From assembly GCF_002846555.1 (NCBI RefSeq), contig NZ_PJMS01000001.1, forward strand, positions 248,001 to 312,000: DNA of 64,000 nt. Direction: 5' to 3'. A model generated the notes under the pieces. It saw only the letters and a program-made list of their open reading frames with translations. It was not told where the DNA came from and searched no databases. Positions 1 to 64,000 of this stretch are shown piece by piece. A program made the translations under genes and the position numbers. Numbering within the stretch: position 1 is the stretch's first letter; every line of letters starts with the position of its first letter. Source of the stretch: Aquimarina sp. MAR_2010_214 (lineage in GTDB: Bacteria; Bacteroidota; Bacteroidia; Flavobacteriales; Flavobacteriaceae).

Positions 1-529
1 AGGTTTCATAAAGATCGTTTACCTCGGTTTCTTTGGTTGTTACTTCCTGTTTAAGTGTACTAATTTCAGAATCAATTGTAGCAATAGCTGGAGTATACTG
101 CGTTGCAATTTGCTCTTTATTAGCTAAAGTGAAATCATTCTTTTGTTCAAGTAAAACACGATCAATTTCTTTTTCAAAAATCTTTAGCTCTAAAGGTTTA
201 GAAATCACAACAGCGATTATAATGGCCAGAATAATTCTTGGTGACGCCTGCAGGAGTTCATCCATAAAATTATCTTTCTTCTTAATAGTAGACACAATAA
301 ATCGATCCAGATTAAAGATCAATAGCCCCCAGATTAGGCCAAAGAAGATGGCTGTAAAATAGTTATCAAATACGGTATATAAGGCATAACTGGCAGCGAT
401 AAAAGCCATTACTGCAGTAAAAAAAACTGTTGCTCCAATACCTGCATATTTATTCTGTTCTCCATCAGAACTATTAGCTAATATATCGGCATCTGCGCCC
501 GAGCATAAAATAAAAAAACGTTTTAACAT
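1..529 (-). CDS. DUF4407 domain membrane protein (3' end cut by window)
   Basis: The minus strand reads open from an ATG at 529 to the window edge, giving 176 residues. The N-terminus (MLKRFFILCSGADADIL) and the following segments match what is known of DUF4407 proteins: a first hydrophobic pair at about residues 35-75 containing FGLIWGLLIFNLDRFIV, a third hydrophobic stretch near 95-110 (IILAIIIAVVISKPLEL), then a charged region predicted to form a coiled coil (EIDRVLLEQKNDFTLANKEQ, continuing past 150). Function of the family is unknown; it is an inner-membrane protein with a large soluble coiled-coil part. It lies downstream of the blaI/blaR1-like pair on the same strand, but a terminator at 591-614 separates them, so it is probably its own unit. 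Confidence 0.8.
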   Translation of the reverse strand, partial: MLKRFFILCSGADADILANSSDGEQNKYAGIGATVFFTAVMAFIAASYALYTVFDNYFTAIFFGLIWGLLIFNLDRFIVSTIKKKDNFMDELLQASPRIILAIIIAVVISKPLELKIFEKEIDRVLLEQKNDFTLANKEQIATQYTPAIATIDSEISTLKQEVTTKETEVNDLYET

Positions 530-590
530 GATCTAAGGATTTTTGATTGACAATAAGTATAACGCTGATTTATAGCGATATGTTGCACAA

Positions 591-614
591 AAAAACTCCC
601 TAAGAGGAGTTTTT
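591..614 (-). terminator. intrinsic terminator downstream of the blaR1-like gene
   Basis: A 9-bp perfect stem (arms 591-599 and 606-614, aaaaactcc / ggagttttt) with a 6-nt loop is flanked by A-runs on one side and T-runs on the other. It lies 30 bp after the stop codon of the blaR1-like gene and can work in both directions. Confidence 0.8.
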
Positions 615-643
615 GTTCTTAAAATTATCAGAAAATTGAGCTG

Positions 644-2554
644 TTAATTATTCTCTTTTTGCACTTTTCTTCGAGCTCTTTGTTGTTCTTTTTTAGATTT
701 TTGTATCCGCTTTCGTGCTTCTTTTCTCTCTTTGACAACTTCTTTTCTTGCTACATCACGAGCTATTTTAGCTTCGTCCATAGCTTTTCTACGAGCTTTT
801 TCTGCTTTCCTTCTAGATTTATCAACATTACTTCGTGCCATCGCTCTTGCTTTCTCAGCTTGCTGCATAGCCATTCTAGCTTCTTCTCTAGCCATTTTTG
901 TATGAACCATTGCCTGTTTTTCGGCCTCAAACCTTACTCTTTCAGCATGTCTCATCGCTTCTTCTCTTACCTTATGAGATCGTTCCCGGGCTCTATTCGA
1001 TTCTTCCATAGCAACAACTCTGGCCTTCTCAGCTTGTTCCATCGCTATCTCTCTTACTTGTTCTGCTTCATATCTTGCTTCTTCTCTTCGTTCCATTGCC
1101 AAGGTTCTTTCTACTTCTATTTGTTCCACCAATGCTTCTCTTTCTGCTGCCTCTCTTTCTACTGCTTCCATTGCTACTTCAGCTGCTTGCATCGCAAGTT
1201 CTGCTTCATGTTCAATTTCTTCATGTTCTGTCTGAGAATAAGAAGGTACTTTTGGAAGCTTCGATACTTTTGGTGCCTTATGCGGTTTTGGAGGCTTTGG
1301 AGCTTTTAATGCCTTATGTGCTTTTGGATAAGATTGAGGCATAGGAACAGTATTTACTCCTACTTTTGGAGGTGCTAGAGGTGCTGGAGGTGGAGGTGGA
1401 ATGAGATCATGCCCGTCTGGATTGGCCTTATACAATCTTGTATTTCGGTAGACTTTATTGAGTTTTTTGATAAATTTATCATTTGTGTTTTCTAATTTGA
1501 CGTTAAATTGAAACTCTGTTAACTCATGATCTTTCCACTGTTTTGTAGCATTATCAATAACAGTAGCTAAACCTGATAGATCAGTAGTTGTACCATTAAT
1601 ATTAATTTGTTCTCCACTAACTCTAATCTTGATTTTTTTATCAGGATGTGTTGGTGCTACAGTAGTACTAACTGTAGTACTTTTTTGTTGGGCTACCATC
1701 TTATTGTTAAATAAAAGAATACACCCGAAAAGGATTGGTAAAAATAACAGCAACCGAGTTGCAGCTTTTGTTTTAGAAAATTGTTGTGACATCATAACGA
1801 TTCGTTTTTTGGTTAATGAATAATTGATAGGACTCGCTAGTGCAGTTTGATGAGAACTGTTTGGATAATTAACGAGTAAGTCCATATATTGATGTATTGA
1901 AAACTGCTGCTTCAATACTTTTTGATCTGCAAGAAATTCATGATTTAATTTAATCGATTTTTTTACCCAAAACCACATTGGATTGAACCAAAAAATCACT
2001 TGAAAAATCTCTACAAACAGAATATCTAAAGTATGCTTTTGTCGAACATGAGTTTTCTCGTGTAATAGTACTTCTTGTGGAATAGTTTTTTTCTGAAACT
2101 CTTTTTTCGGAACAAAAATGTAATGTAAAAATGTATGCGGAATCATAGATTTAGTGAGAAGAACATTGATATGTGAAGATTCTTTTAGATTTTCATTTCT
2201 TCTTACTTTCTTAATCAAATGGTATATATTTTTTATAAACCTAACTGAAAAAATCAAGGCACCTATTGCATAAACGCTCCATAATAGTATCGAAAGATAA
2301 TTTAATGATGGCGCTTGTGATTGTACATTATTCGCCAGAATTACTTCGTTTATAACAGGTTCTGATTTTTCAAGATTAACAATTACATCTGTTTCATAGG
2401 TGATAGTGATCAAGGGAATTGTATATGCAAAAATCAAACTAAAAAGAAGATAAAATCTTTTAAAATGATGCATATTCTCTCGTTCTAAAAACAGCCTGTA
2501 AAAAGACCATAACAGCATCAAACAAAGAGACGATTTTATTACATATATAATCAT
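644..2554 (-). CDS. BlaR1/MecR1-type M56 membrane metallopeptidase with charged C-terminal coiled coil
   Basis: 636 residues. The N-terminal half has the M56 plan: membrane segments near residues 1-20, 37-55, 90-110 and 265-285, and a zinc peptidase motif HEKTH (HExxH) near residue 165 followed by a conserved NHEFLADQ near 205. In the known BlaR1/MecR1 system such a protein cleaves or inactivates the BlaI-type repressor after sensing a signal. There is no penicillin-binding sensor domain. The last 250 residues instead carry a Pro/Lys-rich linker (PPPPPAPLAPP, then KAPKPPKPHKAP) and a long Glu/Ala/Arg/Lys-rich stretch (repeats of the AMEEA / EEARYEAE type) that should form a long alpha helix or coiled coil. 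The start overlaps the end of the blaI-like gene by 4 bp (ATGA), so the two are translationally coupled. The signal sensed is unknown. Confidence 0.85.
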   Translation of the reverse strand: MIIYVIKSSLCLMLLWSFYRLFLERENMHHFKRFYLLFSLIFAYTIPLITITYETDVIVNLEKSEPVINEVILANNVQSQAPSLNYLSILLWSVYAIGALIFSVRFIKNIYHLIKKVRRNENLKESSHINVLLTKSMIPHTFLHYIFVPKKEFQKKTIPQEVLLHEKTHVRQKHTLDILFVEIFQVIFWFNPMWFWVKKSIKLNHEFLADQKVLKQQFSIHQYMDLLVNYPNSSHQTALASPINYSLTKKRIVMMSQQFSKTKAATRLLLFLPILFGCILLFNNKMVAQQKSTTVSTTVAPTHPDKKIKIRVSGEQININGTTTDLSGLATVIDNATKQWKDHELTEFQFNVKLENTNDKFIKKLNKVYRNTRLYKANPDGHDLIPPPPPAPLAPPKVGVNTVPMPQSYPKAHKALKAPKPPKPHKAPKVSKLPKVPSYSQTEHEEIEHEAELAMQAAEVAMEAVEREAAEREALVEQIEVERTLAMERREEARYEAEQVREIAMEQAEKARVVAMEESNRARERSHKVREEAMRHAERVRFEAEKQAMVHTKMAREEARMAMQQAEKARAMARSNVDKSRRKAEKARRKAMDEAKIARDVARKEVVKERKEARKRIQKSKKEQQRARRKVQKENN

Positions 2555-2922
2555 TGTTTTTGTTTTTGAATTTGTTCATCCACAATCTTCTTAAGTTCTT
2601 CTAATTCTGTAGTAGACAAATTTGTTTCTGATGTAAAAAATGATGCAAACTGTGATGCCGAATCATTAAAAAAATTCTTGATCAATCCATTTACATGTTT
2701 AGAGAAGTAATCTGTCTTTTTTACTAATGGATAATATTCTCTCGATTTTCCATATAATGTATAATTCACAAAACCTTTATCAATCATTCTTTTCAAAAGT
2801 GTAGCAACCGTAGTAGTCGCAGGTTTTGGTTCTGGAAAAGAATCTAATAAATCCTTCATAAAGGCTTTCTCCAGTTTCCAAAGGTATTGCATTAACTGTT
2901 CTTCACTTTTTGATAATTGCAT
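2551..2922 (-). CDS. BlaI/MecI/CopY-family transcriptional repressor
   Basis: 123 residues, the usual size for the family. The N-terminal winged helix is visible (LSKSEEQLMQYLWKLEKAF, then PATTTVATLLKRMIDKGFV, the recognition-helix and wing region, then the tyrosine-rich YTLYGKSREYYPLV), followed by the C-terminal dimerisation helices. These repressors bind TACA/TGTA dyads and are removed when the partner peptidase is activated. The gene overlaps the M56 peptidase gene by 4 bp. A perfect dyad TCTACA-AA-TGTAGA lies 24 bp upstream of the start, so autoregulation is likely. Confidence 0.9.
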   Translation of the reverse strand: MQLSKSEEQLMQYLWKLEKAFMKDLLDSFPEPKPATTTVATLLKRMIDKGFVNYTLYGKSREYYPLVKKTDYFSKHVNGLIKNFFNDSASQFASFFTSETNLSTTELEELKKIVDEQIQKQKQ

Positions 2923-2924
2923 TG

Positions 2925-2959
2925 TTCTACATTATTAGAATTAACTCTACAAATGTAGA
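2925..2959 (-). promoter_or_regulatory. probable BlaI-type operator
   Basis: The 14-bp perfect palindrome at 2946-2959 is TCTACA-AA-TGTAGA, containing the TACA-N2-TGTA core known for BlaI/MecI operators. A second, weaker dyad (TTCTA-N6-TAGAA, 2925-2940) lies directly next to the blaI-like start codon. Placement just upstream of the blaI-like gene supports a pair of autoregulatory operator sites. Confidence 0.7.
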
Positions 2960-3066
2960 ATAAAATTTTATAATTACAAAAAAACTACCTAAAAAATGAA
3001 TTAAAGTACCCCATACTCTAATATTCACTTATTAGGTAGCTTATAAAAACAACCTGATTTATTAGG

Positions 3067-6000
3067 TTATTTTTTTACAATCGTGTGTATTTCTGAAGTT
3101 CCTTTCGATGTTATTTTTACAAAATAATTTCCTTTTTCGGTTATTGCTCCTCCAAAAGGAAGTACTCCAGGATTTCTGTCATAGTTTTTATGATAAATAC
3201 GTCTTCCTAAAAGATCGTATACACTCATAGTAAATCTTTCTTTACCTAATTTTGTCAGGTCAATATTTGTAGTCTCAGTAAATGAATTAGGGTATACCTT
3301 AACCAAATTCTCTGCTTTTTCTGGACCTGCCGCCGCTGGCCTTTTGGTTGTAAGTCCTTGACCTGCATTAGTGTTATAGGCATAATCCAATATACTATAC
3401 GATAACCCATCATTTGCTACAGTAGCATAAAACCATCCGTAATGGGTATTGCCACTAATTTTAAAAGTAAACCCTATGTAACCTGATTTACCATTCCAAT
3501 TACTATATGAAGAAGAGCTCACTACGTAGCTATTCGATTCGGCAACAAAATTATTGGCAGTCCCAACTTCTACTCCTTCACTAAGCATGGTTACATTTCG
3601 GCTAGTACCTTCACACACTACATCCTTATTATAGGTAACTAATCGTACCGAGTTATTAGAAAACCATGCTCCAAACCCATTATCATCTCCTACTTCTATT
3701 CTGAAAAAATTCCAGGTACTTGATGAGCTTACAGCGATATCTTCATTATTTACATAGACAACTCCATCGTTAGTAGCACAAGGAGTACAGGATCCACCAC
3801 AATCTACTCCTGTTTCATCTCCATTTTGGATACCATCGTTACATGAAGGGCCAGAGCCACCTGTAATATTTACTGTGTAATCTTCAGTTTCACCATAATT
3901 GTGATTTGTTTTACAAATTTCAGGTAAGCTTGTCGTATTATTAAAGTACTCCATAATGATACGCATTCTTGTACTTCCTGCTTTAGCTGTACTAGGCACA
4001 GTAAAAGTTCCTGTTATTACTTTATCTGTTGTAGGTGTCTTAGTAAATACACGTTCACCAGAATCAGTAAAGTCTCCATCATTATTATAATCTATCCAAA
4101 CTCCATATGCTTCTTTGTATGTATTAGCGCTATTGGGTGTAATAGTAATTGTAGCAGAAGTATTTTGAGCTAAATTAGTAGAAACAGAGGTATGATCACC
4201 ATAACCATTCGTAGACCGTGTCGTAGTATTGTTAATTGTACCCAGTTCAACTTTACTAATATATTCACCAGATGTTCTAGTAGATTTATCTTCACAATAT
4301 ACTGATGTTGGGCAAGGGTCGCAAGAACCTCCACAATCTATTCCCGTTTCGTCTCCATTTTGAATCCCATCATTACATGTTGGAGTATCTGGTTCTAATG
4401 TTGTACTTCCTGCTTTTATTGGACCATTTGGTTTTGTAGTATATGCGTATTCCAGTACGCTCAATTCTGTCCCAGCAGAATTAACTTTAACTTTCATCCA
4501 TCCATAATTTACTCTTCCTCCATACATCGCTAATTGAAATCCTACATAGGCTGTTTTACCTCGCCAAGTCGTATAGGTAGAAGTTTCAACATCATGAAGA
4601 TCTGGGTGTGGTTTACTGTTAACCCAATTACTATTATCTGAAATTAATTGATTAGCCTGAATCAATGTAACATTTCTTGTTCCAGACTGGCATACTAATG
4701 CTTTTGCGTATGTCTCTAATCTAAGGTTGTTATTTTCATAAAATGCTCCATATCTATTTGATGCTCCTCCTGCTATAATTGTAAAAGGTTGCCATACTGC
4801 ACTTGCTGTAGCAGTTTCATCAGGTATATTTACATACACTATTTTATATGGATCGAAGAATGAGAAATTATAAGATACTTTATTAGAATTAAGTGTAGAA
4901 GTTCCACCGTTTATAGCTGCGTTTGTAAATGTAATTGTTCCTACAGTATTATTTGCTAAAGCATGGTTTGATACTTGACCATTAAATTTTACACGAATTT
5001 TTGTGTTATTTACAACCGTAATTGCTGCAGATAGCCCTTGTGGTAAGCTTGCCGAAAAATGAGTTCCTTGATTCATTGATCCACTACTTAAAGCAAAGGT
5101 TCCATTCTGCATATCTATATCATATGTAGTATCTGCTAAAGTTCCATTATTAGTATCTGACTCTTCAACGGTACTGTCATCTGTTACAAGAGAAGCTCCT
5201 GTTAGTTTTACTCCTGTTGCAGTTAAGTTTGATTGTTGCCATAATGGTCTTCTTGCTGCATGATCAAGAGCAGTGTTCATTCTTGATATCTGACCAGCAG
5301 TAAACATTTTGGCGCATCCTCCAGAAGACTCGTACCCCATATAATTCTCATAATTAATCAAATTACCACATTCGGTAGCACCTACTGTACATCCAAGATT
5401 CGTTGCATTTGTATCTTCTGTTGGTGTATCATTTACAAAATCTCCATTAGGATCATCACACCCTGTACCATTAAATGTATGATGTAAGTTTAACCAATGT
5501 CCAAACTCATGAGATAATATAGAGGCAAATTCTGTATCTGTATTGCCATGAAGGTATCTACCATTATATACAACTCTAGCGGTACCTGCATTAGACATGG
5601 ATGTCATAGGAAACCATGCTACTCCCGAGCGATTTAATTTACCATCATTCTTAAGATCATTCATTATATATACATTCATGTATTTATAATTATCCCAAGC
5701 ATAAGTAGCTATTTTATCATCATATCCAACATCTCCAAACCCTTTTTCTTCCTCATGAAATACTACTCCACTAGTACTACCTCCGTTAGGATCAATTTTC
5801 GCCAATGCAAATTCTATGTTTAATGTTCCTCTACGGTCTTTAAAAAATGGATCTACCGTATTGAAATCGGGATTCTGCCCATTAAAATCTTCATTAACAA
5901 CCTCTACTGCTCTTTTGATTTTATCATAAGTAACCGTTTTCCCACTTTGAACTTTTCCATAAACATGAAATACAACAGGGATAGTATAAGTTGCAGCGGC

Positions 6001-6216
6001 CTTTGATGTAGCTCCTTTATTTCTTCTTTCTTCAGCTCTAGCTACTTTATTAAAAGCTTTCTGAACAGCTATCTCTTGTGGATACTTCACCAAAGTTGAT
6101 TTAAGTGCATCCTCAAAAGAACATCGGAGGGGAGTATCATCATTTTCTTGCTGACTAAAAAGAAAAGGAACATACAAGAATAGCATAGCTGTTAAAATAA
6201 TAGTTTTAGTTTTCAT
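3067..6216 (-). CDS. secreted M43-family zinc metalloprotease with GEVED domain and T9SS type A sorting domain
   Basis: 1049 residues. A signal peptide is visible (TIILTAMLFLYVPFLFSQ). After a short propeptide the M43 (pappalysin/cytophagalysin) catalytic domain spans about residues 70-325, with the extended zinc motif HEFGHWLNLHH near 234 and the Met-turn NYMGYES near 290. Further on are two copies of a cysteine-rich linker (CNDGIQNGDETG.DCGGSC) near residues 620 and 795, a GEVED domain between them (YCEDKSTRTSGEYIS to GETEDYTVNITGG), flanking beta domains, and a C-terminal type A sorting domain near 975-1049 (KVYPNSFTETTNIDL, ending in VKK). By family knowledge it is exported by the Sec and type IX systems and acts outside the cell. 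It stands alone between the curlin-like gene and blaI. Confidence 0.92.
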   Translation of the reverse strand: MKTKTIILTAMLFLYVPFLFSQQENDDTPLRCSFEDALKSTLVKYPQEIAVQKAFNKVARAEERRNKGATSKAAATYTIPVVFHVYGKVQSGKTVTYDKIKRAVEVVNEDFNGQNPDFNTVDPFFKDRRGTLNIEFALAKIDPNGGSTSGVVFHEEEKGFGDVGYDDKIATYAWDNYKYMNVYIMNDLKNDGKLNRSGVAWFPMTSMSNAGTARVVYNGRYLHGNTDTEFASILSHEFGHWLNLHHTFNGTGCDDPNGDFVNDTPTEDTNATNLGCTVGATECGNLINYENYMGYESSGGCAKMFTAGQISRMNTALDHAARRPLWQQSNLTATGVKLTGASLVTDDSTVEESDTNNGTLADTTYDIDMQNGTFALSSGSMNQGTHFSASLPQGLSAAITVVNNTKIRVKFNGQVSNHALANNTVGTITFTNAAINGGTSTLNSNKVSYNFSFFDPYKIVYVNIPDETATASAVWQPFTIIAGGASNRYGAFYENNNLRLETYAKALVCQSGTRNVTLIQANQLISDNSNWVNSKPHPDLHDVETSTYTTWRGKTAYVGFQLAMYGGRVNYGWMKVKVNSAGTELSVLEYAYTTKPNGPIKAGSTTLEPDTPTCNDGIQNGDETGIDCGGSCDPCPTSVYCEDKSTRTSGEYISKVELGTINNTTTRSTNGYGDHTSVSTNLAQNTSATITITPNSANTYKEAYGVWIDYNNDGDFTDSGERVFTKTPTTDKVITGTFTVPSTAKAGSTRMRIIMEYFNNTTSLPEICKTNHNYGETEDYTVNITGGSGPSCNDGIQNGDETGVDCGGSCTPCATNDGVVYVNNEDIAVSSSSTWNFFRIEVGDDNGFGAWFSNNSVRLVTYNKDVVCEGTSRNVTMLSEGVEVGTANNFVAESNSYVVSSSSYSNWNGKSGYIGFTFKISGNTHYGWFYATVANDGLSYSILDYAYNTNAGQGLTTKRPAAAGPEKAENLVKVYPNSFTETTNIDLTKLGKERFTMSVYDLLGRRIYHKNYDRNPGVLPFGGAITEKGNYFVKITSKGTSEIHTIVKK

Positions 6217-6387
6217 AACCGTATTGATTTTGTGTTATAGTTAATTATGAAAATTAAAACTATTGAAGTATTTAAGATTATACTATTGTAACCAAACAAC
6301 ATACTATGTTATCTGTTTCAACACGTAAACAACCAAAACATCAATATGATAACACAATTATTGTTTTTTTAATAAAAAAACAATACA

Positions 6388-6417
6388 AATAAGCACCCTT
6401 AAAAAAGGGTGCTTATT
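6388..6417 (-). terminator. intrinsic terminator after the curlin-repeat gene
   Basis: A 13-bp perfect stem (6388-6400 with 6405-6417, aataagcaccctt / aagggtgcttatt) and 4-nt loop lie 54 bp past the stop of the curlin-repeat gene and upstream of the M43 protease gene. On the minus strand the stem is followed by a T-rich tract. Confidence 0.8.
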
Positions 6418-6470
6418 ATTTTCTTGATCTATTAACTATTGATAAACTAAAACTAAATTTTAAAAAGAAA

Positions 6471-8120
6471 TCATTGAGAAATAACCGAATTATTTCTATT
6501 TCCTTCTTGAATTATCGTTACTGATAATGAGGTGCCTTCTTGAGAAGCTTTCAAACTATTAGCATTACCATTTTGTTTTGCATTAAGACTATTAGAATCT
6601 CCTATCTGAGAGGTATATGTAGTATTAAATGATCCATCCTGAGCAGAAATCACTATATTCTTATCCCCATGCTGTAACTGCGATAAAAGGTTCTCTTCTC
6701 CACTAAGGTTTATAGTATTTTGTGTGGCTTCCATAGTATTGAATTCTCCTTCTATTTGAATTTGTTCAATGCCATTAGATATCCCCTTTTGTATACTCAC
6801 TATTTGATTTTCAATTCCATTACTCTGAGCTACTGCTGTATTTCTTTCTCCTTCCTGAGTTTGTGTAATCCTAGTATCAATTCCTTTTTGCAGTATAGCC
6901 GTGGCTTCATTATAATTCCCTACCTGATTTTGTTGTATCAAGACTCTGAAATCTTGATAAGAAAAACTAGATGAACTATTTATAACAGCTTTATTGTCCT
7001 CTCCTATTTGTTTTTGAGAAGTTCTTACATTAGAGGCATAAACATGCGTTGTAGAAGCATCATTTCTTACTCCTTCTTGCTTCTGAGTGACATAACCTCT
7101 TCCTTGTAGATTAGCTGAAGCATGATTATCTTCTCCTATCTGGCTTTGGGAAATATCAGAAGGGGATATACTAGACCGATCTATTTTATCCTTAGAAGCG
7201 TGTGCTATATTTCTTATCCCTTCTTGATATTGATTAATTATAGAAAATTCTCCAAGTTCTTGTTGAGCAAACGCTTGATTAAAATCACCTATTTGATTTT
7301 GTGTAACAGCATAGCCATTATTCTGGATCACAATAGCATTATTATTATTTCCGTTTTGGGATTGATTAATAGAACTGTCTCCTAAACCATATAGTTGAGA
7401 TGATTGACTAGCATCTGCTGTGTTTCCTGATCCTTTTTGATCCTGAATAATACTGCTTTGATCAACGTTTCCATTATATTGGTTTGCTACTGCATTATTG
7501 TATTCTCCAGATTGCCTCTGTTCAATACTAAAACTATAATATCCCGAAAACGAATTTTGATTTGCGATTGCTTGATTAAATTCTCCTTCCTGATCTTGCG
7601 TAATAACTCTAAGGTTATAATCATTGTCGGATTGACTTGCCTTTGCTATATTAAAATTACCTCTTTGTGTTTGATCAATATTATTTTTAATATTCTCTTC
7701 AAATATTAAACCTGTTCCTTGTATTGCTATTGCTTTGTTATAATTTCCTATTTGAGTTTGTGTAATTTTACTTTCTAAAACATCTGAATACTGAGTAGCC
7801 TCTGCACTATTTGATATTCCTAACTGATTTTGATGTACTGCATTTAAATCTCCTTGCTGCATAACATATACATCGTTTTGATCTCCGGTTTGGATTTGAC
7901 TAATCACACCATTTCCTTTTGCAGAATCTTTTGTTCCCTGTGCTACTTTTGCTTTATTAAAATTACCTTCCTGAACAATATCTAACGTATTGTTTACTCC
8001 TTTTTGAGAAATACCTGTCTCATTTCCTTTTCCGGTTTGATTGATATCTGTAACATTAGTCTGGGCAAAAGTAAACGCTACACTTAATAAAGCTGAAAAA
8101 GCCAATATTGTTTTTTTCAT
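6471..8120 (-). CDS. curlin-repeat secreted amyloid-like protein
   Basis: 549 residues from the ATG at 8120; a longer reading from 8162 is possible, but MKKTILAFSALLSVAFTFAQ is a clear signal peptide and fixes the start. Nearly all of the mature protein is made of short repeats of about 20-24 residues with Gln and Asn at fixed spacing, of the type QxGxxNxAxxxQ (for example QKGVNNTLDIVQEG, QIGNYNKAIAIQ, QEGERNTAVAQ, QIGDSNSLNAKQ). This is the pattern of curlin repeats in CsgA/CsgB, whose strands stack into extracellular amyloid. It is far longer than E. coli CsgA (about 150 residues), with more than 20 repeat units. No csgG/E/F genes are nearby and no type IX sorting domain is seen. The coding assignment is secure; fibre formation is inferred. 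Confidence 0.85.
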   Translation of the reverse strand: MKKTILAFSALLSVAFTFAQTNVTDINQTGKGNETGISQKGVNNTLDIVQEGNFNKAKVAQGTKDSAKGNGVISQIQTGDQNDVYVMQQGDLNAVHQNQLGISNSAEATQYSDVLESKITQTQIGNYNKAIAIQGTGLIFEENIKNNIDQTQRGNFNIAKASQSDNDYNLRVITQDQEGEFNQAIANQNSFSGYYSFSIEQRQSGEYNNAVANQYNGNVDQSSIIQDQKGSGNTADASQSSQLYGLGDSSINQSQNGNNNNAIVIQNNGYAVTQNQIGDFNQAFAQQELGEFSIINQYQEGIRNIAHASKDKIDRSSISPSDISQSQIGEDNHASANLQGRGYVTQKQEGVRNDASTTHVYASNVRTSQKQIGEDNKAVINSSSSFSYQDFRVLIQQNQVGNYNEATAILQKGIDTRITQTQEGERNTAVAQSNGIENQIVSIQKGISNGIEQIQIEGEFNTMEATQNTINLSGEENLLSQLQHGDKNIVISAQDGSFNTTYTSQIGDSNSLNAKQNGNANSLKASQEGTSLSVTIIQEGNRNNSVISQ

Positions 8121-8612
8121 TTGAATATTTGTTAATGTTAAAATTGATTTGTTTAAATGCACATTAATCCAAATAATGTTTACTATAAAGTTTTGAAGAA
8201 ATTTAAATTAAGGGGAATTTTTATTCTTTTAAAAATACAATTAAAAAAAAGCAAAAAAGCAATATATTTTGCATTTTCGACAAAAAGTATGGGCAATAAT
8301 TTTCATGTAGGTTGTTTCATTCATTATGAAGAACTAATAGTTAAAAATCAAAAAAATCATCTCATCTATAATTTGAATTTAATGAGACTTTTGTATGCGT
8401 TAGGGATAGCAGTGGCATCCTTTTTTGTTATCCTTAAACCTCTTAAAAAAACGTTGGATCGGTAACAAAAAAGATATAACGAATAGCCCGACCCTGATTA
8501 AAAATCAGGGTAACGCCATTGTTATTATCGTAGAGTAATTAATTGGGTAAGCGCTATGAGGTAAAACCCAAATAGCTTAACAAGTTCTGTACTATTAATT
8601 TATACAAGAACA
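8121..8612. other. intergenic region with a hairpin and a doubtful 27-residue ORF
   Basis: About 490 bp, very AT-rich in its left half. It holds a perfect 8-bp hairpin (8492-8499 with 8503-8510, ccctgatt / aatcaggg) of unclear role, and a short plus-strand ORF at 8382-8465 that would encode a 27-residue peptide with one hydrophobic segment (LLYALGIAVASFFVIL) and a basic tail. No convincing promoter or RNA gene is visible. The left part must contain the promoter of the curlin-repeat gene. Confidence 0.4.
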
Positions 8613-10001
8613 TTACTCACTCAATTCTGTAAAATATTTATAGAAATAAGGAATTGTTTCTATTCCTTTTAGGTAGTTCCAAACTCCAAAATGCTCATTA
8701 GGGGAGTGTATTGCATCACTATCTAATCCAAATCCCATTAAGATTGTTTTACTTTTTAATTCTTTTTCAAATAAAGAAACAATGGGAATACTACCTCCGC
8801 TGCGTTGTGGAATTGGTGTTTTACCAAAAGTATCCTGATATGCTTTACTAGCTGCTTTATATCCAATATTATCTATTGGGGTTACATAGCCTTGTCCGCC
8901 ATGATGTGGAGTCACTTTTACCGTTACTGCATCTGGTGCAATGTTTTCAAAATGATTTTTAAATAATTCTGTAATTTCTTCCCAATCTTGATTAGGAACC
9001 AAGCGCATAGAAATTTTGGCATAGGCTTTACTGGCAATAACTGTCTTAGCTCCTTCTCCCGTATAGCCTCCCCAGATTCCATTCACATCCAATGTTGGTC
9101 GAATAGAATTACGCTCATTGGTGGTATATCCTTCTTCTCCATATACTGCATTGATATCCAGTGATTTTTTATACTCATCGAGAGAGAAAGGTGCTTTTGC
9201 CATTTCTGCTCGCTCTTCTGTTGAAAGATTTTCGACTTTATCATAAAAACCCGGAATGGTAATATGATTATTCTCATCGTGTAAAGAAGCAATCATTTTT
9301 GTCAAAATGTTAATTGGGTTTGCTACTGCACCACCATATAAACCACTATGCAAATCTCTATTAGGTCCTGTTACCTCAACCTCAACATAACTTAATCCTC
9401 TTAACCCGGTAGTAATAGAAGGAACACCTTTAGCAATCATTCCTGTATCGCTAATTAAAATCACATCATTCGCCAGCTTATCTTGATTACGCTCTACAAA
9501 CCAGCCTAAACTTTTACTTCCTACCTCTTCTTCTCCTTCGATCATAAATTTTACATTACACGGTAACTGGTTAGTTTTGGTCATAATTTCTAATGCCTTT
9601 ACATGCATATACATCTGCCCTTTATCATCACATGATCCTCTGGCAAAAATGGCTCCTTCGGGATGGATATCTGTCTTTTTAATTACAGGTTCAAAAGGAG
9701 GACTATCCCATAATTCTATTGGGTCTGCTGGTTGCACATCATAATGCCCATAAACTAACACTGTTGGAAGGTCTTTATCTATAATTTTTTCTCCATATAC
9801 AATTGGGTACCCGGGAGTTTCACATATTTCTACAGCATCACATCCGGCATCTTTAAGGCTTTTATGAATTTCTGATGCTGTTTTGATTACATCATCTTTA
9901 TATGCTGTATCTGCACTAACTGATGGAATTTTAAGTAGTTCAAAAAGTTCATTTATAAATCGATCTTTATGTTCCTGAACGTAAGATTGTATGTTTTGCA
10001 T
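8613..10001 (-). CDS. M20-family dipeptidase (CNDP-like)
   Basis: 462 residues, normal for the CNDP/carnosinase-like branch of the M20 metallopeptidases. Visible zinc-site motifs are GHYDVQP near residue 87, the bridging Asp in ARGSCDDKGQM near 120, the catalytic Glu pair in EGEEEVGS near 155, SDTGM near 185 and the C-terminal His in HSPNEHF near 440. The lid/dimerisation domain runs from about 200 to 360 (DLHSGLYGG). It should hydrolyse dipeptides or related amide substrates in the cytoplasm, since no signal peptide is present. It is transcribed away from the hydroxylase gene at 10080. Confidence 0.93.
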   Translation of the reverse strand: MQNIQSYVQEHKDRFINELFELLKIPSVSADTAYKDDVIKTASEIHKSLKDAGCDAVEICETPGYPIVYGEKIIDKDLPTVLVYGHYDVQPADPIELWDSPPFEPVIKKTDIHPEGAIFARGSCDDKGQMYMHVKALEIMTKTNQLPCNVKFMIEGEEEVGSKSLGWFVERNQDKLANDVILISDTGMIAKGVPSITTGLRGLSYVEVEVTGPNRDLHSGLYGGAVANPINILTKMIASLHDENNHITIPGFYDKVENLSTEERAEMAKAPFSLDEYKKSLDINAVYGEEGYTTNERNSIRPTLDVNGIWGGYTGEGAKTVIASKAYAKISMRLVPNQDWEEITELFKNHFENIAPDAVTVKVTPHHGGQGYVTPIDNIGYKAASKAYQDTFGKTPIPQRSGGSIPIVSLFEKELKSKTILMGFGLDSDAIHSPNEHFGVWNYLKGIETIPYFYKYFTELSE

Positions 10002-10079
10002 GAATCTGAGTTTATTTTCGCCTAAAAGTAGTAAAAATGAAGTAAATTAGTTGTTGTCTATTTAAGTATATCTGCTGAT

Positions 10080-10769
10080 ATGAATGCATTTTTAAAACTT
10101 CCGTTTTTATTTTCTGAAAATCGGCTATTACAAGACTTGAAATATTGTAAATCTCATCCGTTCATTTCTCATTTTAATACCGGCGATTATTCTGGTGATT
10201 GGAAATCTATTGCACTTCGATCTCTTAATGGAGATATCAATCAAATTTATGCACACTCATCTGGTGCCCATAATTATAAGAATACTTCTCTACTGAAGCA
10301 TTGTTCTTATTTTAAGGAAATAATTGCGCTTTTTGAATGTAAAAAAGAATCTATTCGTTTACTCAACCTTTCTCCTAATAGTAGCATAAAAGAACATACG
10401 GATCATAATTTAGGGTATGAGGATAGAAGTTTTAGAATTCATATTCCGATCACAACAAATCCGGATGTTCATTTTTATATAAATAACAAAGAAGTGATTA
10501 TGGATATTGGAGAATGTTGGTATGGAAACTTTAATTTGCTTCATCGTGTAGAAAACAACGGAACAACCGATCGTATTCATTTAATTATAGATTGCATCCG
10601 TAATGAATGGTCGGATCGTCTCTTTGCAGAAATCGGTTATGATTTTACTGTTGAAAACAAACCACTTCAATACCCTAAGGAAACTAAATTGAAAATAATA
10701 GAAGAATTAAAAACAATGAATACCGAAGCATCAAAAGCATTGATTAATCAACTAAAATCAGAATTATAG
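10080..10769 (+). CDS. aspartyl/asparaginyl beta-hydroxylase-family protein
   Basis: 229 residues. The central part shows the Fe(II)/2-oxoglutarate oxygenase fold of the Asp/Asn hydroxylase family: the HxD pair in KEHTDHNLGYED near residues 102-108, an RIHIPI strand, and the distal ligand in NFNLLHRVENN near 160, followed by RIHLIIDC. The family hydroxylates Asp or Asn residues or small substrates; the target here is unknown. It stands alone, divergent from the M20 peptidase, with the tRNA-Leu gene downstream. Confidence 0.85.
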   Translation: MNAFLKLPFLFSENRLLQDLKYCKSHPFISHFNTGDYSGDWKSIALRSLNGDINQIYAHSSGAHNYKNTSLLKHCSYFKEIIALFECKKESIRLLNLSPNSSIKEHTDHNLGYEDRSFRIHIPITTNPDVHFYINNKEVIMDIGECWYGNFNLLHRVENNGTTDRIHLIIDCIRNEWSDRLFAEIGYDFTVENKPLQYPKETKLKIIEELKTMNTEASKALINQLKSEL

Positions 10770-10866
10770 CGGTCAAAAAAGTGAAGGAACCTAAAGGAAG
10801 TATCCTCATTTCTTAAATTATTAGCTATTACTTTTCATATTCTTCAAAAAAAGTAATTTAAGTTCT

Positions 10867-10895
10867 TTGAGATTTATAAGGAATATGTATATTTG
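10867..10895 (+). promoter_or_regulatory. promoter of tRNA-Leu
   Basis: A perfect Bacteroidota -7 element TATATTTG (10888-10895) is preceded, 18 bp earlier, by TTG at 10867-10869, as expected for the -33 element. The tRNA gene begins 43 bp after the -7 element. Confidence 0.65.
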
Positions 10896-10938
10896 CACTC
10901 GCTTTTACAGAAGTCCTAAGTATTGTAAAAGTATTAAT

Positions 10939-11020
10939 GCGGGCGTGGTGGAATTGGTAGACACGCTAGACTTAGGATCTAGTGCCGCGAGGTGTGAGAG
11001 TTCGAGTCTCTCCGCCCGCA
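10939..11020 (+). tRNA. tRNA-Leu (anticodon TAG)
   Basis: The 82-nt sequence folds as a class II tRNA: acceptor stem GCGGGCG (10939-10945) with CGCCCGC (11013-11019), D-arm with GGTAGA, anticodon stem CTAGA/TCTAG around the loop CTTAGGA (anticodon TAG at 10973-10975), a long variable arm typical of Leu, and the T-loop TTCGAGTCT. Discriminator A is at 11020. CCA is not encoded. It reads CUA codons and probably other CUN codons. Confidence 0.97.
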
Positions 11021-11026
11021 CAGCAA

Positions 11027-11058
11027 AAAAAAGCTTCTCTTAATCGAGAAGCTTTTTT
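11027..11058. terminator. bidirectional terminator between tRNA-Leu and the SDR gene
   Basis: A 13-bp perfect stem (11027-11039 with 11046-11058, aaaaaagcttctc / gagaagctttttt) with a 6-nt loop has T-runs at the end on both strands, so it can end the tRNA transcript (+) and the SDR transcript (-). Confidence 0.85.
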
Positions 11059-11093
11059 GTATACAAAAATTTCACAAACTCCGACTTTAATAA

Positions 11094-11897
11094 TCAGTGT
11101 CCATGAAGGAATTGATGAGTGGTATCAATAAGCTTATTAATTTCTATTTCGCTATAAGCATCTGGATGTGCTTTTCCAAAATCACCTCTATCATTATCAA
11201 AATACAACCCTGAAACACCTTTGTATTCTTCTGAAATTGCCAATTCACATAAAATGTTTGCTCCTTTATCTGCTGATGACCAAAAATTTCCAAAAGCTTT
11301 TTTTACCATTTTTGTGTTAAGTAACGACCCCGGATTTACTGCAATTACAGATATTTCTTGTAAGGTTTTAGCCAAATAGAAACTCCACATGGTTAATGCT
11401 AGTTTACTTTGTGCATAAGTTTCTCCTTCAGATTGCTTTTCTTTTCCTAACAATGTTTTGTATGATATAGAAGATTGTGCTGCCGAACTTAAATTTATAA
11501 TGCGAGGTTCTGATCCTTTATTTAATAACGGGAGTAATTCATTGGTAACGATATAAGGCGCAAAATAATTTACAACAAATCGCATATCTATGCCATCAGT
11601 ATTATGAGATACCGAACTATTATAAACTCCTGCATTATTAATCAATACATCAATTTGCAATACTTCTTTCTTAATTTGATGTGTCATTCGTTTGACTGAA
11701 TCTAAATCTGAAAAATCGCCTATCACTCCTTTTACGTTCTCATTTTTTGTTATAGTTTGTATTTCTGAAATTACCGCAGAAAGTTTTTCTGAACTTCTTC
11801 CATGAACATAAACCGTATGTCCTTTTTCAGCTAATTTTATGGCAGTAAGTTTTCCTATGCCATCTGTACTACCTGTGATTAATATTGTCTTTTTCAT
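11094..11897 (-). CDS. short-chain dehydrogenase/reductase (SDR)
   Basis: 267 residues, classical SDR length. The nucleotide-binding glycine motif TGSTDGIG is at residues 8-15, NNAG near 87, a catalytic Ser in NLSSAA near 137 and the YxxxK pair in YAQSKLAL near 160. The Arg after the second strand (YVHGRS) suggests NADP preference. The substrate cannot be read from sequence; some family members act like retinol-dehydrogenase or WW-domain oxidoreductase homologues. It is the last gene of a same-strand group behind the flavin monooxygenase gene (33-bp gap). Confidence 0.88.
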   Translation of the reverse strand: MKKTILITGSTDGIGKLTAIKLAEKGHTVYVHGRSSEKLSAVISEIQTITKNENVKGVIGDFSDLDSVKRMTHQIKKEVLQIDVLINNAGVYNSSVSHNTDGIDMRFVVNYFAPYIVTNELLPLLNKGSEPRIINLSSAAQSSISYKTLLGKEKQSEGETYAQSKLALTMWSFYLAKTLQEISVIAVNPGSLLNTKMVKKAFGNFWSSADKGANILCELAISEEYKGVSGLYFDNDRGDFGKAHPDAYSEIEINKLIDTTHQFLHGH

Positions 11898-11930
11898 AAT
11901 ACTATTTACCTTTTTGTCTAAATAAAAATA

Positions 11931-12869
11931 CTATAACACTTTATTTGCTAAGCACTCAAGTGTGTCATTTATATTCATAGAATTAAAACGTAGATTTAAT
12001 GCAACATGATTGACACCTATATCTTGTAATTGATTCAAATGTTCAATTAAATAATTTGCTCCAGTTCTAAAACCCAGTGAGATCGGTTGGGGTTTAAAAT
12101 CATCATTTTTCTGTAAATCAATATACAAAGGTTGCATAAATGGTTTATTATACTTTTGTGTTTCTGTTATAAGCTCTCGCCATTGTGCAATGGTATTTTG
12201 CTGTCGATATAAATCTTTAGGATATGACATCCAACCATCTGTATTCTGTACATTCCATTCTAATGTTTGCTGGCTATATCCTGTCATTAATAACGGAATT
12301 TTATGAGTTGTAGGCTTGGGTAGTACGTCTATAGTACCTTTTAAATTACCATAATGAATGGTTTCCAAATTAGGGAAATCATTTTGTGCTTCACGAATAT
12401 AAGCAAATGACTCTCTAAATAATTCTCCTCGTTTCTCATAGTTAATATGCATTGCTGGATATTCATCATATCTATCTCCTGATGCCACTCCCAAAATTAA
12501 TCTTCCATTAGATAGTTGATCTATGGTTGCAGCAGATTTTGCTATATGAACAGGGTGGCGTAGTGGTAAGGCAATACTTGCAACTCCTAGTGCAATATCT
12601 GTGGTTTTTCCAGCTAGGTAACCCAAATAAGTAAAAGGATCAAAAGTTTGTCCTGCATCTCCAAAAGAAGGCACATTAAATGGAATATCTCTTAACCAAA
12701 CGGCTTGAAAGCCTAATTCCTCAGCTTTTTGTACTCGCTCTATATGATCTTTCATTGTAGGGATAGCTCCTTGTGCATAGTTTTCAACAGGAACCACAAG
12801 TCCTATACTCAATTGCCTGGTTTTAAAAACATTATTATACCCTCTGTTTATAGATTCAAAATTTTCCAT
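11931..12869 (-). CDS. LLM-class flavin-dependent oxidoreductase
   Basis: 312 residues with the luciferase-like monooxygenase TIM-barrel pattern: SIGLVVPVENYAQG near residue 20, GFQAVWLRDIPF near 55, LGVASIALPLRHPVHIAKSAATIDQLSNGRL at about 96-124 and LGVASGDR near 130. These enzymes use reduced FMN or F420-type cofactors; Bacteroidota members normally use FMN. The substrate is unknown. It lies 33 bp upstream of the SDR gene and 71 bp downstream of the enoyl-CoA hydratase gene, with a terminator hairpin in that gap. Confidence 0.88.
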   Translation of the reverse strand: MENFESINRGYNNVFKTRQLSIGLVVPVENYAQGAIPTMKDHIERVQKAEELGFQAVWLRDIPFNVPSFGDAGQTFDPFTYLGYLAGKTTDIALGVASIALPLRHPVHIAKSAATIDQLSNGRLILGVASGDRYDEYPAMHINYEKRGELFRESFAYIREAQNDFPNLETIHYGNLKGTIDVLPKPTTHKIPLLMTGYSQQTLEWNVQNTDGWMSYPKDLYRQQNTIAQWRELITETQKYNKPFMQPLYIDLQKNDDFKPQPISLGFRTGANYLIEHLNQLQDIGVNHVALNLRFNSMNINDTLECLANKVL

Positions 12870-12887
12870 TTTTCTTTTTTCACATAA

Positions 12888-12911
12888 AATGCCTCTAAAA
12901 AAGAGGCATTT
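12888..12911 (-). terminator. intrinsic terminator after the enoyl-CoA hydratase gene
   Basis: A 10-bp perfect stem (12888-12897 with 12902-12911, aaatgcctct / agaggcattt) with a 4-nt loop lies between the hydratase and monooxygenase genes, so the two may be partly or fully separate transcripts although they share a strand. Confidence 0.7.
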
Positions 12912-12939
12912 CCATTTTCTAGTATGGTGTTTCTATGAA

Positions 12940-13785
12940 CTATTTCACATCCTGAATCCCTATGACAAGATCATTCCATGCTCTTTGGTTATTCATGTCA
13001 AATTGAGCACCATTATCATCGGCATATTGGAAACGTTTTTGTGCTGGTGTTTTACTCATAGATTGGTACAACCAATAAGCTTCTTCTTTAATAGCATCAT
13101 CAATTGATAAATCTACAGAGGCATACACGGTACGCTTACAAGCTTCAATAGATTCTGCAGGAAATTTAGAAATTCGATCTGCTAACTCTTCGACATAATT
13201 TCCTATTTCAGATGCATCAAGAGCTCTGTTTATAGTTCCAAAACGTTCTGCTTCATCGGCATCAAAATCCTTTGCCATTAAGATAATCTCTAATGCTTTT
13301 CCTAAGCCCACTTGACGTGCCATGCGTGCTGAGCCTCCTCCACAAGGTAAAATCCCCATACCAACTTCCATTTGCATAAATTTTGCTTTTCCACGAGCTG
13401 CAAATCGCATATCACAGGCAAGCATAAACTCATGTCCTCCTCCTCTGGCAAAACCTTCTACTTTAGCAATAGTTGCTTGTGGTAGCTTACTAATTCTGTT
13501 TAAAACATCTTGTATATACAATGTTTTCACTTCTTCTCTTGGTACGGCAACTGTAGACATATCTTTCAAGAAATTTGTATCTGCATGCGCTACAAATATC
13601 TCTGGATGTGCCGATTGAAATACAACTACTTTTATAGAACGATCATTTTCTAGTTGTTCTGCCAAATTGTTTAAATCATCAAGCATCGGAATACCTTGTA
13701 TATTAACGGGGGCATAATCAAAAGTTACCCAAGCTTGTGCATTCTTTACTGTTACATTAAAAGTTTTAAATTCTGTAGTATTCAT
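12940..13785 (-). CDS. enoyl-CoA hydratase/isomerase-family protein
   Basis: 281 residues with the crotonase fold: VFQSAHPEIFVAHAD near residue 65 (substrate loop), FARGGGHEFMLACDMRFAA near 112 (oxyanion-hole GGG and the Glu/Asp region) and MGILPCGGGSARMARQVG near 142. The usual second catalytic Glu region is replaced by PCGGGSAR, which is common in crotonase-like proteins of unproven function. It should be cytoplasmic and act on a CoA thioester or related substrate. It is preceded by a small NTF2-like gene (15-bp gap) on the same strand. Confidence 0.85.
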   Translation of the reverse strand: MNTTEFKTFNVTVKNAQAWVTFDYAPVNIQGIPMLDDLNNLAEQLENDRSIKVVVFQSAHPEIFVAHADTNFLKDMSTVAVPREEVKTLYIQDVLNRISKLPQATIAKVEGFARGGGHEFMLACDMRFAARGKAKFMQMEVGMGILPCGGGSARMARQVGLGKALEIILMAKDFDADEAERFGTINRALDASEIGNYVEELADRISKFPAESIEACKRTVYASVDLSIDDAIKEEAYWLYQSMSKTPAQKRFQYADDNGAQFDMNNQRAWNDLVIGIQDVK

Positions 13786-13800
13786 TTTTTTGTTTTTAAA

Positions 13801-14127
13801 TTATTTAATTATCCCCGAACATCTTTGATACTGAATTTTTTCATTTATTATTATGTAAATATCAGTTTCGACATTTCTGTTTTTCACAAACCAAATAAGG
13901 TTTATAATATTCGAACACATCGATTGTCTAATTGATTTAGCATCAAAATTCTTCAGTTTCGGAAGTATTTTTTTGTAAAACTTTAGTATTTCCTTTTTTC
14001 CTTTATAAGTACCCTCCGGAGTAACAAATAGAGCATCAGCAGCATAATTATCCATCACAGCAATAGGGTTTAAAGCTTCTATTGCTTTAAGATGATCCTC
14101 AAAAACTTCTTGTGGTTTTTTCTTCAT
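13801..14127 (-). CDS. SnoaL/NTF2-like small protein
   Basis: 108 residues. The start (PQEVFEDHLKAIEALNPIAVMDNYAADALFVTPEGTYKG spread over residues 5-43) is the typical first half of an NTF2-like/DUF4440 cone fold: a helix pair, then MDxYAxDA and a GxxxG segment, followed by KEILKFYKKILP. The C-terminal beta sheet is present but short. Such proteins are either small enzymes (isomerases, cyclases) or ligand binders; nothing more specific can be said. It sits between the AraC regulator and the hydratase gene on the same strand. Confidence 0.75.
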   Translation of the reverse strand: MKKKPQEVFEDHLKAIEALNPIAVMDNYAADALFVTPEGTYKGKKEILKFYKKILPKLKNFDAKSIRQSMCSNIINLIWFVKNRNVETDIYIIINEKIQYQRCSGIIK

Positions 14128-14239
14128 TACTAAATTGTTTTAATTTTCTAATACAAAATTACCACCACAATCAAGATTTGATTGTGTAAAAAACAAAGTG
14201 ATTTAAGTAAAAAACGAAGTTAAAGATGTAAGAAAGTGT

Positions 14240-15082
14240 CTACTTTTGAGATGTTCGAAATTCTCCAATGGTTACTCCTTTGTATGCTAGGAAAGTTTTA
14301 TTTAAATGGCTAGCATCAGTAAATCCAAGTTCTGAAGCAATTTCAGAGAAATGTAAATCTGTGTATTTTAAACGTGTTTCAGCTAATTTCAATTTATAAT
14401 TAAGGATATATTTTTTAAGACTGATATCCATTTGTTTCTTGAAATATTGTCCAATATAATTGTCTGCAATATTAAATTTTTCAGCTAAAGTTTTGTTCGT
14501 AATTAAATCTGACTCATAGATATGGTGATGAATATAATTGATGATATCCTGGATTTTAGAATTTTGATGTTTTGAAGATTTCAATGTAGCTGCCTGACTT
14601 GCATTTCTTGCTATAACACGCAATATTGTGGATAATGTATTTTGAACTATAATAGCATCGAAGAATTGTTTGTCTTGATTTTCTTCATAAAGCATTTTCA
14701 TTAACGAGGCTAGGTTTTGTTTATCTGATTTTGACTGAAATTCAAATTCTTCTAACCGGCTTTCGTTACTCAAAACTGTCTCAATCTTTCTAAACCAATC
14801 ATTAACTGGGATAGTTGAATTATTAAAAAAGCTTTTTAAAAATTTTATAGTTGTTCCTGTAGTGGGGGTATCTACTTGTAATATATATACGTCATCTGGT
14901 ATAAAAACAAAAAAACTATTAGGGTGATATGAAACATTACTTCCATTAATCTTTATTGTACCATTTCCTTTTATGAAATGTACAACTTCAAAAAAACGAA
15001 TACTAGTATATTGACAAAAATCGAAAAAAGTCATTTTCTCAAAATGTTGAATTACAATATTGTCAAAAATTGTTCTTGGCAT
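14240..15082 (-). CDS. AraC-family transcriptional regulator
   Basis: 280 residues. The N-terminal 160 residues look like a cupin sensor domain (VVHFIKGNGTIKINGS, PNSFFVFIPDD). The C-terminal 100 residues carry the two AraC helix-turn-helix units: ITNKTLAEKFNIADNYIGQYFKKQ near 200-225 and FSEIASELGFTDASHLNKTF near 248-268. It is the most upstream gene of the set NTF2-like, hydratase, monooxygenase, SDR on the same strand and is likely to control it. The inducer is not predictable. Confidence 0.9.
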   Translation of the reverse strand: MPRTIFDNIVIQHFEKMTFFDFCQYTSIRFFEVVHFIKGNGTIKINGSNVSYHPNSFFVFIPDDVYILQVDTPTTGTTIKFLKSFFNNSTIPVNDWFRKIETVLSNESRLEEFEFQSKSDKQNLASLMKMLYEENQDKQFFDAIIVQNTLSTILRVIARNASQAATLKSSKHQNSKIQDIINYIHHHIYESDLITNKTLAEKFNIADNYIGQYFKKQMDISLKKYILNYKLKLAETRLKYTDLHFSEIASELGFTDASHLNKTFLAYKGVTIGEFRTSQK

Positions 15083-15223
15083 AATAACAAATATACCTTT
15101 TTAGCAACTCTGCCACAAACATACCTCACCACTCTTCTAAACGACAATTTAGTTGTGAATTCATCTTACTTAAAAATATAGAAAACGAATTAAATCTTTA
15201 GTTTTTAAATATTTACTAAAAAA

Positions 15224-16909
15224 CTAGTCATTCAAGATTTTCACATACCCATATTTTAATAACCACATGATATGCCTGCTTACTTTTTCTAAAGATAGCT
15301 CATCACTCTTTATTTGTTTTTTTAGCGCCCCAAATTCCTGGCTTACGCATTCATGTAAATTACTTATAACACTATATAATACAGGAATAGAAAGGTCGTT
15401 AAACGAGTCGTAATAGGAAATAAGTGATTGTTCTTTATTCGCTATTTTTTTTCCTTGTTCTGAAAGTATTATTTGTGTTGTATTACTTATTTTTTTTGAA
15501 GCATAGTGATTGAAATTTTTATAAAAAGCCGGAATCTCATATGTTTTTATAAAATCTATAGTAGTATTCTGCTTGCTGGCTCTTTCTAATTGTTTTTCCC
15601 AAAGTTGTTCATGCAGGTAAATACTATTTTTCCAATCATAAATTTTTAAAGCTCGTTCTCTGGATTTTTTACTCATTTGTGAGCATAGTGATGGAAAATC
15701 TAATAGCATTTGTAATGCTTTTTGGTAGGCTTCTAAATCAATAGCTATGGTTTGGGCAAATTCAAAATGATCCATTAGATTGTAGTTGTCATATATTCCT
15801 GATTTGATTGTTATTTCCTCATCTAAATCAGACATATACGTTGGAATCAAAAAACCAGTTTCACCATGTTGTACGGTATCTTTATAACCATTCCAATCAG
15901 ATACTACCTGTGGAACTCCGCTAGCCATCGCTTCTATAGGAGTAATTCCAAAGGTTTCCTGAATGTTATCTGCAGGAGAAACAAATACGTCTGCACAGGA
16001 ATGATATAAATGACGTTCTGATGTAGGCAAAGGCCTAATTAAAATGACGTGATCATTTAATTGACGATCACGGATACATTCGTCGATAATTTTATTAAAA
16101 ATAACTTCACCAGTACCTCCAAGCACTAACCTTATTTTCTTTTCAGGATTCTCTTTTATAAGATTCTGAAGAATTATTAATAACGGTAACAAGTCTGCTT
16201 TGTCTAAAGGTGAAATTCTACCAATCCACAATATAATAAATGCATCTAATGGAAGCCCAAGCTTATGTCTTAGCTCTTTTTTATCTCTTGGCTTAAAAAC
16301 TGTAGTATCAATTCCTATAGGGATTACCTCTGTATCCCCTTTAAAACCTAAATCAATATTATGAGAGTTTTTTAATCTTTCACAAACATGGTCAAAAATA
16401 GTATGTAATGCTTTTTGAGCTGCTGTACTGGTACATATAATCGTATCATAATCATGTATTTTTTTTAATAGAATTTCTAAGTACCAATCATGCAAAAGAT
16501 ATTGATAACTTAACACATGAAAAGTTGCGCTTATTGGGTAAGCTTTCGCACTGTATCGTTCACGTAAAGAAACTGCTTTAGAGAAATCTGCATCAGTTTC
16601 GTGCCAGATATCAAAATCAAACGTGTTATTTTTTACCTTCAGGTCATTAATATCGTTAATAGTAATAGATATATCTCCTCGTTGATTACTAATATCTAAT
16701 AACTCCTTACGAGCATTAAAGATATTTTTTAAAAAGTCGAAAGTTTGATAAAATTGATAGCTCCTTGGTTTACCATGTAAAAGTAGTCCCTTTAGAAAAT
16801 CATTCACAGCAATATCCCTTCCAAATATAGTTTCACCTTCTTTAACTGGAGGATAACTATTAAGATATATCCCTATATTATTTTTAATAATCGACTTCTT
16901 TGTCATCAT
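15224..16909 (-). CDS. GT4-type glycosyltransferase with C-terminal extension, in candidate peptide-modification locus
   Basis: 561 residues, longer than the usual 370-420 of GT4 enzymes. The nucleotide-sugar domain is clear: IILWIGRISPLDKADLLP near residue 225, LVLGGTGE near 260, a second GT-B segment with SPADNIQETFGITPIEAMASG at about 315-335 (the conserved E-x7-E region) and GETGFLIP near 355. After about residue 430 there is an extra domain of 130 residues with helices and a final segment (EKVSRHIMWLLKYGYVKIL) resembling a winged-helix wing; whether it binds a peptide is speculation. The gene overlaps the asparagine-synthetase-like gene by 4 bp (ATGA), so the two are translated together. 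Sugar and acceptor are unknown. Confidence 0.85.
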   Translation of the reverse strand: MMTKKSIIKNNIGIYLNSYPPVKEGETIFGRDIAVNDFLKGLLLHGKPRSYQFYQTFDFLKNIFNARKELLDISNQRGDISITINDINDLKVKNNTFDFDIWHETDADFSKAVSLRERYSAKAYPISATFHVLSYQYLLHDWYLEILLKKIHDYDTIICTSTAAQKALHTIFDHVCERLKNSHNIDLGFKGDTEVIPIGIDTTVFKPRDKKELRHKLGLPLDAFIILWIGRISPLDKADLLPLLIILQNLIKENPEKKIRLVLGGTGEVIFNKIIDECIRDRQLNDHVILIRPLPTSERHLYHSCADVFVSPADNIQETFGITPIEAMASGVPQVVSDWNGYKDTVQHGETGFLIPTYMSDLDEEITIKSGIYDNYNLMDHFEFAQTIAIDLEAYQKALQMLLDFPSLCSQMSKKSRERALKIYDWKNSIYLHEQLWEKQLERASKQNTTIDFIKTYEIPAFYKNFNHYASKKISNTTQIILSEQGKKIANKEQSLISYYDSFNDLSIPVLYSVISNLHECVSQEFGALKKQIKSDELSLEKVSRHIMWLLKYGYVKILND

Positions 16910-18543
16910 ATCATTACTAAATTTTCATTTTGTTTAGTAAACAAAGAATACATGGTGTACTCTAAAGCTATTACTGTATAAAAATCAATATTTGAATATT
17001 TGCTTCTTTGTCTATTATTAATATGCTTATGATAAGCACTTATAAATCTTTTTGGTTCTATATATCCCATATCTGCTAAACAAGAGTTCTTAAAAAGGTT
17101 ATCAACCTTAATACTAGATTGTTGCAGAGCATGAGACATAACGGGTCCAAAATCTTCTGATTGTTTTGGGTGGCTAATTTTTCTTGAACACCCATGTTGA
17201 GTAAGAAATTCTCGTTGTAATCTCCGGTTTTTTCGCCAGGAAAAAGGAAGGCTTCTGCAAAAATTAATCAGTTCGGGTGTACAATATGGGCTTACTGGCC
17301 ATATATTATTAGTAAGGTAAACAGGAGAACCATAGGCCACCGCCTCTATAGACGAATCTGACATTAATGACTTAGGTGCTCTTTTTATCGAATTCACGGT
17401 ATCAGAATAAGTTTCATACAAGTCATTTTTTATAAATAACGGTACTTTATCTCTAGATAAATGAGCATTGGAGATGTATGATTTTTTGTCTACCTCATCC
17501 ATTTCATCCCAATACGGAAAGAACAATTCATCACCGCCAAAACCTGTAAACAACACATTATCTTTCTTTTGTTGAGTTAATGATAACAGATGATTAAATG
17601 CTGCATGATAACATCCTTCCCAAGGAACCATTTCTGCATTGGTTACTCTATAGCTATTCTCTGAAAAAGGTAAAAACCCTTCTATATCTATACTCGTATC
17701 TTTATATCCAAATTTGGTTATCAACTCATCTCTTCTTGATATCTGCGCCTCTTTATATTCATCCATCACCAACAAACCATAAGTTTGTAATTTGCCTGAA
17801 ATTAAAGAAGAAGCTAAAATAGAAACAATCCCAGAATCAAGGCCACTGCTTAATTCGGCAGATATTGTTTTAGTATCATCATGTACCCATCGTTTCATAG
17901 AATGATAAAGAATTTCTTTAAACATCCCTATAACATCTGCATTTGGTTTAAGTTCTTTAGCAAAAGGTTGTTCCACAGATGGAGGGTAGATAATTTCTAA
18001 AGTACCCTTCCCTTTCCATTGAGCCACAGATCGTTCTGTAAGCCTATGCATTTCGGGAAATATTGTTTTTTTTGAGTATGGCCTATAATATGTAATAAGA
18101 TAATGAGAAACCAGTTCTTTATCTAATTGAAATGAAGAAAGGTTTTTATAATGTTCTTTAGGGTTCCAGTGCCCACGTAATGTATTTTTGCTTTCGACCA
18201 GGTAAATTGGAGCCACACCCCATTTGCCCGTGTGTATAGTAATAGTACTTTTATCTATTAACAAAGAAATATAATGCAATGACCACTTTGTAAGGCTCTT
18301 TTTTATTTGATAAAACTCAGTGTCACAAACATTTCGTAGCGCTTGATTTTCATTTGTTTTAATTACCTCTTGAGAATTACGCTCTCTAACCACAAATAAA
18401 TATTGTCTTCCATTAGTAATAGCAAAAGACTCTAGTGATTGATGCGCAAATGGTTCTATATAGCTTTCTTTAAAACACCATCTTTTTGATGTTACTATAC
18501 ATGAGTGAGCAACATCCTTTAAATTAATCGAAAAACTAATCAT
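16906..18543 (-). CDS. asparagine-synthetase-like ATP-dependent amide-forming enzyme lacking the glutaminase cysteine
   Basis: 545 residues. The C-terminal half has the ATP-pyrophosphatase fold of asparagine synthetases: PP-loop AELSSGLDSGIVS near residue 228, then FTGFGGDELFFPYWDE near 340, and later PVSPYCTPELINFCRSLPF near 420. The N-terminus (MISFSINLKDVAH) has no Cys at position 2, so the class II glutaminase is absent or inactive, as in lasso-peptide cyclases and beta-lactam synthetases, which use an internal amine rather than ammonia. The N-terminal part still shows the fold outline (GKWGVAPIYL near 135). A 46-residue ORF lies 150 bp upstream and a glycosyltransferase overlaps downstream. 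I infer adenylation and amide bond formation on a peptide or small molecule; the substrate is unproven. Confidence 0.85.
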   Translation of the reverse strand: MISFSINLKDVAHSCIVTSKRWCFKESYIEPFAHQSLESFAITNGRQYLFVVRERNSQEVIKTNENQALRNVCDTEFYQIKKSLTKWSLHYISLLIDKSTITIHTGKWGVAPIYLVESKNTLRGHWNPKEHYKNLSSFQLDKELVSHYLITYYRPYSKKTIFPEMHRLTERSVAQWKGKGTLEIIYPPSVEQPFAKELKPNADVIGMFKEILYHSMKRWVHDDTKTISAELSSGLDSGIVSILASSLISGKLQTYGLLVMDEYKEAQISRRDELITKFGYKDTSIDIEGFLPFSENSYRVTNAEMVPWEGCYHAAFNHLLSLTQQKKDNVLFTGFGGDELFFPYWDEMDEVDKKSYISNAHLSRDKVPLFIKNDLYETYSDTVNSIKRAPKSLMSDSSIEAVAYGSPVYLTNNIWPVSPYCTPELINFCRSLPFSWRKNRRLQREFLTQHGCSRKISHPKQSEDFGPVMSHALQQSSIKVDNLFKNSCLADMGYIEPKRFISAYHKHINNRQRSKYSNIDFYTVIALEYTMYSLFTKQNENLVMI

Positions 18544-18575
18544 AAGTAATCAAGGACAAGGCTGCCTAAAAATAT

Positions 18576-18597
18576 CCTCTCACTATACTATGAGGGG
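18576..18597 (-). terminator. weak terminator or attenuator hairpin before the asparagine-synthetase-like gene
   Basis: An imperfect 7-bp stem (18576-18582 with 18591-18597, one G-T pair) with an 8-nt loop is followed on the minus strand by ATATTTTT. It lies between the 46-residue ORF and the enzyme gene. Partial termination here would allow more of the small ORF's transcript than of the enzyme genes, as is common in precursor-peptide operons. Confidence 0.4.
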
Positions 18598-18690
18598 AAT
18601 AGAGAAAAACCCTTGGTTTTCAATATATTTTTAGTTTTTTCGAATGGAAATAAGTTTATTATTATTAGAACAGCCCCATCTTAGTTTCGG

Positions 18691-18831
18691 TTACCCGTTC
18701 TTTTTACCTTGAGCATCTCTATCCCCATCTCTTTTCCCTCTCAATTCTACCATTGATGAGTTTCTTTCTGGAGAGAAAGTTTTGCTTTTAAAAAGATCTT
18801 CTCCTGTGGGTACATTGTTGTTAATTTTCAT
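18691..18831 (-). CDS. 46-residue small ORF, candidate precursor peptide
   Basis: An ATG at 18831 opens 46 codons ending with TAA at 18691. The predicted peptide begins MKINNNVPTGEDLFKSK, has a middle section TFSPERNSSMVELR, and ends in a highly charged tail GKRDGDRDAQGKKNG. It has no signal peptide or membrane segment. It sits on the same strand, about 150 bp upstream of the asparagine-synthetase-like and glycosyltransferase genes, with a possible -7 element TATATTTA (18865-18872) 33 bp before the start. Size, position and a leader-like N-terminus plus Gly/Asp/Lys-rich tail are what one expects of a ribosomal peptide precursor. The tail could in principle form a Gly1-Asp8 ring, but the Thr at -2 of lasso leaders and a B-type protease are missing. 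Confidence 0.5.
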   Translation of the reverse strand: MKINNNVPTGEDLFKSKTFSPERNSSMVELRGKRDGDRDAQGKKNG

Positions 18832-19205
18832 AATATCAGTTTTAAGAATTAATAATTTACATCATAAATATAGCTTATCAATGAGAGATAAGAAATACGT
18901 ATTTATACGGGAAATTATATAACCATTCTTTATACGGTGATATATTCTAATCTTTTCACCAAGTTAAAATTGGCTTTCTAAAACACTCCTATTTTAACAT
19001 TTCATTTCAACCATTATCAGCTTATACAACATACTATTGTATATCCTTTGTAAAACAAAAAAACCTGACAAGTTAAACTCATCAGGTTCATAAATAGACA
19101 CTAAATTAAGGGCAACCTTTATAAAATCAAATCACTACTACTTATTAGCCTAATCCCTTAATTGCATCTATTTTAAAGATATCTAGTTCAAGGCCTACCC
19201 AATTA
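18832..19205. other. intergenic region with terminator and doubtful 26-residue ORF
   Basis: About 370 bp. It contains the probable promoter of the 46-residue ORF near 18865-18872 and the terminator at 19062-19088. A short minus-strand ORF at 19145-19225 (26 residues, starts MKIRKDSNWVGLELD, ends IKGLG) overlaps the last codons of the DUF6438 gene and sits directly before that terminator; it may be chance. The rest is AT-rich with nothing recognisable. Confidence 0.4.
19062..19088 (-). terminator. intrinsic terminator downstream of the DUF6438 lipoprotein
   Basis: A stem of at least 7 bp (19062-19068 with 19082-19088, aacctga / tcaggtt) is followed on the minus strand by seven T residues. It lies about 120 bp past the DUF6438 stop codon. 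Confidence 0.75.
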
Positions 19206-19652
19206 CTATCCTTCCTTATTTTCATGATTCAAAACAATATTATTCATTACGTTTTTTAGTTTGACATCAATTTCTTTTAGGGCACCATCGATCTTATTAG
19301 AGTAATACTTATACTCTTTACCGTTAAAACGTAATGTAGTTATTGGCCGATCTCGTATTTTTTTAAATACCCGATCACCGTACGAATCTTTATTTAATAT
19401 TCTTTTTAATTCTTTCAACTCCTGTTCTTCTAATTTCCTGCTGATATTTCCTTTTACAGAGACATGGTTTATCCCAGAATAAGAGATTGAACCATCATGA
19501 TATATCCACAAATCATATACTGGGCATTTTCCTAAACAAGGCCCTTTTGAATAATATACCAGTGCTTCATCTTTTGAAACATTAGCGGAAGTACTTTTTG
19601 TAGATTGACAAGAAAATCCTACCATTATCAAAATCATCATTACACATTTCAT
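19206..19652 (-). CDS. DUF6438-domain lipoprotein
   Basis: 148 residues. A lipoprotein signal ends in the lipobox VGFSC (Cys15), so the protein is anchored to a membrane after processing. The conserved DUF6438 opening YYSKGPCLGKCPVYDLWIY is at about residues 33-51, with its Cys-x3-Cys pair, followed by the SYSGINHVSVKG strand and a helix (LEEQELKELKRILN). The function of this family is unknown. It is downstream of the metalloprotease lipoprotein on the same strand (79-bp gap). Confidence 0.85.
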   Translation of the reverse strand: MKCVMMILIMVGFSCQSTKSTSANVSKDEALVYYSKGPCLGKCPVYDLWIYHDGSISYSGINHVSVKGNISRKLEEQELKELKRILNKDSYGDRVFKKIRDRPITTLRFNGKEYKYYSNKIDGALKEIDVKLKNVMNNIVLNHENKEG

Positions 19653-19731
19653 ACCATACCTATTTTAATATTGTCAAAATACAAGAGATTTGTTCTTTTC
19701 ATTCAAAACACTCATATACTTCTCAATCATT

Positions 19732-20721
19732 TCAGTGCTTGTTATGGCGACCACAGTGCATTTTATCTTTGTTACCAAACGTATTTGCATTTTTCCATGA
19801 TCCTGGAGCGGGCAAGAAGCTTCTACTACTTTTTGCTATATTTCCTCTAATATAATTTCGCAAATTTATCATTTCGGGATTATCATACATCTGTTGGATT
19901 TTTTGCTCTGCTCTACTATTTCCATGTACTCCGTTTGCTGTTGTTACGAACATAGCAAAGACCTCTGCAATATCTTCTCCTGGATTAGTAGACGCATATT
20001 GCGTTACATAGCGCTCTTTATATTTATCATAAAATTTTTGTGCATCATTTTCATTATTCACTTTTCGAAATTCTTCCCAGATATCGGCCCAATGATTTTG
20101 ATATAGTTTATTGATATTAGAATTATCTCTAGAGCATCCTTCTCCTGTAAAGAAGCTTTTACAACCGCCTTGAGATACAGAAGAATCAACCTGTACTTTA
20201 TCCAAAGTAATGATATGTCCAAATTCGTGCACTATGGTATATGCCAGTTCTCCTCTTGTATTGAACCCTCCTTGATATGCAAAATCTATGGCAATACCCA
20301 TTTGCCATTTTGAAAGATCACGCGTTCTTTCTACCACATATCCAGCGGTTCCATCTTTTTCACCTGCAAAAATTACAAATTCACTCATTCTCGATCGGTA
20401 ATTTGCAGGAATAATTCTTTTCACCAGATTCCATATTTCTTGATGTTTTTTAGTATCCTTTTGAAACTCTAGTAATTTTCCGGTTACTTTATAATCCTTT
20501 TCTTTTACTATTTTATCGCCTTCAACTTTATAAATGGTTATACTCCCGTCATCATCTTCAGTTCCACTATCAGTCCCCGTATTATTATTTTCCTCGGTAT
20601 TTGTATTTGAATTCGGCTGTGGGCCTGCTGCTGCATCATCTTTACTACAAGATTGGATAGACATTATTACAATGCTCAGAAAAATGATCAGTATATAATT
20701 CCCCTTTTTCAGGCTCCTCAT
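19732..20721 (-). CDS. putative zinc metallopeptidase lipoprotein
   Basis: 329 residues. The N-terminus has a lipoprotein signal ending in SIQSC (Cys25), followed by an Asn/Thr/Asp/Glu-rich linker to about residue 62. The catalytic region contains ELAYTIVHEFGHIITLDK near 165 (HExxH) and, about 80 residues later, PGEDIAEVFAMFV, where the Glu is a plausible third zinc ligand, as in gluzincins. Two Cys pairs (GGCKSFFTGEGC) may form disulfides. I predict a periplasm- or surface-exposed protease; substrates are unknown. It ends with a His-rich tail (CGRHNKH). Confidence 0.8.
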   Translation of the reverse strand: MRSLKKGNYILIIFLSIVIMSIQSCSKDDAAAGPQPNSNTNTEENNNTGTDSGTEDDDGSITIYKVEGDKIVKEKDYKVTGKLLEFQKDTKKHQEIWNLVKRIIPANYRSRMSEFVIFAGEKDGTAGYVVERTRDLSKWQMGIAIDFAYQGGFNTRGELAYTIVHEFGHIITLDKVQVDSSVSQGGCKSFFTGEGCSRDNSNINKLYQNHWADIWEEFRKVNNENDAQKFYDKYKERYVTQYASTNPGEDIAEVFAMFVTTANGVHGNSRAEQKIQQMYDNPEMINLRNYIRGNIAKSSRSFLPAPGSWKNANTFGNKDKMHCGRHNKH

Positions 20722-20954
20722 AGTTTAAGTTTAAAATTAAACATCCTTTCCTATACAACAGTAAACTTTTAAAACACCCTATTTTTTTTATTCACTTTTT
20801 TAAAAATTATCAATATTATCTTTTTAGAAATAGGGTAAAAGCAAAGTATACTGTTGTTATCGTATATGGAGATATCATTACACTAAAAACTTAATGTAGA
20901 AGACATCAATAGAAAGAAAAATAACATCTTTGTACATTTTTTCTTTAAATGCCG

Positions 20955-20962
20955 TAGTTTTG
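20955..20962 (+). promoter_or_regulatory. -7 element of the truncated sigma factor gene
   Basis: TAGTTTTG is a perfect match to TAnnTTTG and lies 23 bp before the ATG at 20986. It suggests that the truncated sigma gene and the fecR/TonB-receptor genes behind it are still transcribed. Confidence 0.55.
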
Positions 20963-20985
20963 AAAAAAACGAAGTATTTCTTAAG

Positions 20986-21195
20986 ATGTTAAAAAAACAA
21001 ACGTTTGTTAGTGATAAAAACTTTAGACTAATTTTTGATAATCATTCTGAAGTGCTCCTGAATTTAATTTATTATAAGTGTGGAGATATGAAACAATCAA
21101 AAGATATAACAAAGGATACTTTTGTAAAACTTTTGAAAAATTGCAACACAGCATTTCTTAACTCCAACCAAAACAAAGAGAACTATTTCTATTGA
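20986..21195 (+). pseudogene. truncated ECF sigma factor (region 2 only)
   Basis: 69 residues. The part FDNHSEVLLNLIYYKCGDM, then KDITKDTFVKLLKNC, corresponds to sigma region 2 of flavobacterial ECF factors, where the usual form is of the type LYNYIYYKCGD.xxAEDIVQEvFxKLWKN. Normal ECF factors have about 170-190 residues. Here the frame stops after KENYFY, and only 46 bp separate it from the fecR start, so region 4 (-35 recognition) is absent and not merely out of frame. Several conserved acidic residues of region 2 (the EDIVQE block) are also changed to KDITKD. It looks like a decayed gene; a functional region-2-only protein is a less likely alternative. Confidence 0.7.
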
Positions 21196-21241
21196 AAGAA
21201 AAGATAAAAATTAGGGCGTACGGCATAACAGAAAATAAAAA

Positions 21242-22150
21242 ATGAAAAAGTCTGATAACATAGATGATTTTTTAGCCAAATGGGCTAGTGGAGAATTATC
21301 CGAAGAAGAAATCAATGATTTCAAAAAATCTAAGGATTATATTTTATATGAAACTATTCTCGAAGGAACAAAGCTACTTGAAGTACCTAAAGTAGACGAG
21401 GGAAAACTTTTTGATCGTATTCAAAAAGACATCTCCAAAGAGAAAAAAGTCTTCTCCTTGATTCCTGCATGGGCATACACAATCGCCGCAAGTATTGCGT
21501 TGATCATTGGGTACACTATATTTTTTAATCAAAACATTACGCATCAATCCGGATTTGGCGAGCAGTTAGCGATAACACTTCCTGATGGTTCTGAAGCTAT
21601 TTTGAATGCTAAATCCAAACTGTATTATAAAAAAGGAAGCTGGGAAAATAAAGAACGAATCGTGTTTTTGGATGGTGAAGCCTTTTTTAAAGTAAAAAAG
21701 GGAAGTACGTTTACTGTACAATCTAAAACCAATTCTGTTTTGGTACTGGGGACACAATTTAACGTTAATACTATCCCAAATTTCTTTGAAGTAATCTGTT
21801 ATGAAGGAAAAGTAAAAGTAAACAATAGTGATTCTTCAAAAATCATTACCAAAGGACAAGCGGTAAGAAGTGTCAACTCATCCTTTGAAGAATGGGAACT
21901 GAATGATGTTTCTCCATCATGGTTACTAGGAGAAAGTAGTTTTTCTAATACTCCATTACAATATGTAATATCAGCTTTGGAAAAACAGTATAGTATTACT
22001 ATTCAAAGTAAGAATATTAATATAAATCAACGATATAGTGGAGGATTTACACACAATAATCTACAAAATGCTTTGCATACTATTTTTGATGCAATGGATA
22101 TTAAGTTTATTTTTACAGATAAGAATACTATAGAATTGTCTGAAAAATAA
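21242..22150 (+). CDS. FecR-family anti-sigma factor
   Basis: 302 residues. The cytoplasmic N-terminus (FLAKWASGELSEEEINDF) is the anti-sigma part; one membrane segment follows at about 78-98 (WAYTIAASIALIIGYTIFF); the periplasmic FecR domain covers about 105-215 (ITLPDGSEAILNAKSKLYY, VFLDGEAFFKVKKGSTFTVQ, VLGTQFNV); and a DUF4974-type tail ends the protein (LQYVISALEKQYSITI). FecR proteins normally hold an ECF sigma factor and receive a signal from the outer-membrane receptor. The partner sigma gene just upstream is truncated, so this FecR may have no cognate. Its stop codon is directly followed by the receptor's ATG. Confidence 0.93.
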   Translation: MKKSDNIDDFLAKWASGELSEEEINDFKKSKDYILYETILEGTKLLEVPKVDEGKLFDRIQKDISKEKKVFSLIPAWAYTIAASIALIIGYTIFFNQNITHQSGFGEQLAITLPDGSEAILNAKSKLYYKKGSWENKERIVFLDGEAFFKVKKGSTFTVQSKTNSVLVLGTQFNVNTIPNFFEVICYEGKVKVNNSDSSKIITKGQAVRSVNSSFEEWELNDVSPSWLLGESSFSNTPLQYVISALEKQYSITIQSKNININQRYSGGFTHNNLQNALHTIFDAMDIKFIFTDKNTIELSEK

Positions 22151-24709
22151 ATGAAATACTTCTTTTTGTTACTTATTTTTCTTTTTTCTCTATCTGCGAA
22201 TGCTCAAGAAAAAAAGGAAGATTTACATTATACTAACATCTCAATAGATACTTTTCTAACCGAAATGGAAGAGCTGTTTGATGTGAAATTTTCTTATAAT
22301 TCTTCATCATTCGCAAACATAGTGATTACGATAGATCAAGATGCCATATCTTTAAAAGAAATTATATCAATAATTTCCAATCAATACCCTATCCATTTTA
22401 CACAAGTCGATGAACGATATTATATCGTAAAACTCAACAAAACAATTTCTTTTTGCGGTTATCTTATCGATAAGACCCACACCCCCGTGGAGGGGGCAAC
22501 TATAATTAATGAGAGCAGAAAAACAGGGACTTTATCTGATAAAAAAGGTTTTTTTTCTTTAAAAAATAATAGCATATCAGATACCTTAACAATCTCTTAT
22601 CTTGGATATAAAACTATTTCTATTCCTATTAAGAATGAAATCAACAAAAAATGTGATACCTATATTCTATCTCCAGAGGATTTTGTTTTAAACGAAGTAA
22701 TTATAAAAGAGTATCTAACCTCAGGAATCGTAAAAACCAGAGATGGATCGGTTAAAATTCAACCTAATAATCTTAATATAATTTCGGGATTATCTGAACC
22801 TGATATCCTGCAAAATATTCAACTTTTACCAGGTATTGAAAGTCCACTTGAAACTGCATCAGGAATTTACATAAGAGGTGGTACACCTGATCAAAATCTA
22901 ATTTTATGGGATGGTATCAAAATGTATAACTCTGATCATTTTTTTGGACTCATTTCTGCTTTCAACCCTTATATCACTAAAGACATCACAATATATAAAA
23001 GCGGTACTCAGCCTATTTATGGAGATCGGGTTTCGGGAGTTATTGATATCAAAACTGATCAAAACGTTCCTGAGAAAATACAAGGTGGTTTAGGGGTTAA
23101 TATGACACATGCCGATAGTTATTTAAAATTTCCGGTATCAAAAAAATTTGGTGTGTTACTATCCGCAAGAAGATCGATTACAGATGTTATAGAAACTCCC
23201 ACAATTAATACTTATTCTGATCGGACTTTTCAAAACACCAATATTACTGCCAATAGATCTTTATTTAATCCGCAGTTTTCAGAAAAAAAAGAATTATTTT
23301 ATTTTACCGATGTCACTTTGAAGTTGATTGCAAATCTTTCTGAAAAGCATAATATCGCAATTTCTAATTTGTTAACCCAAAACAAACTTGATTATTCTTT
23401 TCAGGATATTGATTTTGTAGATATGTCGAGTGATCAGCTTACTATCAAAAATTTTGGAACAAACGTTTCTTGGAAAAGCAAGTGGAATACTCAATTCTCA
23501 ACTGAAACTCAACTTTCATATTCTGAATACACACTTGAATATGATGGGAGGAACCTCTTTATTAATCAAGATCAAACTGTTAGAAAAGAAAATACCATCA
23601 AAGAGTATGGTTTGTTATTTCATTCTAGCTGGAACATCGATCCCTATTTTACTTTTTCTAATGGATATCAGTTATATTCTAATATGGTAGCTTTTTATAT
23701 AAAAGTTAATGATTCTGAAATCAGAAATTCAAAAGACAATCCCACTCATAGTTTTTATTCTAACTTACAATACAGTTCTCCTAAAAACTGGCTAATTAAT
23801 TTTGGAGTAAGAGGAAGTTATTATTCTGGATTACAATCTACTTTTATAGAACCTAGGATCTATGCAGAACGAAAAATAGGAAAGCATTTTAGGATTAAAG
23901 GATCTGCAGAGGTAAAAAATCAATCTATTAGCCAGGTTATCGAGTTTGCCACTCTTAATTTTGGCCTCGAAAATCAGTTATGGGTGGCAGCACAAGAAGA
24001 TGATATCCCATTATTGAGAAGTAAGCAATATACTTTGGGTACACTTTTTCATAAAAAAACCTGGAATATTGAGATTGACACCTATTACAAAAGAATAAAA
24101 GGACTTACCTCACTCACCAAGGGATTCGAATCTACCTTTGAAAATTTTTCTAAAGGAAAAAGTATTTCTAAAGGAGTTGATTTTTTAATCAAGAAGAAAG
24201 TTGGCAAATATTCAACTTGGCTAAGCTATTCTATTTCTGATACAGAATTTGTATTTAATGCCATTAATCAAGGTAAAGGGTTTAAAGGAAATAATAACAT
24301 CGGCCATTCTTTTTCATGGTCACATGCTCTTCAATGGAAAAAATTTCAGTTTTCATTAGGATGGAAATATCGTACCGGTATCCCATATACCAGAGCATCG
24401 AGATATGTAACACGAAATGGTACACCTAAAATAATATACGCCCCTATAAATTCTAAATCTCTGCCTGATTATCACAGACTAGATTTTTCTGTAGTATATG
24501 ATTTTAACTGGTCGTCAAAAAATGATAATATAAAAAGTCGCCTGGGTTTTTCTTTATTAAATCTATATGGAAGAAAAAATATTTTAGATCGAAGTTATCC
24601 TCTCTATAGAATACCTGATTCTGAAAATAATATTTCTTATGAATTAAGAGAAGTCGATAAATTGTCTTTAGGCATCACTCCTAATGTTACATTTAGATTG
24701 AGTTTTTAA
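22151..24709 (+). CDS. TonB-dependent outer-membrane receptor with N-terminal signalling domain
   Basis: 852 residues. Signal peptide MKYFFLLLIFLFSLSANAQ, then an STN-type domain (residues about 25-100, ISIDTFLTEMEELFDVKFSY), a carboxypeptidase-D-like beta domain (about 103-185, GYLIDKTHTPVEGATI), the plug (about 200-305, IYIRGGTPDQNLILWDGI, YGDRVSGVIDIKT) and a 22-strand-type barrel ending in VTFRLSF with a terminal Phe. STN domains pass signals to FecR-type anti-sigma factors. There is no SusD-like gene after it, so a glycan-uptake pair is not indicated. The ATG follows the fecR stop with no gap. A strong terminator follows at 24744-24772. Confidence 0.93.
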   Translation: MKYFFLLLIFLFSLSANAQEKKEDLHYTNISIDTFLTEMEELFDVKFSYNSSSFANIVITIDQDAISLKEIISIISNQYPIHFTQVDERYYIVKLNKTISFCGYLIDKTHTPVEGATIINESRKTGTLSDKKGFFSLKNNSISDTLTISYLGYKTISIPIKNEINKKCDTYILSPEDFVLNEVIIKEYLTSGIVKTRDGSVKIQPNNLNIISGLSEPDILQNIQLLPGIESPLETASGIYIRGGTPDQNLILWDGIKMYNSDHFFGLISAFNPYITKDITIYKSGTQPIYGDRVSGVIDIKTDQNVPEKIQGGLGVNMTHADSYLKFPVSKKFGVLLSARRSITDVIETPTINTYSDRTFQNTNITANRSLFNPQFSEKKELFYFTDVTLKLIANLSEKHNIAISNLLTQNKLDYSFQDIDFVDMSSDQLTIKNFGTNVSWKSKWNTQFSTETQLSYSEYTLEYDGRNLFINQDQTVRKENTIKEYGLLFHSSWNIDPYFTFSNGYQLYSNMVAFYIKVNDSEIRNSKDNPTHSFYSNLQYSSPKNWLINFGVRGSYYSGLQSTFIEPRIYAERKIGKHFRIKGSAEVKNQSISQVIEFATLNFGLENQLWVAAQEDDIPLLRSKQYTLGTLFHKKTWNIEIDTYYKRIKGLTSLTKGFESTFENFSKGKSISKGVDFLIKKKVGKYSTWLSYSISDTEFVFNAINQGKGFKGNNNIGHSFSWSHALQWKKFQFSLGWKYRTGIPYTRASRYVTRNGTPKIIYAPINSKSLPDYHRLDFSVVYDFNWSSKNDNIKSRLGFSLLNLYGRKNILDRSYPLYRIPDSENNISYELREVDKLSLGITPNVTFRLSF

Positions 24710-24743
24710 ATTACTATATATTATTGTTTCTCATATAAAACAA

Positions 24744-24772
24744 AAAAACTCCTCAAGTTTTGAGGAGTTTTT
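24744..24772. terminator. bidirectional terminator after the TonB receptor gene
   Basis: A 13-bp perfect stem (24744-24756 with 24760-24772, aaaaactcctcaa / ttgaggagttttt) with a 3-nt loop separates the receptor gene (+) from the HmuY-like gene (-). Confidence 0.85.
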
Positions 24773-24835
24773 ATCATGAGTATAAAGAATTAATTCAACT
24801 AGCTAGTTCATAAATTTTTGTATCAAAATCATTAT

Positions 24836-25450
24836 TTAAAGAGATGTTTCTCCTTTGTTAGGATTATACACATAATTAAATGTATAATATTGTGACTTTT
24901 TAGAAGTATCTTCATCCTGATAATAACTCAGTATTTCTACTTTTACATAGTTACCGTTACGGGTTTTAAAAATAAGTATTTTTCCAGGAATTGGAGAGAT
25001 CAAATGAGTTGGAGGTCCAGCATAATTATACCACCCCTTATCACTCACTGTAGGGATAGCAAATGCAGCATCTGCATCTTGAGTAAAAATAACATCTTTT
25101 GTACTGGTTACACCTGCAAATGTACCCGTAACTATTGCCGCTCCTACGCTACCATTACGTGTAGGTTCTTCTGCTGCACCAGTAACTGTCCCTCCATTAA
25201 TTGCTATGGTAGTACCTCTAAATGCAACATCCCAATCGGTATCACTAGTCGTTGTTTTTCCAGTTTCAAAATCAAACTTGGTAAATACCCCGCCTATAGG
25301 ATTTCCAGTTCCCTGACCACCTGTTTGTATAGCTTCAAGATTAGAAATTTTTTCGGATTTAACGGGTACTAGAGCAAGTGTATCATCATCACTGCTACAC
25401 GAAACAAGCACTGTACTAAGTACTAAAAATAATATTGATAATTTTTTCAT
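24836..25450 (-). CDS. HmuY-family heme-binding lipoprotein
   Basis: 204 residues from ATG 25450; the frame is open further upstream, but MKKLSILFLVLSTVLVSCSS is a lipoprotein signal (Cys18) and fixes the start. The HmuY-like signature is seen in GGVFTKFDFETGKT followed by TDWDVAFRGTTIAINGG near residues 70-90, and in the C-terminal GKILIFKTRNGNYVKVEILSYYQ strand pair. HmuY proteins are surface lipoproteins that capture heme for the partner receptor. The gene starts 19 bp after the stop of the TonB receptor gene on the same strand, the usual hmuR-hmuY order. Confidence 0.85.
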   Translation of the reverse strand: MKKLSILFLVLSTVLVSCSSDDDTLALVPVKSEKISNLEAIQTGGQGTGNPIGGVFTKFDFETGKTTTSDTDWDVAFRGTTIAINGGTVTGAAEEPTRNGSVGAAIVTGTFAGVTSTKDVIFTQDADAAFAIPTVSDKGWYNYAGPPTHLISPIPGKILIFKTRNGNYVKVEILSYYQDEDTSKKSQYYTFNYVYNPNKGETSL

Positions 25451-25469
25451 TGTCATGACATTTAAAATA

Positions 25470-27554
25470 TTAAAATTGATAGTTAAGTTTTGCATATAAT
25501 TGTATTCCCGGTAAGGTGGGAATGTTTTCTTCGGTATAATCAAAAAGATTATTTGCACCTATTTGTAGTGTGAATTTTTCATAAAAAGTTTTACTGGCAG
25601 CAATATTTGTTGTTACAAATCCATCGACAAAGCTAGTGTCATAATCATCAATAAGATCATTACCGTTAGTATCAAACAAAGCATATTTACTTCTATATAG
25701 CAGTCTTAAGTTTATATTTGCATTCGCGGAAACGATATCATAAAAAACTTTAAAGTTTGCATTATGTCGTGAACGATTCACAAGTCCAAAATATTCTGAT
25801 CTCGAGACTAGCACTGTCTGGTTAGTTTCTGGATCACGAGCAAATACCTCATCATTTTTCACTTGTTTTTCTTTTTCTTTATCAAAAGCATAGAGTAACT
25901 GATAGCCTGCACTCAATCTTACATTATCGGTTATTCTATAGTTGGTATTAAGCTCTAGACCTGTAGTGTATATTTTATCAAAGTTGAAATAGCTAAACAC
26001 ATTTTGCCCATTAGTTTTACGAGCAATAACACGTGTATCAATCAAATTCTTAAAATCGTTTCTAAAGAGATTAAGTTCTGCATTCCATTGCTTTTTCTTA
26101 TAGGTCAATCCTATGTTATATCCTATAGAGCTCTCTGCTTCTAGCGGGTCTTGTAAAGATGATTCAGGAACAACCACATCAAGAATTTGTCCCTGAGCTT
26201 GTAGTTCATTTAATTTTTCTAAAGCCACATTATATCCCAATATGGTGTATCCTACAGCAGAATTTGTAAAGTCAAAATAAAGCTGTCTAAAATCCGGAGC
26301 TTTAAAACCATAACCTATCGATGCTTTGGCAGCCAGTGCAGCTGTAATTTTATAACGTAATGCAAGCTTAGGACTAAACTGGTTGCTATATTCTGAATGG
26401 TTATCAAAACGCACCCCAGCAATGATGTTTAATCGTTCAATAAGATTTAAATCATATTGGGCATACGCATATTGGGAGTTAAAATCTACCTGTTTATCAA
26501 AAAAAGTACGATCTAGCTGATCGTATTGAAAACCTATCCCGGTAGTAAGTTTACTTCTATTTCTAAATGTATAAGTAGTTCGTATCTCGGGGCGTAATAA
26601 CCGTTGATCAAAATCACTATCGCTTACAGTATCACCAGAGGCCTCATCTAACAGTTGTTCTTTAGCATTATAATTAGTATAATAAAGCTCGTATTGCGTA
26701 GCTAGATGATCACTCCATTTGTGATCGAGGCGTAAATGCCCGTTCCATTCCTGCTCCTCGCTATCTCCTTCAAAACTCATGGTATTTGCTATGAATCCCG
26801 CATCCTGATATTGCGTATATAAACGACCAGACAGAAACAACGAGAACTGGTCAGAAAAATCATAATACAGCCTACCATTAAATGTATAATTCTCAAATGG
26901 ATTTACGGTCTGGCCCGCAGTATCCGGATTTAGATCATAACCCTCGCTAGAAAAACGGTTTGCAAAAACACCATAACCAAACTTCTTAATGCATTGCTTA
27001 ATATCTACATTAATATCCTGCTGGGTATAGCTACCTATTCTATAGGAAGCATTCCCTGATAATACATCACTTTTTGGTTTCTCTGTAATGATATTAATTA
27101 CACCACCCAAGGCATCAGAACCATAAAGACTACTAGATGGTCCTTTAACCACTTCGACTTGTTTTATATTACCGACAGTTAACCTGTTTACATCAAAATT
27201 TCCTGCTTTTCTACCTACCAGAGGAACACCATCTATGAGAATTAAAATATAATCCGAAGTAATTCCTTGAATTTGCACTCCTTCAAAACCGCTTTCATCA
27301 GCAACAGTAATAATACCTGTTTGCTCGTTTAGAATTTCATTAAGTCTAATGGTTCCTGATTGCTTAATTATTTCCTGAGAAACAATAGTAACCGGTAAAG
27401 GCAGCGAAGAAAGTTGTCGCTCTGTTCGAGTAGCAGTAAGAACCACTTCCTGTAGTTCATTAACCATAGTAGTATCTATAGCTTTTCCTTGTGAATACCC
27501 ATTAATGATAACAAAACTCGTTAAAACCCAGATTATCAGACTTTCAATTTTCAT
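25470..27554 (-). CDS. TonB-dependent receptor, probable heme transporter (HmuR-like)
   Basis: 694 residues, the length of classical siderophore/heme receptors without an STN domain. Signal peptide ends near GYSQG; a TonB-box-like segment (LQEVVLTATRTERQLSSLP) precedes the plug (about 45-155: IKQSGTIRLNEILNEQTGI, VQIQGITSDYILILIDGVPL, GPSSSLYGSDALGGVINIIT). The barrel ends IQLYAKLNYQF with terminal Phe. Heme specificity is inferred from the HmuY-like gene directly downstream and the divergent DUF6607 gene. The promoter region shared with the divergent gene contains a cluster of AT-rich palindromes. Confidence 0.9.
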   Translation of the reverse strand: MKIESLIIWVLTSFVIINGYSQGKAIDTTMVNELQEVVLTATRTERQLSSLPLPVTIVSQEIIKQSGTIRLNEILNEQTGIITVADESGFEGVQIQGITSDYILILIDGVPLVGRKAGNFDVNRLTVGNIKQVEVVKGPSSSLYGSDALGGVINIITEKPKSDVLSGNASYRIGSYTQQDINVDIKQCIKKFGYGVFANRFSSEGYDLNPDTAGQTVNPFENYTFNGRLYYDFSDQFSLFLSGRLYTQYQDAGFIANTMSFEGDSEEQEWNGHLRLDHKWSDHLATQYELYYTNYNAKEQLLDEASGDTVSDSDFDQRLLRPEIRTTYTFRNRSKLTTGIGFQYDQLDRTFFDKQVDFNSQYAYAQYDLNLIERLNIIAGVRFDNHSEYSNQFSPKLALRYKITAALAAKASIGYGFKAPDFRQLYFDFTNSAVGYTILGYNVALEKLNELQAQGQILDVVVPESSLQDPLEAESSIGYNIGLTYKKKQWNAELNLFRNDFKNLIDTRVIARKTNGQNVFSYFNFDKIYTTGLELNTNYRITDNVRLSAGYQLLYAFDKEKEKQVKNDEVFARDPETNQTVLVSRSEYFGLVNRSRHNANFKVFYDIVSANANINLRLLYRSKYALFDTNGNDLIDDYDTSFVDGFVTTNIAASKTFYEKFTLQIGANNLFDYTEENIPTLPGIQLYAKLNYQF

Positions 27555-27556
27555 TT

Positions 27557-27617
27557 TTATTTAGAATACTTCTTAATAGAGTGCAAATATATATTTATTT
27601 TTATTTATTCTAAATAA
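27557..27617. promoter_or_regulatory. palindrome cluster in the divergent heme-locus promoter (Fur-like operator candidate)
   Basis: Between the receptor gene (-) and the DUF6607 gene (+) there is a perfect 12-bp inverted repeat (27557-27568 TTATTTAGAATA with 27606-27617 TATTCTAAATAA). Each arm is also part of its own dyad: TATTTAGAA-N3-TTCTTAATA with one mismatch on the left and TTATTTA-N3-TAAATAA, perfect, on the right. The AT-rich dyad form and its place before iron/heme genes fit a Fur-family site, but the regulator is inferred. Confidence 0.5.
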
Positions 27618-27662
27618 GAATAGATGTTTTGTTATCAAAATTATAGAAATAACTTACAAATC

Positions 27663-28556
27663 ATGAAAACAATATTTTGCACACTTCTAGGAATACTATT
27701 ACTATCTGCAGCAACTGCCCAGGTAAATAAAAAACAATTAGATCGCGAAGCCATTAAAAAAATGTGCGGTTGTTATGAGGTTACATTTAAGTATACCGAA
27801 ACATTTGCTCCTGAGATCGATTATGAGAAAAAATTAGACTATTCTGCAGCAGCTTTAGAATGGGCCCAATTGATCGTTGATCAAGATGACAAATTATCAA
27901 TACAACATTTACTCGTAGTGCATGATACTACAGTAATAAAACATTGGCGACAAGATTGGTTATATGAGAATCGCAATGTCTTCTATTATAATAAAGACAA
28001 CTCATGGATTTTTAAAGAAATGGAAAAAAGCAACATTAAGGGACAATGGACTCAAAAAGTATATCAAGTTGATGATAGTCCGCGATATTCTGGTAGTGCT
28101 ACCTGGATACATGCCGACGGAAAAACATATTGGGAAAATAAAACAGACTCTCCTTTACCCCGCCGGGAATACACAAAGCGTAAAGATTACAATGTTATGT
28201 TAAGAGGTAATAGACAAGAATTAACAGATTACGGCTGGTTACATGAGCAGGATAACGATAAAATTATAAGAAAAGAGGGGGAAGAAGACGTATTATTAGC
28301 TCAGGAAAAAGGATATAACACCTATAAAAAGATAGATGATTCTCGATGTAAACTTGCACAAGATTGGTGGAAAGAAAACAATAAACTATGGGAGAAAGTA
28401 CGAACCGTATGGACAGATGTTTATAATCGCAAAGGTAGCTTGACTATGCAAAAAGCAGTCGATAAACAACCCTTATTCATGCATTTCTATTCGCTTGACA
28501 ATAGTAGTTCAACAGATGATATAAAAAGTATCATCGATAAATTCATTGTTAACTAA
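27663..28556 (+). CDS. DUF6607-family secreted protein of the heme locus
   Basis: 297 residues from ATG 27663 (an upstream in-frame ATG at 27624 would precede the signal peptide). Signal peptide MKTIFCTLLGILLLSAATAQ, then MCGCYEVTFKYTETFAPE, a Trp-rich body (IKHWRQDWLYENR, GQWTQKVYQVDDSPRYSGSA) and a run with paired Trp (AQDWWKENNKLWEKVRTVW). This matches a Bacteroidota family often found next to heme receptors; its activity is unknown. The stop codon overlaps the original start of the FMN-binding gene (TAATG at 28554-28558), so the two were translationally coupled before the IS insertion. Confidence 0.8.
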   Translation: MKTIFCTLLGILLLSAATAQVNKKQLDREAIKKMCGCYEVTFKYTETFAPEIDYEKKLDYSAAALEWAQLIVDQDDKLSIQHLLVVHDTTVIKHWRQDWLYENRNVFYYNKDNSWIFKEMEKSNIKGQWTQKVYQVDDSPRYSGSATWIHADGKTYWENKTDSPLPRREYTKRKDYNVMLRGNRQELTDYGWLHEQDNDKIIRKEGEEDVLLAQEKGYNTYKKIDDSRCKLAQDWWKENNKLWEKVRTVWTDVYNRKGSLTMQKAVDKQPLFMHFYSLDNSSSTDDIKSIIDKFIVN

Positions 28557-28577
28557 TGGTCTTTGACAATACATTTT
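28556..28577 (+). pseudogene. 5' fragment of the IS-interrupted FMN-binding protein gene
   Basis: An ATG at 28556-28558 overlaps the DUF6607 stop codon and encodes MVFDNTF before the IS starts. If the IS and one copy of the 8-bp duplication are removed, this frame joins exactly to the reading frame after 29638 (MVFDNTFLKNTVALLVIATV), giving an N-terminal membrane segment and a protein of about 187 residues. Confidence 0.8.
28570..28577. repeat. left target-site duplication of the IS1595 element
   Basis: TACATTTT lies directly outside the left inverted repeat and is identical to 29631-29638. An 8-bp duplication is what IS1595-family elements make. Confidence 0.92.
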
Positions 28578-29630
28578 GGCTAAGTTCTAAAAAGCATATT
28601 ATTTACTACTATGTTTTTAAATTCCATCCAGGCAGTATTGGAAGCAAAGGCTATAGCTGCTACGGTTGCCATTTTACTGGTTGAATTTTTTATTTTTTCT
28701 AAGACTAAAAACCAATTCAGATAATTCTGAAGGTATTTTGTTGCCACTCCATTGAAGGGCTCCATAAATTTCCTTAGACGCATATCCATATTATTCACAT
28801 TTTGTACGTGATATATTTTGTCAACAGCTCTTTGACCCTTCGAAGCATTAAATTTTTTGTGTGCTACCTTCTTGTCTTTTGCAAATGCAGTATAGCTTCT
28901 GTGACTGTCGCTACAAAGGGTTTCTACTTTAGCCAACTTCCCTTGTAATATAGTCTCCAAGTCACTTTTACTAATGCGACCTCTGGTAGCTACTTTGAAA
29001 TCTTTGTTCCCTGATCGGTCACAACTGGCTATCACAGCTACTTTTTCATTACTGAGACCAGCTTTACTTGCCTTTGCGCCACGTTTTCTAGCAGGACGAT
29101 CCAAATTTCGATTCCCTTTTTCAGAGTAAGCAAAGAAAAGATCATCACTCTCTAGGATTCCTTGGAATTCATCCACACTTACGCTCCCAAAGGAGACAAG
29201 TAATTTGTGCCTCCAATCAAAAGAAGTCTGAATAGAAATCCCTGTTTCTTTGGCACTCTTGCGAATACTATATCCAGAGAGTAAACAGAATAAATAACGA
29301 TTAACTTTGTCTTTCTTCTTGAGGTTGTACCAGAACTTACCGGTAGTTTCACTAAAGTTTTTATGACAAGTATTACAAACATAGCGCTGTACTCCTTTGA
29401 GCTTACCATTAGCCTTAATTTTATTGCACTTACAATGAGGACAGCTTATGGCTTTACTCTGATTGCTATCAATCAGGGCTGAACCCTCAGTAGAGATCTC
29501 CAATAATGTGGAAACAATTTCTGATTGAACCAAAGCCGATGAACTAATGAAAAAATCTCTAAAATCTTCTGGTATCATTTCTCCGTTTTTATAAAGTAAA
29601 GATAAAACATATTCTAATTAGAACTTAGCC
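28578..29630 (-). mobile_element. complete IS1595-family insertion sequence
   Basis: 1053 bp bounded by inverted repeats that begin GGCTAAGTTCTAA on both ends (28578-28590, and the complement of 29618-29630), with further similarity inward. It is flanked by perfect 8-bp direct repeats TACATTTT. It contains one full-length transposase gene. Perfect duplications and an intact transposase suggest a recent insertion. It interrupts the FMN-binding gene of the heme locus after codon 7. Confidence 0.95.
28580..29578 (-). CDS. IS1595-family transposase
   Basis: 332 residues. N-terminal zinc ribbon with two CxxC pairs (CPHCKCNKIKANG and YVCNTCHKNFSETTG, about residues 46-80), a helix-turn-helix (CLLSGYSIRKSAKETGISIQTSF, about 100-122) and the DDE domain: first acidic residue near LESDDLFF (143), second in CSDSHRSYTAF (about 223), then the HVQNVNN segment typical of IS1595 and the final catalytic region near NYLNWFLVLEK. 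The stop codon lies within the terminal inverted repeat. The gene appears intact. Confidence 0.95.
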   Translation of the reverse strand: MIPEDFRDFFISSSALVQSEIVSTLLEISTEGSALIDSNQSKAISCPHCKCNKIKANGKLKGVQRYVCNTCHKNFSETTGKFWYNLKKKDKVNRYLFCLLSGYSIRKSAKETGISIQTSFDWRHKLLVSFGSVSVDEFQGILESDDLFFAYSEKGNRNLDRPARKRGAKASKAGLSNEKVAVIASCDRSGNKDFKVATRGRISKSDLETILQGKLAKVETLCSDSHRSYTAFAKDKKVAHKKFNASKGQRAVDKIYHVQNVNNMDMRLRKFMEPFNGVATKYLQNYLNWFLVLEKIKNSTSKMATVAAIAFASNTAWMEFKNIVVNNMLFRT

Positions 29631-29638
29631 TACATTTT
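29631..29638. repeat. right target-site duplication of the IS1595 element
   Basis: TACATTTT, identical to 28570-28577, lies directly after the right inverted repeat. Confidence 0.92.
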
Positions 29639-30180
29639 TAAAAAATACAGTAGCATTGCTAGTCATTGCTACTGTATTTATGGCTTTCTCTTCAATTGAG
29701 ACAAAAGATATCCCTGAAAAAGTTATCATTAAAGTAAAAAAAGCTATTAATGATACCTATGAGGTAGCTTCATTTGACATGAAACCCATTACCGTACCCC
29801 AAAATATTGACAAACAAACCAAAATAGATTTTGGTAATGAGAGGCTCGTTAGCATAAAAAACAATGAAACCATTATAGGGTATGCTTATATAGGTGAAAC
29901 TGCCAGTATGAAGAATCTTTTTGATTATGTGATTTTTTTTGAACCTGATCTACGTATCAAAAAATCAAAAGTTCTGATTTATCGAGAAGATTATGGAAGA
30001 CAAATAGGTAGCCAACGTTGGCTAAAACAATTTATTGGTTTACAAATAAGTGATACTATTGAGTATGGTGGAAATATCGATGCTATTTCTGGCGCAACGA
30101 TTTCGGCTAGATCAATGACAATCGCTACCCAAAATGTCCTAAAATCTATCGCAATTCTTAAAGAGAATACTATATTTTGA
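29639..30180 (+). pseudogene. FMN-binding domain protein, 5' end removed by IS1595 insertion
   Basis: The open frame after the IS encodes LKNTVALLVIATVFMAFSS (the remaining membrane segment) and about 160 residues of soluble domain ending in DAISGATISARSMT, the FMN-attachment motif (SGAT) of the RnfG/NqrC-type FMN_bind domain. The nearest initiation codons are a TTG at 29656 and an ATG at 29680, so a shortened protein could still be made, but its original start and its coupling to the DUF6607 gene lie on the far side of the IS. The family binds FMN covalently through the Thr of SGAT and works in membrane electron transfer; here a role in heme reduction or handling is inferred from context. 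Confidence 0.85.
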
Positions 30181-30430
30181 TGTCGTCACTACACCCATGC
30201 TACAAAAAAAGAGGACTTTTCAGATAACTTCTTTTGTTGATGATGCATGCATTAAATATGTGATTTTTCACTCTCCAACTTTGTAAATCTTAAAGATTTA
30301 TGAAGTTGAGTCAAAAAAGATTTTTATTAATAAAACTTATGCGAAATAAATCTCAATCATTGGTTTATCTTAAACAGAATCAAAGGAAAGAGGTCGTAAA
30401 GAACATACATATAATAGTAGTTAAACTGTT

Positions 30431-30451
30431 ATTCTGGACTTGATCCAGAAT
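30431..30451. repeat. palindromic repeat with CTTGA loop
   Basis: Arms ATTCTGGA (30431-30438) and TCCAGAAT (30444-30451) enclose CTTGA. The same arrangement with the complementary loop TCAAG occurs at 35234-35248 and 35404-35450, so these look like members of a dispersed intergenic palindrome family. Confidence 0.55.
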
Positions 30452-30723
30452 CTATTATATACTTAGGTATAGATCTTACCGAGCCCATAAGTGCTTAATA
30501 CAAGAGTAAGTGAAGTACGAGAATAATAAGAGATCGATCCTGAAACTAATCCCGAAACAGGTTTTAATACACTATTTTATGATTACTTTTAAACCGTAAC
30601 TTCTTACAACCAACTCTATAAAACACACAATATAAATTACTGAATCTTAGATTTTTAGACTATTATCATGGAATTTAACATAGAAATACTACAAAAAAAA
30701 ATAAAAAAAAAGGAGAAATATCT

Positions 30724-30737
30724 TACGGGAAACCGTA
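30724..30737. promoter_or_regulatory. TACGG-N4-CCGTA palindrome (site 1)
   Basis: TACGG-GAAA-CCGTA; the dyad extends by one T/A pair on each side. It shares the 5-4-5 pattern with sites at 31129 and 34487 that flank the response regulator/kinase pair. Confidence 0.45.
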
Positions 30738-31128
30738 ATTATTTGAAAGCTTCTTACTATATTGTGCTTTAGGAAAATAGAACTACTAAAAAAGATAAAA
30801 TAGTTCGTTTTATATTTTTTGGACACAAATATCTAATAGAAATAATATATAAGGATTTAGGGTTAAATCATTCAGAATCATATCCTTTTTTGAGCTATTT
30901 ACTCTAAAAACATCCTTATAATGGTTGGTTTATTAAATCAATCGTTATTCAGACCCTGCTTTTGTTGGCTCGCCAAAGTTTTACAATTGCGGGGTTGTTT
31001 CTGTTTTATAGCTACTTGAGATAGCCTTTTACGATTGATATCTGCATGTAATTGTTGCTTTTTTAAACCAACAATCTCAATTATTTTAAGTATTACCTCA
31101 AATTTAAAGCTAATAAACGACAATTCCA

Positions 31129-31142
31129 TATGGATTTCCGTA
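31129..31142. promoter_or_regulatory. TACGG-N4-CCGTA palindrome (site 2)
   Basis: TATGG-ATTT-CCGTA, one mismatch from the copy at 34487-34500, and sharing with it the 11-bp core GGATTTCCGTA. It lies downstream of the response regulator gene. Confidence 0.45.
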
Positions 31143-31437
31143 ATAAAAGCGTTAAACTAATGTGAATCTGGTGTTTTTAAAATTTAAAATTCTGATTTTT
31201 AAATACTTATATTTAAGCATCTCCATTACATTATCTGGTAGTACTTCCTATTAGTTCAAGTACTTCATCAAGCTCCATACTGGATTTATAGTAGGATTCA
31301 ATTACTACTTCCATAAATTCTAAATATAAAATGTAAAAATTGAAAGAAGATTTTTTTAGTCTCAGGCTACTGAAACCAGGCACCTATCTCCCTAAGCTCT
31401 TTATTAAACTCAGTGTAGGGTTTGCAGAGGAACCGAC

Positions 31438-32106
31438 TTATAAAAGTCCTAAATCTTTGGTCATTGCCACCAGATGAATGGCATTTTTGGCTTTAAAATT
31501 ATATTTCAATTTATTAAGTCGCTTTTCTATAGAGCTTGTACTATTAGGGGAAATTTGATTCTTCTTAAAATAATCCCCTATCTCCTCCTGGGTAAGGCCA
31601 TCAGACAAATGCTTTAATAATAAAATATCATAATCCTGGAGTTCGAAAACATTATTCTTACTCATTGCACTTTCTAACTGTGGGGATACATATCGAATGT
31701 TATTAAACACATCGGTAACAGATTTTACCAATTCGTTTAGTCCATAGCGTCCTTTGCACACATAGCCATCTATGCTTTGTTCTGCAAAAAACGATTTAAT
31801 TTTACCGGGTCTATCTTCCATAGAATATATAATAACTTTAACATTAGGTTGGATCTCTCGTATGGCTTCTACAAGTTCAATCCCCGAAGCCAATTTTCGT
31901 TCTCTGTGGCTCTCTTTAAACGAAAGATCTGTGATCAACAGATCAAAAGGGGTATGATCACTAATTGCTCTTCTAAATTTTAGGAGCGCATCATCACAAT
32001 ATTGTGCTTGTTGTATTTCATCAATCCCAGTTCTTTCTCGAAGAATATGTGCGATACCATGGCTAATACTACCAAGATCTTCTGTGACTAAAACTTTCTT
32101 AAACAT
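31438..32106 (-). CDS. LuxR/NarL-type response regulator
   Basis: 222 residues. Receiver domain at about 1-130: acidic pair TEDLG near residue 9, phospho-acceptor Asp in FDLLITDLSF near 60, Thr/Ser strand VIIYSME near 95 and Lys in GYVCKGRYG near 118. The output domain at about 150-222 is a LuxR-like helix-turn-helix (DYDILLLKHLSDGLTQEEIGDYFKKNQISPNSTSSIEKRLNKL). The gene starts 16 bp after the stop of the TPR histidine kinase, so they form one two-component operon. Three or four TACGG-N4-CCGTA palindromes nearby are candidate targets. Confidence 0.9.
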   Translation of the reverse strand: MFKKVLVTEDLGSISHGIAHILRERTGIDEIQQAQYCDDALLKFRRAISDHTPFDLLITDLSFKESHRERKLASGIELVEAIREIQPNVKVIIYSMEDRPGKIKSFFAEQSIDGYVCKGRYGLNELVKSVTDVFNNIRYVSPQLESAMSKNNVFELQDYDILLLKHLSDGLTQEEIGDYFKKNQISPNSTSSIEKRLNKLKYNFKAKNAIHLVAMTKDLGLL

Positions 32107-32122
32107 AAGCTCTATATTATAA

Positions 32123-34078
32123 TTAATTCGGAAAATTTATCTTTGCTTTAAAGCCTTTTCCTTTCTCTGAATCAAAGATAAATGATCCTCCGATCGTTTT
32201 AATACGGTTTTCCGTATTTTGGAGTCCGTTACTATATATTATTTCTTCTTTAGATACGCCAACACCGGTGTCAGCATACGTGATTACTATACCTTTGGGC
32301 GTTTTCTTAAATGTAATCGCTACCAGTTCGGCATGACTATGTTTTTTCATATTTACCATTAATTCTTGCAAAGTACGGTGTACAATGATCTTTTTTTCTG
32401 GATTTATCGCCTGCCAGTTGATCTCATCTATATCTTTAATAATGATCTTGGTACCATTGGTACTATAGCTACTTAGCATACCATTAAGTTCTGTAGCGTA
32501 TTCCTCACCGGTTCTAAAACTATTATGCTCCCTAGAGATATCCCGGGTAGTATGGTATATTTCTTCTAATTTATCTAATACCCCAGGATCATTTTGATCA
32601 TTCTGCATTTGCATCATCACCTGGTATACATCATTGGCCAGCTCATCATGTAGTTTTTTAGAGATCCGTGCTTCTGCATTATACACCTCCCGTATTTTTT
32701 CTCGGCGCAGTCGTTGTCTATACAAATAGAACACCAATCCTCCTCCCAAAAGAATAAACAAGGTACTAAACAAATAAATAACCTGTTGTCGTTCTTTTCT
32801 GGCCGTTTCTGCTTTTAGGATCAGGTTCTCATTGGTGAGTTTATCATTCTCATACCGAGTTACCGCATAAATCTCCCGGTTGCTTTGGTTTATTTCTTGT
32901 ATTTTTTTATGAATTCGGTCATACTCCTTTGCTTCTTCATTCGTTTTTTCTTTTAGCTTAAATATAAATCCTAAGGCTTCTAAGAGTGATGATAAGCTAT
33001 GTTGTTCTTTTGCATTATAATAAGCAGCTTCAGCATATTGTAATGCCTTTTTTTTATCCCTATCTAGATAATACTTTGTCAAATAAATCCAACTTGTAAT
33101 CGACCCTGTAACATCATTTATTTCTTGCTGTTTTTCTAATCCAATAAGTAATAGTTTTTCAGAATCTTTATTGTTTTTATCTTCTTGCCATTGTACATAC
33201 CCTAAATTGCCTAACACTCTTGCATATTCTCTTTGATCTCGTTGTACTATAGAATCGGAAGCCAATGTTTTTAACATCTTTATTGCTTCAAGATAGTTTC
33301 CTTGATTTGCTAATATCAAGGCTTTGGTATTTTTAAAAATCAAAATATTTTTGATTCCTATAGTTTTTATAGATACACTGTCTTTACCAAGTGCTAAAGC
33401 TTGTTTATTATATTTTATGGCCTCTGAATAATTTTTTTGCACCCTATTCGCTACTGAAATAATATGATATAATCCTGCAAGATTTCTTAAATCGGAAGTG
33501 TGTTCTAAATAAGTTACCCCATCTACAGCCGTAGTTTTACTCCCAGAATAGTCTCCTAAAAATGTCTGAATATTTGCCATTTGAAGTAAACTTCTACCTG
33601 CTCTTATTGTATCTTTAACAATTCTGTATATTTTAAAGGCTTCATTATGGTGGTTAAAAGCTTTTACTAATTCATTATTCCTTCTATAGTAAATTCCTAG
33701 TTTAGTATAGGCCTTTACCATATACACAGTATCTTTATTTTGCTTTGCTATATCGTATAACTGATTAGAATATATGATAGCACTATCATATTGTTTAATC
33801 TGGCCTAATAATTTTGTTTTCCGCATCAACCCAATATAGAGTAAAGAATCCTGTTGAAACTTCTTCGCTCCTTTTAAAAAAGTGGTAACATGTTTCAACC
33901 GTTCTGGTACCGATAAAGAATCTGTTTTACTTAAGTTATAATAATAAGCAAGATTATCTAGTTCGTTTTGAGATAGAGATGCTTTTAATTTTGTTTGGCC
34001 AAAAATAGACTTAGCACTACATAAAAGTAGTAGTACTATCATCATAATAAAGAAGGAATCGACACGCCAAAGTTTCAT
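32123..34078 (-). CDS. TPR-repeat sensor histidine kinase (HisKA_3 type)
   Basis: 651 residues. Signal peptide ends near KSIFGQ; residues about 35-400 hold a series of TPR-like helical repeats (periplasmic); a membrane segment lies at about 425-445 (VIYLFSTLFILLGGGLVFYLY). The kinase part follows: phospho-acceptor His in ISKKLHDELANDVYQVM near 468, N-box LMVNMKKHSHAELVAI near 570, G1 YADTGVGVSKEE near 605 and G2 GLQNTENRIKTIGGSFIF near 620-638. The combination of periplasmic TPR sensor and NarL-type partner is common in Bacteroidota. Signal unknown. Confidence 0.92.
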   Translation of the reverse strand: MKLWRVDSFFIMMIVLLLLCSAKSIFGQTKLKASLSQNELDNLAYYYNLSKTDSLSVPERLKHVTTFLKGAKKFQQDSLLYIGLMRKTKLLGQIKQYDSAIIYSNQLYDIAKQNKDTVYMVKAYTKLGIYYRRNNELVKAFNHHNEAFKIYRIVKDTIRAGRSLLQMANIQTFLGDYSGSKTTAVDGVTYLEHTSDLRNLAGLYHIISVANRVQKNYSEAIKYNKQALALGKDSVSIKTIGIKNILIFKNTKALILANQGNYLEAIKMLKTLASDSIVQRDQREYARVLGNLGYVQWQEDKNNKDSEKLLLIGLEKQQEINDVTGSITSWIYLTKYYLDRDKKKALQYAEAAYYNAKEQHSLSSLLEALGFIFKLKEKTNEEAKEYDRIHKKIQEINQSNREIYAVTRYENDKLTNENLILKAETARKERQQVIYLFSTLFILLGGGLVFYLYRQRLRREKIREVYNAEARISKKLHDELANDVYQVMMQMQNDQNDPGVLDKLEEIYHTTRDISREHNSFRTGEEYATELNGMLSSYSTNGTKIIIKDIDEINWQAINPEKKIIVHRTLQELMVNMKKHSHAELVAITFKKTPKGIVITYADTGVGVSKEEIIYSNGLQNTENRIKTIGGSFIFDSEKGKGFKAKINFPN

Positions 34079-34168
34079 CCCTCTAAAATACTAAATATAT
34101 TGGGTGTATATAATATAAAATATACTATATACACCCAATTTTAATTATTATTATTTAATAGATTTATT

Positions 34169-34318
34169 TTAGCCTTCATCTTCAGCATCAACAGTTCCAT
34201 CACCTGTAGCAACTGTCTCGGCAGAGATATCTTCTGTATCGTTAATATTATCTGCAGTACAAGATGCAAGGTTTGCAGTGATAAATAGGGTCATAAGTAG
34301 GTATAAAAAAGTTCTCAT
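34169..34318 (-). CDS. small acidic lipoprotein (49 residues)
   Basis: ATG at 34318, stop at 34169. The sequence begins MRTFLYLLMTLFITANLASC, a lipoprotein signal with Cys20, followed by a short tail rich in Asp, Glu and Thr (TADNINDTEDISAETV, ending DAEDEG). No family is recognised. It lies 90 bp upstream of the histidine kinase gene on the same strand and could share its promoter. Its signal sequence and coding character make it more credible than a chance ORF. Confidence 0.65.
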   Translation of the reverse strand: MRTFLYLLMTLFITANLASCTADNINDTEDISAETVATGDGTVDAEDEG

Positions 34319-34657
34319 AATATTTAATTTTTTTAAGATTTAACATGGGGATTGCCGTCTGGTTTTACACCAGGGATTTGGGATAGCAATCAAATAGTGA
34401 GGGAATTTTCCCTTGTTTTTTTCGGAAAGTTGAAATCCGACGCGGTAGTGTTTAGCCACTTTCCTTTTGAGCTTTTACCATCGCACTACGGATTTCCGTA
34501 ACAACTAAATCAATACATTTACTATGTTAGCAAAATGAAACTGGAACTAATTGTTGAAGCGAATTTATATAGACCCCAAGTCTATTCCTGTAAACAATTC
34601 CAAGGATTCCAAAGATTCCATTGAAATCCTAAAGATTCCTTAATAACCCAAATACCT
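34319..34657. other. divergent intergenic region upstream of the small lipoprotein and the 182-residue protein
   Basis: About 340 bp. It holds the perfect TACGG-N4-CCGTA palindrome at 34487-34500 and, at 34597-34640, four tandem imperfect copies of a short unit (aaGGATTCC, aaAGATTCC, tgAAATCC, aaAGATTCC). No RNA gene or ORF is visible. Confidence 0.5.
34487..34500. promoter_or_regulatory. TACGG-N4-CCGTA palindrome (site 3)
   Basis: TACGGA-TT-TCCGTA, a perfect 14-bp palindrome between the small lipoprotein/kinase/regulator genes (-) and the 182-residue gene (+). It is the best placed of the set to act as an operator for the two-component regulator; this is inference. Confidence 0.55.
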
Positions 34658-35206
34658 ATGAAGACAAAAACAAGTAAGACCTACATGAATGCAATCTTAG
34701 AAAAGTACAAACAAGAAAAAGGCGGTGAGATGAGTAGCTACCTTCTCGAACCTACCCGCAAACAAATTAAAGAAGCTTGCCTATGGTTATTTAATCGTAG
34801 AAAAGGAAAGTATGATGAAGGTATTTTAAATCGTTTTTTTCAATTTGAAGAAGGAGAAAATAAATCATATGCTATTGATCGTATTAATGGCGATAAATTT
34901 AAACCTATCATCAATTTTTTAACAGGAGAAACAAAATCAACCACGCCCGCGAACTTAGAATTGATTGCCTGGCTTATTGATTTTAAACAGCGTCCGTTAT
35001 CTATTTATTTAAAATCAAATACAGAAAATGAAGAGACATTACTTAAATCATTTCAAAAAAATGAAAATGCCTACTATCTTAAGAATGAAAATCAGGTCGT
35101 AGATATTATTCCTGAGACCAAAGTGATTGAAAAAACAGATAAGAGTATTACAATTATCTCTCAGATCAATCCTACTCTTAGGATTACAACTATCGTATCT
35201 TTATAA
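34658..35206 (+). CDS. hypothetical protein of 182 residues
   Basis: I do not recognise a family. The protein is hydrophilic with no signal peptide or membrane segment. Residues 20-60 are predominantly helical with basic patches (EPTRKQIKEACLWLFNRRKGKYDEGILNRFFQF spread over 27-59), a central part includes DRINGDKFKPIINFLTGET, followed by LELIAWLIDFKQRPLSIYL, and the C-terminus is beta-rich (KSITIISQINPTLRITTIVSL). The middle helices could be a DNA-binding or adaptor domain, but no signature is clear. It stands alone, transcribed away from the two-component genes. Confidence 0.65.
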   Translation: MKTKTSKTYMNAILEKYKQEKGGEMSSYLLEPTRKQIKEACLWLFNRRKGKYDEGILNRFFQFEEGENKSYAIDRINGDKFKPIINFLTGETKSTTPANLELIAWLIDFKQRPLSIYLKSNTENEETLLKSFQKNENAYYLKNENQVVDIIPETKVIEKTDKSITIISQINPTLRITTIVSL

Positions 35207-35233
35207 TAGGATACAAAAATCATTAAACTTGTG

Positions 35234-35248
35234 CTGAATCAAGTTCAG
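35234..35248. repeat. short TCAAG-loop palindrome
   Basis: CTGAA (35234-35238), loop TCAAG, TTCAG (35244-35248). The sequence around the loop is the same as in the larger palindrome at 35404-35450. Confidence 0.5.
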
Positions 35249-35403
35249 TATAAGTCCAACAATTCAACAATAACCAGTGTAGTCATAGCGTGTCTGTCAA
35301 AATGTAATTGGAAAAACATGATTTATAATCATTGACAAGGCCCAGACTAGCATTTTTTAACAGAGTTTATTCAAGGAATAGGATAAACTCAACCCTAAGT
35401 ATA

Positions 35404-35450
35404 AGACCTCATAGGAATACTGAATCAAGTTCAGTATTCCTATGAGGTCT
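35404..35450. terminator. 21-bp perfect hairpin with TCAAG loop, terminator-like
   Basis: Arms 35404-35424 and 35430-35450 are fully complementary (21 bp) around TCAAG, followed by TTTT on the plus strand. It is 200 bp after the 182-residue gene. It may be both a terminator and a member of a dispersed palindrome family. Confidence 0.6.
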
Positions 35451-35597
35451 TTTTAATGATAAACATCCGTTATTCTTTGTCATCCTGAACACTTCTACAA
35501 ATTCAACACAGATACTGTCGAAATACTTAAACAGATAGACATATACTTAAAGTTAAAAAACTGTTGACCAATATACCGGGAAAATAAAATTTCGCTG

Positions 35598-35605
35598 TAT
35601 CTTTG
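35598..35605 (+). promoter_or_regulatory. -7 element of the moeA promoter
   Basis: TATCTTTG is a perfect TAnnTTTG match 21 bp before the moeA start codon. The next gene's promoter region (36962-36969) has the same eight bases, 19 bp before its start. Confidence 0.6.
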
Positions 35606-35626
35606 TGTACATAACGAAATTACTTT

Positions 35627-36802
35627 ATGATAGCTGTAGAAAAAGCCCTGGAACTCATCAATAATAACATCAAAAAAACAGATGTTATCACTACAACATC
35701 TATATCAAAAGCATTGGGATATGTACTGGCAAAAGATGTTATGTCTCCTATCAATATGCCCCCTTTTAGACAATCTGCAATGGATGGATATGCTTTGGGA
35801 TCTACCGAAGAGAGAAAATTTGACCTCATCGGCGAAGTAAAAGCCGGGGATGATACTGATCCTAATCTCGAACAAGGTAAAGCGATTAGAATTTTTACGG
35901 GCGCCCCTGTGCCATCAGGAGCAAAGGCTGTTATCATGCAAGAAAAAATAGAAATACATGATAATCAGGTAGTATTACAAGAAGTTGTATCACCTAATGC
36001 TAATATTCGTCCTCTTGGTGAGCAAATAAAGAAAGAAGATGTTGCACTCTCTGAAGGAACTACAATCACTGCTGCCGGTATAGGATATCTTGCATCTTTG
36101 GGAATCACCCATGTAAATGTGTATCAAAAACCCGCTGTAGCAATCATCGCTACAGGAAATGAATTAGTACCACCAGGGCAAACCCTTAAATATGGACAAA
36201 TCTATGAGAGTAATTCTATCATGTTATCAATGGCTCTTAATAAAATAGGTTGTACTGATATTTCTTATTTTAAAGTAGAAGACGAATATGACATCACCCT
36301 TTCTCTTTTAGAAAATACAATAGCACATTATGATGTCGTTTTAATTTCTGGCGGAATATCTGTTGGAGATTACGATTTTGTAGGTAAGGCATTAAGAGCA
36401 TTAGATGTAGAAGAGGTTTTTTATAAAGTAAAGCAAAAACCAGGAAAGCCACTCTACTTCGCCAAAAAACAAGGCACAACCATATTTGCATTACCCGGTA
36501 ACCCTGCTTCTTCACTAAGTTGTTTCTATATCTATGTACTGCCTGCATTGCTTAAAATATCAGGATATGAAGACTACAGTTTAAGACGAACTACTGCTAT
36601 TTCTAATCTCAAATATGTAAAAAAAGGCCAAAGAGCTGAGTTTTTAAAAGCATATACTGAAGAGGAAAAAGTAACTATCCTAGATGGGCAGGCATCTTCT
36701 ATGTTACGATCTTTTGCTCTGGCCAATGCTCTGGTTTATCTTCCCGAAGATGTAACAGAAGTTAATATTGGTGATATGGTACAAGTAATTAATTTGCCAT
36801 AG
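35627..36802 (+). CDS. moeA: molybdopterin molybdotransferase MoeA
   Basis: 391 residues. Conserved MoeA segments are NMPPFRQSAMDGYAL near residue 45, the domain-II region, and the MoCF-binding core GNELVPPGQTLKYGQIYESNSIML near 180-203, ISGGISVGDYDFV near 240 and KPGKPLYF...ALPGNPASSLSCFYIY near 275-305. MoeA inserts molybdate into adenylylated molybdopterin in the cytoplasm, the last common step of Mo-cofactor synthesis. It is the first gene of a cofactor cluster continuing to moaA at 41660, but a palindromic hairpin (36828-36870) and a separate promoter divide it from the modE-like gene. Confidence 0.95.
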   Translation: MIAVEKALELINNNIKKTDVITTTSISKALGYVLAKDVMSPINMPPFRQSAMDGYALGSTEERKFDLIGEVKAGDDTDPNLEQGKAIRIFTGAPVPSGAKAVIMQEKIEIHDNQVVLQEVVSPNANIRPLGEQIKKEDVALSEGTTITAAGIGYLASLGITHVNVYQKPAVAIIATGNELVPPGQTLKYGQIYESNSIMLSMALNKIGCTDISYFKVEDEYDITLSLLENTIAHYDVVLISGGISVGDYDFVGKALRALDVEEVFYKVKQKPGKPLYFAKKQGTTIFALPGNPASSLSCFYIYVLPALLKISGYEDYSLRRTTAISNLKYVKKGQRAEFLKAYTEEEKVTILDGQASSMLRSFALANALVYLPEDVTEVNIGDMVQVINLP

Positions 36803-36827
36803 AGTTGGTGAGCATATAAGATTTTTA

Positions 36828-36870
36828 AGACCGGATCTCACAGGTTTTAAAAACTTGTGAGATCCGGTCT
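36828..36870. terminator. 15-bp hairpin after moeA
   Basis: Arms 36828-36842 and 36856-36870 (agaccggatctcaca / tgtgagatccggtct) are fully complementary with a 13-nt loop. No clear T-run follows on the plus strand, so it may be a repeat-type palindrome rather than a simple terminator. Confidence 0.5.
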
Positions 36871-36961
36871 GGATTATTTGTTTTGTAGTATTGAACTCGT
36901 TTAAACTTTTTTAATTGTATTAAAATCTTCCAAAAGAAAAACATCTCTAAAAAAATCGTTG

Positions 36962-36969
36962 TATCTTTG
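36962..36969 (+). promoter_or_regulatory. -7 element before the modE-like gene
   Basis: TATCTTTG, a perfect TAnnTTTG match, 19 bp before the ATG at 36989. It would drive modE-like, mobA, moaD, moeB, moaE and the following genes. Confidence 0.55.
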
Positions 36970-36988
36970 AAAACCTAACGGTTTTAAT

Positions 36989-37324
36989 ATGGATTACATA
37001 ATAAAGAGTAGAATTTGGATAGAATCTGAGCATGGTGTTTTTCTGGGTGAGGGAAGAGTAAAATTATTAAAAGCAATCGCACAAACAGGCTCATTAAGCA
37101 AAGCAGCCAGTGCTTTAGAAATGTCATATAAAAAGGCTTGGAACTTATTAGATAGTATGAACAAATCTACCAAAGAACCTCTGGTAATTACTTCTACCGG
37201 TGGTAAAGGTGGCGGTGGTGCTAATCTTACTCCATATGGTGAGAAAGTAATAGAAACCTTTGAGAACATTAATCAAAAATGCTGGGAATTTTTGGATAAA
37301 GAACTAAAACAAATCTCGCTATAA
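36989..37324 (+). CDS. ModE-like winged helix-turn-helix protein
   Basis: 111 residues, corresponding only to the N-terminal DNA-binding half of ModE. The LysR-type helix-turn-helix is seen in LLKAIAQTGSLSKAASALEMSYKKAWNLLDSMN at about 26-58, and the typical wing in TSTGGKGGGGANLTPYGEKV near 71-90. The molybdate-binding TOBE (Mop) domains of E. coli ModE are missing, which is common for short ModE homologues. It is the first gene of the second part of the Mo-cofactor cluster and probably regulates it. Confidence 0.88.
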   Translation: MDYIIKSRIWIESEHGVFLGEGRVKLLKAIAQTGSLSKAASALEMSYKKAWNLLDSMNKSTKEPLVITSTGGKGGGGANLTPYGEKVIETFENINQKCWEFLDKELKQISL

Positions 37325-37341
37325 TTATTTTTAAAATTCAT

Positions 37342-37926
37342 ATGAATGACCCAAAAAATATAACAGGAATTATTCTTGCCGGAGGAAAGAGTTCTCGAAT
37401 GGGAAGAGAAAAAGGATTGATTCTACTCGACGGCAAACCTTTTATTCAACATAGTATTGATGCATTACAACCGTTAGTCAATACAATAATTATCGTTAGT
37501 AGTAATTCTGATTATGACGTTTTTGGGGTGGATAGAGTTGAAGATATCATAGCCGAATCTGGGCCGTTGGCAGGGTTACATTCTGGATTAATGCACAGTA
37601 AAACAGATTATAATTTGGTCGTAAGCTGTGATGCTCCATTAATTACGACTGAATTTTTAAAAAAACTACTGTATTATAAAAAAGAAGATTATGATATCGT
37701 TCAATTTGAAGCCGAAGGAAAAAGTATTCCATTAATCGCATTATATAAAAAACGATGTGCATATCAATGCCAGAAATTACTTGCTAATGGAGAGCGACGT
37801 TTACGTAAACTCGTTTCCGCAGTAAAAACAAAAACCATTACAGTACTTGAAAAAGAACGCGTTTTGGTAACCAATATAAATACCGTTGAGGATTTAAAAA
37901 CAATTACAAATGCAATTGACTATTAA
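37342..37926 (+). CDS. mobA: molybdenum cofactor guanylyltransferase MobA
   Basis: 194 residues. The nucleotidyltransferase opening GIILAGGKSSRMGREKGLI (residues 9-27) and the metal site VVSCDAPLIT near 93 are clear. MobA adds GMP to Mo-molybdopterin to give the bis-guanylate form used by DMSO-reductase-family enzymes, or a related enzyme could add CMP. The gene overlaps moaD by 17 bp, indicating coupled translation. Confidence 0.92.
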   Translation: MNDPKNITGIILAGGKSSRMGREKGLILLDGKPFIQHSIDALQPLVNTIIIVSSNSDYDVFGVDRVEDIIAESGPLAGLHSGLMHSKTDYNLVVSCDAPLITTEFLKKLLYYKKEDYDIVQFEAEGKSIPLIALYKKRCAYQCQKLLANGERRLRKLVSAVKTKTITVLEKERVLVTNINTVEDLKTITNAIDY

Positions 37927-38146
37927 ATATTTTGGTATGTTGGCCGAGGCCACAACAATTAATGAAGAATACCTGCAAACTGAGGTTTGTTCGGTTTCTC
38001 AATTAGTAAAAAAGCTAAAAAACCAATATCCGAAATTAGATACTACTGATTTCAAAGTGGCTATTGACCAACAATTAGTTGACCAAAGTCATATTATTAA
38101 CTCAGAAGTAGAAGTAGCTTTGCTGCCGCCATTCGCTGGTGGGTAA
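37910..38146 (+). CDS. moaD: molybdopterin synthase small subunit MoaD
   Basis: 78 residues with ubiquitin-like pattern (MQLTIKYFGMLAEATTINEEYL) and the obligatory C-terminal Gly-Gly (LLPPFAGG) that is adenylylated and thiocarboxylated. With MoaE it converts precursor Z to molybdopterin. It overlaps mobA by 17 bp and is followed by moeB after 23 bp. Confidence 0.93.
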   Translation: MQLTIKYFGMLAEATTINEEYLQTEVCSVSQLVKKLKNQYPKLDTTDFKVAIDQQLVDQSHIINSEVEVALLPPFAGG

Positions 38147-38169
38147 TTTAAATATTCAAAACATAGCTA

Positions 38170-39273
38170 ATGAATTCTATTCATTCCAGATATCATAGAC
38201 AAATCATTTTGCCCGAAATCGGCACTGCTGGTCAGGAAAAACTAAACACTTCTAAAGTATTAGTTATTGGAGCAGGTGGACTAGGTTGCCCTGTATTACA
38301 ATATCTTACTGCTGCTGGTGTAGGTACAATTGGTATTGTTGATTATGATACCGTAGATATCTCCAACTTACATCGCCAGATTTTGTATGGCACTAGTTCT
38401 CTGGGAACAAATAAGGCTGTAGCAGCAAAACAGCGTCTTACAGACCTTAACTCTACACTAACTATTAATACATATACAGAAAAACTAACTCCCAAAAATG
38501 CCATATCTCTTTTTTCTGAATATGATATTATCGTTGATGGAACCGACAATTTCTCTACCCGATATCTAGTTAATGATGCCTGTATTATCACAGGTAAACC
38601 TTTGGTATATGGTGCTATTTTTAAATATGAAGGGCAAGTATCTGTATTTAATTATCAAAACGGTCCTTCTTATCGATGCTTATTCCCCGAGCCTCCAAAA
38701 GCAGGAAGTGTTCCTTCTTGTTCAGAGATAGGTGTTCTGGGAGTATTACCAGGTATTATTGGGAGTATGCAAGCCAACGAGGTTCTTAAAATCATTCTAG
38801 ATCTGGGTGATGTACTTAACGGAAAATTATTAATGTACAATTGCCTAACGACACAATTCTCATTTTTCACCATTAATCGAGTTGCGGTAGAAGTATCCAA
38901 AGTACTCCATTCTGCAAATCGTTTCGAAACTAATGATTATGACCTTTTTTGTGGTGTGAAGCAAATTTCAGAAATCACTGCCAAAGAAGCTTTTTTAGTA
39001 AAAAACGCACAATTTATAGATGTTCGTGAGCCTCATGAACAACCAAAAATTGAAAGTTTGAACCCTATTTATATCCCACTAGGTATTCTCGAACAAGAAT
39101 TAGATATCATTTCTAAAGAAAAAGAAACGATAGTCTTTTGTCAATCTGGTATTCGAAGCAAAAAAGCTTTAGAGATTTTACTTCAGAATGGATTCAAAAA
39201 TGTATCTCATATAGAAGGAGGGGCTATAGCTTTATATGAAATTATTCCAGATCTAATAGGTCTAAAAAAATAA
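38170..39273 (+). CDS. moeB: MoeB-type adenylyltransferase with C-terminal rhodanese domain
   Basis: 367 residues. ThiF/MoeB domain at about 1-245: the ATP motif VIGAGGLGCPVLQYL near 32-46, the acidic and Arg residues of DYDTVDISNLHRQILY near 60-75, and VDGTDNFSTRYLVNDAC near 120. The C-terminal rhodanese domain (about 265-367) has a plausible active Cys in TIVFCQSGIRSKKA near 322. Together they can activate the MoaD C-terminus and deliver sulfur to it, as in eukaryotic MOCS3. It lies between moaD and moaE (2-bp gap to moaE). Confidence 0.92.
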   Translation: MNSIHSRYHRQIILPEIGTAGQEKLNTSKVLVIGAGGLGCPVLQYLTAAGVGTIGIVDYDTVDISNLHRQILYGTSSLGTNKAVAAKQRLTDLNSTLTINTYTEKLTPKNAISLFSEYDIIVDGTDNFSTRYLVNDACIITGKPLVYGAIFKYEGQVSVFNYQNGPSYRCLFPEPPKAGSVPSCSEIGVLGVLPGIIGSMQANEVLKIILDLGDVLNGKLLMYNCLTTQFSFFTINRVAVEVSKVLHSANRFETNDYDLFCGVKQISEITAKEAFLVKNAQFIDVREPHEQPKIESLNPIYIPLGILEQELDIISKEKETIVFCQSGIRSKKALEILLQNGFKNVSHIEGGAIALYEIIPDLIGLKK

Positions 39274-39275
39274 CT

Positions 39276-39719
39276 ATGGAAAAAAAGAAACCAAAAAATG
39301 TATTTGTGCAAGGTGCTATTTCGTCAGAATTTATAGGAACATCTATTGCAAAACATCAAACTAAAACCAGTATAGGAGCTCATAACATTTTTTTGGGACA
39401 GGTTCGCGCAGATGAAATTGATGGCAAGACAGTTACGGCTATTGACTATACTACTTATGAGGAAATGGCGAATCAAAAATTTAACGATATACGAGAAGCC
39501 ACTTTTGAAAAATTTGACCTTACCTGTATGCATATTTATCACAGTTTAGGAACCGTAAATGCCGGGGAGATTTGTCTTTTTGTGTTTGTGTCTTCCCCAA
39601 GAAGAAAAGTAGTTTTTAAAGCCCTAGAATATGTGGTTGAAGCTATTAAAGCAGATGTTCCCGTTTTTGGAAAAGAGATTTTTGAAGATCAAACGCATCA
39701 ATGGAAACAGAATAGTTAG
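39276..39719 (+). CDS. moaE: molybdopterin synthase large subunit MoaE
   Basis: 147 residues. Conserved MoaE pattern: FLGQVRADEIDGKTVTAIDY near 48-67, IYHSLGTVNAGEICLFVFVSS near 92, then HRR-type RRKVVFKALEYVVEAIK and VPVFGKEIFEDQTHQWK at the end, with the catalytic lysine in FGKE. It is the acceptor subunit that binds precursor Z and works with MoaD. Confidence 0.93.
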   Translation: MEKKKPKNVFVQGAISSEFIGTSIAKHQTKTSIGAHNIFLGQVRADEIDGKTVTAIDYTTYEEMANQKFNDIREATFEKFDLTCMHIYHSLGTVNAGEICLFVFVSSPRRKVVFKALEYVVEAIKADVPVFGKEIFEDQTHQWKQNS

Positions 39720-39751
39720 TCCTGTTTTTGAAACTTATTATTTAAAAAAAT

Positions 39752-40663
39752 ATGGTAGACATCACTCATAAAACATCTACATTAAGAATTGCAACAGCTC
39801 AAGCAATTGTAAAGGTTAGTAAACCAGAAACCATAGAGGCTATAGAACAAGGCACCGTTCCCAAGGGGGACGTATTTGCAATGAGTAAAGCTGCAGGATT
39901 ACTTGGTGTGAAAAAAACTCCGGATTTACTGCCTGATTGCCACCCATTACCTATAGAATATACTGGAATTGAGTATACCATTGAAGGGCTAGAAATTACC
40001 GTTTTGGTTACTATAAAAACAATTTATAAAACTGGTGTAGAGGTAGAAGCAATGCACGGAGCAAGTGTTGTTGCTCTAAATATGTATGATATGCTGAAAC
40101 CTATTGATAAAGGTGTCGAAATTCATCATATCAAATTGCTCAATAAAAAAGGGGGGAAATCTGATTATAAGGATAAATTTAGAAGAGATCTTAAAGCTGC
40201 GGTTATTGTTTGTTCTGATACTATTTCTGAAGGTAAGAAAGAAGATAAAGCTGGTAAAGCCATCATCGCTAAATTAGAAAAATGCGACGTTGATATTTTA
40301 GATTATGTAATCATCCCCGATGAAACTGAAATCATACAGGAAAATGCAAAACAGTATCAACAGCAAGGAGCGGATCTCATTATTTATACCGGAGGCACCG
40401 GCCTCTCTAAACGAGATGTTACCCCAGATGCATTAAAACCACTTTTAGATCGAACCATCCCTGGTATCGAAGAGGCCGTACGTAAATATGGACAAGATCG
40501 TATGCCCTACTCTATGTTATCTAGAAGCGTAGCAGGAACAATTAAAAATACCCTTGTATTGGCATTACCAGGATCTACTAACGGAGCAAAAGAATCTATG
40601 GATGCTATTTTTCCTGAAGTACTACATGTATTTAGAATTTTAAAAGGAGCGAGACATGACTAA
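39752..40663 (+). CDS. moaCB: MoaC-MoaB fusion protein (bifunctional)
   Basis: 303 residues. The N-terminal ~145 residues are MoaC: VDITHKTSTLRIATAQA at 2-18, LLPDCHPLPIEYTG near 67, and VEVEAMHGASVVALNMYDM near 96 with the catalytic region. From about 150 to 303 is a MoaB/MogA domain: AAVIVCSDTISEGKKEDKAG, YTGGTGLSKRDVTPDALKPL and ALPGSTNGAKESMDAI. MoaC converts the MoaA product to cyclic pyranopterin monophosphate; MoaB/MogA adenylylates molybdopterin. The fusion joins an early and a late pathway step in one polypeptide. The stop overlaps moaA by 8 bp. Confidence 0.93.
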   Translation: MVDITHKTSTLRIATAQAIVKVSKPETIEAIEQGTVPKGDVFAMSKAAGLLGVKKTPDLLPDCHPLPIEYTGIEYTIEGLEITVLVTIKTIYKTGVEVEAMHGASVVALNMYDMLKPIDKGVEIHHIKLLNKKGGKSDYKDKFRRDLKAAVIVCSDTISEGKKEDKAGKAIIAKLEKCDVDILDYVIIPDETEIIQENAKQYQQQGADLIIYTGGTGLSKRDVTPDALKPLLDRTIPGIEEAVRKYGQDRMPYSMLSRSVAGTIKNTLVLALPGSTNGAKESMDAIFPEVLHVFRILKGARHD

Positions 40664-41660
40664 ATCAAACCTACTTACCGATACCTTTGGCAGAAAACAC
40701 AATTACTTGCGTATTTCACTCACAGAGCGATGTAATCTTCGATGTACTTACTGTATGCCAGCAGATGGTATTCAATTATCTCCCAAAGATCACCTTATGA
40801 CCTATGAGGAGATTTATACTATCGCCAAAGAATTTGTAAGTATGGGAGTTACCAAAATTCGATTAACAGGAGGAGAACCTTTGATACGCAAAGATGCGGC
40901 TCTTATTATAGAAAAACTCTCCTCACTTCCTGTTCAATTAACATTAACCACCAATGGTGTGATTGTAGATAAATTCATAGATCACTTCAAAAAATGTGGT
41001 ATTAAAACCCTTAATGTTAGCCTGGATTCTCTGGATACCCAAAAAAATAAAGAAATTACCCGTAGATCATACTTCGAAAAAGTATATCAGAATATCATTT
41101 TATTGGTTAAAGAAGGTTTTCAAGTAAAAGTGAATTGTGTTTTGATGAAAGATTTTAATGATAATGAAGTCATTGATTTTATTAATTTGAGTAAAAACCT
41201 ACCCGTACATGTTCGATTTATTGAGTTTATGCCCTTTGATGGAAATCAATGGAATATGAATAAACTGGTTTCTTTACAGGAGGTTCTCTCTAAAGTACAT
41301 TCTAATTTTAAAGAGGATGAGGTTATAAAACTCAAAGACGCTCCTAATGACACTACAAAAAGCTATCAAATAAAAGGGTATCAAGGCACTTTTGCTATCA
41401 TAAGCTCTGTGACTAATCCATTTTGTGATGGATGCAACAGAATACGTCTAACTGCAAACGGGCAGATTAAGAACTGTTTATTCTCTTCAAAAGAATCAGA
41501 TCTTTTGACCAGCCTAAGAGCGGGAAAACCAATAACTCCTATCATTCAAAAAGCAGTACAAACAAAATTTAAAGTACGTAACGGGATGGATACACTGGAT
41601 AAATTTAGCCGATCAGATATGCATACAAATAATCGTAGTATGATTGCTATTGGAGGCTAA
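40656..41660 (+). CDS. moaA: GTP 3',8-cyclase MoaA (radical SAM)
   Basis: 334 residues. The radical SAM cluster motif CNLRCTYC is at about 26-33, the GGEP motif LTGGEPLIRKD near 72, and the C-terminal cluster cysteines in NPFCDGCNRIRLTANGQIKNCLF near 258-280; the C-terminus ends NRSMIAIGG with the conserved Gly-Gly. MoaA starts Mo-cofactor synthesis from GTP. It overlaps the moaCB gene by 8 bp and ends the cluster. No molybdate transporter or molybdoenzyme gene is in the window. Confidence 0.95.
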   Translation: MTKSNLLTDTFGRKHNYLRISLTERCNLRCTYCMPADGIQLSPKDHLMTYEEIYTIAKEFVSMGVTKIRLTGGEPLIRKDAALIIEKLSSLPVQLTLTTNGVIVDKFIDHFKKCGIKTLNVSLDSLDTQKNKEITRRSYFEKVYQNIILLVKEGFQVKVNCVLMKDFNDNEVIDFINLSKNLPVHVRFIEFMPFDGNQWNMNKLVSLQEVLSKVHSNFKEDEVIKLKDAPNDTTKSYQIKGYQGTFAIISSVTNPFCDGCNRIRLTANGQIKNCLFSSKESDLLTSLRAGKPITPIIQKAVQTKFKVRNGMDTLDKFSRSDMHTNNRSMIAIGG

Positions 41661-41693
41661 TTTATTCTGAATAAACACAATAGATTAACATCA

Positions 41694-41736
41694 TGACGGA
41701 TATCATAGTAACTCTATGTTATCTAGTTTACTTTTA
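41694..41736 (+). promoter_or_regulatory. FNR-like box and -7 element before the USP/cls/patatin/crp genes
   Basis: The TGA-N6-TCA site TGACGGATATCA (41694-41705) has its centre 29.5 bp before the T of TACTTTTA (41729-41736), a 7/8 match to TAnnTTTG. The start codon is at 41757. The geometry equals that of six other promoters in this window. Confidence 0.75.
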
Positions 41737-41756
41737 AGAATATAAATTTTTTACAC

Positions 41757-42596
41757 ATGAAAAATATCCTTCTCCCTACTGACTTTTCAGACAATGCTCG
41801 AAACGCTATACATTATGCTCTAGAATTTTTCAAAAACGAGCTCTGTACTTTTCACCTCTTAAATGTACAAAAAGCATCTCATTATACTACAGATGATTTG
41901 ATGGCTGCCCCAGCTAATACAACAATCCACCAGTCAGTGATCAGCGATGTTAAAAAGAAGCTAAACCAAATGGTCGAAGAACTAACCGACCAGTATTCTA
42001 ACGAAAATTATACATTTAATACAATTACTGATTATGATGTTTTTACTGATGCTATACGTCAAGCCGTAAAATCAAAGAATATCGATATAATCATTATGGG
42101 AACAAATGGTGCTACAGGTGCATCAGAAGTTGTGTTTGGAAGTAATACACTTAATGTAATTCGTAAAATAGATTGCCCTTTGGTCGCAATCCCCCAAGGA
42201 TGTAAATTTAAAGTCCCAAAAACTATTTTATATGCTATAGATTACTGGGATCATTTTAATACAGAAGGTATCGAACCTTTAATGGATACTATCATAAAAC
42301 ATAAATCTTCTTTACGAGTTCTTAAAATTAAAGAGGATGATACTATTACTGTAGCCGATTTTGATGATAAAAAGCATATGAAGAAGTTTTTTAAAGAAAT
42401 AAATCATACCTTTCATTCTATTATCAATGTGCCTACTGCTTTGGCTATAAACAGTTTTGTACAAATCATGGATGTTGATATGACCGCTATGTTTATCAAA
42501 AGAGAAACATTTTTAGATCGGTTTTTTAAGGGATCTGAGACTTCTAAAATAAGTTATGGAACAAGAGTACCTCTTTTGATTATGCATAGTCAATAA
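41757..42596 (+). CDS. universal stress protein with two USP domains
   Basis: 279 residues with two tandem USP folds. Domain 1 has the start KNILLPTDFSDNARNAIHYALEF and the ATP-binding GTNGATGASEVVFGSNTLNV near 118-137 (G-x2-G-x9-G-S/T type), so nucleotide binding is plausible there. Domain 2 (about 155-279) is degenerate. It resembles the five USPs at 56.5-61 kb but stands on the plus strand before cls, patatin and crp genes. Such proteins act in stress and low-oxygen survival. An FNR-like box lies 51 bp upstream. Confidence 0.92.
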   Translation: MKNILLPTDFSDNARNAIHYALEFFKNELCTFHLLNVQKASHYTTDDLMAAPANTTIHQSVISDVKKKLNQMVEELTDQYSNENYTFNTITDYDVFTDAIRQAVKSKNIDIIIMGTNGATGASEVVFGSNTLNVIRKIDCPLVAIPQGCKFKVPKTILYAIDYWDHFNTEGIEPLMDTIIKHKSSLRVLKIKEDDTITVADFDDKKHMKKFFKEINHTFHSIINVPTALAINSFVQIMDVDMTAMFIKRETFLDRFFKGSETSKISYGTRVPLLIMHSQ

Positions 42597-42619
42597 ATCT
42601 TATAAAACTCATACAATAT

Positions 42620-44041
42620 ATGTTATTATATATTGCTACAACGCTTTATATCTTACTAGGATTTTTTATTGTCATTCGATTGCTTTTAAACGGAATGCGT
42701 CCTACAAAAACACTGGCTTGGCTCCTTACTATTTTCACTATTCCTGTTGGTGGTATCTTTTTGTACTTAATGCTTGGTAGAAATCGTAGAAAAAACAAAT
42801 TATTTAGACTAAAACACACCCCAAAAGTAACTTCATACATTACAAAAGCACTAAATCAATATTCCTCAATAACAAAAGAAGAACATGCAGAACACCACAA
42901 AATCATTTCTTTAATTACTAAAAACTCTCACTTTGCTCCCTGTACAGGAAATGACGTGAAATTGCTTAAAAATGGCGAAGCTACTTTTCAGGCTATATTT
43001 GACGCTTTAGAACGCGCAGAGCATTTTATCCATTTAGAATATTACATTTTTGAAGAAGGCAAATTAACCTCTGATCTATTTGATCTTTTTCAAAAAAAAG
43101 TAAAAAACGGAGTAAAAATACGTGTATTGTATGATGGTATAGGTAGTATGTCTTTAAGTAAAAAATACATTAAGAAGCTTCAAAATATCGGAGTTGAAAT
43201 CCACAAATTCTTACCTATAAAATTTGGTAAGTTTTTATCCTCGATAAACTATAGAAACCATCGTAAAATCATTGTAATAGACGGCAAAGTTGCATTTACA
43301 GGGGGCATCAATGTATCTGATAAATACGTAAAAGGCGATGCTAATCTAGGAGTTTGGCATGATATGCATTTACAACTCAAAGGCCCTGTTGTTCATAGCC
43401 TCCAGGCTATTTTTGCAATGGATTGGTATATGATTAGTATTAATGATGAAATCTTGGAAACATCATATTTTCATAGATATGAAAAAATAGAAGGATCTAC
43501 AGTTCAAATTGTACATAGCGGGCCAGACTCTGACTTTTCGGCAACCCAACAGATGTATTTCTCGATAATCAATGAAGCTAAAGACTATATCTATATCACG
43601 AATCCTTATATCATTCCTGGAGAATCCATTCTGGACGCACTAAAAGTGGCATCAATGAGCGGAGTTGATGTAAGCGTATTACTTTCAGAAAAATCAGATA
43701 ATGTTATAGTCAAATGGTGTATTCGATCTTATTTTGAAGACCTGCTACAGGCTGGGGTAAAGATATACCTATTCTCAGAAGGGTTTTTACACAGTAAAAC
43801 CATTGTAGCCGACAATACCATATCCTCTGTAGGGACAACTAATCTCGATGTTAGAAGTTTTGAACAAAACTATGAGGTGAATGCGGTCATCTATGATGAT
43901 AACTTTGCGATAGAATTAAGAGATGATTTTTTAAACGATATTAAAAACAGTAAACAATTAGATTTTAATACATTTATACAACGTCCCTGGATTGAAAAAT
44001 TAAAAGAAGGTTTTGCAAAAATCTTTAGTCCGGTTTTGTAA
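42620..44041 (+). CDS. cls: cardiolipin synthase
   Basis: 473 residues, standard for bacterial Cls. Two N-terminal membrane helices (IATTLYILLGFFIVIRLLL and TLAWLLTIFTIPVGGIFLYL) are followed by two HKD phospholipase D motifs: NHRKIIVIDGKVAFTGGIN near 215-233 and LHSKTIVADNTISSVGTTN near 393-411. It joins two phosphatidylglycerols to cardiolipin at the inner membrane. It follows the USP gene by 23 bp and precedes the patatin gene by 12 bp, so an operon is likely. Confidence 0.93.
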   Translation: MLLYIATTLYILLGFFIVIRLLLNGMRPTKTLAWLLTIFTIPVGGIFLYLMLGRNRRKNKLFRLKHTPKVTSYITKALNQYSSITKEEHAEHHKIISLITKNSHFAPCTGNDVKLLKNGEATFQAIFDALERAEHFIHLEYYIFEEGKLTSDLFDLFQKKVKNGVKIRVLYDGIGSMSLSKKYIKKLQNIGVEIHKFLPIKFGKFLSSINYRNHRKIIVIDGKVAFTGGINVSDKYVKGDANLGVWHDMHLQLKGPVVHSLQAIFAMDWYMISINDEILETSYFHRYEKIEGSTVQIVHSGPDSDFSATQQMYFSIINEAKDYIYITNPYIIPGESILDALKVASMSGVDVSVLLSEKSDNVIVKWCIRSYFEDLLQAGVKIYLFSEGFLHSKTIVADNTISSVGTTNLDVRSFEQNYEVNAVIYDDNFAIELRDDFLNDIKNSKQLDFNTFIQRPWIEKLKEGFAKIFSPVL

Positions 44042-44053
44042 ATTTATTGTGAA

Positions 44054-44836
44054 ATGAAAACATCAAAAAAAATAGGATTAGTCCTCTCTGGAGGAGGGTT
44101 TAAAGGTATTGCACATATTGGTGTGATACATGCTCTGGAAGAAGCCGGAATGACTGCTGATTTTGTTTCGGGAACAAGTGCAGGAGCCATTGTAGGATCT
44201 TTATATGCCGGGGGATATTCTACCGAGGAAATAAAAAACTTTTTTACAAAAACATCGCTATTCAAGTTTAATCGGTTCTCTAGAAAAAAAGCCGGATTCT
44301 TAGATTCTGAAAAATTTTATGATGATCTGCTTACTTATTTTCCAGAAAATTCTTTCGAATCCTTGAACAAAAAACTATTTGTTACAGCGACTAATCTTAT
44401 AGAAGGAACAACACAAGTGTTTAATACAGGAGAATTGATTAAACCTTTATTAGCTTCTGCTGCATTTCCGGGTGTTTTTACTCCAGTAACAATCGACAAT
44501 GAACTATATGCCGATGGAGGTATTCTGGATAATTTCCCTGTATCTCCACTCAAAAAACATTGTGATCTAATTATTGGTGTAGATGTATCCCCAATTAAAA
44601 AACCAAAAATCACCGATTTTAAACATTCCTACAATGTTATGCAACGAGCATATTATCTTAGAGCTATGCCAAATGCCGAAGCTAAATTTAATCTCTGTGA
44701 CATTATAGTGCAACCAAAAAAACTGGTTAATCATGGTATCTTTAGCAGTAGTAGTTTAGACAAAGTATATGATCTGGGATATCAGGAAGCAAAATTACAA
44801 TTAGAATCATTTTTAAAAAACAGGAAGAATGATTAA
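44054..44836 (+). CDS. patatin-like phospholipase family protein
   Basis: 260 residues. Oxyanion-hole glycines LSGGGFKGIAHIG near 12-24, nucleophile elbow GTSAG near 43 (GxSxG) and the catalytic Asp in the DGG motif YADGGILDNFPV near 156 complete the Ser-Asp dyad. It should hydrolyse acyl-ester lipids in the cytoplasm or at the membrane. It overlaps the Crp/Fnr gene by 8 bp and follows cls, suggesting a membrane-lipid remodelling function. Confidence 0.92.
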   Translation: MKTSKKIGLVLSGGGFKGIAHIGVIHALEEAGMTADFVSGTSAGAIVGSLYAGGYSTEEIKNFFTKTSLFKFNRFSRKKAGFLDSEKFYDDLLTYFPENSFESLNKKLFVTATNLIEGTTQVFNTGELIKPLLASAAFPGVFTPVTIDNELYADGGILDNFPVSPLKKHCDLIIGVDVSPIKKPKITDFKHSYNVMQRAYYLRAMPNAEAKFNLCDIIVQPKKLVNHGIFSSSSLDKVYDLGYQEAKLQLESFLKNRKND

Positions 44837-45461
44837 AGAAATAAAAAATAAGTACGGTCACCTTTTTGAAGATGAATTACTTGAAGAAATTAATCAGGTA
44901 GGAACGTTTAAAGAAATTCCTGAAGGGTTTGAACTTATTAAACCCGGAAGCTATATTAAATTCATGCCTTTGATTATTAGTGGAGCCATAAAGATACTTA
45001 GGGGAGATAGTGATGGCGACGAATTGTTATTATATTTTTTAGAACAAGGGGATACTTGTGCCATGACATTATCTTGTTGTCTGGGATATCATAAAAGCGA
45101 AATTAAAGCTATTGCAGAAACAGATGCTAAACTGGTAATGATTCCTATTGAAAAAATGGAAGAATGGACAACCAAGTATAAGTCCTGGAGGAATTTTATT
45201 TTTAATAGTTATCATAAACGACTGATAGAAACCATTGAGACTATAGACAGTATTGCTTTTCTAAAAATGGATGATCGATTGTTAAAATATCTAAGAGATA
45301 AAACCAAAATCAGCCATACCAAAATTATCAATACTACGCATCAGCAAATCGCATATGATCTGCATACTTCACGAGTAGTAATCTCAAGATTGCTCAAAAA
45401 ACTTGAAAAAGAAGGTATTGTTAAACTAAACAGAAACAATGTAGAAGTTGTATCAGTTTAA
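44829..45461 (+). CDS. Crp/Fnr-family regulator with Cys77, Cys83, Cys84 and a Val in the recognition helix
   Basis: 210 residues. The cyclic-nucleotide-type beta barrel covers about 1-115. In place of a cAMP phosphate-binding cassette it has GDTCAMTLSCCLGY, with Cys at 77, 83 and 84, so a redox or sulfur signal is more likely than cAMP. It lacks the N-terminal cysteine cluster of FNR. The helix-turn-helix (about 170-191) is QQIAYDLHTSRVVISRLLKK. Aligned to CRP, Arg182 and Arg187 match Arg180 and Arg185, while Val183 replaces Glu181. This suits a TGTAA half-site rather than TGTGA. Two such sites stand before the next sulfur genes. It overlaps the patatin gene by 8 bp. Confidence 0.9.
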   Translation: MIKEIKNKYGHLFEDELLEEINQVGTFKEIPEGFELIKPGSYIKFMPLIISGAIKILRGDSDGDELLLYFLEQGDTCAMTLSCCLGYHKSEIKAIAETDAKLVMIPIEKMEEWTTKYKSWRNFIFNSYHKRLIETIETIDSIAFLKMDDRLLKYLRDKTKISHTKIINTTHQQIAYDLHTSRVVISRLLKKLEKEGIVKLNRNNVEVVSV

Positions 45462-45501
45462 AATAACGCTATCTAAGCAAAAAATCAAGTCGTACTAGCT
45501 T

Positions 45502-45546
45502 TGTAACAATTGTTACTGTATTGCAATGATAATTGCCTTATTTTTG
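45502..45546 (+). promoter_or_regulatory. TGTAAC-N4-GTTAC site and -7 element before the persulfide dioxygenase gene
   Basis: TGTAAC-AATT-GTTACT (45502-45517; perfect palindrome over 45503-45516) is centred 29.5 bp before the T of TATTTTTG (45539-45546), a perfect -7 element. The start codon is at 45610, leaving a leader of about 60 nt. Confidence 0.75.
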
Positions 45547-45609
45547 AACACTAATTAATAAATAGATAGCTTTCTCCCTAAAATTGAGAAAAGCTTAAAA
45601 ATACAATAT

Positions 45610-47022
45610 ATGAAGATAGAGCAAATATATACCGGATGTCTCGCTCAAGGAGCTTATTATATAGAAAGTAACGGAGAAGTAGCGATTATAGACCCTCTAA
45701 GAGAAATAAAATCATATATAGAAACAGCGAATGAAGATAATGCAAAAATCAAATATATTTTTGAAACTCATTTTCATGCAGATTTTGTAAGTGGACACGT
45801 AACTCTAGCCAAGGAAACCGGAGCCAAGATCATTTATGGGCCTAGTGCTAATCCATCTTTTGAAGCTACAATTGCTGAGGATGGACAAGAGTTTCGATTA
45901 GGAGAAATTACAATAATTGCGCTACATACTCCAGGACACACTATGGAGAGTACAACCTATCTTCTTAAGGATGCAACTGGTAAAGATCATGCTATTTTTA
46001 GTGGTGATACTTTGTTTCTTGGTGATGTCGGTCGCCCTGATCTTGCTCAAAAAGCAGCAGATATGACTCAAGAAGAGTTGGCAGAAACACTTTATGATAG
46101 TTTACGTAACAAAATTATGCCTCTGGCAGATGATGTGATTGTATATCCTGCGCACGGTGCCGGTTCTGCCTGTGGTAAAAATATGATGAAAGAGACGGTT
46201 GATACTTTGGGAAATCAAAAGAAAATGAATTATGCGCTTAGAGTAGATATGACCAAAGAAGAATTTGTAAAAGAAGTTACTGATGGTTTACTTCCGCCTC
46301 CATTATATTTTCCACTTAATGTGAAAATGAATAAAGAAGGCTATACCGATATTGATGAGGTAATTCAAAAAGGAACAAGGCCTTTTTCTCCAGAAGAATT
46401 TGAAGCTTTTGCCAATGAAACCGGCGCAATAGTTCTTGATGTAAGATACCAGAGTGAATATGTAAAAGGACACATCCCTCGCTCTATATTTATTGGCATC
46501 GATGGTGGTTTTGCACCTTGGGTTGGTGCTTTAATTGCCGATGTGCAACAACCCATTTTGTTGGTAACACCAGAAGGAAGAGTAGAAGAAACAATTACAC
46601 GACTATCAAGAGTAGGATTCGACAATACTCTGGGATACCTCGAAGGTGGTTTTGAAGCCTGGAAAAAAGCAAGTAAAGACTATGACACCTTAACTTCAAT
46701 CTCTGCTTCAGAATTTAAAAATACTATGGCAAATGAAGAAATCCCTGTTTTTGATGTGCGTAAAGAAAGTGAATTTACAGCAGAACATGTAGATAAAGCT
46801 CATAATACACCTTTGGATTTTATTAATGATTATCTGGCAGAATTCCCTACTGATAAAACTTTTTATGTACATTGTGCCGGAGGATATCGTTCTGTAATTG
46901 CAGCCTCAATATTAAAAAGTCGTGGTATTCATAACCTTATAGATGTAGCCGGTGGTTTTAAGGATATTAAAGAAGTAGGTATTGAGACAACTGATTATGT
47001 ATGCCCTAGCACTTTAAAATAA
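45610..47022 (+). CDS. MBL-fold persulfide-dioxygenase-like protein with two rhodanese domains
   Basis: 470 residues. Domain 1 (1-240) is an ETHE1-like metallo-beta-lactamase fold with ETHFHADFVSGH near 56-67, HTPGHTMES near 110 and FSGDTLFLGDVGRPDL near 135. The first rhodanese domain (about 260-360, VLDVRYQSEYVKGHIPRS) has Val-Thr where the catalytic Cys would be (ILLVTPEGR), so it is inactive as an enzyme. The second (about 370-470) has a good active-site loop HCAGGYRS with Cys near 431. The protein should oxidise glutathione- or bacillithiol-type persulfide, or transfer sulfur. It is controlled by the TGTAAC-type promoter site. Confidence 0.92.
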   Translation: MKIEQIYTGCLAQGAYYIESNGEVAIIDPLREIKSYIETANEDNAKIKYIFETHFHADFVSGHVTLAKETGAKIIYGPSANPSFEATIAEDGQEFRLGEITIIALHTPGHTMESTTYLLKDATGKDHAIFSGDTLFLGDVGRPDLAQKAADMTQEELAETLYDSLRNKIMPLADDVIVYPAHGAGSACGKNMMKETVDTLGNQKKMNYALRVDMTKEEFVKEVTDGLLPPPLYFPLNVKMNKEGYTDIDEVIQKGTRPFSPEEFEAFANETGAIVLDVRYQSEYVKGHIPRSIFIGIDGGFAPWVGALIADVQQPILLVTPEGRVEETITRLSRVGFDNTLGYLEGGFEAWKKASKDYDTLTSISASEFKNTMANEEIPVFDVRKESEFTAEHVDKAHNTPLDFINDYLAEFPTDKTFYVHCAGGYRSVIAASILKSRGIHNLIDVAGGFKDIKEVGIETTDYVCPSTLK

Positions 47023-47048
47023 AAAGTGCGCTGTCAAGAATACTTATT

Positions 47049-47684
47049 ATGAAAGATTTTGATAGAAAAAAACACTGGGAAACTATTTATAATACTAAAG
47101 AGTTAAAGGATGTTAGCTGGTTTCAGAAAACACCTTTAACTTCTATAGATCTTATTACACAATTAGAACTTCCTAAAACTTCAAAAATAATTGATGTTGG
47201 TGGTGGAAACAGTCTTTTAGCAGATCATTTATTGGATTTAGGGTATACTAATATTACTGTACTTGACATCTCTGAAACAGCAATAAATAAAGCAAAAGAA
47301 CGACTAGGAAATCTTGCTCGAAATGTTATATGGATAGTAGCAGATATTGCTAATTTTATGCCTACAGAAAAATATGACATATGGCATGATCGTGCTGCAT
47401 TTCATTTTTTAAACGATAAAAAAGAAATCAATCATTATATGAACTCTTTAGAGTATGGTATACAACCGAATGGTTTTTTAATAATGGGAACTTTTTCAGA
47501 AAATGGTCCAAAAAAATGTAGCAAAATTGATATCACTCAATATTCTGAGACATCAATGAATAACTTAGTAAAAAACTCTTTTGAAAAGGTGAAATGCACA
47601 TATATAGATCATAAGACACCATTTGATACTCTTCAAAATTTTATTTTCTGTATATTCAAAAAAGGAAAAACGACGTTAATGTAA
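47049..47684 (+). CDS. class I SAM-dependent methyltransferase
   Basis: 211 residues with the methyltransferase pattern IIDVGGGNSLLADHLLDLG (motif I, near 44-62), NITVLDISETAINKAKERL (motif II, near 65) and WIVADIANFMP (near 97), followed by YDIWHDRAAFHFL. The DxGGG motif and the WHDRAxFHFL segment fit thiol/thioether-type methyltransferases found near sulfur genes, but the substrate is not determined. It lies 26 bp behind the persulfide dioxygenase gene and upstream of the YeeE pair. Confidence 0.85.
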   Translation: MKDFDRKKHWETIYNTKELKDVSWFQKTPLTSIDLITQLELPKTSKIIDVGGGNSLLADHLLDLGYTNITVLDISETAINKAKERLGNLARNVIWIVADIANFMPTEKYDIWHDRAAFHFLNDKKEINHYMNSLEYGIQPNGFLIMGTFSENGPKKCSKIDITQYSETSMNNLVKNSFEKVKCTYIDHKTPFDTLQNFIFCIFKKGKTTLM

Positions 47685-47724
47685 CATTAGTTACAGAAAA
47701 CTCTTTTTCTATTTAATTACTTTG
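47680..47724 (+). promoter_or_regulatory. TGTAAC-N4-GTTACA site and -7 element before the YeeE/YedE genes
   Basis: TGTAAC-ATTA-GTTACA (47680-47695), both half-sites perfect, is centred 29.5 bp before TTACTTTG (47717-47724), a 7/8 match to TAnnTTTG. It overlaps the last codons of the methyltransferase gene. The start codon is at 47743. Confidence 0.75.
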
Positions 47725-47742
47725 TCTAAAAAAATAATATAA

Positions 47743-48300
47743 ATGAATTGGATTTATAACCCCTGGCCATGGTATGTATCTGGACCGCTAATCGCATTAG
47801 TACTCTTTTTATTGCTAATGGTTGGAAAAAGATTTGGGATGTCATCCAATCTCAGAACGATATGTACTATCTGTGGTGCAGGAAAGACATCAGATTTTTT
47901 CAAATTTGACTGGAAAGCTCAACGATGGAACCTTATTGTTGTACTTGGCGTAATTATAGGAGGATTTATCGCAAATACTTTTTTAACAACAGATAATTCT
48001 GTATCTCTTAATCCAAAAGTAGTATCTGATCTTCAGTCTAAAGGTTTTAATAGTGCAGGAAAGGGATATATGCCAGATGCATTATTTTCTAACGAAGTTT
48101 TATCAGATCCTAAAATACTCTTTTTACTAATAATCGGAGGAATATTAGTAGGTTTCGGAGCTCGATATGCAGGTGGATGTACCTCGGGGCATGCAATCTC
48201 GGGATTAAGTAATTTACAAATCCCTTCTCTTATTGCGGTGATCGGTTTTTTCATTGGTGGACTTACCATGATACATTTTATTTTTCCTTTAATTTTTTAA
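47743..48300 (+). CDS. YeeE/YedE-family sulfur transporter, first half
   Basis: 185 residues with four to five membrane helices (PLIALVLFLLLMVG, WNLIVVLGVIIGGFIANTFL, ILFLLIIGGILVGFGARYAGG, LIAVIGFFIGGLTMIHFIF). The family motif GFGARYAGGCTSGHAISG contains the conserved Cys of thiosulfate-transporting YeeE. Another segment has ICTICGAGKTSDFF. In this lineage the YeeE fold is split into two proteins; the partner starts 4 bp later. Likely substrate is thiosulfate or a related sulfur species. Confidence 0.9.
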   Translation: MNWIYNPWPWYVSGPLIALVLFLLLMVGKRFGMSSNLRTICTICGAGKTSDFFKFDWKAQRWNLIVVLGVIIGGFIANTFLTTDNSVSLNPKVVSDLQSKGFNSAGKGYMPDALFSNEVLSDPKILFLLIIGGILVGFGARYAGGCTSGHAISGLSNLQIPSLIAVIGFFIGGLTMIHFIFPLIF

Positions 48301-48304
48301 ACAT

Positions 48305-48718
48305 ATGCGCTCAATTATATATTTAGGTATTGGAATTTTCTTCGGAATTGTTTTATTCAAATCGGAAGCAGCTTCTTGGTTTAGAATCTATGAAATGTTT
48401 CAGTTTAGATCCTTTCATATGTACGGAATTATTGGCTCTGCCGTAGGGTTAGGCCTTATAATAACCCAAGTTATAAAAAGGTTTAAAATAAAGTCTTTTT
48501 ATGGCGATCCTATAATTTTTGTTCCTAAAGAAAGAAGTTTCATCAAGTATATATTTGGAGGAACCTTATTTGGATTAGGTTGGGCTCTTGCTGGAGCTTG
48601 CCCTGGACCAATGTTTGTACTTTTAGGAGCCGGTTACCTTCCCATTTTAATTGTACTTATCTCTGCAATTCTGGGTACTTTACTATATGGAATAGTCAAA
48701 AATAAATTACCTCACTAA
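48305..48718 (+). CDS. YeeE/YedE-family sulfur transporter, second half (DUF6691 type)
   Basis: 137 residues, four membrane helices. The conserved motif GLGWALAGACPGPMFVLLG near residue 92-110 contains the second family Cys. Together with the preceding protein it makes up the full YeeE fold. It overlaps the 3' end of the D-lactate dehydrogenase gene on the other strand by 12 bp. Confidence 0.9.
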   Translation: MRSIIYLGIGIFFGIVLFKSEAASWFRIYEMFQFRSFHMYGIIGSAVGLGLIITQVIKRFKIKSFYGDPIIFVPKERSFIKYIFGGTLFGLGWALAGACPGPMFVLLGAGYLPILIVLISAILGTLLYGIVKNKLPH

Positions 48719-49711
48719 TTCTAGAGTTAATTCATTTTTACCTGACTCATTTTGTTGCCAACAATTGATATTATAAAATGTTATCTCTGCAAGAATAGTA
48801 AGTGCTTCTTTGGTAGCAAAAGCTTGATGTGGAGTAAGAAAAACAGTTGGTAAATCGATAAGTTGCTGTAAGATTTTATCTTCAGGTTTATTTTCAGAAT
48901 GATCGTAAAAAAAGATACCACTTTCATGTTCGTAAACATCTGTCCCATATCCCGCTATTCTTTTTGATACTAAAGCTTGCAATAGATCTTGTGTATGGAC
49001 TAATGCACCCCGAGCAATATTGATAAGTATCACTTCTTTTTTCATATGTTTAATACGATCCTTATCTATGAGATGATGTGTTTGTGAATTGAGTGGTGCG
49101 CTTAAAAAAATAATATCAGATTGCTTACATAAATGTTCTAAATCTGTATATGTTACCTTATACTCGTGTTCTAGCTCTTTGTCTTCATTTATATCGTTAC
49201 CTATAATCTCGCAATTAAATCCGTGCATTATTCTGGCAATTGCTTTTCCTATTCTACCAGTTCCGATAATACCAACAGTCTTTTTATTGATATCTAAACC
49301 TACAAGATTACTCAATGAAAAATTATAATTACTAACCTGATGATTTGAGGAAATAAGTTTACGATTAAGTGCTAACAATAATGCAATCGCATGCTCGGCT
49401 ATAGTTTGCGGAGAATATCCTGCTGTATTAGCTACTTTTATCCCTAATTTTTTAGCTGTATTAATGTTTACATTGTCATATCCCGTTGAACGAAGTGCTA
49501 TATATTTTACACCAAAATCTTTCAATCTTTCTAAAACCATAGAAGATCCGTTATCTGCAGAAAAAATAGATATTGCATCAAAACCTAATGCCAGTGCAGC
49601 AGTTTTTGGAGTAAGTCGTTCTGGTATGTATTTGACTTGATGCTCTTCATTATTTGCTTTTTCCAGAAAGGGGATTTCAAAGTCCTTAGCACTATATATC
49701 AATATCTTCAT
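48707..49711 (-). CDS. ldhA: D-lactate dehydrogenase (2-hydroxyacid dehydrogenase)
   Basis: 334 residues from ATG 49711 (MKILIYSAKDFEIPFL, as in other LdhA proteins); an in-frame ATG at 49726 gives five more residues. NAD-binding motif VGIIGTGRIGKAIARI near 145-160, catalytic Arg in INIARGALVHT near 233, Glu in DVYEHESGIFFYD near 260 and His in TPHQAFAT near 294. The DVYE.ES.IFFYD segment is typical of fermentative D-LDH. It reduces pyruvate to D-lactate, fitting the low-oxygen gene set around it. Its start overlaps the end of the upstream lipoprotein gene by 20 bp. Confidence 0.9.
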   Translation of the reverse strand: MKILIYSAKDFEIPFLEKANNEEHQVKYIPERLTPKTAALALGFDAISIFSADNGSSMVLERLKDFGVKYIALRSTGYDNVNINTAKKLGIKVANTAGYSPQTIAEHAIALLLALNRKLISSNHQVSNYNFSLSNLVGLDINKKTVGIIGTGRIGKAIARIMHGFNCEIIGNDINEDKELEHEYKVTYTDLEHLCKQSDIIFLSAPLNSQTHHLIDKDRIKHMKKEVILINIARGALVHTQDLLQALVSKRIAGYGTDVYEHESGIFFYDHSENKPEDKILQQLIDLPTVFLTPHQAFATKEALTILAEITFYNINCWQQNESGKNELTLELVR

Positions 49712-50357
49712 TAGTGAGTTCTTCAATGATTAATAATTGCTGTCCTTTTAGTGCCCATACCAGTACTTTAACATAATCGCTTATTGCTTTTTTAGTATTT
49801 TCGGGTTCGGTGATATCTATTGATCCTTTCCAAATTAATTCTCTTTCTTTATCAGGACAGATACAATAGAGCGAGGATTCTGCATGAAAAATTTGATATT
49901 CCTCATAATAATCTTCATCATAATAAATATCCTGATTTTCATAATAGTCATCTCTAAAACTGTCAAATGTTTTATCAAGGTTTCTGTATGCTTTTACAAC
50001 AGAAACTTTATCTTCAACTCCTAATACCTTTGATAATAGAATTGCATCAAAACCGTTTTCTATAAGCTGGGACTCTAGAGCCATCATTTCTTTTTCAGAC
50101 TTTGGAGAAGTCGTAAAAGAGCTTTTAAAATAATCCAAACTTCTTACAGCACTCACTCCACTTTTCTTCAATTCATTAGTCAGTTTCTTTTCAAATACTT
50201 TTCGTGCACTTTCATCTGGGGTAATTCCAATGACCAAAACTTTTTGTGCTTCAAATGTATCGATATCTGGGTTTTTCCAGTTTTCTACCAATTCACTAGA
50301 TGTACAACTGAACAGTAATCCGCTAACAATTATAAGGTATATATATATCTTGTTCAT
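49692..50357 (-). CDS. hypothetical lipoprotein of 221 residues
   Basis: The N-terminus IYIYLIIVSGLLFSCTSSELVENWKN is a lipoprotein signal with Cys18 and the following SxLVExWKNP segment resembles a group of Bacteroidota lipoproteins with a DUF4136-like alpha/beta fold. The centre contains VLVIGITPDESARKVFEKKL and an acidic tyrosine-rich stretch (DDYYENQDIYYDEDYYEEY). Function unknown. It overlaps the dehydrogenase gene by 20 bp and is 39 bp downstream of the flavodoxin-like gene, so all probably share a transcript. Confidence 0.75.
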   Translation of the reverse strand: MNKIYIYLIIVSGLLFSCTSSELVENWKNPDIDTFEAQKVLVIGITPDESARKVFEKKLTNELKKSGVSAVRSLDYFKSSFTTSPKSEKEMMALESQLIENGFDAILLSKVLGVEDKVSVVKAYRNLDKTFDSFRDDYYENQDIYYDEDYYEEYQIFHAESSLYCICPDKERELIWKGSIDITEPENTKKAISDYVKVLVWALKGQQLLIIEELTNEDIDI

Positions 50358-50396
50358 ACTTTCTTGATATAGGTTATTAAAATTTATTGTGTGTTA

Positions 50397-50921
50397 TTAC
50401 TTTATTATTTTGTTTAGTCGATCCACCACAATATTGGTATATTCTGGTGTTTTTTCAATAATAGATTCACCAGATATTACATCAATATCTTTTAAGGCAA
50501 TATTACTACTTCCTACTGTAGATAAGATAATGAGTTTATCTAATTGATCTGGGTGGTTTTTAATAAAGTTTTTTACGTTTCTTGGCGGACTCCCGTACTC
50601 CCATGAATTAATGATAACCAAAGCATCCCACTTATCAATATTAACAGTAAACATGGTATATGCATCTATTACTTTAAAATGAATAGCATCATTTTGGTAA
50701 TGTTTTAGTATTCCTTGAACTAATGAATCTTTAAATTTACTTCCTTGCGAGGCTATCAAAACTTTAGTTTTCAGACTAGAATCATTAACCTCAAAAGGTA
50801 TTACAGTATCCATAGAATATGTATATTCATACCATACCCAAAATCCGGCAAAGAGTAATAATCCAAAAAGGATTATAATCTTCAGGATACGTTTGATCGA
50901 TTTATATTTACTTTTAATCAA
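50397..50921 (-). CDS. membrane-anchored flavodoxin-like protein
   Basis: 174 residues. One N-terminal membrane helix (ILKIIILFGLLLFAGFWVWY, residues 12-31), then a soluble domain with alternating strands and helices: KTKVLIASQGSKFKDSLVQG near 51 (a phosphate-loop-like start), WDALVIINSWEYGSPPRNV near 97 and LDKLIILSTVGSSNI near 127. The order and motifs suggest a flavodoxin fold outside the cytoplasmic membrane; FMN binding is not certain. It overlaps the upstream gene by 4 bp. Confidence 0.65.
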   Translation of the reverse strand: MIKSKYKSIKRILKIIILFGLLLFAGFWVWYEYTYSMDTVIPFEVNDSSLKTKVLIASQGSKFKDSLVQGILKHYQNDAIHFKVIDAYTMFTVNIDKWDALVIINSWEYGSPPRNVKNFIKNHPDQLDKLIILSTVGSSNIALKDIDVISGESIIEKTPEYTNIVVDRLNKIIK

Positions 50922-51361
50922 TTTAATAAGCGTTTTTGTTTGCCTTGTTTTATTATGGCTTTTATCAAATCAAAAATCTTCCTTTTTATTTCTTTATAAT
51001 TATTGAAGTACGTACTCACTTCTATGGTTAACCCCCAATGATCTTCTTTATATTGTTTTTCTTTGATAGGCTGATCAATTCCATCTAACAATATGGTAAG
51101 CTCATTATGGTGATTAATAATCTTCTTTAATAATGGATCAATATTTTTTCTGCAAAGTGACAGTTCTTGAATTATTTGCTTACTCTTTTCAAAAGTCTTT
51201 TTTGAAATTAGTTGTAATGTGTGGTTTTCAATAAGTTCATCTAAAAAATGCTGTTCATCTTTGATAAATTTAAGTTCTGATACCCAACTTAGAGAAATCT
51301 CATGCAATTCCTCTGGACTTCGCCATTCTACATATTTTATATTTGGTTGCTTTGCTTTCAT
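50918..51361 (-). CDS. helical protein, paralogue of the 51998-52420 protein
   Basis: 147 residues, hydrophilic, mostly helical. The core WVSELKFIKDEQHFLDELIENHTLQL corresponds to WKSSLRFIEGEIHFINQLLNSYIFEP in the protein at 51998-52420 (written here by its key residues: W, S, L, FI, E, HF, L), so the two are paralogues. No known function. It is coupled (4-bp overlap) with the flavodoxin-like gene. Its place between Hsp20 and fermentative genes suggests a stress role, but nothing in the sequence shows one. Confidence 0.65.
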   Translation of the reverse strand: MKAKQPNIKYVEWRSPEELHEISLSWVSELKFIKDEQHFLDELIENHTLQLISKKTFEKSKQIIQELSLCRKNIDPLLKKIINHHNELTILLDGIDQPIKEKQYKEDHWGLTIEVSTYFNNYKEIKRKIFDLIKAIIKQGKQKRLLN

Positions 51362-51403
51362 GATTTATTAATAATTATTTCACGTCATTCTTCCTAGATA
51401 AAA

Positions 51404-51443
51404 AAAGACAGAGAATAATCTCCTAAATCTCTTCTCTGTCTTT
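51404..51443 (-). terminator. intrinsic terminator after hsp20
   Basis: A 12-bp perfect stem (51404-51415 with 51432-51443, aaagacagagaa / ttctctgtcttt) with a 16-nt loop lies 11 bp past the Hsp20 stop; on the minus strand it is followed by TTTT. Confidence 0.8.
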
Positions 51444-51453
51444 CTTGTATAGA

Positions 51454-51897
51454 TTAATCTATTTCAATTACCTTTTTGGGTTGTTCTTTTGCTTCTTCCT
51501 TTTTCAGAAGATTAAGGGTGAGGACCCCGTTTTTGTATGTAGCTTTAACCTTTTCATTCTGGTTTACGCTAGTAGGTAATTGTAATTTTCTATCGAACTC
51601 ATTATAACTAAATTCTCTACGTGTATACCCTTCATCCTCTTCTACTTCTTCTTTACTTTTTTGAGCACAAATGTGTAATACATCGTCTTCCATAGTTACT
51701 TCAATATCCTTTTTTGAAAAACCAGGTACTGCGAGTTCAATTTCAAAATCATCCTTGTTTTCTTTAACATTCATGGCAGGGAGTTTTTTGTCTCTTACAA
51801 AAAAATCATCTGCAAAAAAATCATCTGTATCTAACCAGGTAGAAACCCGATCATTGATCCAAGGAAATCTGTTTTTGTTAAATTTAATTAATGACAT
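51454..51897 (-). CDS. hsp20: Hsp20/alpha-crystallin small heat-shock protein
   Basis: 147 residues. The alpha-crystallin domain (about 38-137) shows NVKENKDDFEIELAVPGFSKKDIEVTMEDDVL in its first half and the conserved A-x-x-x-N-G-V-L-T-L motif (YKNGVLTLNLL, near 120-130), followed by the short tail with KVIEID. It is a cytoplasmic ATP-independent chaperone. It has a perfect FNR-like box 64 bp upstream and its own terminator, so it forms a single-gene unit. Confidence 0.95.
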   Translation of the reverse strand: MSLIKFNKNRFPWINDRVSTWLDTDDFFADDFFVRDKKLPAMNVKENKDDFEIELAVPGFSKKDIEVTMEDDVLHICAQKSKEEVEEDEGYTRREFSYNEFDRKLQLPTSVNQNEKVKATYKNGVLTLNLLKKEEAKEQPKKVIEID

Positions 51898-51930
51898 AAT
51901 GTTAAGGTTTATTTAGAGTTATTATTATAC

Positions 51931-51973
51931 TAAAGTTAAGTTGATAACAGGTATATCAAAATGATAATTATCA
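51931..51973 (-). promoter_or_regulatory. FNR-like box and -7 element of hsp20
   Basis: TGATAATTATCA (51962-51973, perfect palindrome) has its centre 29.5 bp before the first base of TAACTTTA (minus strand, 51938-51931), a 7/8 match to the -7 element. The start codon is at 51897. Confidence 0.8.
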
Positions 51974-51997
51974 GTTTGACAGTATTTTAACTTGGAT

Positions 51998-52420
51998 TTA
52001 ACTTTGTTTTTTATTCTTTCTTAAAACTCCTCCTGCATAAAGAAAAACTTCGGATTTTAGTGTATTAAAATTTCTATAGAAATCATCAAACTCTCCCTTT
52101 ACCAGTGTGTGGTTTTTATAATAAAAATTATCACAAGAAATAGTATCACATTCTAGCATACCACCCAATTCACTTTCGTGTTTTCTTATCTCATCATTTA
52201 TATTTTTTGTTTTTTCTTCAATAGCTACGATTTGCTGCTTAAATTCCTGTATTCTCTCAAAGAGGTTTGGAGTTGTAGGTTCGAATATATAAGAATTTAA
52301 TAATTGATTAATGAAATGTATTTCACCTTCTATAAATCGAAGACTTGATTTCCATTTTAAAATATCAAAATGTATTTCTTTTATTTCTTTTTCTGGAGAG
52401 TTATTGGTTGCTGTCATCAT
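51998..52420 (-). CDS. helical protein, paralogue of the 50918-51361 protein
   Basis: 140 residues. Starts MMTATNNSPEKEI; the shared core begins W-x-S-x-L-R-F-I-E-x-E-x-H-F near residue 28. The following helices (NLFERIQEFKQQIVAIEEK) look like coiled coil. Function unknown. A perfect copy of the FNR-like box lies 56 bp upstream, so it belongs to the same regulon as Hsp20 and the USPs. Its stop is just upstream of the hsp20 promoter. Confidence 0.7.
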   Translation of the reverse strand: MMTATNNSPEKEIKEIHFDILKWKSSLRFIEGEIHFINQLLNSYIFEPTTPNLFERIQEFKQQIVAIEEKTKNINDEIRKHESELGGMLECDTISCDNFYYKNHTLVKGEFDDFYRNFNTLKSEVFLYAGGVLRKNKKQS

Positions 52421-52445
52421 TATTTCTAAGTTTTAAAACTTACTA

Positions 52446-52488
52446 AAAAGATATCTAATCTTTTGCAATTAAAAAGTGATAATTATCA
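52446..52488 (-). promoter_or_regulatory. FNR-like box and -7 element of the 140-residue helical protein
   Basis: TGATAATTATCA (52477-52488, perfect palindrome) has its centre 29.5 bp before TATCTTTT (minus strand, 52453-52446; 7/8 match). The start codon is at 52420. Confidence 0.8.
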
Positions 52489-52695
52489 GGTTTTGTGAGT
52501 TTTAACAAAGGAAAATTTACAAAATGAAGTAATATCTCCTCGAGTCTTTTAACTTCGCTCAAGGCAGGCAAAGTCTAGAGATCACACATAGTAAGAACAT
52601 CTATAATAACTAGATCTAGATCGGGCTCGACCTAGCATTTATAAAATATTTTGCATTAGATTACAGTTCGTTTGGGGTTTTGTGATTATTAGTTT

Positions 52696-53652
52696 TTACT
52701 CTCTAATTATATCTTTAATATCTAATCTTTTTCGTCTCCTTTCTGAGTATTCTTTTACTTTTCCTATCCGTAGTAGCATTTGTATTTCTCTGTCTATCTT
52801 TAATGATGTCTTTAATAAATCATAATATTCTTTTTCTTCTAGTACTTGACTCATTGGATGAACTGCAATTTCATTATGTATACATTCCAACCAAACTTGT
52901 TCTAATAATCTTCCTGCTTGTATTAATTCGATTTTACTATAAGAATCAGATGTGATCAAGATATATCCTGAACAAGAATTTAATTGTTCTTTTGCACTCT
53001 TAATAGAACTTTTTATAAATGCTTTGCCTGTGACTGATTTTTTTGAAATAAAAAGATTGAATAGAAAACGTTTAATTCCTTTTATTTCTATTGCTTCGGG
53101 TGTTATCCCATCTTTTCTCTGTTTTTCTTCTTTATAAGAAAAAGTCATCCATTTTGCTAATTCTCTAAGCTTATCTGTATCTTTCATCTGGAAACTATAC
53201 GCATCTAAAGAACAATCAATAATCTTTTTGGTTTCTTTACTTTCCGATGGAAAGTACAAGATACTATCTGATATATTGGTTAGTTTTGTTATTGTTGCAT
53301 CATCTATTTTTTTTTCTAAATATGGTTTCCTAATTGTTAAACGTTTCTTTATTAATTCAATATTTCGCTTTGTTTTTATCAAGTTATGGTCTTGTTGAAA
53401 ATCAAGAGTTATTTCATCATCATTAATCGTTACAATCGAACTATACCCTAAATCTTGTGCCGATAACACGCAGTTTTCAATAAACGCTCCTATCGAAATC
53501 CATGTTTCTCTATTATTTGGATCAACAAATGGTAATGTTCTATCGTAATTAGGATACACTTTAATCTTTTCATTCTCTGGCATCTCAACAATCCACATTT
53601 GAGCATTATGACTACTTGGAGCATAAGAACCGTATGTTATTATTTCTTTCAT
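52696..53652 (-). CDS. Acg-like nitroreductase-family protein
   Basis: 318 residues. The N-terminal part YGSYAPSSHNAQMWIVEM near residue 5-22 is the FMN-phosphate segment (R/YxxPSxxNxQPW type) of the nitroreductase fold. A second fold half follows from about 140 (LAKWMTFSYKEEKQRKDGI), with a Gln/Leu-rich dimer helix (AGRLLEQVWLECIHNEIAVHPMSQVLE near 250) and LLRIGKV near 297. The arrangement resembles the Acg family of M. tuberculosis, known from dormancy regulons together with USPs and Hsp20. No FNR-like box is seen directly before it. Confidence 0.8.
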   Translation of the reverse strand: MKEIITYGSYAPSSHNAQMWIVEMPENEKIKVYPNYDRTLPFVDPNNRETWISIGAFIENCVLSAQDLGYSSIVTINDDEITLDFQQDHNLIKTKRNIELIKKRLTIRKPYLEKKIDDATITKLTNISDSILYFPSESKETKKIIDCSLDAYSFQMKDTDKLRELAKWMTFSYKEEKQRKDGITPEAIEIKGIKRFLFNLFISKKSVTGKAFIKSSIKSAKEQLNSCSGYILITSDSYSKIELIQAGRLLEQVWLECIHNEIAVHPMSQVLEEKEYYDLLKTSLKIDREIQMLLRIGKVKEYSERRRKRLDIKDIIRE

Positions 53653-53758
53653 ATCAGTAGCTTAAGAAGAACTAAGTTTTCTGATAAAAAGAAAACCTAA
53701 TCAAGTTGTTATTTTGAATTCTTTCATTTCTTTTACTGGTTTCATTTATCATAAAAAA

Positions 53759-55129
53759 TCAAACCAAAATTTCTATGGTTTCATATAGTTTAGGAGTATG
53801 AACTTTCCATTGATAAGTGTCTTGTATTTTTACTCTCAATACATCTGCAGCAGTTGCTTCACCATGAATCAGAAACACTTTTTCCGGAATATTTTTAATC
53901 TCACTCATCCAACCTAACAATTCTTGCTGATCTGCATGGGCCGATAGGCTTTCTATCCCATAAATCTTTGCATTTACAGGATAATACTTGCCAAATAGTT
54001 TGATCTCATGAGCTCCTTCCTGCAACTGCCTACCTCGTGTTCCTTCTGCCTGAAAACCTACAAGCACTACAGAAGTGTTATCATTATCTACAAGCTGTTG
54101 TAAATATGTAAGTACTCTACCTCCCGTAACCATTCCGCTACCTGCAATTACAATCTTAGGACGAGGATTATCAACCACTTCCCATGTTTCTTTATATGAC
54201 ATCACTATATTAATATGATTACAGATAGCGTAATAATCATTCATGGGTACTTTATGCCAATCAGGAAAGCTTTCAAACACCGAAAGCACATTGTTTCCCA
54301 TTGGGCTATCTACATAAACCGGAAGGTTTGGGATTTGGTTTTTTTGATATAATTTCCAAAGAATATACATTAAAGCTTGCAGTCTTTCTACAGCAAAAGA
54401 AGGAATGATTAATACGCCTTTATTATACAAGGTATCATTAATCAAAGTGATAAGTTTTTCTTCAACATCTTCATTGGGGTGTAACTTATTACCATACGTA
54501 CTTTCTACAAAAAGAAAATCTGCCCATTCTGGTTTTTCTGGGGCATGAAGCAATACATCATTTGTTCTTCCCAAGTCTCCAGAAAACACCAATATTTTTC
54601 CATAAAGATTTAACTCTATAAAAGTAGACCCTATTATATGACCATTATACCTAAACCTAAATTGGATATCCTGAGATAACGAAATCCAGATATCTTTCTC
54701 CTCTCTTTTAAAATATCCAATTGTTTTTTCGGCATCATTTTTAGTATAAAAAGGTAATGCGGGATGATGCTTAGAATATCCTTCTTTATTAGCTCTTTCT
54801 GCCTCCTCTTCATGAATCTTTGCACTATCTCGTAAAATAATTTCTGTAATTGCCAAAGTAGGTGCCGTAGCTATAATATCGCCTTTAAACCCTTGTTTAA
54901 TCAAACGAGGCAAGTAACCTGTATGATCCAAATGCCCATGAGTAAGGAGCACAACATCAACTGCCGAAGCATCGATAGGTAAATCTTGCCAATTTAATTC
55001 ACGCAGTTCTTTAATCCCTTGAAACATCCCACAATCAATCAATATGTTTTTCTGAGGAGTTTCAAGATAAAACTTGGATCCAGTAACAGTGCCCGCAGCT
55101 CCCAAAAAGTGAATTTTAATTGATGGCAT
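53759..55129 (-). CDS. MBL-fold beta-CASP hydrolase (RNase/CPSF-like)
   Basis: 456 residues. Metallo-beta-lactamase motifs: LTHGHLDHTGYLPRL near 63-77, GHIIGSTFIEL near 165 and FSGDLGRTND near 185. The beta-CASP part contains PVYVDSPMG near 275, AGSGMVTGGRVLTYLQQL near 332 (motif B region), the motif C His in SLSAHADQQELLGWM near 397 and FLIHGEATAADVLR near 422. Such enzymes process RNA in archaea and bacteria. It starts 12 bp after the ATP-cone fusion gene and belongs to the USP-led gene run. Confidence 0.92.
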   Translation of the reverse strand: MPSIKIHFLGAAGTVTGSKFYLETPQKNILIDCGMFQGIKELRELNWQDLPIDASAVDVVLLTHGHLDHTGYLPRLIKQGFKGDIIATAPTLAITEIILRDSAKIHEEEAERANKEGYSKHHPALPFYTKNDAEKTIGYFKREEKDIWISLSQDIQFRFRYNGHIIGSTFIELNLYGKILVFSGDLGRTNDVLLHAPEKPEWADFLFVESTYGNKLHPNEDVEEKLITLINDTLYNKGVLIIPSFAVERLQALMYILWKLYQKNQIPNLPVYVDSPMGNNVLSVFESFPDWHKVPMNDYYAICNHINIVMSYKETWEVVDNPRPKIVIAGSGMVTGGRVLTYLQQLVDNDNTSVVLVGFQAEGTRGRQLQEGAHEIKLFGKYYPVNAKIYGIESLSAHADQQELLGWMSEIKNIPEKVFLIHGEATAADVLRVKIQDTYQWKVHTPKLYETIEILV

Positions 55130-55140
55130 ACGATTCTATT

Positions 55141-55977
55141 TTATGTTGTACACAGCATTTTGATTTCATTTATAATATTTTGTTTTCGCTGTTCAGAAAT
55201 GCCTAAATGATCCAGAAAAAAAATCTGTTCTATCAATTGTTTAACTAAAACAACATCTCTACTTAATAGAAATTGCTTTTCCCGATTTGTTAAAAATGTA
55301 GAAACCGTTATTGGATATAATCCAAGACGATCAACTCTATCTTTAAGGCTATTATCTTTGGGATAATCCCAACTTAGTAAATATAATCCTGCACATTTAC
55401 CATATTGAATTGCGTCTTTTGTAAAACGAGTATTGGTTACTACCCAACCATGATTAGGAATCATTTCTCCATTATTTTCATGATGTGTTTCAATATCTCT
55501 AAATCTAGAATGGATATATAAAGGAACTTTTACATTACAATTACGCCCTTCTTCGCTATGAAATTTACATTCTATAACCAAATAATCGCTATTTTTTCTA
55601 GCTACTACATCGACTTCATGGGATACACACATGCCTTGAATGACTTGCCCTATTTCTACATGATATCCAGAATATTGTAATATTGACGCAACAAAACGTT
55701 CGAAAGGAAAACCAGTTGGTCCCAATTCATAAATCGCTTTTTTCAATTTATACTTCGAAGCAAAAACAGATTTTTTCTTCTTAAGTAATGCAAAAGCTCG
55801 ATTATAAATTTCTCTGGTAGAAATACCCTGGTATAATTCGTCTCTAACAATTCCCAAAATATATTCTACTGCTTTATCATCCGCGCCACTCCGCTTTAAC
55901 GAATTGCGAAGTTTATGGAGTGAAAATTTAACTTTTTCTCCAGAAGATTTTATAACATCAAGATTCTGGTTTTGCAT
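55141..55977 (-). CDS. ATP-cone domain fused to Mrr-like restriction-endonuclease fold
   Basis: 278 residues. Residues about 5-90 are an ATP-cone (VIKSSGEKVKFSLHKLRNSLKRSG, then DELYQGISTREIYNRAFALLKK), a nucleotide-sensing module known from ribonucleotide reductases and NrdR. Residues about 92-210 have an Mrr-type nuclease core: FPFERFVASILQYSGYHVE, then EVDVVARKN and YLVIECKFH, giving the catalytic D-(x)n-ExK. The C-terminal part is helical (FLTNREKQFLLSRDVVLVKQL). The role is unknown, possibly nucleotide-gated nucleic-acid cleavage during stress. It is 12 bp upstream of the beta-CASP hydrolase gene and 36 bp downstream of the next gene. Confidence 0.85.
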   Translation of the reverse strand: MQNQNLDVIKSSGEKVKFSLHKLRNSLKRSGADDKAVEYILGIVRDELYQGISTREIYNRAFALLKKKKSVFASKYKLKKAIYELGPTGFPFERFVASILQYSGYHVEIGQVIQGMCVSHEVDVVARKNSDYLVIECKFHSEEGRNCNVKVPLYIHSRFRDIETHHENNGEMIPNHGWVVTNTRFTKDAIQYGKCAGLYLLSWDYPKDNSLKDRVDRLGLYPITVSTFLTNREKQFLLSRDVVLVKQLIEQIFFLDHLGISEQRKQNIINEIKMLCTT

Positions 55978-56012
55978 TAAAAATATTTAAATATGAAACA
56001 CAACTAAATACC

Positions 56013-56435
56013 TTAGTGAATACGCTGCTGATCTTTTTTAAAGTATGATCTTACCAAAGCTTTGGTTTGATTATCGGTCATACTATCTGCTTTGAGCACA
56101 TCTTTTACCTTTTTACTTATATCTTTATAATTTGTCGCTAATTCTTTATTGAATTTTTCTCCCGTTTCTGCAGGCCCGTAAATCACGATACTATCTGCAT
56201 CTTTTAAAAGAGAAGCTATCTTCTTGAAATACGCCTTAAACTGATGTTTCTCACGCTCCAGATATTTACTATCCTGAACCACATCCTGTGGTCCTCCTTT
56301 AAGTCGTGTACCTGAACCACCATGAATACGAAAATTTTCAATTTCTGATGGTATCGTATTCATATCCTCACTATCTTCTTTGACAGAAATGATATGAGCT
56401 TTCTCTTTATCTATCCAAATTCCTATATGTTTCAT
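56013..56435 (-). CDS. small protein with RNase H-like (eRF1-domain-like) pattern
   Basis: 140 residues. Start HIGIWIDKEKAHIISVKED is the first beta-hairpin of host-attachment/eRF1-domain-2-like proteins, and SIVIYGPAETGEKFNKEL near 83-100 matches the following phosphate-loop-like turn in such folds. The rest is helical and lysine-rich, ending in KDQQRIH. Its place between a USP and a nuclease fusion suggests translation or nucleic-acid work in stress; function unproven. Confidence 0.65.
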   Translation of the reverse strand: MKHIGIWIDKEKAHIISVKEDSEDMNTIPSEIENFRIHGGSGTRLKGGPQDVVQDSKYLEREKHQFKAYFKKIASLLKDADSIVIYGPAETGEKFNKELATNYKDISKKVKDVLKADSMTDNQTKALVRSYFKKDQQRIH

Positions 56436-56514
56436 CTGTTTACATTTTATGGTTAAAGAGTATTAACAAGTTGTTATAAGGTGTAAACTGCTTGTTGAAT
56501 ACATATTTACTTAT

Positions 56515-57369
56515 TTAATTTGCTATATCATGCAAAGCCAACACAGGTACTTTAGAATGATGTCCTAAGTTTTTCACCATTGGTTTTGAAAATATACTTC
56601 CAAAAAAACTGTGTTTTCTATTGATAAAAGTAATCATATCACTCTCTCTACTTTCTACAAAACTGCTCAGCCCTCCTTTTACATCTATATTGTGTAAAGT
56701 ATGAAAAGTATATTTTATACCATCTAGGTATTCTACGAGCAATTTCTTGTTGTTTTCTTGTTCTTCGTCCAAGTTATCATCATTAGTAACATGAAGAATT
56801 TTTATTTCTGCATTGGTGATCTTTGCAATTTCAGTTAGATATTGGAGCTCTCTGCGTTTAATTTGAATTTTATAATCTGTTGGAAATACAATTTCTTTTG
56901 GCTCCTTATAATCAGCACCTTCTGGGATAGCCATAACAGGGCAATTTCTTACTTTTTCCATCACCAAAACAGTATTACTACCATAAATCAGATCTCCAGC
57001 ATTAGTCGCCCCCTTTGTTCCCATAACGATCATTTCTATATCCTTTTTCTCTACAGTATCTTTAATAGCACTCAATACATTATTGAATTGTGATATCATA
57101 AAAAATTTATGATCAGGGTTATCATCTCTAAAACTCAATCTTTCTTTGATCTTATTTAATCCGTTTTCTGATTTCTCCTTAGCTTCTTCGTAAATTCGTT
57201 CTCCAGGTTCGGGAATCATCATACTTTCTAATGCATAACCCGTCGCATTAAACACATTAAGAACGTAAAAATCACATGTTTCATTCTTATATAGCTCTAT
57301 AGCATATAGTATAGCATTCCACGCATTTTTTGAAAAATCCGTGGGCAATAAAATCTTTTTTTTCATCAC
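56515..57369 (-). CDS. universal stress protein, two USP domains (copy 1)
   Basis: 284 residues (283 if the second Met is used). Domain 1: KKKILLPTDFSKNAWNAILYAIELY at 3-27 and GTKGATNAGDLIYGSNTVLV near 117-136, the ATP-binding pattern. Domain 2 (about 155-284): IVFPTDYKIQIKRRELQYL and a degenerate end (HHSKVPVLALHD). It opens a run of minus-strand genes down to 53759. A perfect FNR-like box is 54 bp upstream. Confidence 0.92.
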   Translation of the reverse strand: MMKKKILLPTDFSKNAWNAILYAIELYKNETCDFYVLNVFNATGYALESMMIPEPGERIYEEAKEKSENGLNKIKERLSFRDDNPDHKFFMISQFNNVLSAIKDTVEKKDIEMIVMGTKGATNAGDLIYGSNTVLVMEKVRNCPVMAIPEGADYKEPKEIVFPTDYKIQIKRRELQYLTEIAKITNAEIKILHVTNDDNLDEEQENNKKLLVEYLDGIKYTFHTLHNIDVKGGLSSFVESRESDMITFINRKHSFFGSIFSKPMVKNLGHHSKVPVLALHDIAN

Positions 57370-57392
57370 TTTAGGTCTTTAGATTAGTCCTA

Positions 57393-57435
57393 TAAATTTA
57401 TAGATATAGCCTTGCAAAAACTATGATAATTATCA
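57393..57435 (-). promoter_or_regulatory. FNR-like box and -7 element of USP copy 1
   Basis: TGATAATTATCA (57424-57435, perfect palindrome) has its centre 29.5 bp before TAAATTTA (minus strand, 57400-57393; 7/8 match). The box overlaps the stop codon of the upstream USP gene by two bases at its outer end. Start codon at 57369. Confidence 0.8.
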
Positions 57436-58281
57436 GCTTGGCTCAGGAATGACTAAGAAAGGTACCGAAAGATGAAAACCAATTTTTTTAATTACTGGTT
57501 CATGCACAATACTTTCCATTAGGCTATGTTTATATTGTGACATACAAAGCATATCAATATTCATTTCATCAATAAATTCATTGATGAGTTTTGCTTTTTG
57601 AGTAAATCGAGGAATCCAATGTATACAATAATTATGGCCTTTAAGATTTTCTTTAAGACTCTTAAGGTTATGCTCTTGTATTTCGTCTAATTTTTCTTCT
57701 TCATGAATGTGCATTACCCTGATGTTTGAAGAAAACACGGTAACAATTTCTAGAAGAGGTTTTAAAGATTCTATAGTATATAGACATTTAAAATCTGTTG
57801 CAAAGCCAATTTCTATGGGTTTTTTAAAATCAAATTCATCTGGCACTGCCAGTATTGTACAATCTTTAATTTTTTTAATAACCTTAACTGTATTACTTCC
57901 TATAAGAACTTCTTTGGCACCACTAGCTCCTTTAGTCCCCATAACTACAAGATCTATTTTTTTACTCTTTATGGTTTTATTAATAGTGTCTGTAAGTTTT
58001 TTGGAAACAGATATCGTCTCAAATGTATGATTAAGATCCTCTGTATCCCTAACTATTGAGTGAAGTGTCTCTGTAAGTTTTTCCTGGGATTCATTACTTA
58101 ATTGCTGATATAATGAATCTCCTTTTGCTGTATTCATTCTGCTAGTTAAAACTGGAGTGTCTACATCAAAAGTGTTTAATATACAGAAATGGCATTCTTG
58201 ATCTTGAAATAGCCGAGTGGCATAAAAAAGAGCACTATAGGCATTATTAGAAAAATCTGTGGGAACGAGTATTCTTTTCAT
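57433..58281 (-). CDS. universal stress protein, two USP domains (copy 2)
   Basis: 282 residues. MKRILVPTDFSNNAYSALFYATRLF opening and GTKGASGAKEVLIGSNTVKV near 115-134 with the nucleotide-binding pattern; second domain opening EIGFATDFKCLYTIESLKPL near 155. Its own FNR-like box lies 58 bp upstream (58340-58351), so it is a separately promoted unit between copies 1 and 3. Confidence 0.92.
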   Translation of the reverse strand: MKRILVPTDFSNNAYSALFYATRLFQDQECHFCILNTFDVDTPVLTSRMNTAKGDSLYQQLSNESQEKLTETLHSIVRDTEDLNHTFETISVSKKLTDTINKTIKSKKIDLVVMGTKGASGAKEVLIGSNTVKVIKKIKDCTILAVPDEFDFKKPIEIGFATDFKCLYTIESLKPLLEIVTVFSSNIRVMHIHEEEKLDEIQEHNLKSLKENLKGHNYCIHWIPRFTQKAKLINEFIDEMNIDMLCMSQYKHSLMESIVHEPVIKKIGFHLSVPFLVIPEPS

Positions 58282-58308
58282 CGCTTTTCAGTTTTACAAA
58301 TTACATCA

Positions 58309-58351
58309 TAAAACTAGCTTTATAATACTAAGAATACTATGACAAATCTCA
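58309..58351 (-). promoter_or_regulatory. FNR-like box and -7 element of USP copy 2
   Basis: TGAGATTTGTCA on the minus strand (58351-58340; TGA-N6-TCA) has its centre 29.5 bp before TAGTTTTA (58316-58309; 7/8 match). Start codon at 58281. Confidence 0.75.
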
Positions 58352-58366
58352 TGTCTGCACAAACTC

Positions 58367-59221
58367 TCAAATTGCAGTATCAGCCGGAATTACTAAAAAA
58401 GGAATTGTAGTATGAAATGTCATTTTCTTGATAATAGGTTCTTTTATTATTCTTTCTATAAAACTATGTTCATAATTAATCATTACCAGAATATCGATCT
58501 CTAACTCTTCAATAAATTCCTGAATAGCATTCTCTACAGTTGAGAAATCAGACATGACATGAAAATCATATTTTACTCGTTTAAAATAGTGTTCTAATGT
58601 ACTAGAATTATAGTGTTGTAAAGGGCCTAATCCCGGCTCATCATATATATGAATCATCCTAATAGTCGCATTGTAATTTTTAGCAAACTCCAATATAGGA
58701 GTTACTTCTGCCTTATGGTACATTCTCTCAAAATCTGTTGCAAAAGCTATTGCTGAAATTTCTTTAAAATATGAATCATCAGGAATAACAAGAATCGGAC
58801 AATATGATATATTCTTAACTACTTTTTGTGTATTACTCCCTAAAAAAATGTTTTTGCTTCCAGTTGCTCCTTTAGTGCCAATAATGATCATATTAAAAGG
58901 ATTGTTTTTTGAAAGCTTGTTTATATTATCAACCAAAGCCCCTTTCTTACTAATCATTTTAAAAGTATGATCCACACCAGGTTTAGAGTTATGGATATCC
59001 TCTATTGTCATTTTTAAACCTTGCTCAGATTCTATCTTAACTGCTTCATAAAGATGGCCAATTCTTTGAGAGCTCACAACATTTATAAGTTGTACTGGTT
59101 CAAGATCATAGGTGTTTAACAAATGAAACTCACAAGGAACATTTCTATATAGCTCTATAGCATACAATATAGTATTCCATGCATTATCAGAAAAATCTGT
59201 AGGGATCAAAATTCGTTTCAT
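58367..59221 (-). CDS. universal stress protein, two USP domains (copy 3)
   Basis: 284 residues. MKRILIPTDFSDNAWNTILYAIELY at the start and GTKGATGSKNIFLGSNTQKV near 115-134; second domain AIAFATDFERMYHKAEVTPI near 158 and the C-terminal HTTIPFLVIPADTAI. It follows copy 4 by 20 bp without a promoter of its own and is probably the last gene of a three-USP operon starting at 60954. Confidence 0.92.
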   Translation of the reverse strand: MKRILIPTDFSDNAWNTILYAIELYRNVPCEFHLLNTYDLEPVQLINVVSSQRIGHLYEAVKIESEQGLKMTIEDIHNSKPGVDHTFKMISKKGALVDNINKLSKNNPFNMIIIGTKGATGSKNIFLGSNTQKVVKNISYCPILVIPDDSYFKEISAIAFATDFERMYHKAEVTPILEFAKNYNATIRMIHIYDEPGLGPLQHYNSSTLEHYFKRVKYDFHVMSDFSTVENAIQEFIEELEIDILVMINYEHSFIERIIKEPIIKKMTFHTTIPFLVIPADTAI

Positions 59222-59241
59222 CTATTAAAGTTTATTATGTC

Positions 59242-60096
59242 TCACTGCATTTTTTTTTCAGAAGGAATTACCAAAAAAGGAATATTGGTGTGGTATGCAA
59301 TCTGATTAATTACGGGTTTAAATAAAAGGTTTTCAAAAAAAGAATGCTTGTTATGAATCATAACCAACAAATTGATAGTATACTTTTTCTGAAAATCTTC
59401 TACCGCGTCCAAAACATCCATTCCTTCTGCAATATGAAAAATATGGGCATTATCTTTAAAATATTCATCCAGCCTTTCCTTTGTCTTTTGTTGTTCACTA
59501 TCTAAGGCAACCCCATAATATGCATTTAAGATATTGAGCCTGCATATATACTTATCGCAAATTTCTTTTACAAAAGGTAAATATTTATTATCCACACTAA
59601 GGTTATAATCTGTTGGAAATAAAACATCCTTAGGTTCTTCAAATGTAAAACCAGAAGGGACTGCAATAACGGGGCAATTCACTTTTTTTATCGTATACAT
59701 AGTATGCGTACCAATAAAAACTTCTTTGGCTCCTGTAGCTCCTTTGGTTCCCATTACGATAAGGTCAATATTATATTTTTCGACAACTTCTTTAATCTCA
59801 CCAATAAGAGTATTAAAAGTTGATAATCTAACAAAACTATGTTTTGGATTATCAAATTCTTCCTTTATTTTTTCTTCTGTTTGTTCTACATCCCGTTTAG
59901 AATTGATCATTGCAATATCTTCCATTCCATACGGTGCAGGATTCTCTATAAGATACCCTGTATGGTATGATACTGGCGTAAAGGTATTAAGCAAATAAAA
60001 AGTGGCTTCTTCATCTCTAAATAGATTCAATGCATATTTGATCGCATTAAATGCGTTATCAGAAAAATCAGTGGGTAATAAAATTCGTTTCATCAT
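59242..60096 (-). CDS. universal stress protein, two USP domains (copy 4)
   Basis: 284 residues (283 from the second Met, which aligns with the other copies). MKRILLPTDFSDNAFNAIKYALNLF opening, GTKGATGAKEVFIGTHTMYT near 116-135 (Thr-His instead of Ser-Asn in the motif), second domain VLFPTDYNLSVDNKYLPFV near 157. It starts 9 bp after the stop of copy 5, clearly in one operon. Confidence 0.92.
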   Translation of the reverse strand: MMKRILLPTDFSDNAFNAIKYALNLFRDEEATFYLLNTFTPVSYHTGYLIENPAPYGMEDIAMINSKRDVEQTEEKIKEEFDNPKHSFVRLSTFNTLIGEIKEVVEKYNIDLIVMGTKGATGAKEVFIGTHTMYTIKKVNCPVIAVPSGFTFEEPKDVLFPTDYNLSVDNKYLPFVKEICDKYICRLNILNAYYGVALDSEQQKTKERLDEYFKDNAHIFHIAEGMDVLDAVEDFQKKYTINLLVMIHNKHSFFENLLFKPVINQIAYHTNIPFLVIPSEKKMQ

Positions 60097-60105
60097 TATA
60101 TAATT

Positions 60106-60954
60106 TTAATATCGTTGTAAATTCTGCATCGCTAAAAAAGGAATCTTAATATGTAATCCTATTTTATCAATTGTAGATTGGTGTAATAGGCTTTCTAAAT
60201 AAGAACGTCTAGAATTTATCATTACCAAAAAATCTATTTCATTACTCTTTATAAATTGATTAATACCATCTGTAAGGTCTTCTGATGCCTTTTGATGAAA
60301 TATTAATTCTGCTGTAGGTAATGATTGTTTTAAAAAGTGTTTATTATCTTCCTGTCTTATAGAAAGTTTATCAAAATCAGATATATATAAAAAATTAATC
60401 ACCGATCTAAAACTTTTGGTGAGTGTACTTAATAACTTTAACTCTCTTCGTTTAAATGGTAATTGATAATCCGTTGGAAACAAAATGTTTTTTGGTGGAC
60501 TATAACTACAACCACTCGGAATTACTAATAAAGGGCATTTTACATATTTAAGCACTTGCAAGGTATTACTCCCAAAAGTAAGTTTTCGGTCATCAGTTTC
60601 TCCTCTTGTACCCATAATTAGAATATCTAAGTTTTCTTTATCTACCAGATCATTAGCTTCATCAATCAGACTTCCGAACATTGATAGTAATTTAAACTCA
60701 TGTCGGGGGTTAGGTGAAATATTTTTTATTTCTGAAAGCATCTTCTCTAGGACCACATCAGAGTTTTTATGTACTTTTTGTTTTAGCTCATTAAAAACTT
60801 CGCGGGATACCACAGTGTCGTGATCATATACCTCATCTGCATAAGCATGTAGAAGAAAAAAATCACAACGCTCATATTTAAAAAGTTCAACAGCATATCG
60901 TAAAGCATTCATGGCATTTTCTGAAAAATCTGTAGGAATCAATATTTTTCTCAT
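60106..60954 (-). CDS. universal stress protein, two USP domains (copy 5)
   Basis: 282 residues. MRKILIPTDFSENAMNALRYAVELF opening; the nucleotide motif is GTRGETDDRKLTFGSNTLQV near 115-134, with Glu-Thr where the other copies have Ala-Thr, so its binding may differ. Second domain ILFPTDYQLPFKRRELKLL near 155. First gene of the three-USP operon; its promoter has an FNR-like box and a perfect -7 element. Confidence 0.92.
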   Translation of the reverse strand: MRKILIPTDFSENAMNALRYAVELFKYERCDFFLLHAYADEVYDHDTVVSREVFNELKQKVHKNSDVVLEKMLSEIKNISPNPRHEFKLLSMFGSLIDEANDLVDKENLDILIMGTRGETDDRKLTFGSNTLQVLKYVKCPLLVIPSGCSYSPPKNILFPTDYQLPFKRRELKLLSTLTKSFRSVINFLYISDFDKLSIRQEDNKHFLKQSLPTAELIFHQKASEDLTDGINQFIKSNEIDFLVMINSRRSYLESLLHQSTIDKIGLHIKIPFLAMQNLQRY

Positions 60955-60980
60955 CGCTTGCTTTTTTGATATGTTAGATT

Positions 60981-61023
60981 CAAAATTAGGTAATTACAGA
61001 CACAGAAACTATGATTTTTGTCA
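60981..61023 (-). promoter_or_regulatory. FNR-like box and -7 element of the USP 5-4-3 operon
   Basis: TGACAAAAATCA on the minus strand (61023-61012; TGA-N6-TCA) has its centre 29.5 bp before TAATTTTG (60988-60981), a perfect TAnnTTTG. Start codon at 60954. Confidence 0.8.
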
Positions 61024-61035
61024 GTTGAAGAATCA

Positions 61036-61078
61036 TGATATTTGTCATATTATATAAACGCATACTTTTTCATATTTG
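61036..61078 (+). promoter_or_regulatory. FNR-like box and -7 element of the CcoI-like ATPase gene
   Basis: TGATATTTGTCA (61036-61047) has its centre 29.5 bp before CATATTTG (61071-61078; 7/8 match to TAnnTTTG). Start codon at 61094. Together with the box at 61012-61023 it makes a back-to-back promoter pair. Confidence 0.8.
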
Positions 61079-61093
61079 TAACAAATAAATTCT

Positions 61094-63493
61094 ATGTCAG
61101 AGCATACTTGTTTTCATTGCGGAGATGATTGCAATAAGACAGTAATCAAATTTGATCAAAAAACATTCTGCTGTAATGGGTGCAAAACTGTATTTGAAAT
61201 TTTTTCGACTCATGATTTATCCTGTTATTATGACTTACAATCTGCTCCTGGTGCCATTCCTGAAGAAATTCAAGGAAAATACGATTATCTCGATACTCCT
61301 GCTATTGCTGAAAAATTAATAGAATTTAATGATGGTAACACCCAAATCATTACACTGTATATTCCACACATGCATTGTAGCTCTTGTATTTGGATATTAG
61401 AAAATTTACATAAACTTCAGCCTGCTATTACAGCATCACAAGTTAATTTCCCTAAAAAAACAGTTCGTATAACATTCAACAGTGATGGTATTTCCCTTAA
61501 AACATTAGTCAGTTTACTTAATTCTATAGGGTATGAACCCTATATCAGTCTGGATGACTACACCTCAGGGAAAACACAAATCAACCGAAGCTTAATTTAC
61601 AAACTTGGTATCTCTGGTTTTGCTTTTGGAAATGTAATGTTCTTATCATTTCCAGAATATTTTGAAGTATCGGAGTACTGGTTAGAACAATATAAAAACA
61701 TTTTCCGCTGGTTAATGTTTGCTTTTTCACTGCCCGTTGTATTTTATGCTGCACAAGATTATTTCATTTCTGCTTATAAAGGGTTGCGATCAAAAATACT
61801 AAATATTGATATTCCAATCGCTTTAGGAATTTTGGTTCTTTTTCTACGAAGTACTACAGAGATTATTTTTGATTGGGGAACCGGTTTTTTTGATAGTCTC
61901 ACCGGGCTGGTATTTTTTCTATTGCTAGGAAAATTCTTCCAACAAAAAACCTATTCTTTTTTATCCTTCGAGAGAGATTATAAATCTTATTTCCCGATCG
62001 CAGTAACAAGAATTGCTACAACAAAACAAAACAAAAAAAGAAAGGAAGAGAATATACAAGTTTACGATATTGAAAAAGGAGATCGACTATTAATCAGAAA
62101 CGGTGAATTGATTCCTGTAGATGCCATTCTTATTGAAGGTGATGCACAAATTGATTATAGTTTTGTAACTGGCGAAAGTGAATCGGTTACCAAACAATCG
62201 GGTGATACTCTTTTTGCTGGAGGCAGACAACTTTATGGAGCTATAGAAATTGAAGTTTTAAAATCTGTAGAACAAAGTTACCTTACACAATTATGGAGCA
62301 ATGATGTGTTTAATAAAGATAAAACTGCTTCATTTACTAATCTTACCGATACGATAAGTAAATATTTCACCATTACAATCTTATGCATCGCTATACTTGC
62401 TACTTCTTTTTGGCTATTTGTTGACCCTTCAAAAGCAGCACAGGTATTCACTGCAGTACTTATTATTGCCTGTCCCTGTGCATTGGCATTAGCACGACCT
62501 TTCGCCTTGGGTAACATTCTTCGCATCTTCGGAAAAACCAAATTCTATCTCAAAAACGCAGATGTTATAGAACGATTAGCTCTGGTAGACACCATGATTT
62601 TTGATAAAACTGGCACCATAACAACTACCATAACCAACAAAGTGACTTACGAAGGAATGGAACTAACACCTGAAGAAGAATCTTTGCTTAAAAACACATT
62701 ACGAGCATCAAATCATCCACTTAGCAGAACACTCTATGATATATTAGCAGAACATGATATTCTAACTCTAGACGAATATCATGAACATATAGGAAAAGGA
62801 ATTGAAGGTAAACTCGAAGAAGATACTATCAAAATAGGGTCTGCAAATTTTGTAGGAAATGATATCAATTCTGAAATCACAAATACTTCAGTTCACATTA
62901 GTACAAATAAACAATATAAAGGTCGTTATGTTTTTCATAACCAATATAGAAAAGGAGTTAAAAAAGTATTTGATCAATTATCTAAAAACTATCAACTCGC
63001 TATTTTATCAGGAGATAATGAAGGTGAAAAAGAATATTTAAAAAAACTACTCCCAGAAAACACTTCATTGCTTTTTGACCAAAAACCAGACGATAAGTTA
63101 AACTATATCAAATCACTACAACAGCATAATCAAAACGTCATCATGGTTGGTGATGGATTAAACGATGCTGGGGCTTTGGCACAAAGTGATGTAGGTATAG
63201 CTGTTTCAGAAAATGTGAATGTCTTTTCTCCTGCATGTGATGCGATTCTTGATGCTTCAAAATTTGATTCCATATCTTCTTATCTCGATGTATCAAAAAA
63301 AGCGATTACGATCATAAAATCGAGTTTTGCCCTATCATTTTTATATAATATTATAGGGCTATATTTTGCTGTTACTGGTCAACTTTCTCCTGTGATAGCT
63401 GCAATACTAATGCCATTAAGTTCTATCTCTATTGTTGCATACGTTACTGTACTGACAAACTGGTCTGGAAGAAAATTAAAATCAAAACAATGA
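61094..63493 (+). CDS. ccoI: CcoI/FixI-type heavy-metal (copper) P1B-ATPase
   Basis: 799 residues. N-terminal cysteine-rich segment (CFHCGDDCNK, then CCNGCKTVFEIF) typical of CcoI, an HMA domain with HMHCSSCIW near 97, membrane helices, actuator motif TGES near 360, the transmembrane metal site ACPCALALARP near 460, phosphorylation motif DKTGT near 505 and GDGLNDAGALAQSDVG near 690. CcoI exports copper for assembly of cbb3 oxidase, the high-affinity oxidase for low oxygen. The cbb3 genes themselves are not in the window. The FNR-like promoter box fits this role. The stop overlaps pdxH by 4 bp (ATGA). Confidence 0.92.
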   Translation: MSEHTCFHCGDDCNKTVIKFDQKTFCCNGCKTVFEIFSTHDLSCYYDLQSAPGAIPEEIQGKYDYLDTPAIAEKLIEFNDGNTQIITLYIPHMHCSSCIWILENLHKLQPAITASQVNFPKKTVRITFNSDGISLKTLVSLLNSIGYEPYISLDDYTSGKTQINRSLIYKLGISGFAFGNVMFLSFPEYFEVSEYWLEQYKNIFRWLMFAFSLPVVFYAAQDYFISAYKGLRSKILNIDIPIALGILVLFLRSTTEIIFDWGTGFFDSLTGLVFFLLLGKFFQQKTYSFLSFERDYKSYFPIAVTRIATTKQNKKRKEENIQVYDIEKGDRLLIRNGELIPVDAILIEGDAQIDYSFVTGESESVTKQSGDTLFAGGRQLYGAIEIEVLKSVEQSYLTQLWSNDVFNKDKTASFTNLTDTISKYFTITILCIAILATSFWLFVDPSKAAQVFTAVLIIACPCALALARPFALGNILRIFGKTKFYLKNADVIERLALVDTMIFDKTGTITTTITNKVTYEGMELTPEEESLLKNTLRASNHPLSRTLYDILAEHDILTLDEYHEHIGKGIEGKLEEDTIKIGSANFVGNDINSEITNTSVHISTNKQYKGRYVFHNQYRKGVKKVFDQLSKNYQLAILSGDNEGEKEYLKKLLPENTSLLFDQKPDDKLNYIKSLQQHNQNVIMVGDGLNDAGALAQSDVGIAVSENVNVFSPACDAILDASKFDSISSYLDVSKKAITIIKSSFALSFLYNIIGLYFAVTGQLSPVIAAILMPLSSISIVAYVTVLTNWSGRKLKSKQ

Positions 63494-64000
63494 TAAACTC
63501 TTCTGAGGATCATAATCCAATCCAACATTTTCAACAATGGTTTCATGAGGTAGATAAAGCTCATCCCGAGGATGAAGCTAATGCAATGTTACTCTCCACC
63601 ATCGGGGTAGATGGTTTTCCCAAAAGTAGAATTGTATTATTAAAACGCTTCACCTGGGAGGGTTTTATCTTTTTTACAAATTACAACAGTGAGAAAGGAA
63701 AGGCCATAGCGCAAAACAATAAAATCTCTATTGCCTTTAATTGGGCAGCAGCAAAAAAGGAAGTCTTAATCACTGGAACAGCAGTAAAAATTGCCAAAAA
63801 CTTATCAGAAGGTTATTTTGAATCACGGCCCGAAGGGAGCAAATTGGGCGCATGGGCTTCTGATCAAAGTGAAGTAGTTGCCTCACGTAAAGTGCTAGAA
63901 AATCAACTACAGCAGTATGAAATCAAATTCAAAAATCAAGTCATCCCAAAACCAGAACATTGGGGAGGGTATTTGATTAAGCCTAATGGATTTGAGTTTA
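63490..64000 (+). CDS. pdxH: pyridoxamine 5'-phosphate oxidase PdxH (3' end cut by window)
   Basis: The frame is open from ATG 63490 to the window edge (170 residues seen of about 210). FMN-binding segments are visible: SRIVLLKRFTWEGFIFFTNY near 46-65 and NSEKGKAIAQNNKISIAFNW near 66-85; SRPEGSKLGAWASDQSEV near 113-130 is the substrate/FMN motif, and PKPEHWGGYLIKPNGFEF is the conserved C-terminal region. It oxidises pyridoxamine or pyridoxine 5'-phosphate to PLP. The ATG overlaps the stop of the ATPase gene. Confidence 0.93.
   Translation, partial: MINSSEDHNPIQHFQQWFHEVDKAHPEDEANAMLLSTIGVDGFPKSRIVLLKRFTWEGFIFFTNYNSEKGKAIAQNNKISIAFNWAAAKKEVLITGTAVKIAKNLSEGYFESRPEGSKLGAWASDQSEVVASRKVLENQLQQYEIKFKNQVIPKPEHWGGYLIKPNGFEF

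Follow-up and report, generated by a model that had tools for sequence, protein, structure and literature searches.

This locus raises the question of which protein reads, and to what end, a two-fold operator of the TGA-N6-TCA type that recurs at one fixed distance from the -7 element in a 64,000-nucleotide stretch of Aquimarina sp. MAR_2010_214, here called the window. The first-pass annotation had described seven such sites, at 41694, 51962, 52477, 57424, 58340, 61012 and 61036, and all of them are indeed present. Each is separated by 23 bp from a downstream -7 element of the TAnnTTTG type (7/8 or 8/8 matches), so that 29.5 bp lie between its centre and the first T, and a start codon follows 46-64 bp past the site. 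The palindrome TGATAATTATCA is identical at 51962, 52477 and 57424, as had been noted.

On the forward strand, 41694..41736 (TGACGGATATCA - N23 - TACTTTTA) is the promoter of a USP gene (41757-42596). It is followed by cls-like (42620-44041), patatin-like (44054-44836) and crp-like (44829-45461) genes, the cls and patatin labels being taken over from the earlier annotation, and the gaps suggest that the four form one operon. Three reverse-strand sites carry the shared palindrome: 51931..51973 (TGATAATTATCA - N23 - TAACTTTA) for Hsp20 (51454-51897), 52446..52488 (TGATAATTATCA - N23 - TATCTTTT) for gene 51998-52420, whose 140-aa protein has no match in Pfam or NCBIfam, and 57393..57435 (TGATAATTATCA - N23 - TAAATTTA) for a USP-like gene with a GTG start (56515-57369). 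On the same strand, 58309..58351 (TGAGATTTGTCA - N23 - TAGTTTTA) serves another USP-like gene (57433-58281), and 60981..61023 (TGACAAAAATCA - N23 - TAATTTTG, 8/8) precedes three consecutive USP-like genes (60106-60954, 59242-60096 and 58367-59221) that probably constitute an operon. On the forward strand again, 61036..61078 (TGATATTTGTCA - N23 - CATATTTG) is the promoter of gene 61094-63493, a CcoI-like heavy-metal P-type ATPase with a PF12156 metal-binding domain. A further forward-strand site at 38080..38122 (TGACCAAAGTCA - N23 - TAGCTTTG), upstream of a ThiF/MoeB-like gene (38170-39273), had been overlooked; it shows spacing 23 and an 8/8 -7 element, but is weaker than the others because its start codon is 78 bp away. 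Two more spacing-23 matches, at 14676 and 37661, fall within ORFs and appear fortuitous.

TGA-N6-TCA alone has 41 occurrences in the window where 24.3 would be expected, and 0/100 shuffles reach that number, whereas box plus -7 pattern with up to two mismatches gives 28 against 19.1, reached in 3/100 shuffles. As this combined enrichment is mild, the window taken alone is weak evidence. In the whole 5.98-Mb genome the pattern CAAAnnTA-N(8..38)-TGAN6TCA has 108 matches, and among the 100 listed spacing 23 accounts for 19 while the remaining 30 spacings average 2.7 (Poisson P ~1e-10), making it the single clear outlier. Among the first 30 loci of the genome listing, 6/6 spacing-23 matches are intergenic versus 7/24 at other spacings. 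The shorter TAnnTTT version at N23 yields 54 genomic matches versus 20 for a backwards control. By our ORF rule, 40 of these fall between genes. The 54 include six of the seven window sites, the absent one being 61036 with its CATATTTG element. The sequence logo of the genomic sites is MTGAYWWWWRTCATANT, with no conservation at the outer T/A. Note that the backwards pattern understates chance (1 match in this genome, where the other spacings average 2.7), for which reason other spacings were chosen as the control. Across 197 genomes of the class, 1056 matches at spacing 23 stand against 258 expected. The enrichment over controls that had been put forward as a check is thus found both genome-wide and class-wide, and the evidence agrees with the use of the box for finding further regulon members. 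That the constant spacing results from the base composition of AT-rich promoters, as the mild window-level enrichment with mismatches might suggest, is hardly credible, since the spacing profiles at genome, class and locus level, with other spacings as controls, contradict it.

In Flavobacterium psychrophilum the TAnnTTTG element spans -12 to -5, according to PMC9723704. With T1 at -12, the operator centre would fall at about -41.5, and the proposed class II placement of a Crp/Fnr operator relative to a Bacteroidota -7 element agrees with the sequence; the distance of 29.5 bp to T1 is fixed in the Aquimarina genome and at the regulator loci alike. The genes behind the sites include USPs, Hsp20, ccoS-ccoNO, norCB-like genes, nadA, an acyl-CoA ligase of the ADP-forming acetate-CoA ligase type, ompW, a PilJ-domain protein and a cytochrome c near nosZ/nirK-like genes, an annotation in keeping with the low-oxygen character ascribed to the set. 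The more specific expectation of matches before cbb3 oxidase, ribonucleotide reductase and fermentation genes held in part: ccoS-ccoNO, the norCB-like genes, the cytochrome c near the NosZ-like gene and the acyl-CoA ligase bear it out, but no ribonucleotide reductase is found among the annotated first genes behind the sites. In F. psychrophilum, cbb3 oxidase and haem synthesis are reported to be up under oxygen limitation (PMC9723704).

One candidate for the reader is the Crp-family protein of the window itself (44829..45461, forward strand; HTH_Crp_2 and cNMP_binding), which would be the regulator in an autoregulated operon. Its gene belongs to the probable operon behind site 41694, and Glu-type relatives adjoin TGA-N6-TCA sites in two loci, L139 and L140, a biased sample of Glu-type loci because both were picked for a site beside a Crp gene. 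In its recognition helix, TSRVVISRLL, however, a valine occupies the position where FNR and CRP (CAP Glu181) have a glutamate. Moreover, a second operator, TAACAATTGTTAC, stands at spacing 23 before TATTTTTG (45504..45546, forward strand), upstream of gene 45610-47022, which by eye is MBL/rhodanese-like. TAACAATTGTTAC is the probable target of the window Crp, which seems to read TAAC-N4-GTTAC at spacing 23: this operator is found at that spacing in 10/25 Val-type loci besides the window Crp locus, and TGA-N6-TCA, in the form searched, in 0/25. As both recognition helix and own operator differ, we set the window Crp aside as the regulator, a role that is very improbable for it; that it reads the TGA-N6-TCA sites, as the earlier list of driven genes might suggest, is not supported.

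A better candidate is encoded 23 kb to the right of the window (genome 335,015-336,076): a 353-aa protein in which Response_reg (PF00072) is fused to cNMP_binding and HTH_Crp_2. Among the 24 cNMP proteins found in this genome it scores highest against a profile of the relatives' FNRs (158.6 bits). It is encoded immediately behind a 411-aa histidine kinase with HisKA, HATPase_c and a PAS domain; the best PDB match of the PAS domain is FixL (1d06, E 1.3e-13), and FixL and DosP are the best solved relatives of the sensor. The haem histidine is aligned in 73/73 close relatives, this kinase counted, and in 18/18 more distant PAS-bearing kinases of the class sample (kinase L131, which lacks the PAS domain because of a contig edge, is outside these counts), whereas the distal arginine of FixL is present in 65/73 close relatives versus 5/18 distant kinases. 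In the fusions, D52, E319 and R323 are identical in 78/78 (L190, L228 and L238 excluded). The Aquimarina protein has a single cysteine, C51, in the receiver, and its cNMP-fold cassette, FLGFTSFIDNTPYLESATA, seems by eye to lack cAMP-contacting residues.

The fusion loci themselves contain the operator. In 80 of them, 308 TAnnTTT matches occur at N23 versus 1-23 at each other spacing, 78/80 loci have at least one such site, and 68 of the matches lie within 100 bp of the end of the regulator gene. Twenty other fusion loci from the class sample gave 12 TAnnTTTG matches at N23 versus 4 at the 30 other spacings together; for TAnnTTT, which is less strict, the figures are 14 versus 48, including 7 at N18, and 10/20 are without an N23 site in the stretch taken. 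The promoter of the kinase-regulator operon has the same palindrome, but 24 or 25 bp from the -7 element: upstream of 72 kinase genes there are 27 matches at these spacings and 0 at 23. Weak or negative autoregulation would thus be built in.

In some relatives that lack the fusion, an FNR with four conserved cysteines is encoded beside cco genes, and its recognition helix, GTATE(S/T)xIRLL, is nearly identical to that of the fusion. All four cysteines are invariant in the FNRs of 8 aligned relatives (the FNR-clade protein of G020, without CxxC, was kept out of this alignment), and a CxxC in the first 60 residues is found in 0/24 of the Aquimarina cNMP proteins. One operator is thus apparently served by two alternative oxygen sensors. 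With presence of fusion and FNR set at an E-value of 1e-70, raw counts over 195 genomes, which ignore phylogeny and lifestyle, were 410 observed against 54.4 expected in genomes with both regulators (7.5-fold), 301 against 74.3 with the fusion only (4.05-fold), 223 against 68.5 with FNR only (3.3-fold), 47 against 21.0 with only another FNR-clade protein (2.2-fold) and 63 against 38.0 with neither regulator (1.66-fold); G054, whose fusion match is split in two and contains a stop, and G142, at a contig edge, were left out. The residual 1.66-fold excess points to another reader, perhaps other Crp proteins, sharing the geometry. In some relatives (loci L139, L140 and L141) the Crp protein nearest a site is neither a fusion nor a four-cysteine FNR. 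At P < 0.01, 35/96 fusion-bearing genomes are without excess, and 23 genomes show a significant excess without the fusion, eight of which were taken for closer examination.

Could the signal be nitric oxide or nitrogen oxides, as for DNR, NnrR or HcpR, and not oxygen? Haem-PAS and Crp-fold proteins can both sense NO, and the norCB-like genes, the cytochrome c near the NosZ-like gene and the PilJ-domain protein fit such a signal. Nitrogen-oxide genes, however, make up a minority of the annotated targets, the rest including USPs, Hsp20, cbb3 oxidase, the CcoI-like ATPase and nadA, and the kinship of the sensor with FixL and DosP and the four-cysteine FNR at the cco genes of some relatives speak for oxygen, so that we regard this alternative as unlikely. 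Slightly better placed, though still improbable, is another Crp-family protein as main reader, with the fusion controlling something else. The candidates are L063 and L064 near 5.63 Mb, both standalone FNR-clade paralogues, and L062 near 4.76 Mb, all with a Glu..Arg recognition helix, and these three could in any case share the sites. Against the FNR profile L063 and L064 score 155.4 and 154.8 bits, close to the fusion; their helices read SIESL(A/V)R, the ompW site is ~12 kb away, and the 2.2-fold excess persists in genomes with only other FNR-clade proteins. Nevertheless, the 13-kb stretch around L063/L064 (L146) contains no N23 TAnnTTT site of the kind that nearly all fusion loci have.

We consider it probable that the sites are class II operators of a Bacteroidia FNR-type low-oxygen regulon, read by the receiver-FNR fusion behind the FixL-like haem-PAS kinase. 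This reading draws on the sites, their spacing and target genes, the domain make-up, the conserved residues and co-localisation as observed in the sequence. Oxygen would be the signal: at low O2 the haem that the kinase is predicted to bind would be emptied, the kinase would phosphorylate D52 of the receiver, and the fusion dimer would bind TGAY-N4-RTCA and touch RNA polymerase across the -33 region. A large gene set would most likely be switched on when oxygen is short, comprising USPs and Hsp20, the cbb3 oxidase with its copper supply, genes for respiring NO and N2O and for making NAD, and an acyl-CoA ligase that would yield ATP.

In the FixL-FixJ-FixK system of rhizobia, a haem-PAS kinase, a phosphorylated receiver and a Crp/Fnr-type activator control cbb3 and denitrification targets through a TTGAT-N4-ATCAA-like box. 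FixK2 is reported to activate nos genes at low oxygen (title of PMC5582078). The Aquimarina kinase resembles FixL in the proximal haem histidine of its PAS domain and in HisKA and HATPase_c, and the fusion resembles FixJ in its receiver with the phospho-acceptor D52 and FixK in its Crp/Fnr fold and Crp-type HTH. The output of FixJ is a LuxR-type HTH, however, in place of cNMP_binding and HTH_Crp_2, and FixK is a separate protein made under FixJ control; with receiver and activator in one polypeptide, the FixJ-to-fixK transcription step would be absent. Unlike in the FixK box, the outer T/A is unconserved. FNR and ANR share the TGA core half-site, the class II position and anaerobic respiration targets, but the fusion has a receiver domain in place of N-terminal cysteines; of the FNR helix E..SR, Glu and Arg are retained in 78/78, and an isoleucine stands at the position of FNR Ser212. 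The DosR (DevR) regulon of Mycobacterium tuberculosis likewise combines USPs, Hsp20 and haem-based oxygen kinases, but has a LuxR-type regulator and a different box, and E. coli CRP/CAP shares geometry and fold but has no fused receiver. Whether the Bacteroidia as a class possess a one-step FixL-to-FixJK oxygen cascade, in which a haem-PAS kinase acts on a receiver-FNR fusion replacing or standing beside four-cysteine FNR at a shared operator, the sensor exchanged while operator, spacing and regulon are kept, and with 24/25-bp spacing at its own promoter, appears to us evenly balanced. A search of titles and abstract beginnings, mostly of open papers and with Galperin's response-regulator censuses outside it, returned no paper on the system; the architecture may have been named in those censuses, and we do not claim it as undescribed.

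Aerobic Bacteroidota are abundant marine polymer degraders, and our literature search, mostly of open papers, found no oxygen-response regulator for them. Since its spacing rule is exact to one base, the box would serve to find the regulon in genomes throughout the class, and, to judge from the gene set, at least one CRP/FNR branch of the class has a different role. Two chemically different oxygen sensors appear to serve one operator here, a natural experiment.

The seven TGA-N6-TCA boxes claimed in the first-pass annotation (window 41694, 51962, 52477, 57424, 58340, 61012 and 61036) were all confirmed; in each, TCA is separated from the TAnnTTTG-type -7 element by exactly 23 bp. As the excess of the combined pattern within the window, mismatches allowed, was only mild (28 vs 19.1 expected), the spacing was tested over the whole genome, a single contig of 5,982,454 bases in which the window spans 248,001-312,000, with other spacings as internal controls. 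The pattern CAAAnnTA-N(8-38)-TGAN6TCA was matched 108 times. Among the 100 of these matches listed, 19 were found at spacing 23, against 81 (2.7 per spacing on average) shared by the other 30, in line with the fixed distance that the annotation had proposed to scan for. With the last base of the element left free (TAnnTTT), the genome holds 54 sites at this spacing (N23 sites) vs 20 for the backwards pattern; these include six of the seven window boxes, the exception being 61036 with CATATTTG. An ORF-based rule classed 40 of the 54 as intergenic, and among the first 30 loci of the spacing scan this applies to 6/6 at spacing 23 vs 7/24 at other spacings. The logo of the 40 intergenic sites reads (A/C)TGA(T/C)-W4-(A/G)TCATAnT. 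In the FNR box, a T precedes TGA and an A comes after TCA, flanks that occur in 5/40 and 4/40 of these sites, respectively. A start codon follows 39-64 bp past the box in 23 of the 36 sites with a downstream ORF found by the script; that of ccoS, a gene too short for the script's ORF choice, lies 51 bp past its box. Note that the window contains an extra N23 site at 38080-38122, with a perfect -7 element, ahead of a MoeB/ThiF-like gene and then apparent molybdopterin genes.

As predicted, cbb3 oxidase genes are found behind such a box, with the site at 325955 preceding ccoS and a fused ccoNO gene; the 19 kb to the right of the window, with NapA and its neighbours, hold no other N23 site. For F. 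psychrophilum, parts of PMC9723704 place TAnnTTTG at -12 to -5 and describe induction of cbb3 under oxygen limitation, and the words Crp and Fnr are absent from its main text. The predicted regulon further includes a small cytochrome c that by eye resembles NorC, with a NorB-like protein behind it (site 3501378), and a cytochrome c gene (1433896) with a 667-aa protein read as NosZ 1.2 kb beyond and a NirK-like gene 1.7 kb upstream, names again being assigned by eye. Other sites precede nadA and then a NadB-like gene (1423812), a CoA-binding/ATP-grasp ligase of the ADP-forming acetate-CoA ligase type, below curated cut-offs (3514350), and, divergent from it, a CBS protein (3514489), as well as ompW (5619392), a PilJ-domain protein (5016269, start 137 bp off), a PAS protein (2318131), two USP-like genes (334994 and 342815), an AhpC-type peroxiredoxin (343216, 148 bp), an MlaE permease (377842) and an ABC1-type kinase (3071720). 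A ClpB-type gene (4764879, 139 bp) is a doubtful member, and no convincing gene was found behind the intergenic sites 753106, 2059437, 2453230, 3077403, 4791792 and 5325397. The adjacent window genes 49692-50357 and 50397-50921, without Pfam match, have by eye apparent side-by-side paralogues near 3,085 kb of the genome (L092:10147-10752 and 10830-11342), with N23 sites 196 bp and 53 bp upstream. Two very similar 128-aa proteins (L090:4608-4991 and L091:4780-5163) are encoded 520 kb apart, and the box TGACATTGGTCA and its spacing are common to both genes; one of them is transcribed divergently from a Bro-N gene, which carries a TGATAATTATCA site.

A second operator emerged at the window Crp (44829-45461), which carries a valine at the CRP Glu181 position of the recognition helix (SRVVISR) and is followed by TAACAATTGTTAC (45504-45546) at spacing 23 ahead of the next gene. 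Over 31 spacings in this genome, 4/9 matches to TAAC-N4-GTTA fall at 23, though the total does not exceed that of the backwards control (9 vs 11). TAAC-N4-GTTAC at spacing 23 was present in 10 of the 25 Val-type loci scanned (from this genome L244 and L075, not L071) and a TGA..TCA form in none of them; six newly drawn Glu-type loci showed neither. In the operator comparison, 23 Val-type loci gave 28 matches to TAACN4GTTAC (14 loci) and zero to TGACN4GTCAC, vs zero and three (2 loci) for eight Glu-type loci, two of which had been chosen for a nearby site. In CAP, exchange of Glu181 for valine leads to a preference for A:T at the matching base, and the occurrence of TAACN4GTTAC at Val-type loci agrees with this. 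Val-type Crp and TAAC-N4-GTTAC (window Crp, L075 and L245-L273) possibly represent a natural change of operator specificity, although both types look like clades, so that the association may reflect few evolutionary events.

The genome encodes 24 cNMP-binding proteins (E <= 0.001). A profile built from FNR-type proteins of relatives ranked first, with 158.6 bits, a single-chain fusion of Response_reg, cNMP_binding and HTH_Crp_2 (genome 335,015-336,076), followed by the standalone FNR-clade paralogues L063 (155.4) and L064 (154.8). The preceding gene encodes a PAS histidine kinase, and the closest solved structures for its PAS domain are those of FixL (1d06, E 1.3e-13; 1dp6), with the haem sensor DosP next. 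In the alignment, the haem histidine of FixL has its counterpart in a kinase histidine that is kept in 18/18 PAS-bearing kinases of the class sample and in 73/73 closer relatives, including this one, while the FixL distal arginine is kept in 5/18 vs 65/73. Receiver D52 and recognition-helix E319 and R323 are invariant in 78 fusion proteins, including this one. Of 198 genomes in a phylum sample, 32 gave a full fusion (E <= 1e-60), and all 32 belong to Bacteroidia. Parts of PMC8510549 present Flavobacteriales CRP/FNR homologues as predicted carbon sensors, and the examined passages of PMC9239204 contain nothing on a receiver-FNR fusion.

The best 80 fusion loci from GTDB genomes (Aquimarina, Maribacter, Aequorivita, Winogradskyella and others; 1.02 Mb in total), whose Aquimarina proteins are 95% identical to the present one, gave 308 TAnnTTT matches at spacing 23, against 23 at 24, 14 at 25 and 1 to 12 at each of the other 28 spacings, matches that are not independent because the loci are related. 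At least one N23 site occurs in 78/80, and 68 matches fall no more than 100 bp from where the regulator gene ends; 78 loci contain a USP-like gene, and in 72 the kinase is encoded directly upstream. A TGA-N6-TCA palindrome precedes 64 of these 72 kinase genes in L164-L243. On the kinase side a -7 element stands 24 bp away in 19 cases and 25 bp away in 8 (27 matches) but in no case 23; further distances occur too, chiefly 9-11 and 20. For 47 of the palindromes the distance to a divergent -7 element is 23. The palindrome at 337345 in this genome (L086:6345-6356) is 23 from that of a divergent 134-aa gene and 24 from that of the kinase. We infer that autoregulation of the kinase-fusion operon would be weaker or negative.

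Twenty more distant fusion loci, the best-ranked genome matches after our own, yielded 12 TAnnTTTG matches at spacing 23 vs 4 at all 30 others (TAnnTTT, 14 vs 48); a site was present in 10, an adjacent kinase in 19, a USP-like gene in 19 and cco genes in 6. Across 197 class genomes there were 1056 spacing-23 matches vs 258.1 expected from other spacings. Sorted by regulator, with two ambiguous genomes left out and kinship ignored, observed and expected matches were 410 vs 54.4 with both fusion and FNR (34 genomes), 301 vs 74.3 with the fusion only (62), 223 vs 68.5 with FNR only (45), 47 vs 21.0 with another FNR-clade protein only (16) and 63 vs 38.0 with neither (38). Against a link of fusion and site, however, 35/96 fusion genomes are without excess at P < 0.01, and 23/99 genomes without the fusion do have it, kinship again being ignored.

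We inspected eight genomes that lack the fusion and yet show the excess. In G175, G196, G062 and G134 a standalone CxxC FNR-type protein adjoining ccoI or cco genes is encoded less than 3 kb from a site, and in G163 and G082 such a protein lies about 8 kb from one. In the stretches taken no site was found for G148, with a CxxC protein at cco genes, or for G020, whose FNR-clade protein is devoid of CxxC; G148, G163 and G020 have other Crp proteins adjoining sites at different places in the genome (L139, L140, L141). Four cysteines, C16, C19, C65 and C118, are invariant in eight aligned FNRs (from seven inspected genomes and G025), which also have in common a recognition helix, GTATE(S/T)xIRLL, close to GIATESLIRTL of the fusion. 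By position, C16, C19 and C118 match three of the ligands in E. coli FNR, and C65 would stand in for the fourth. The order CxxC, C65 and then the C122 equivalent is unusual in these eight Bacteroidia FNR-type proteins (L142, L135-L138, L143, L144, L153), and their cluster ligand set is possibly different from that of E. coli FNR. The best match of the Aquimarina genome to the four-cysteine profile is the fusion itself, and G025 carries both a fusion and a four-cysteine FNR (L153). In the simplest reading, an iron-sulphur sensor, a haem kinase pathway, or both act on a single operator.
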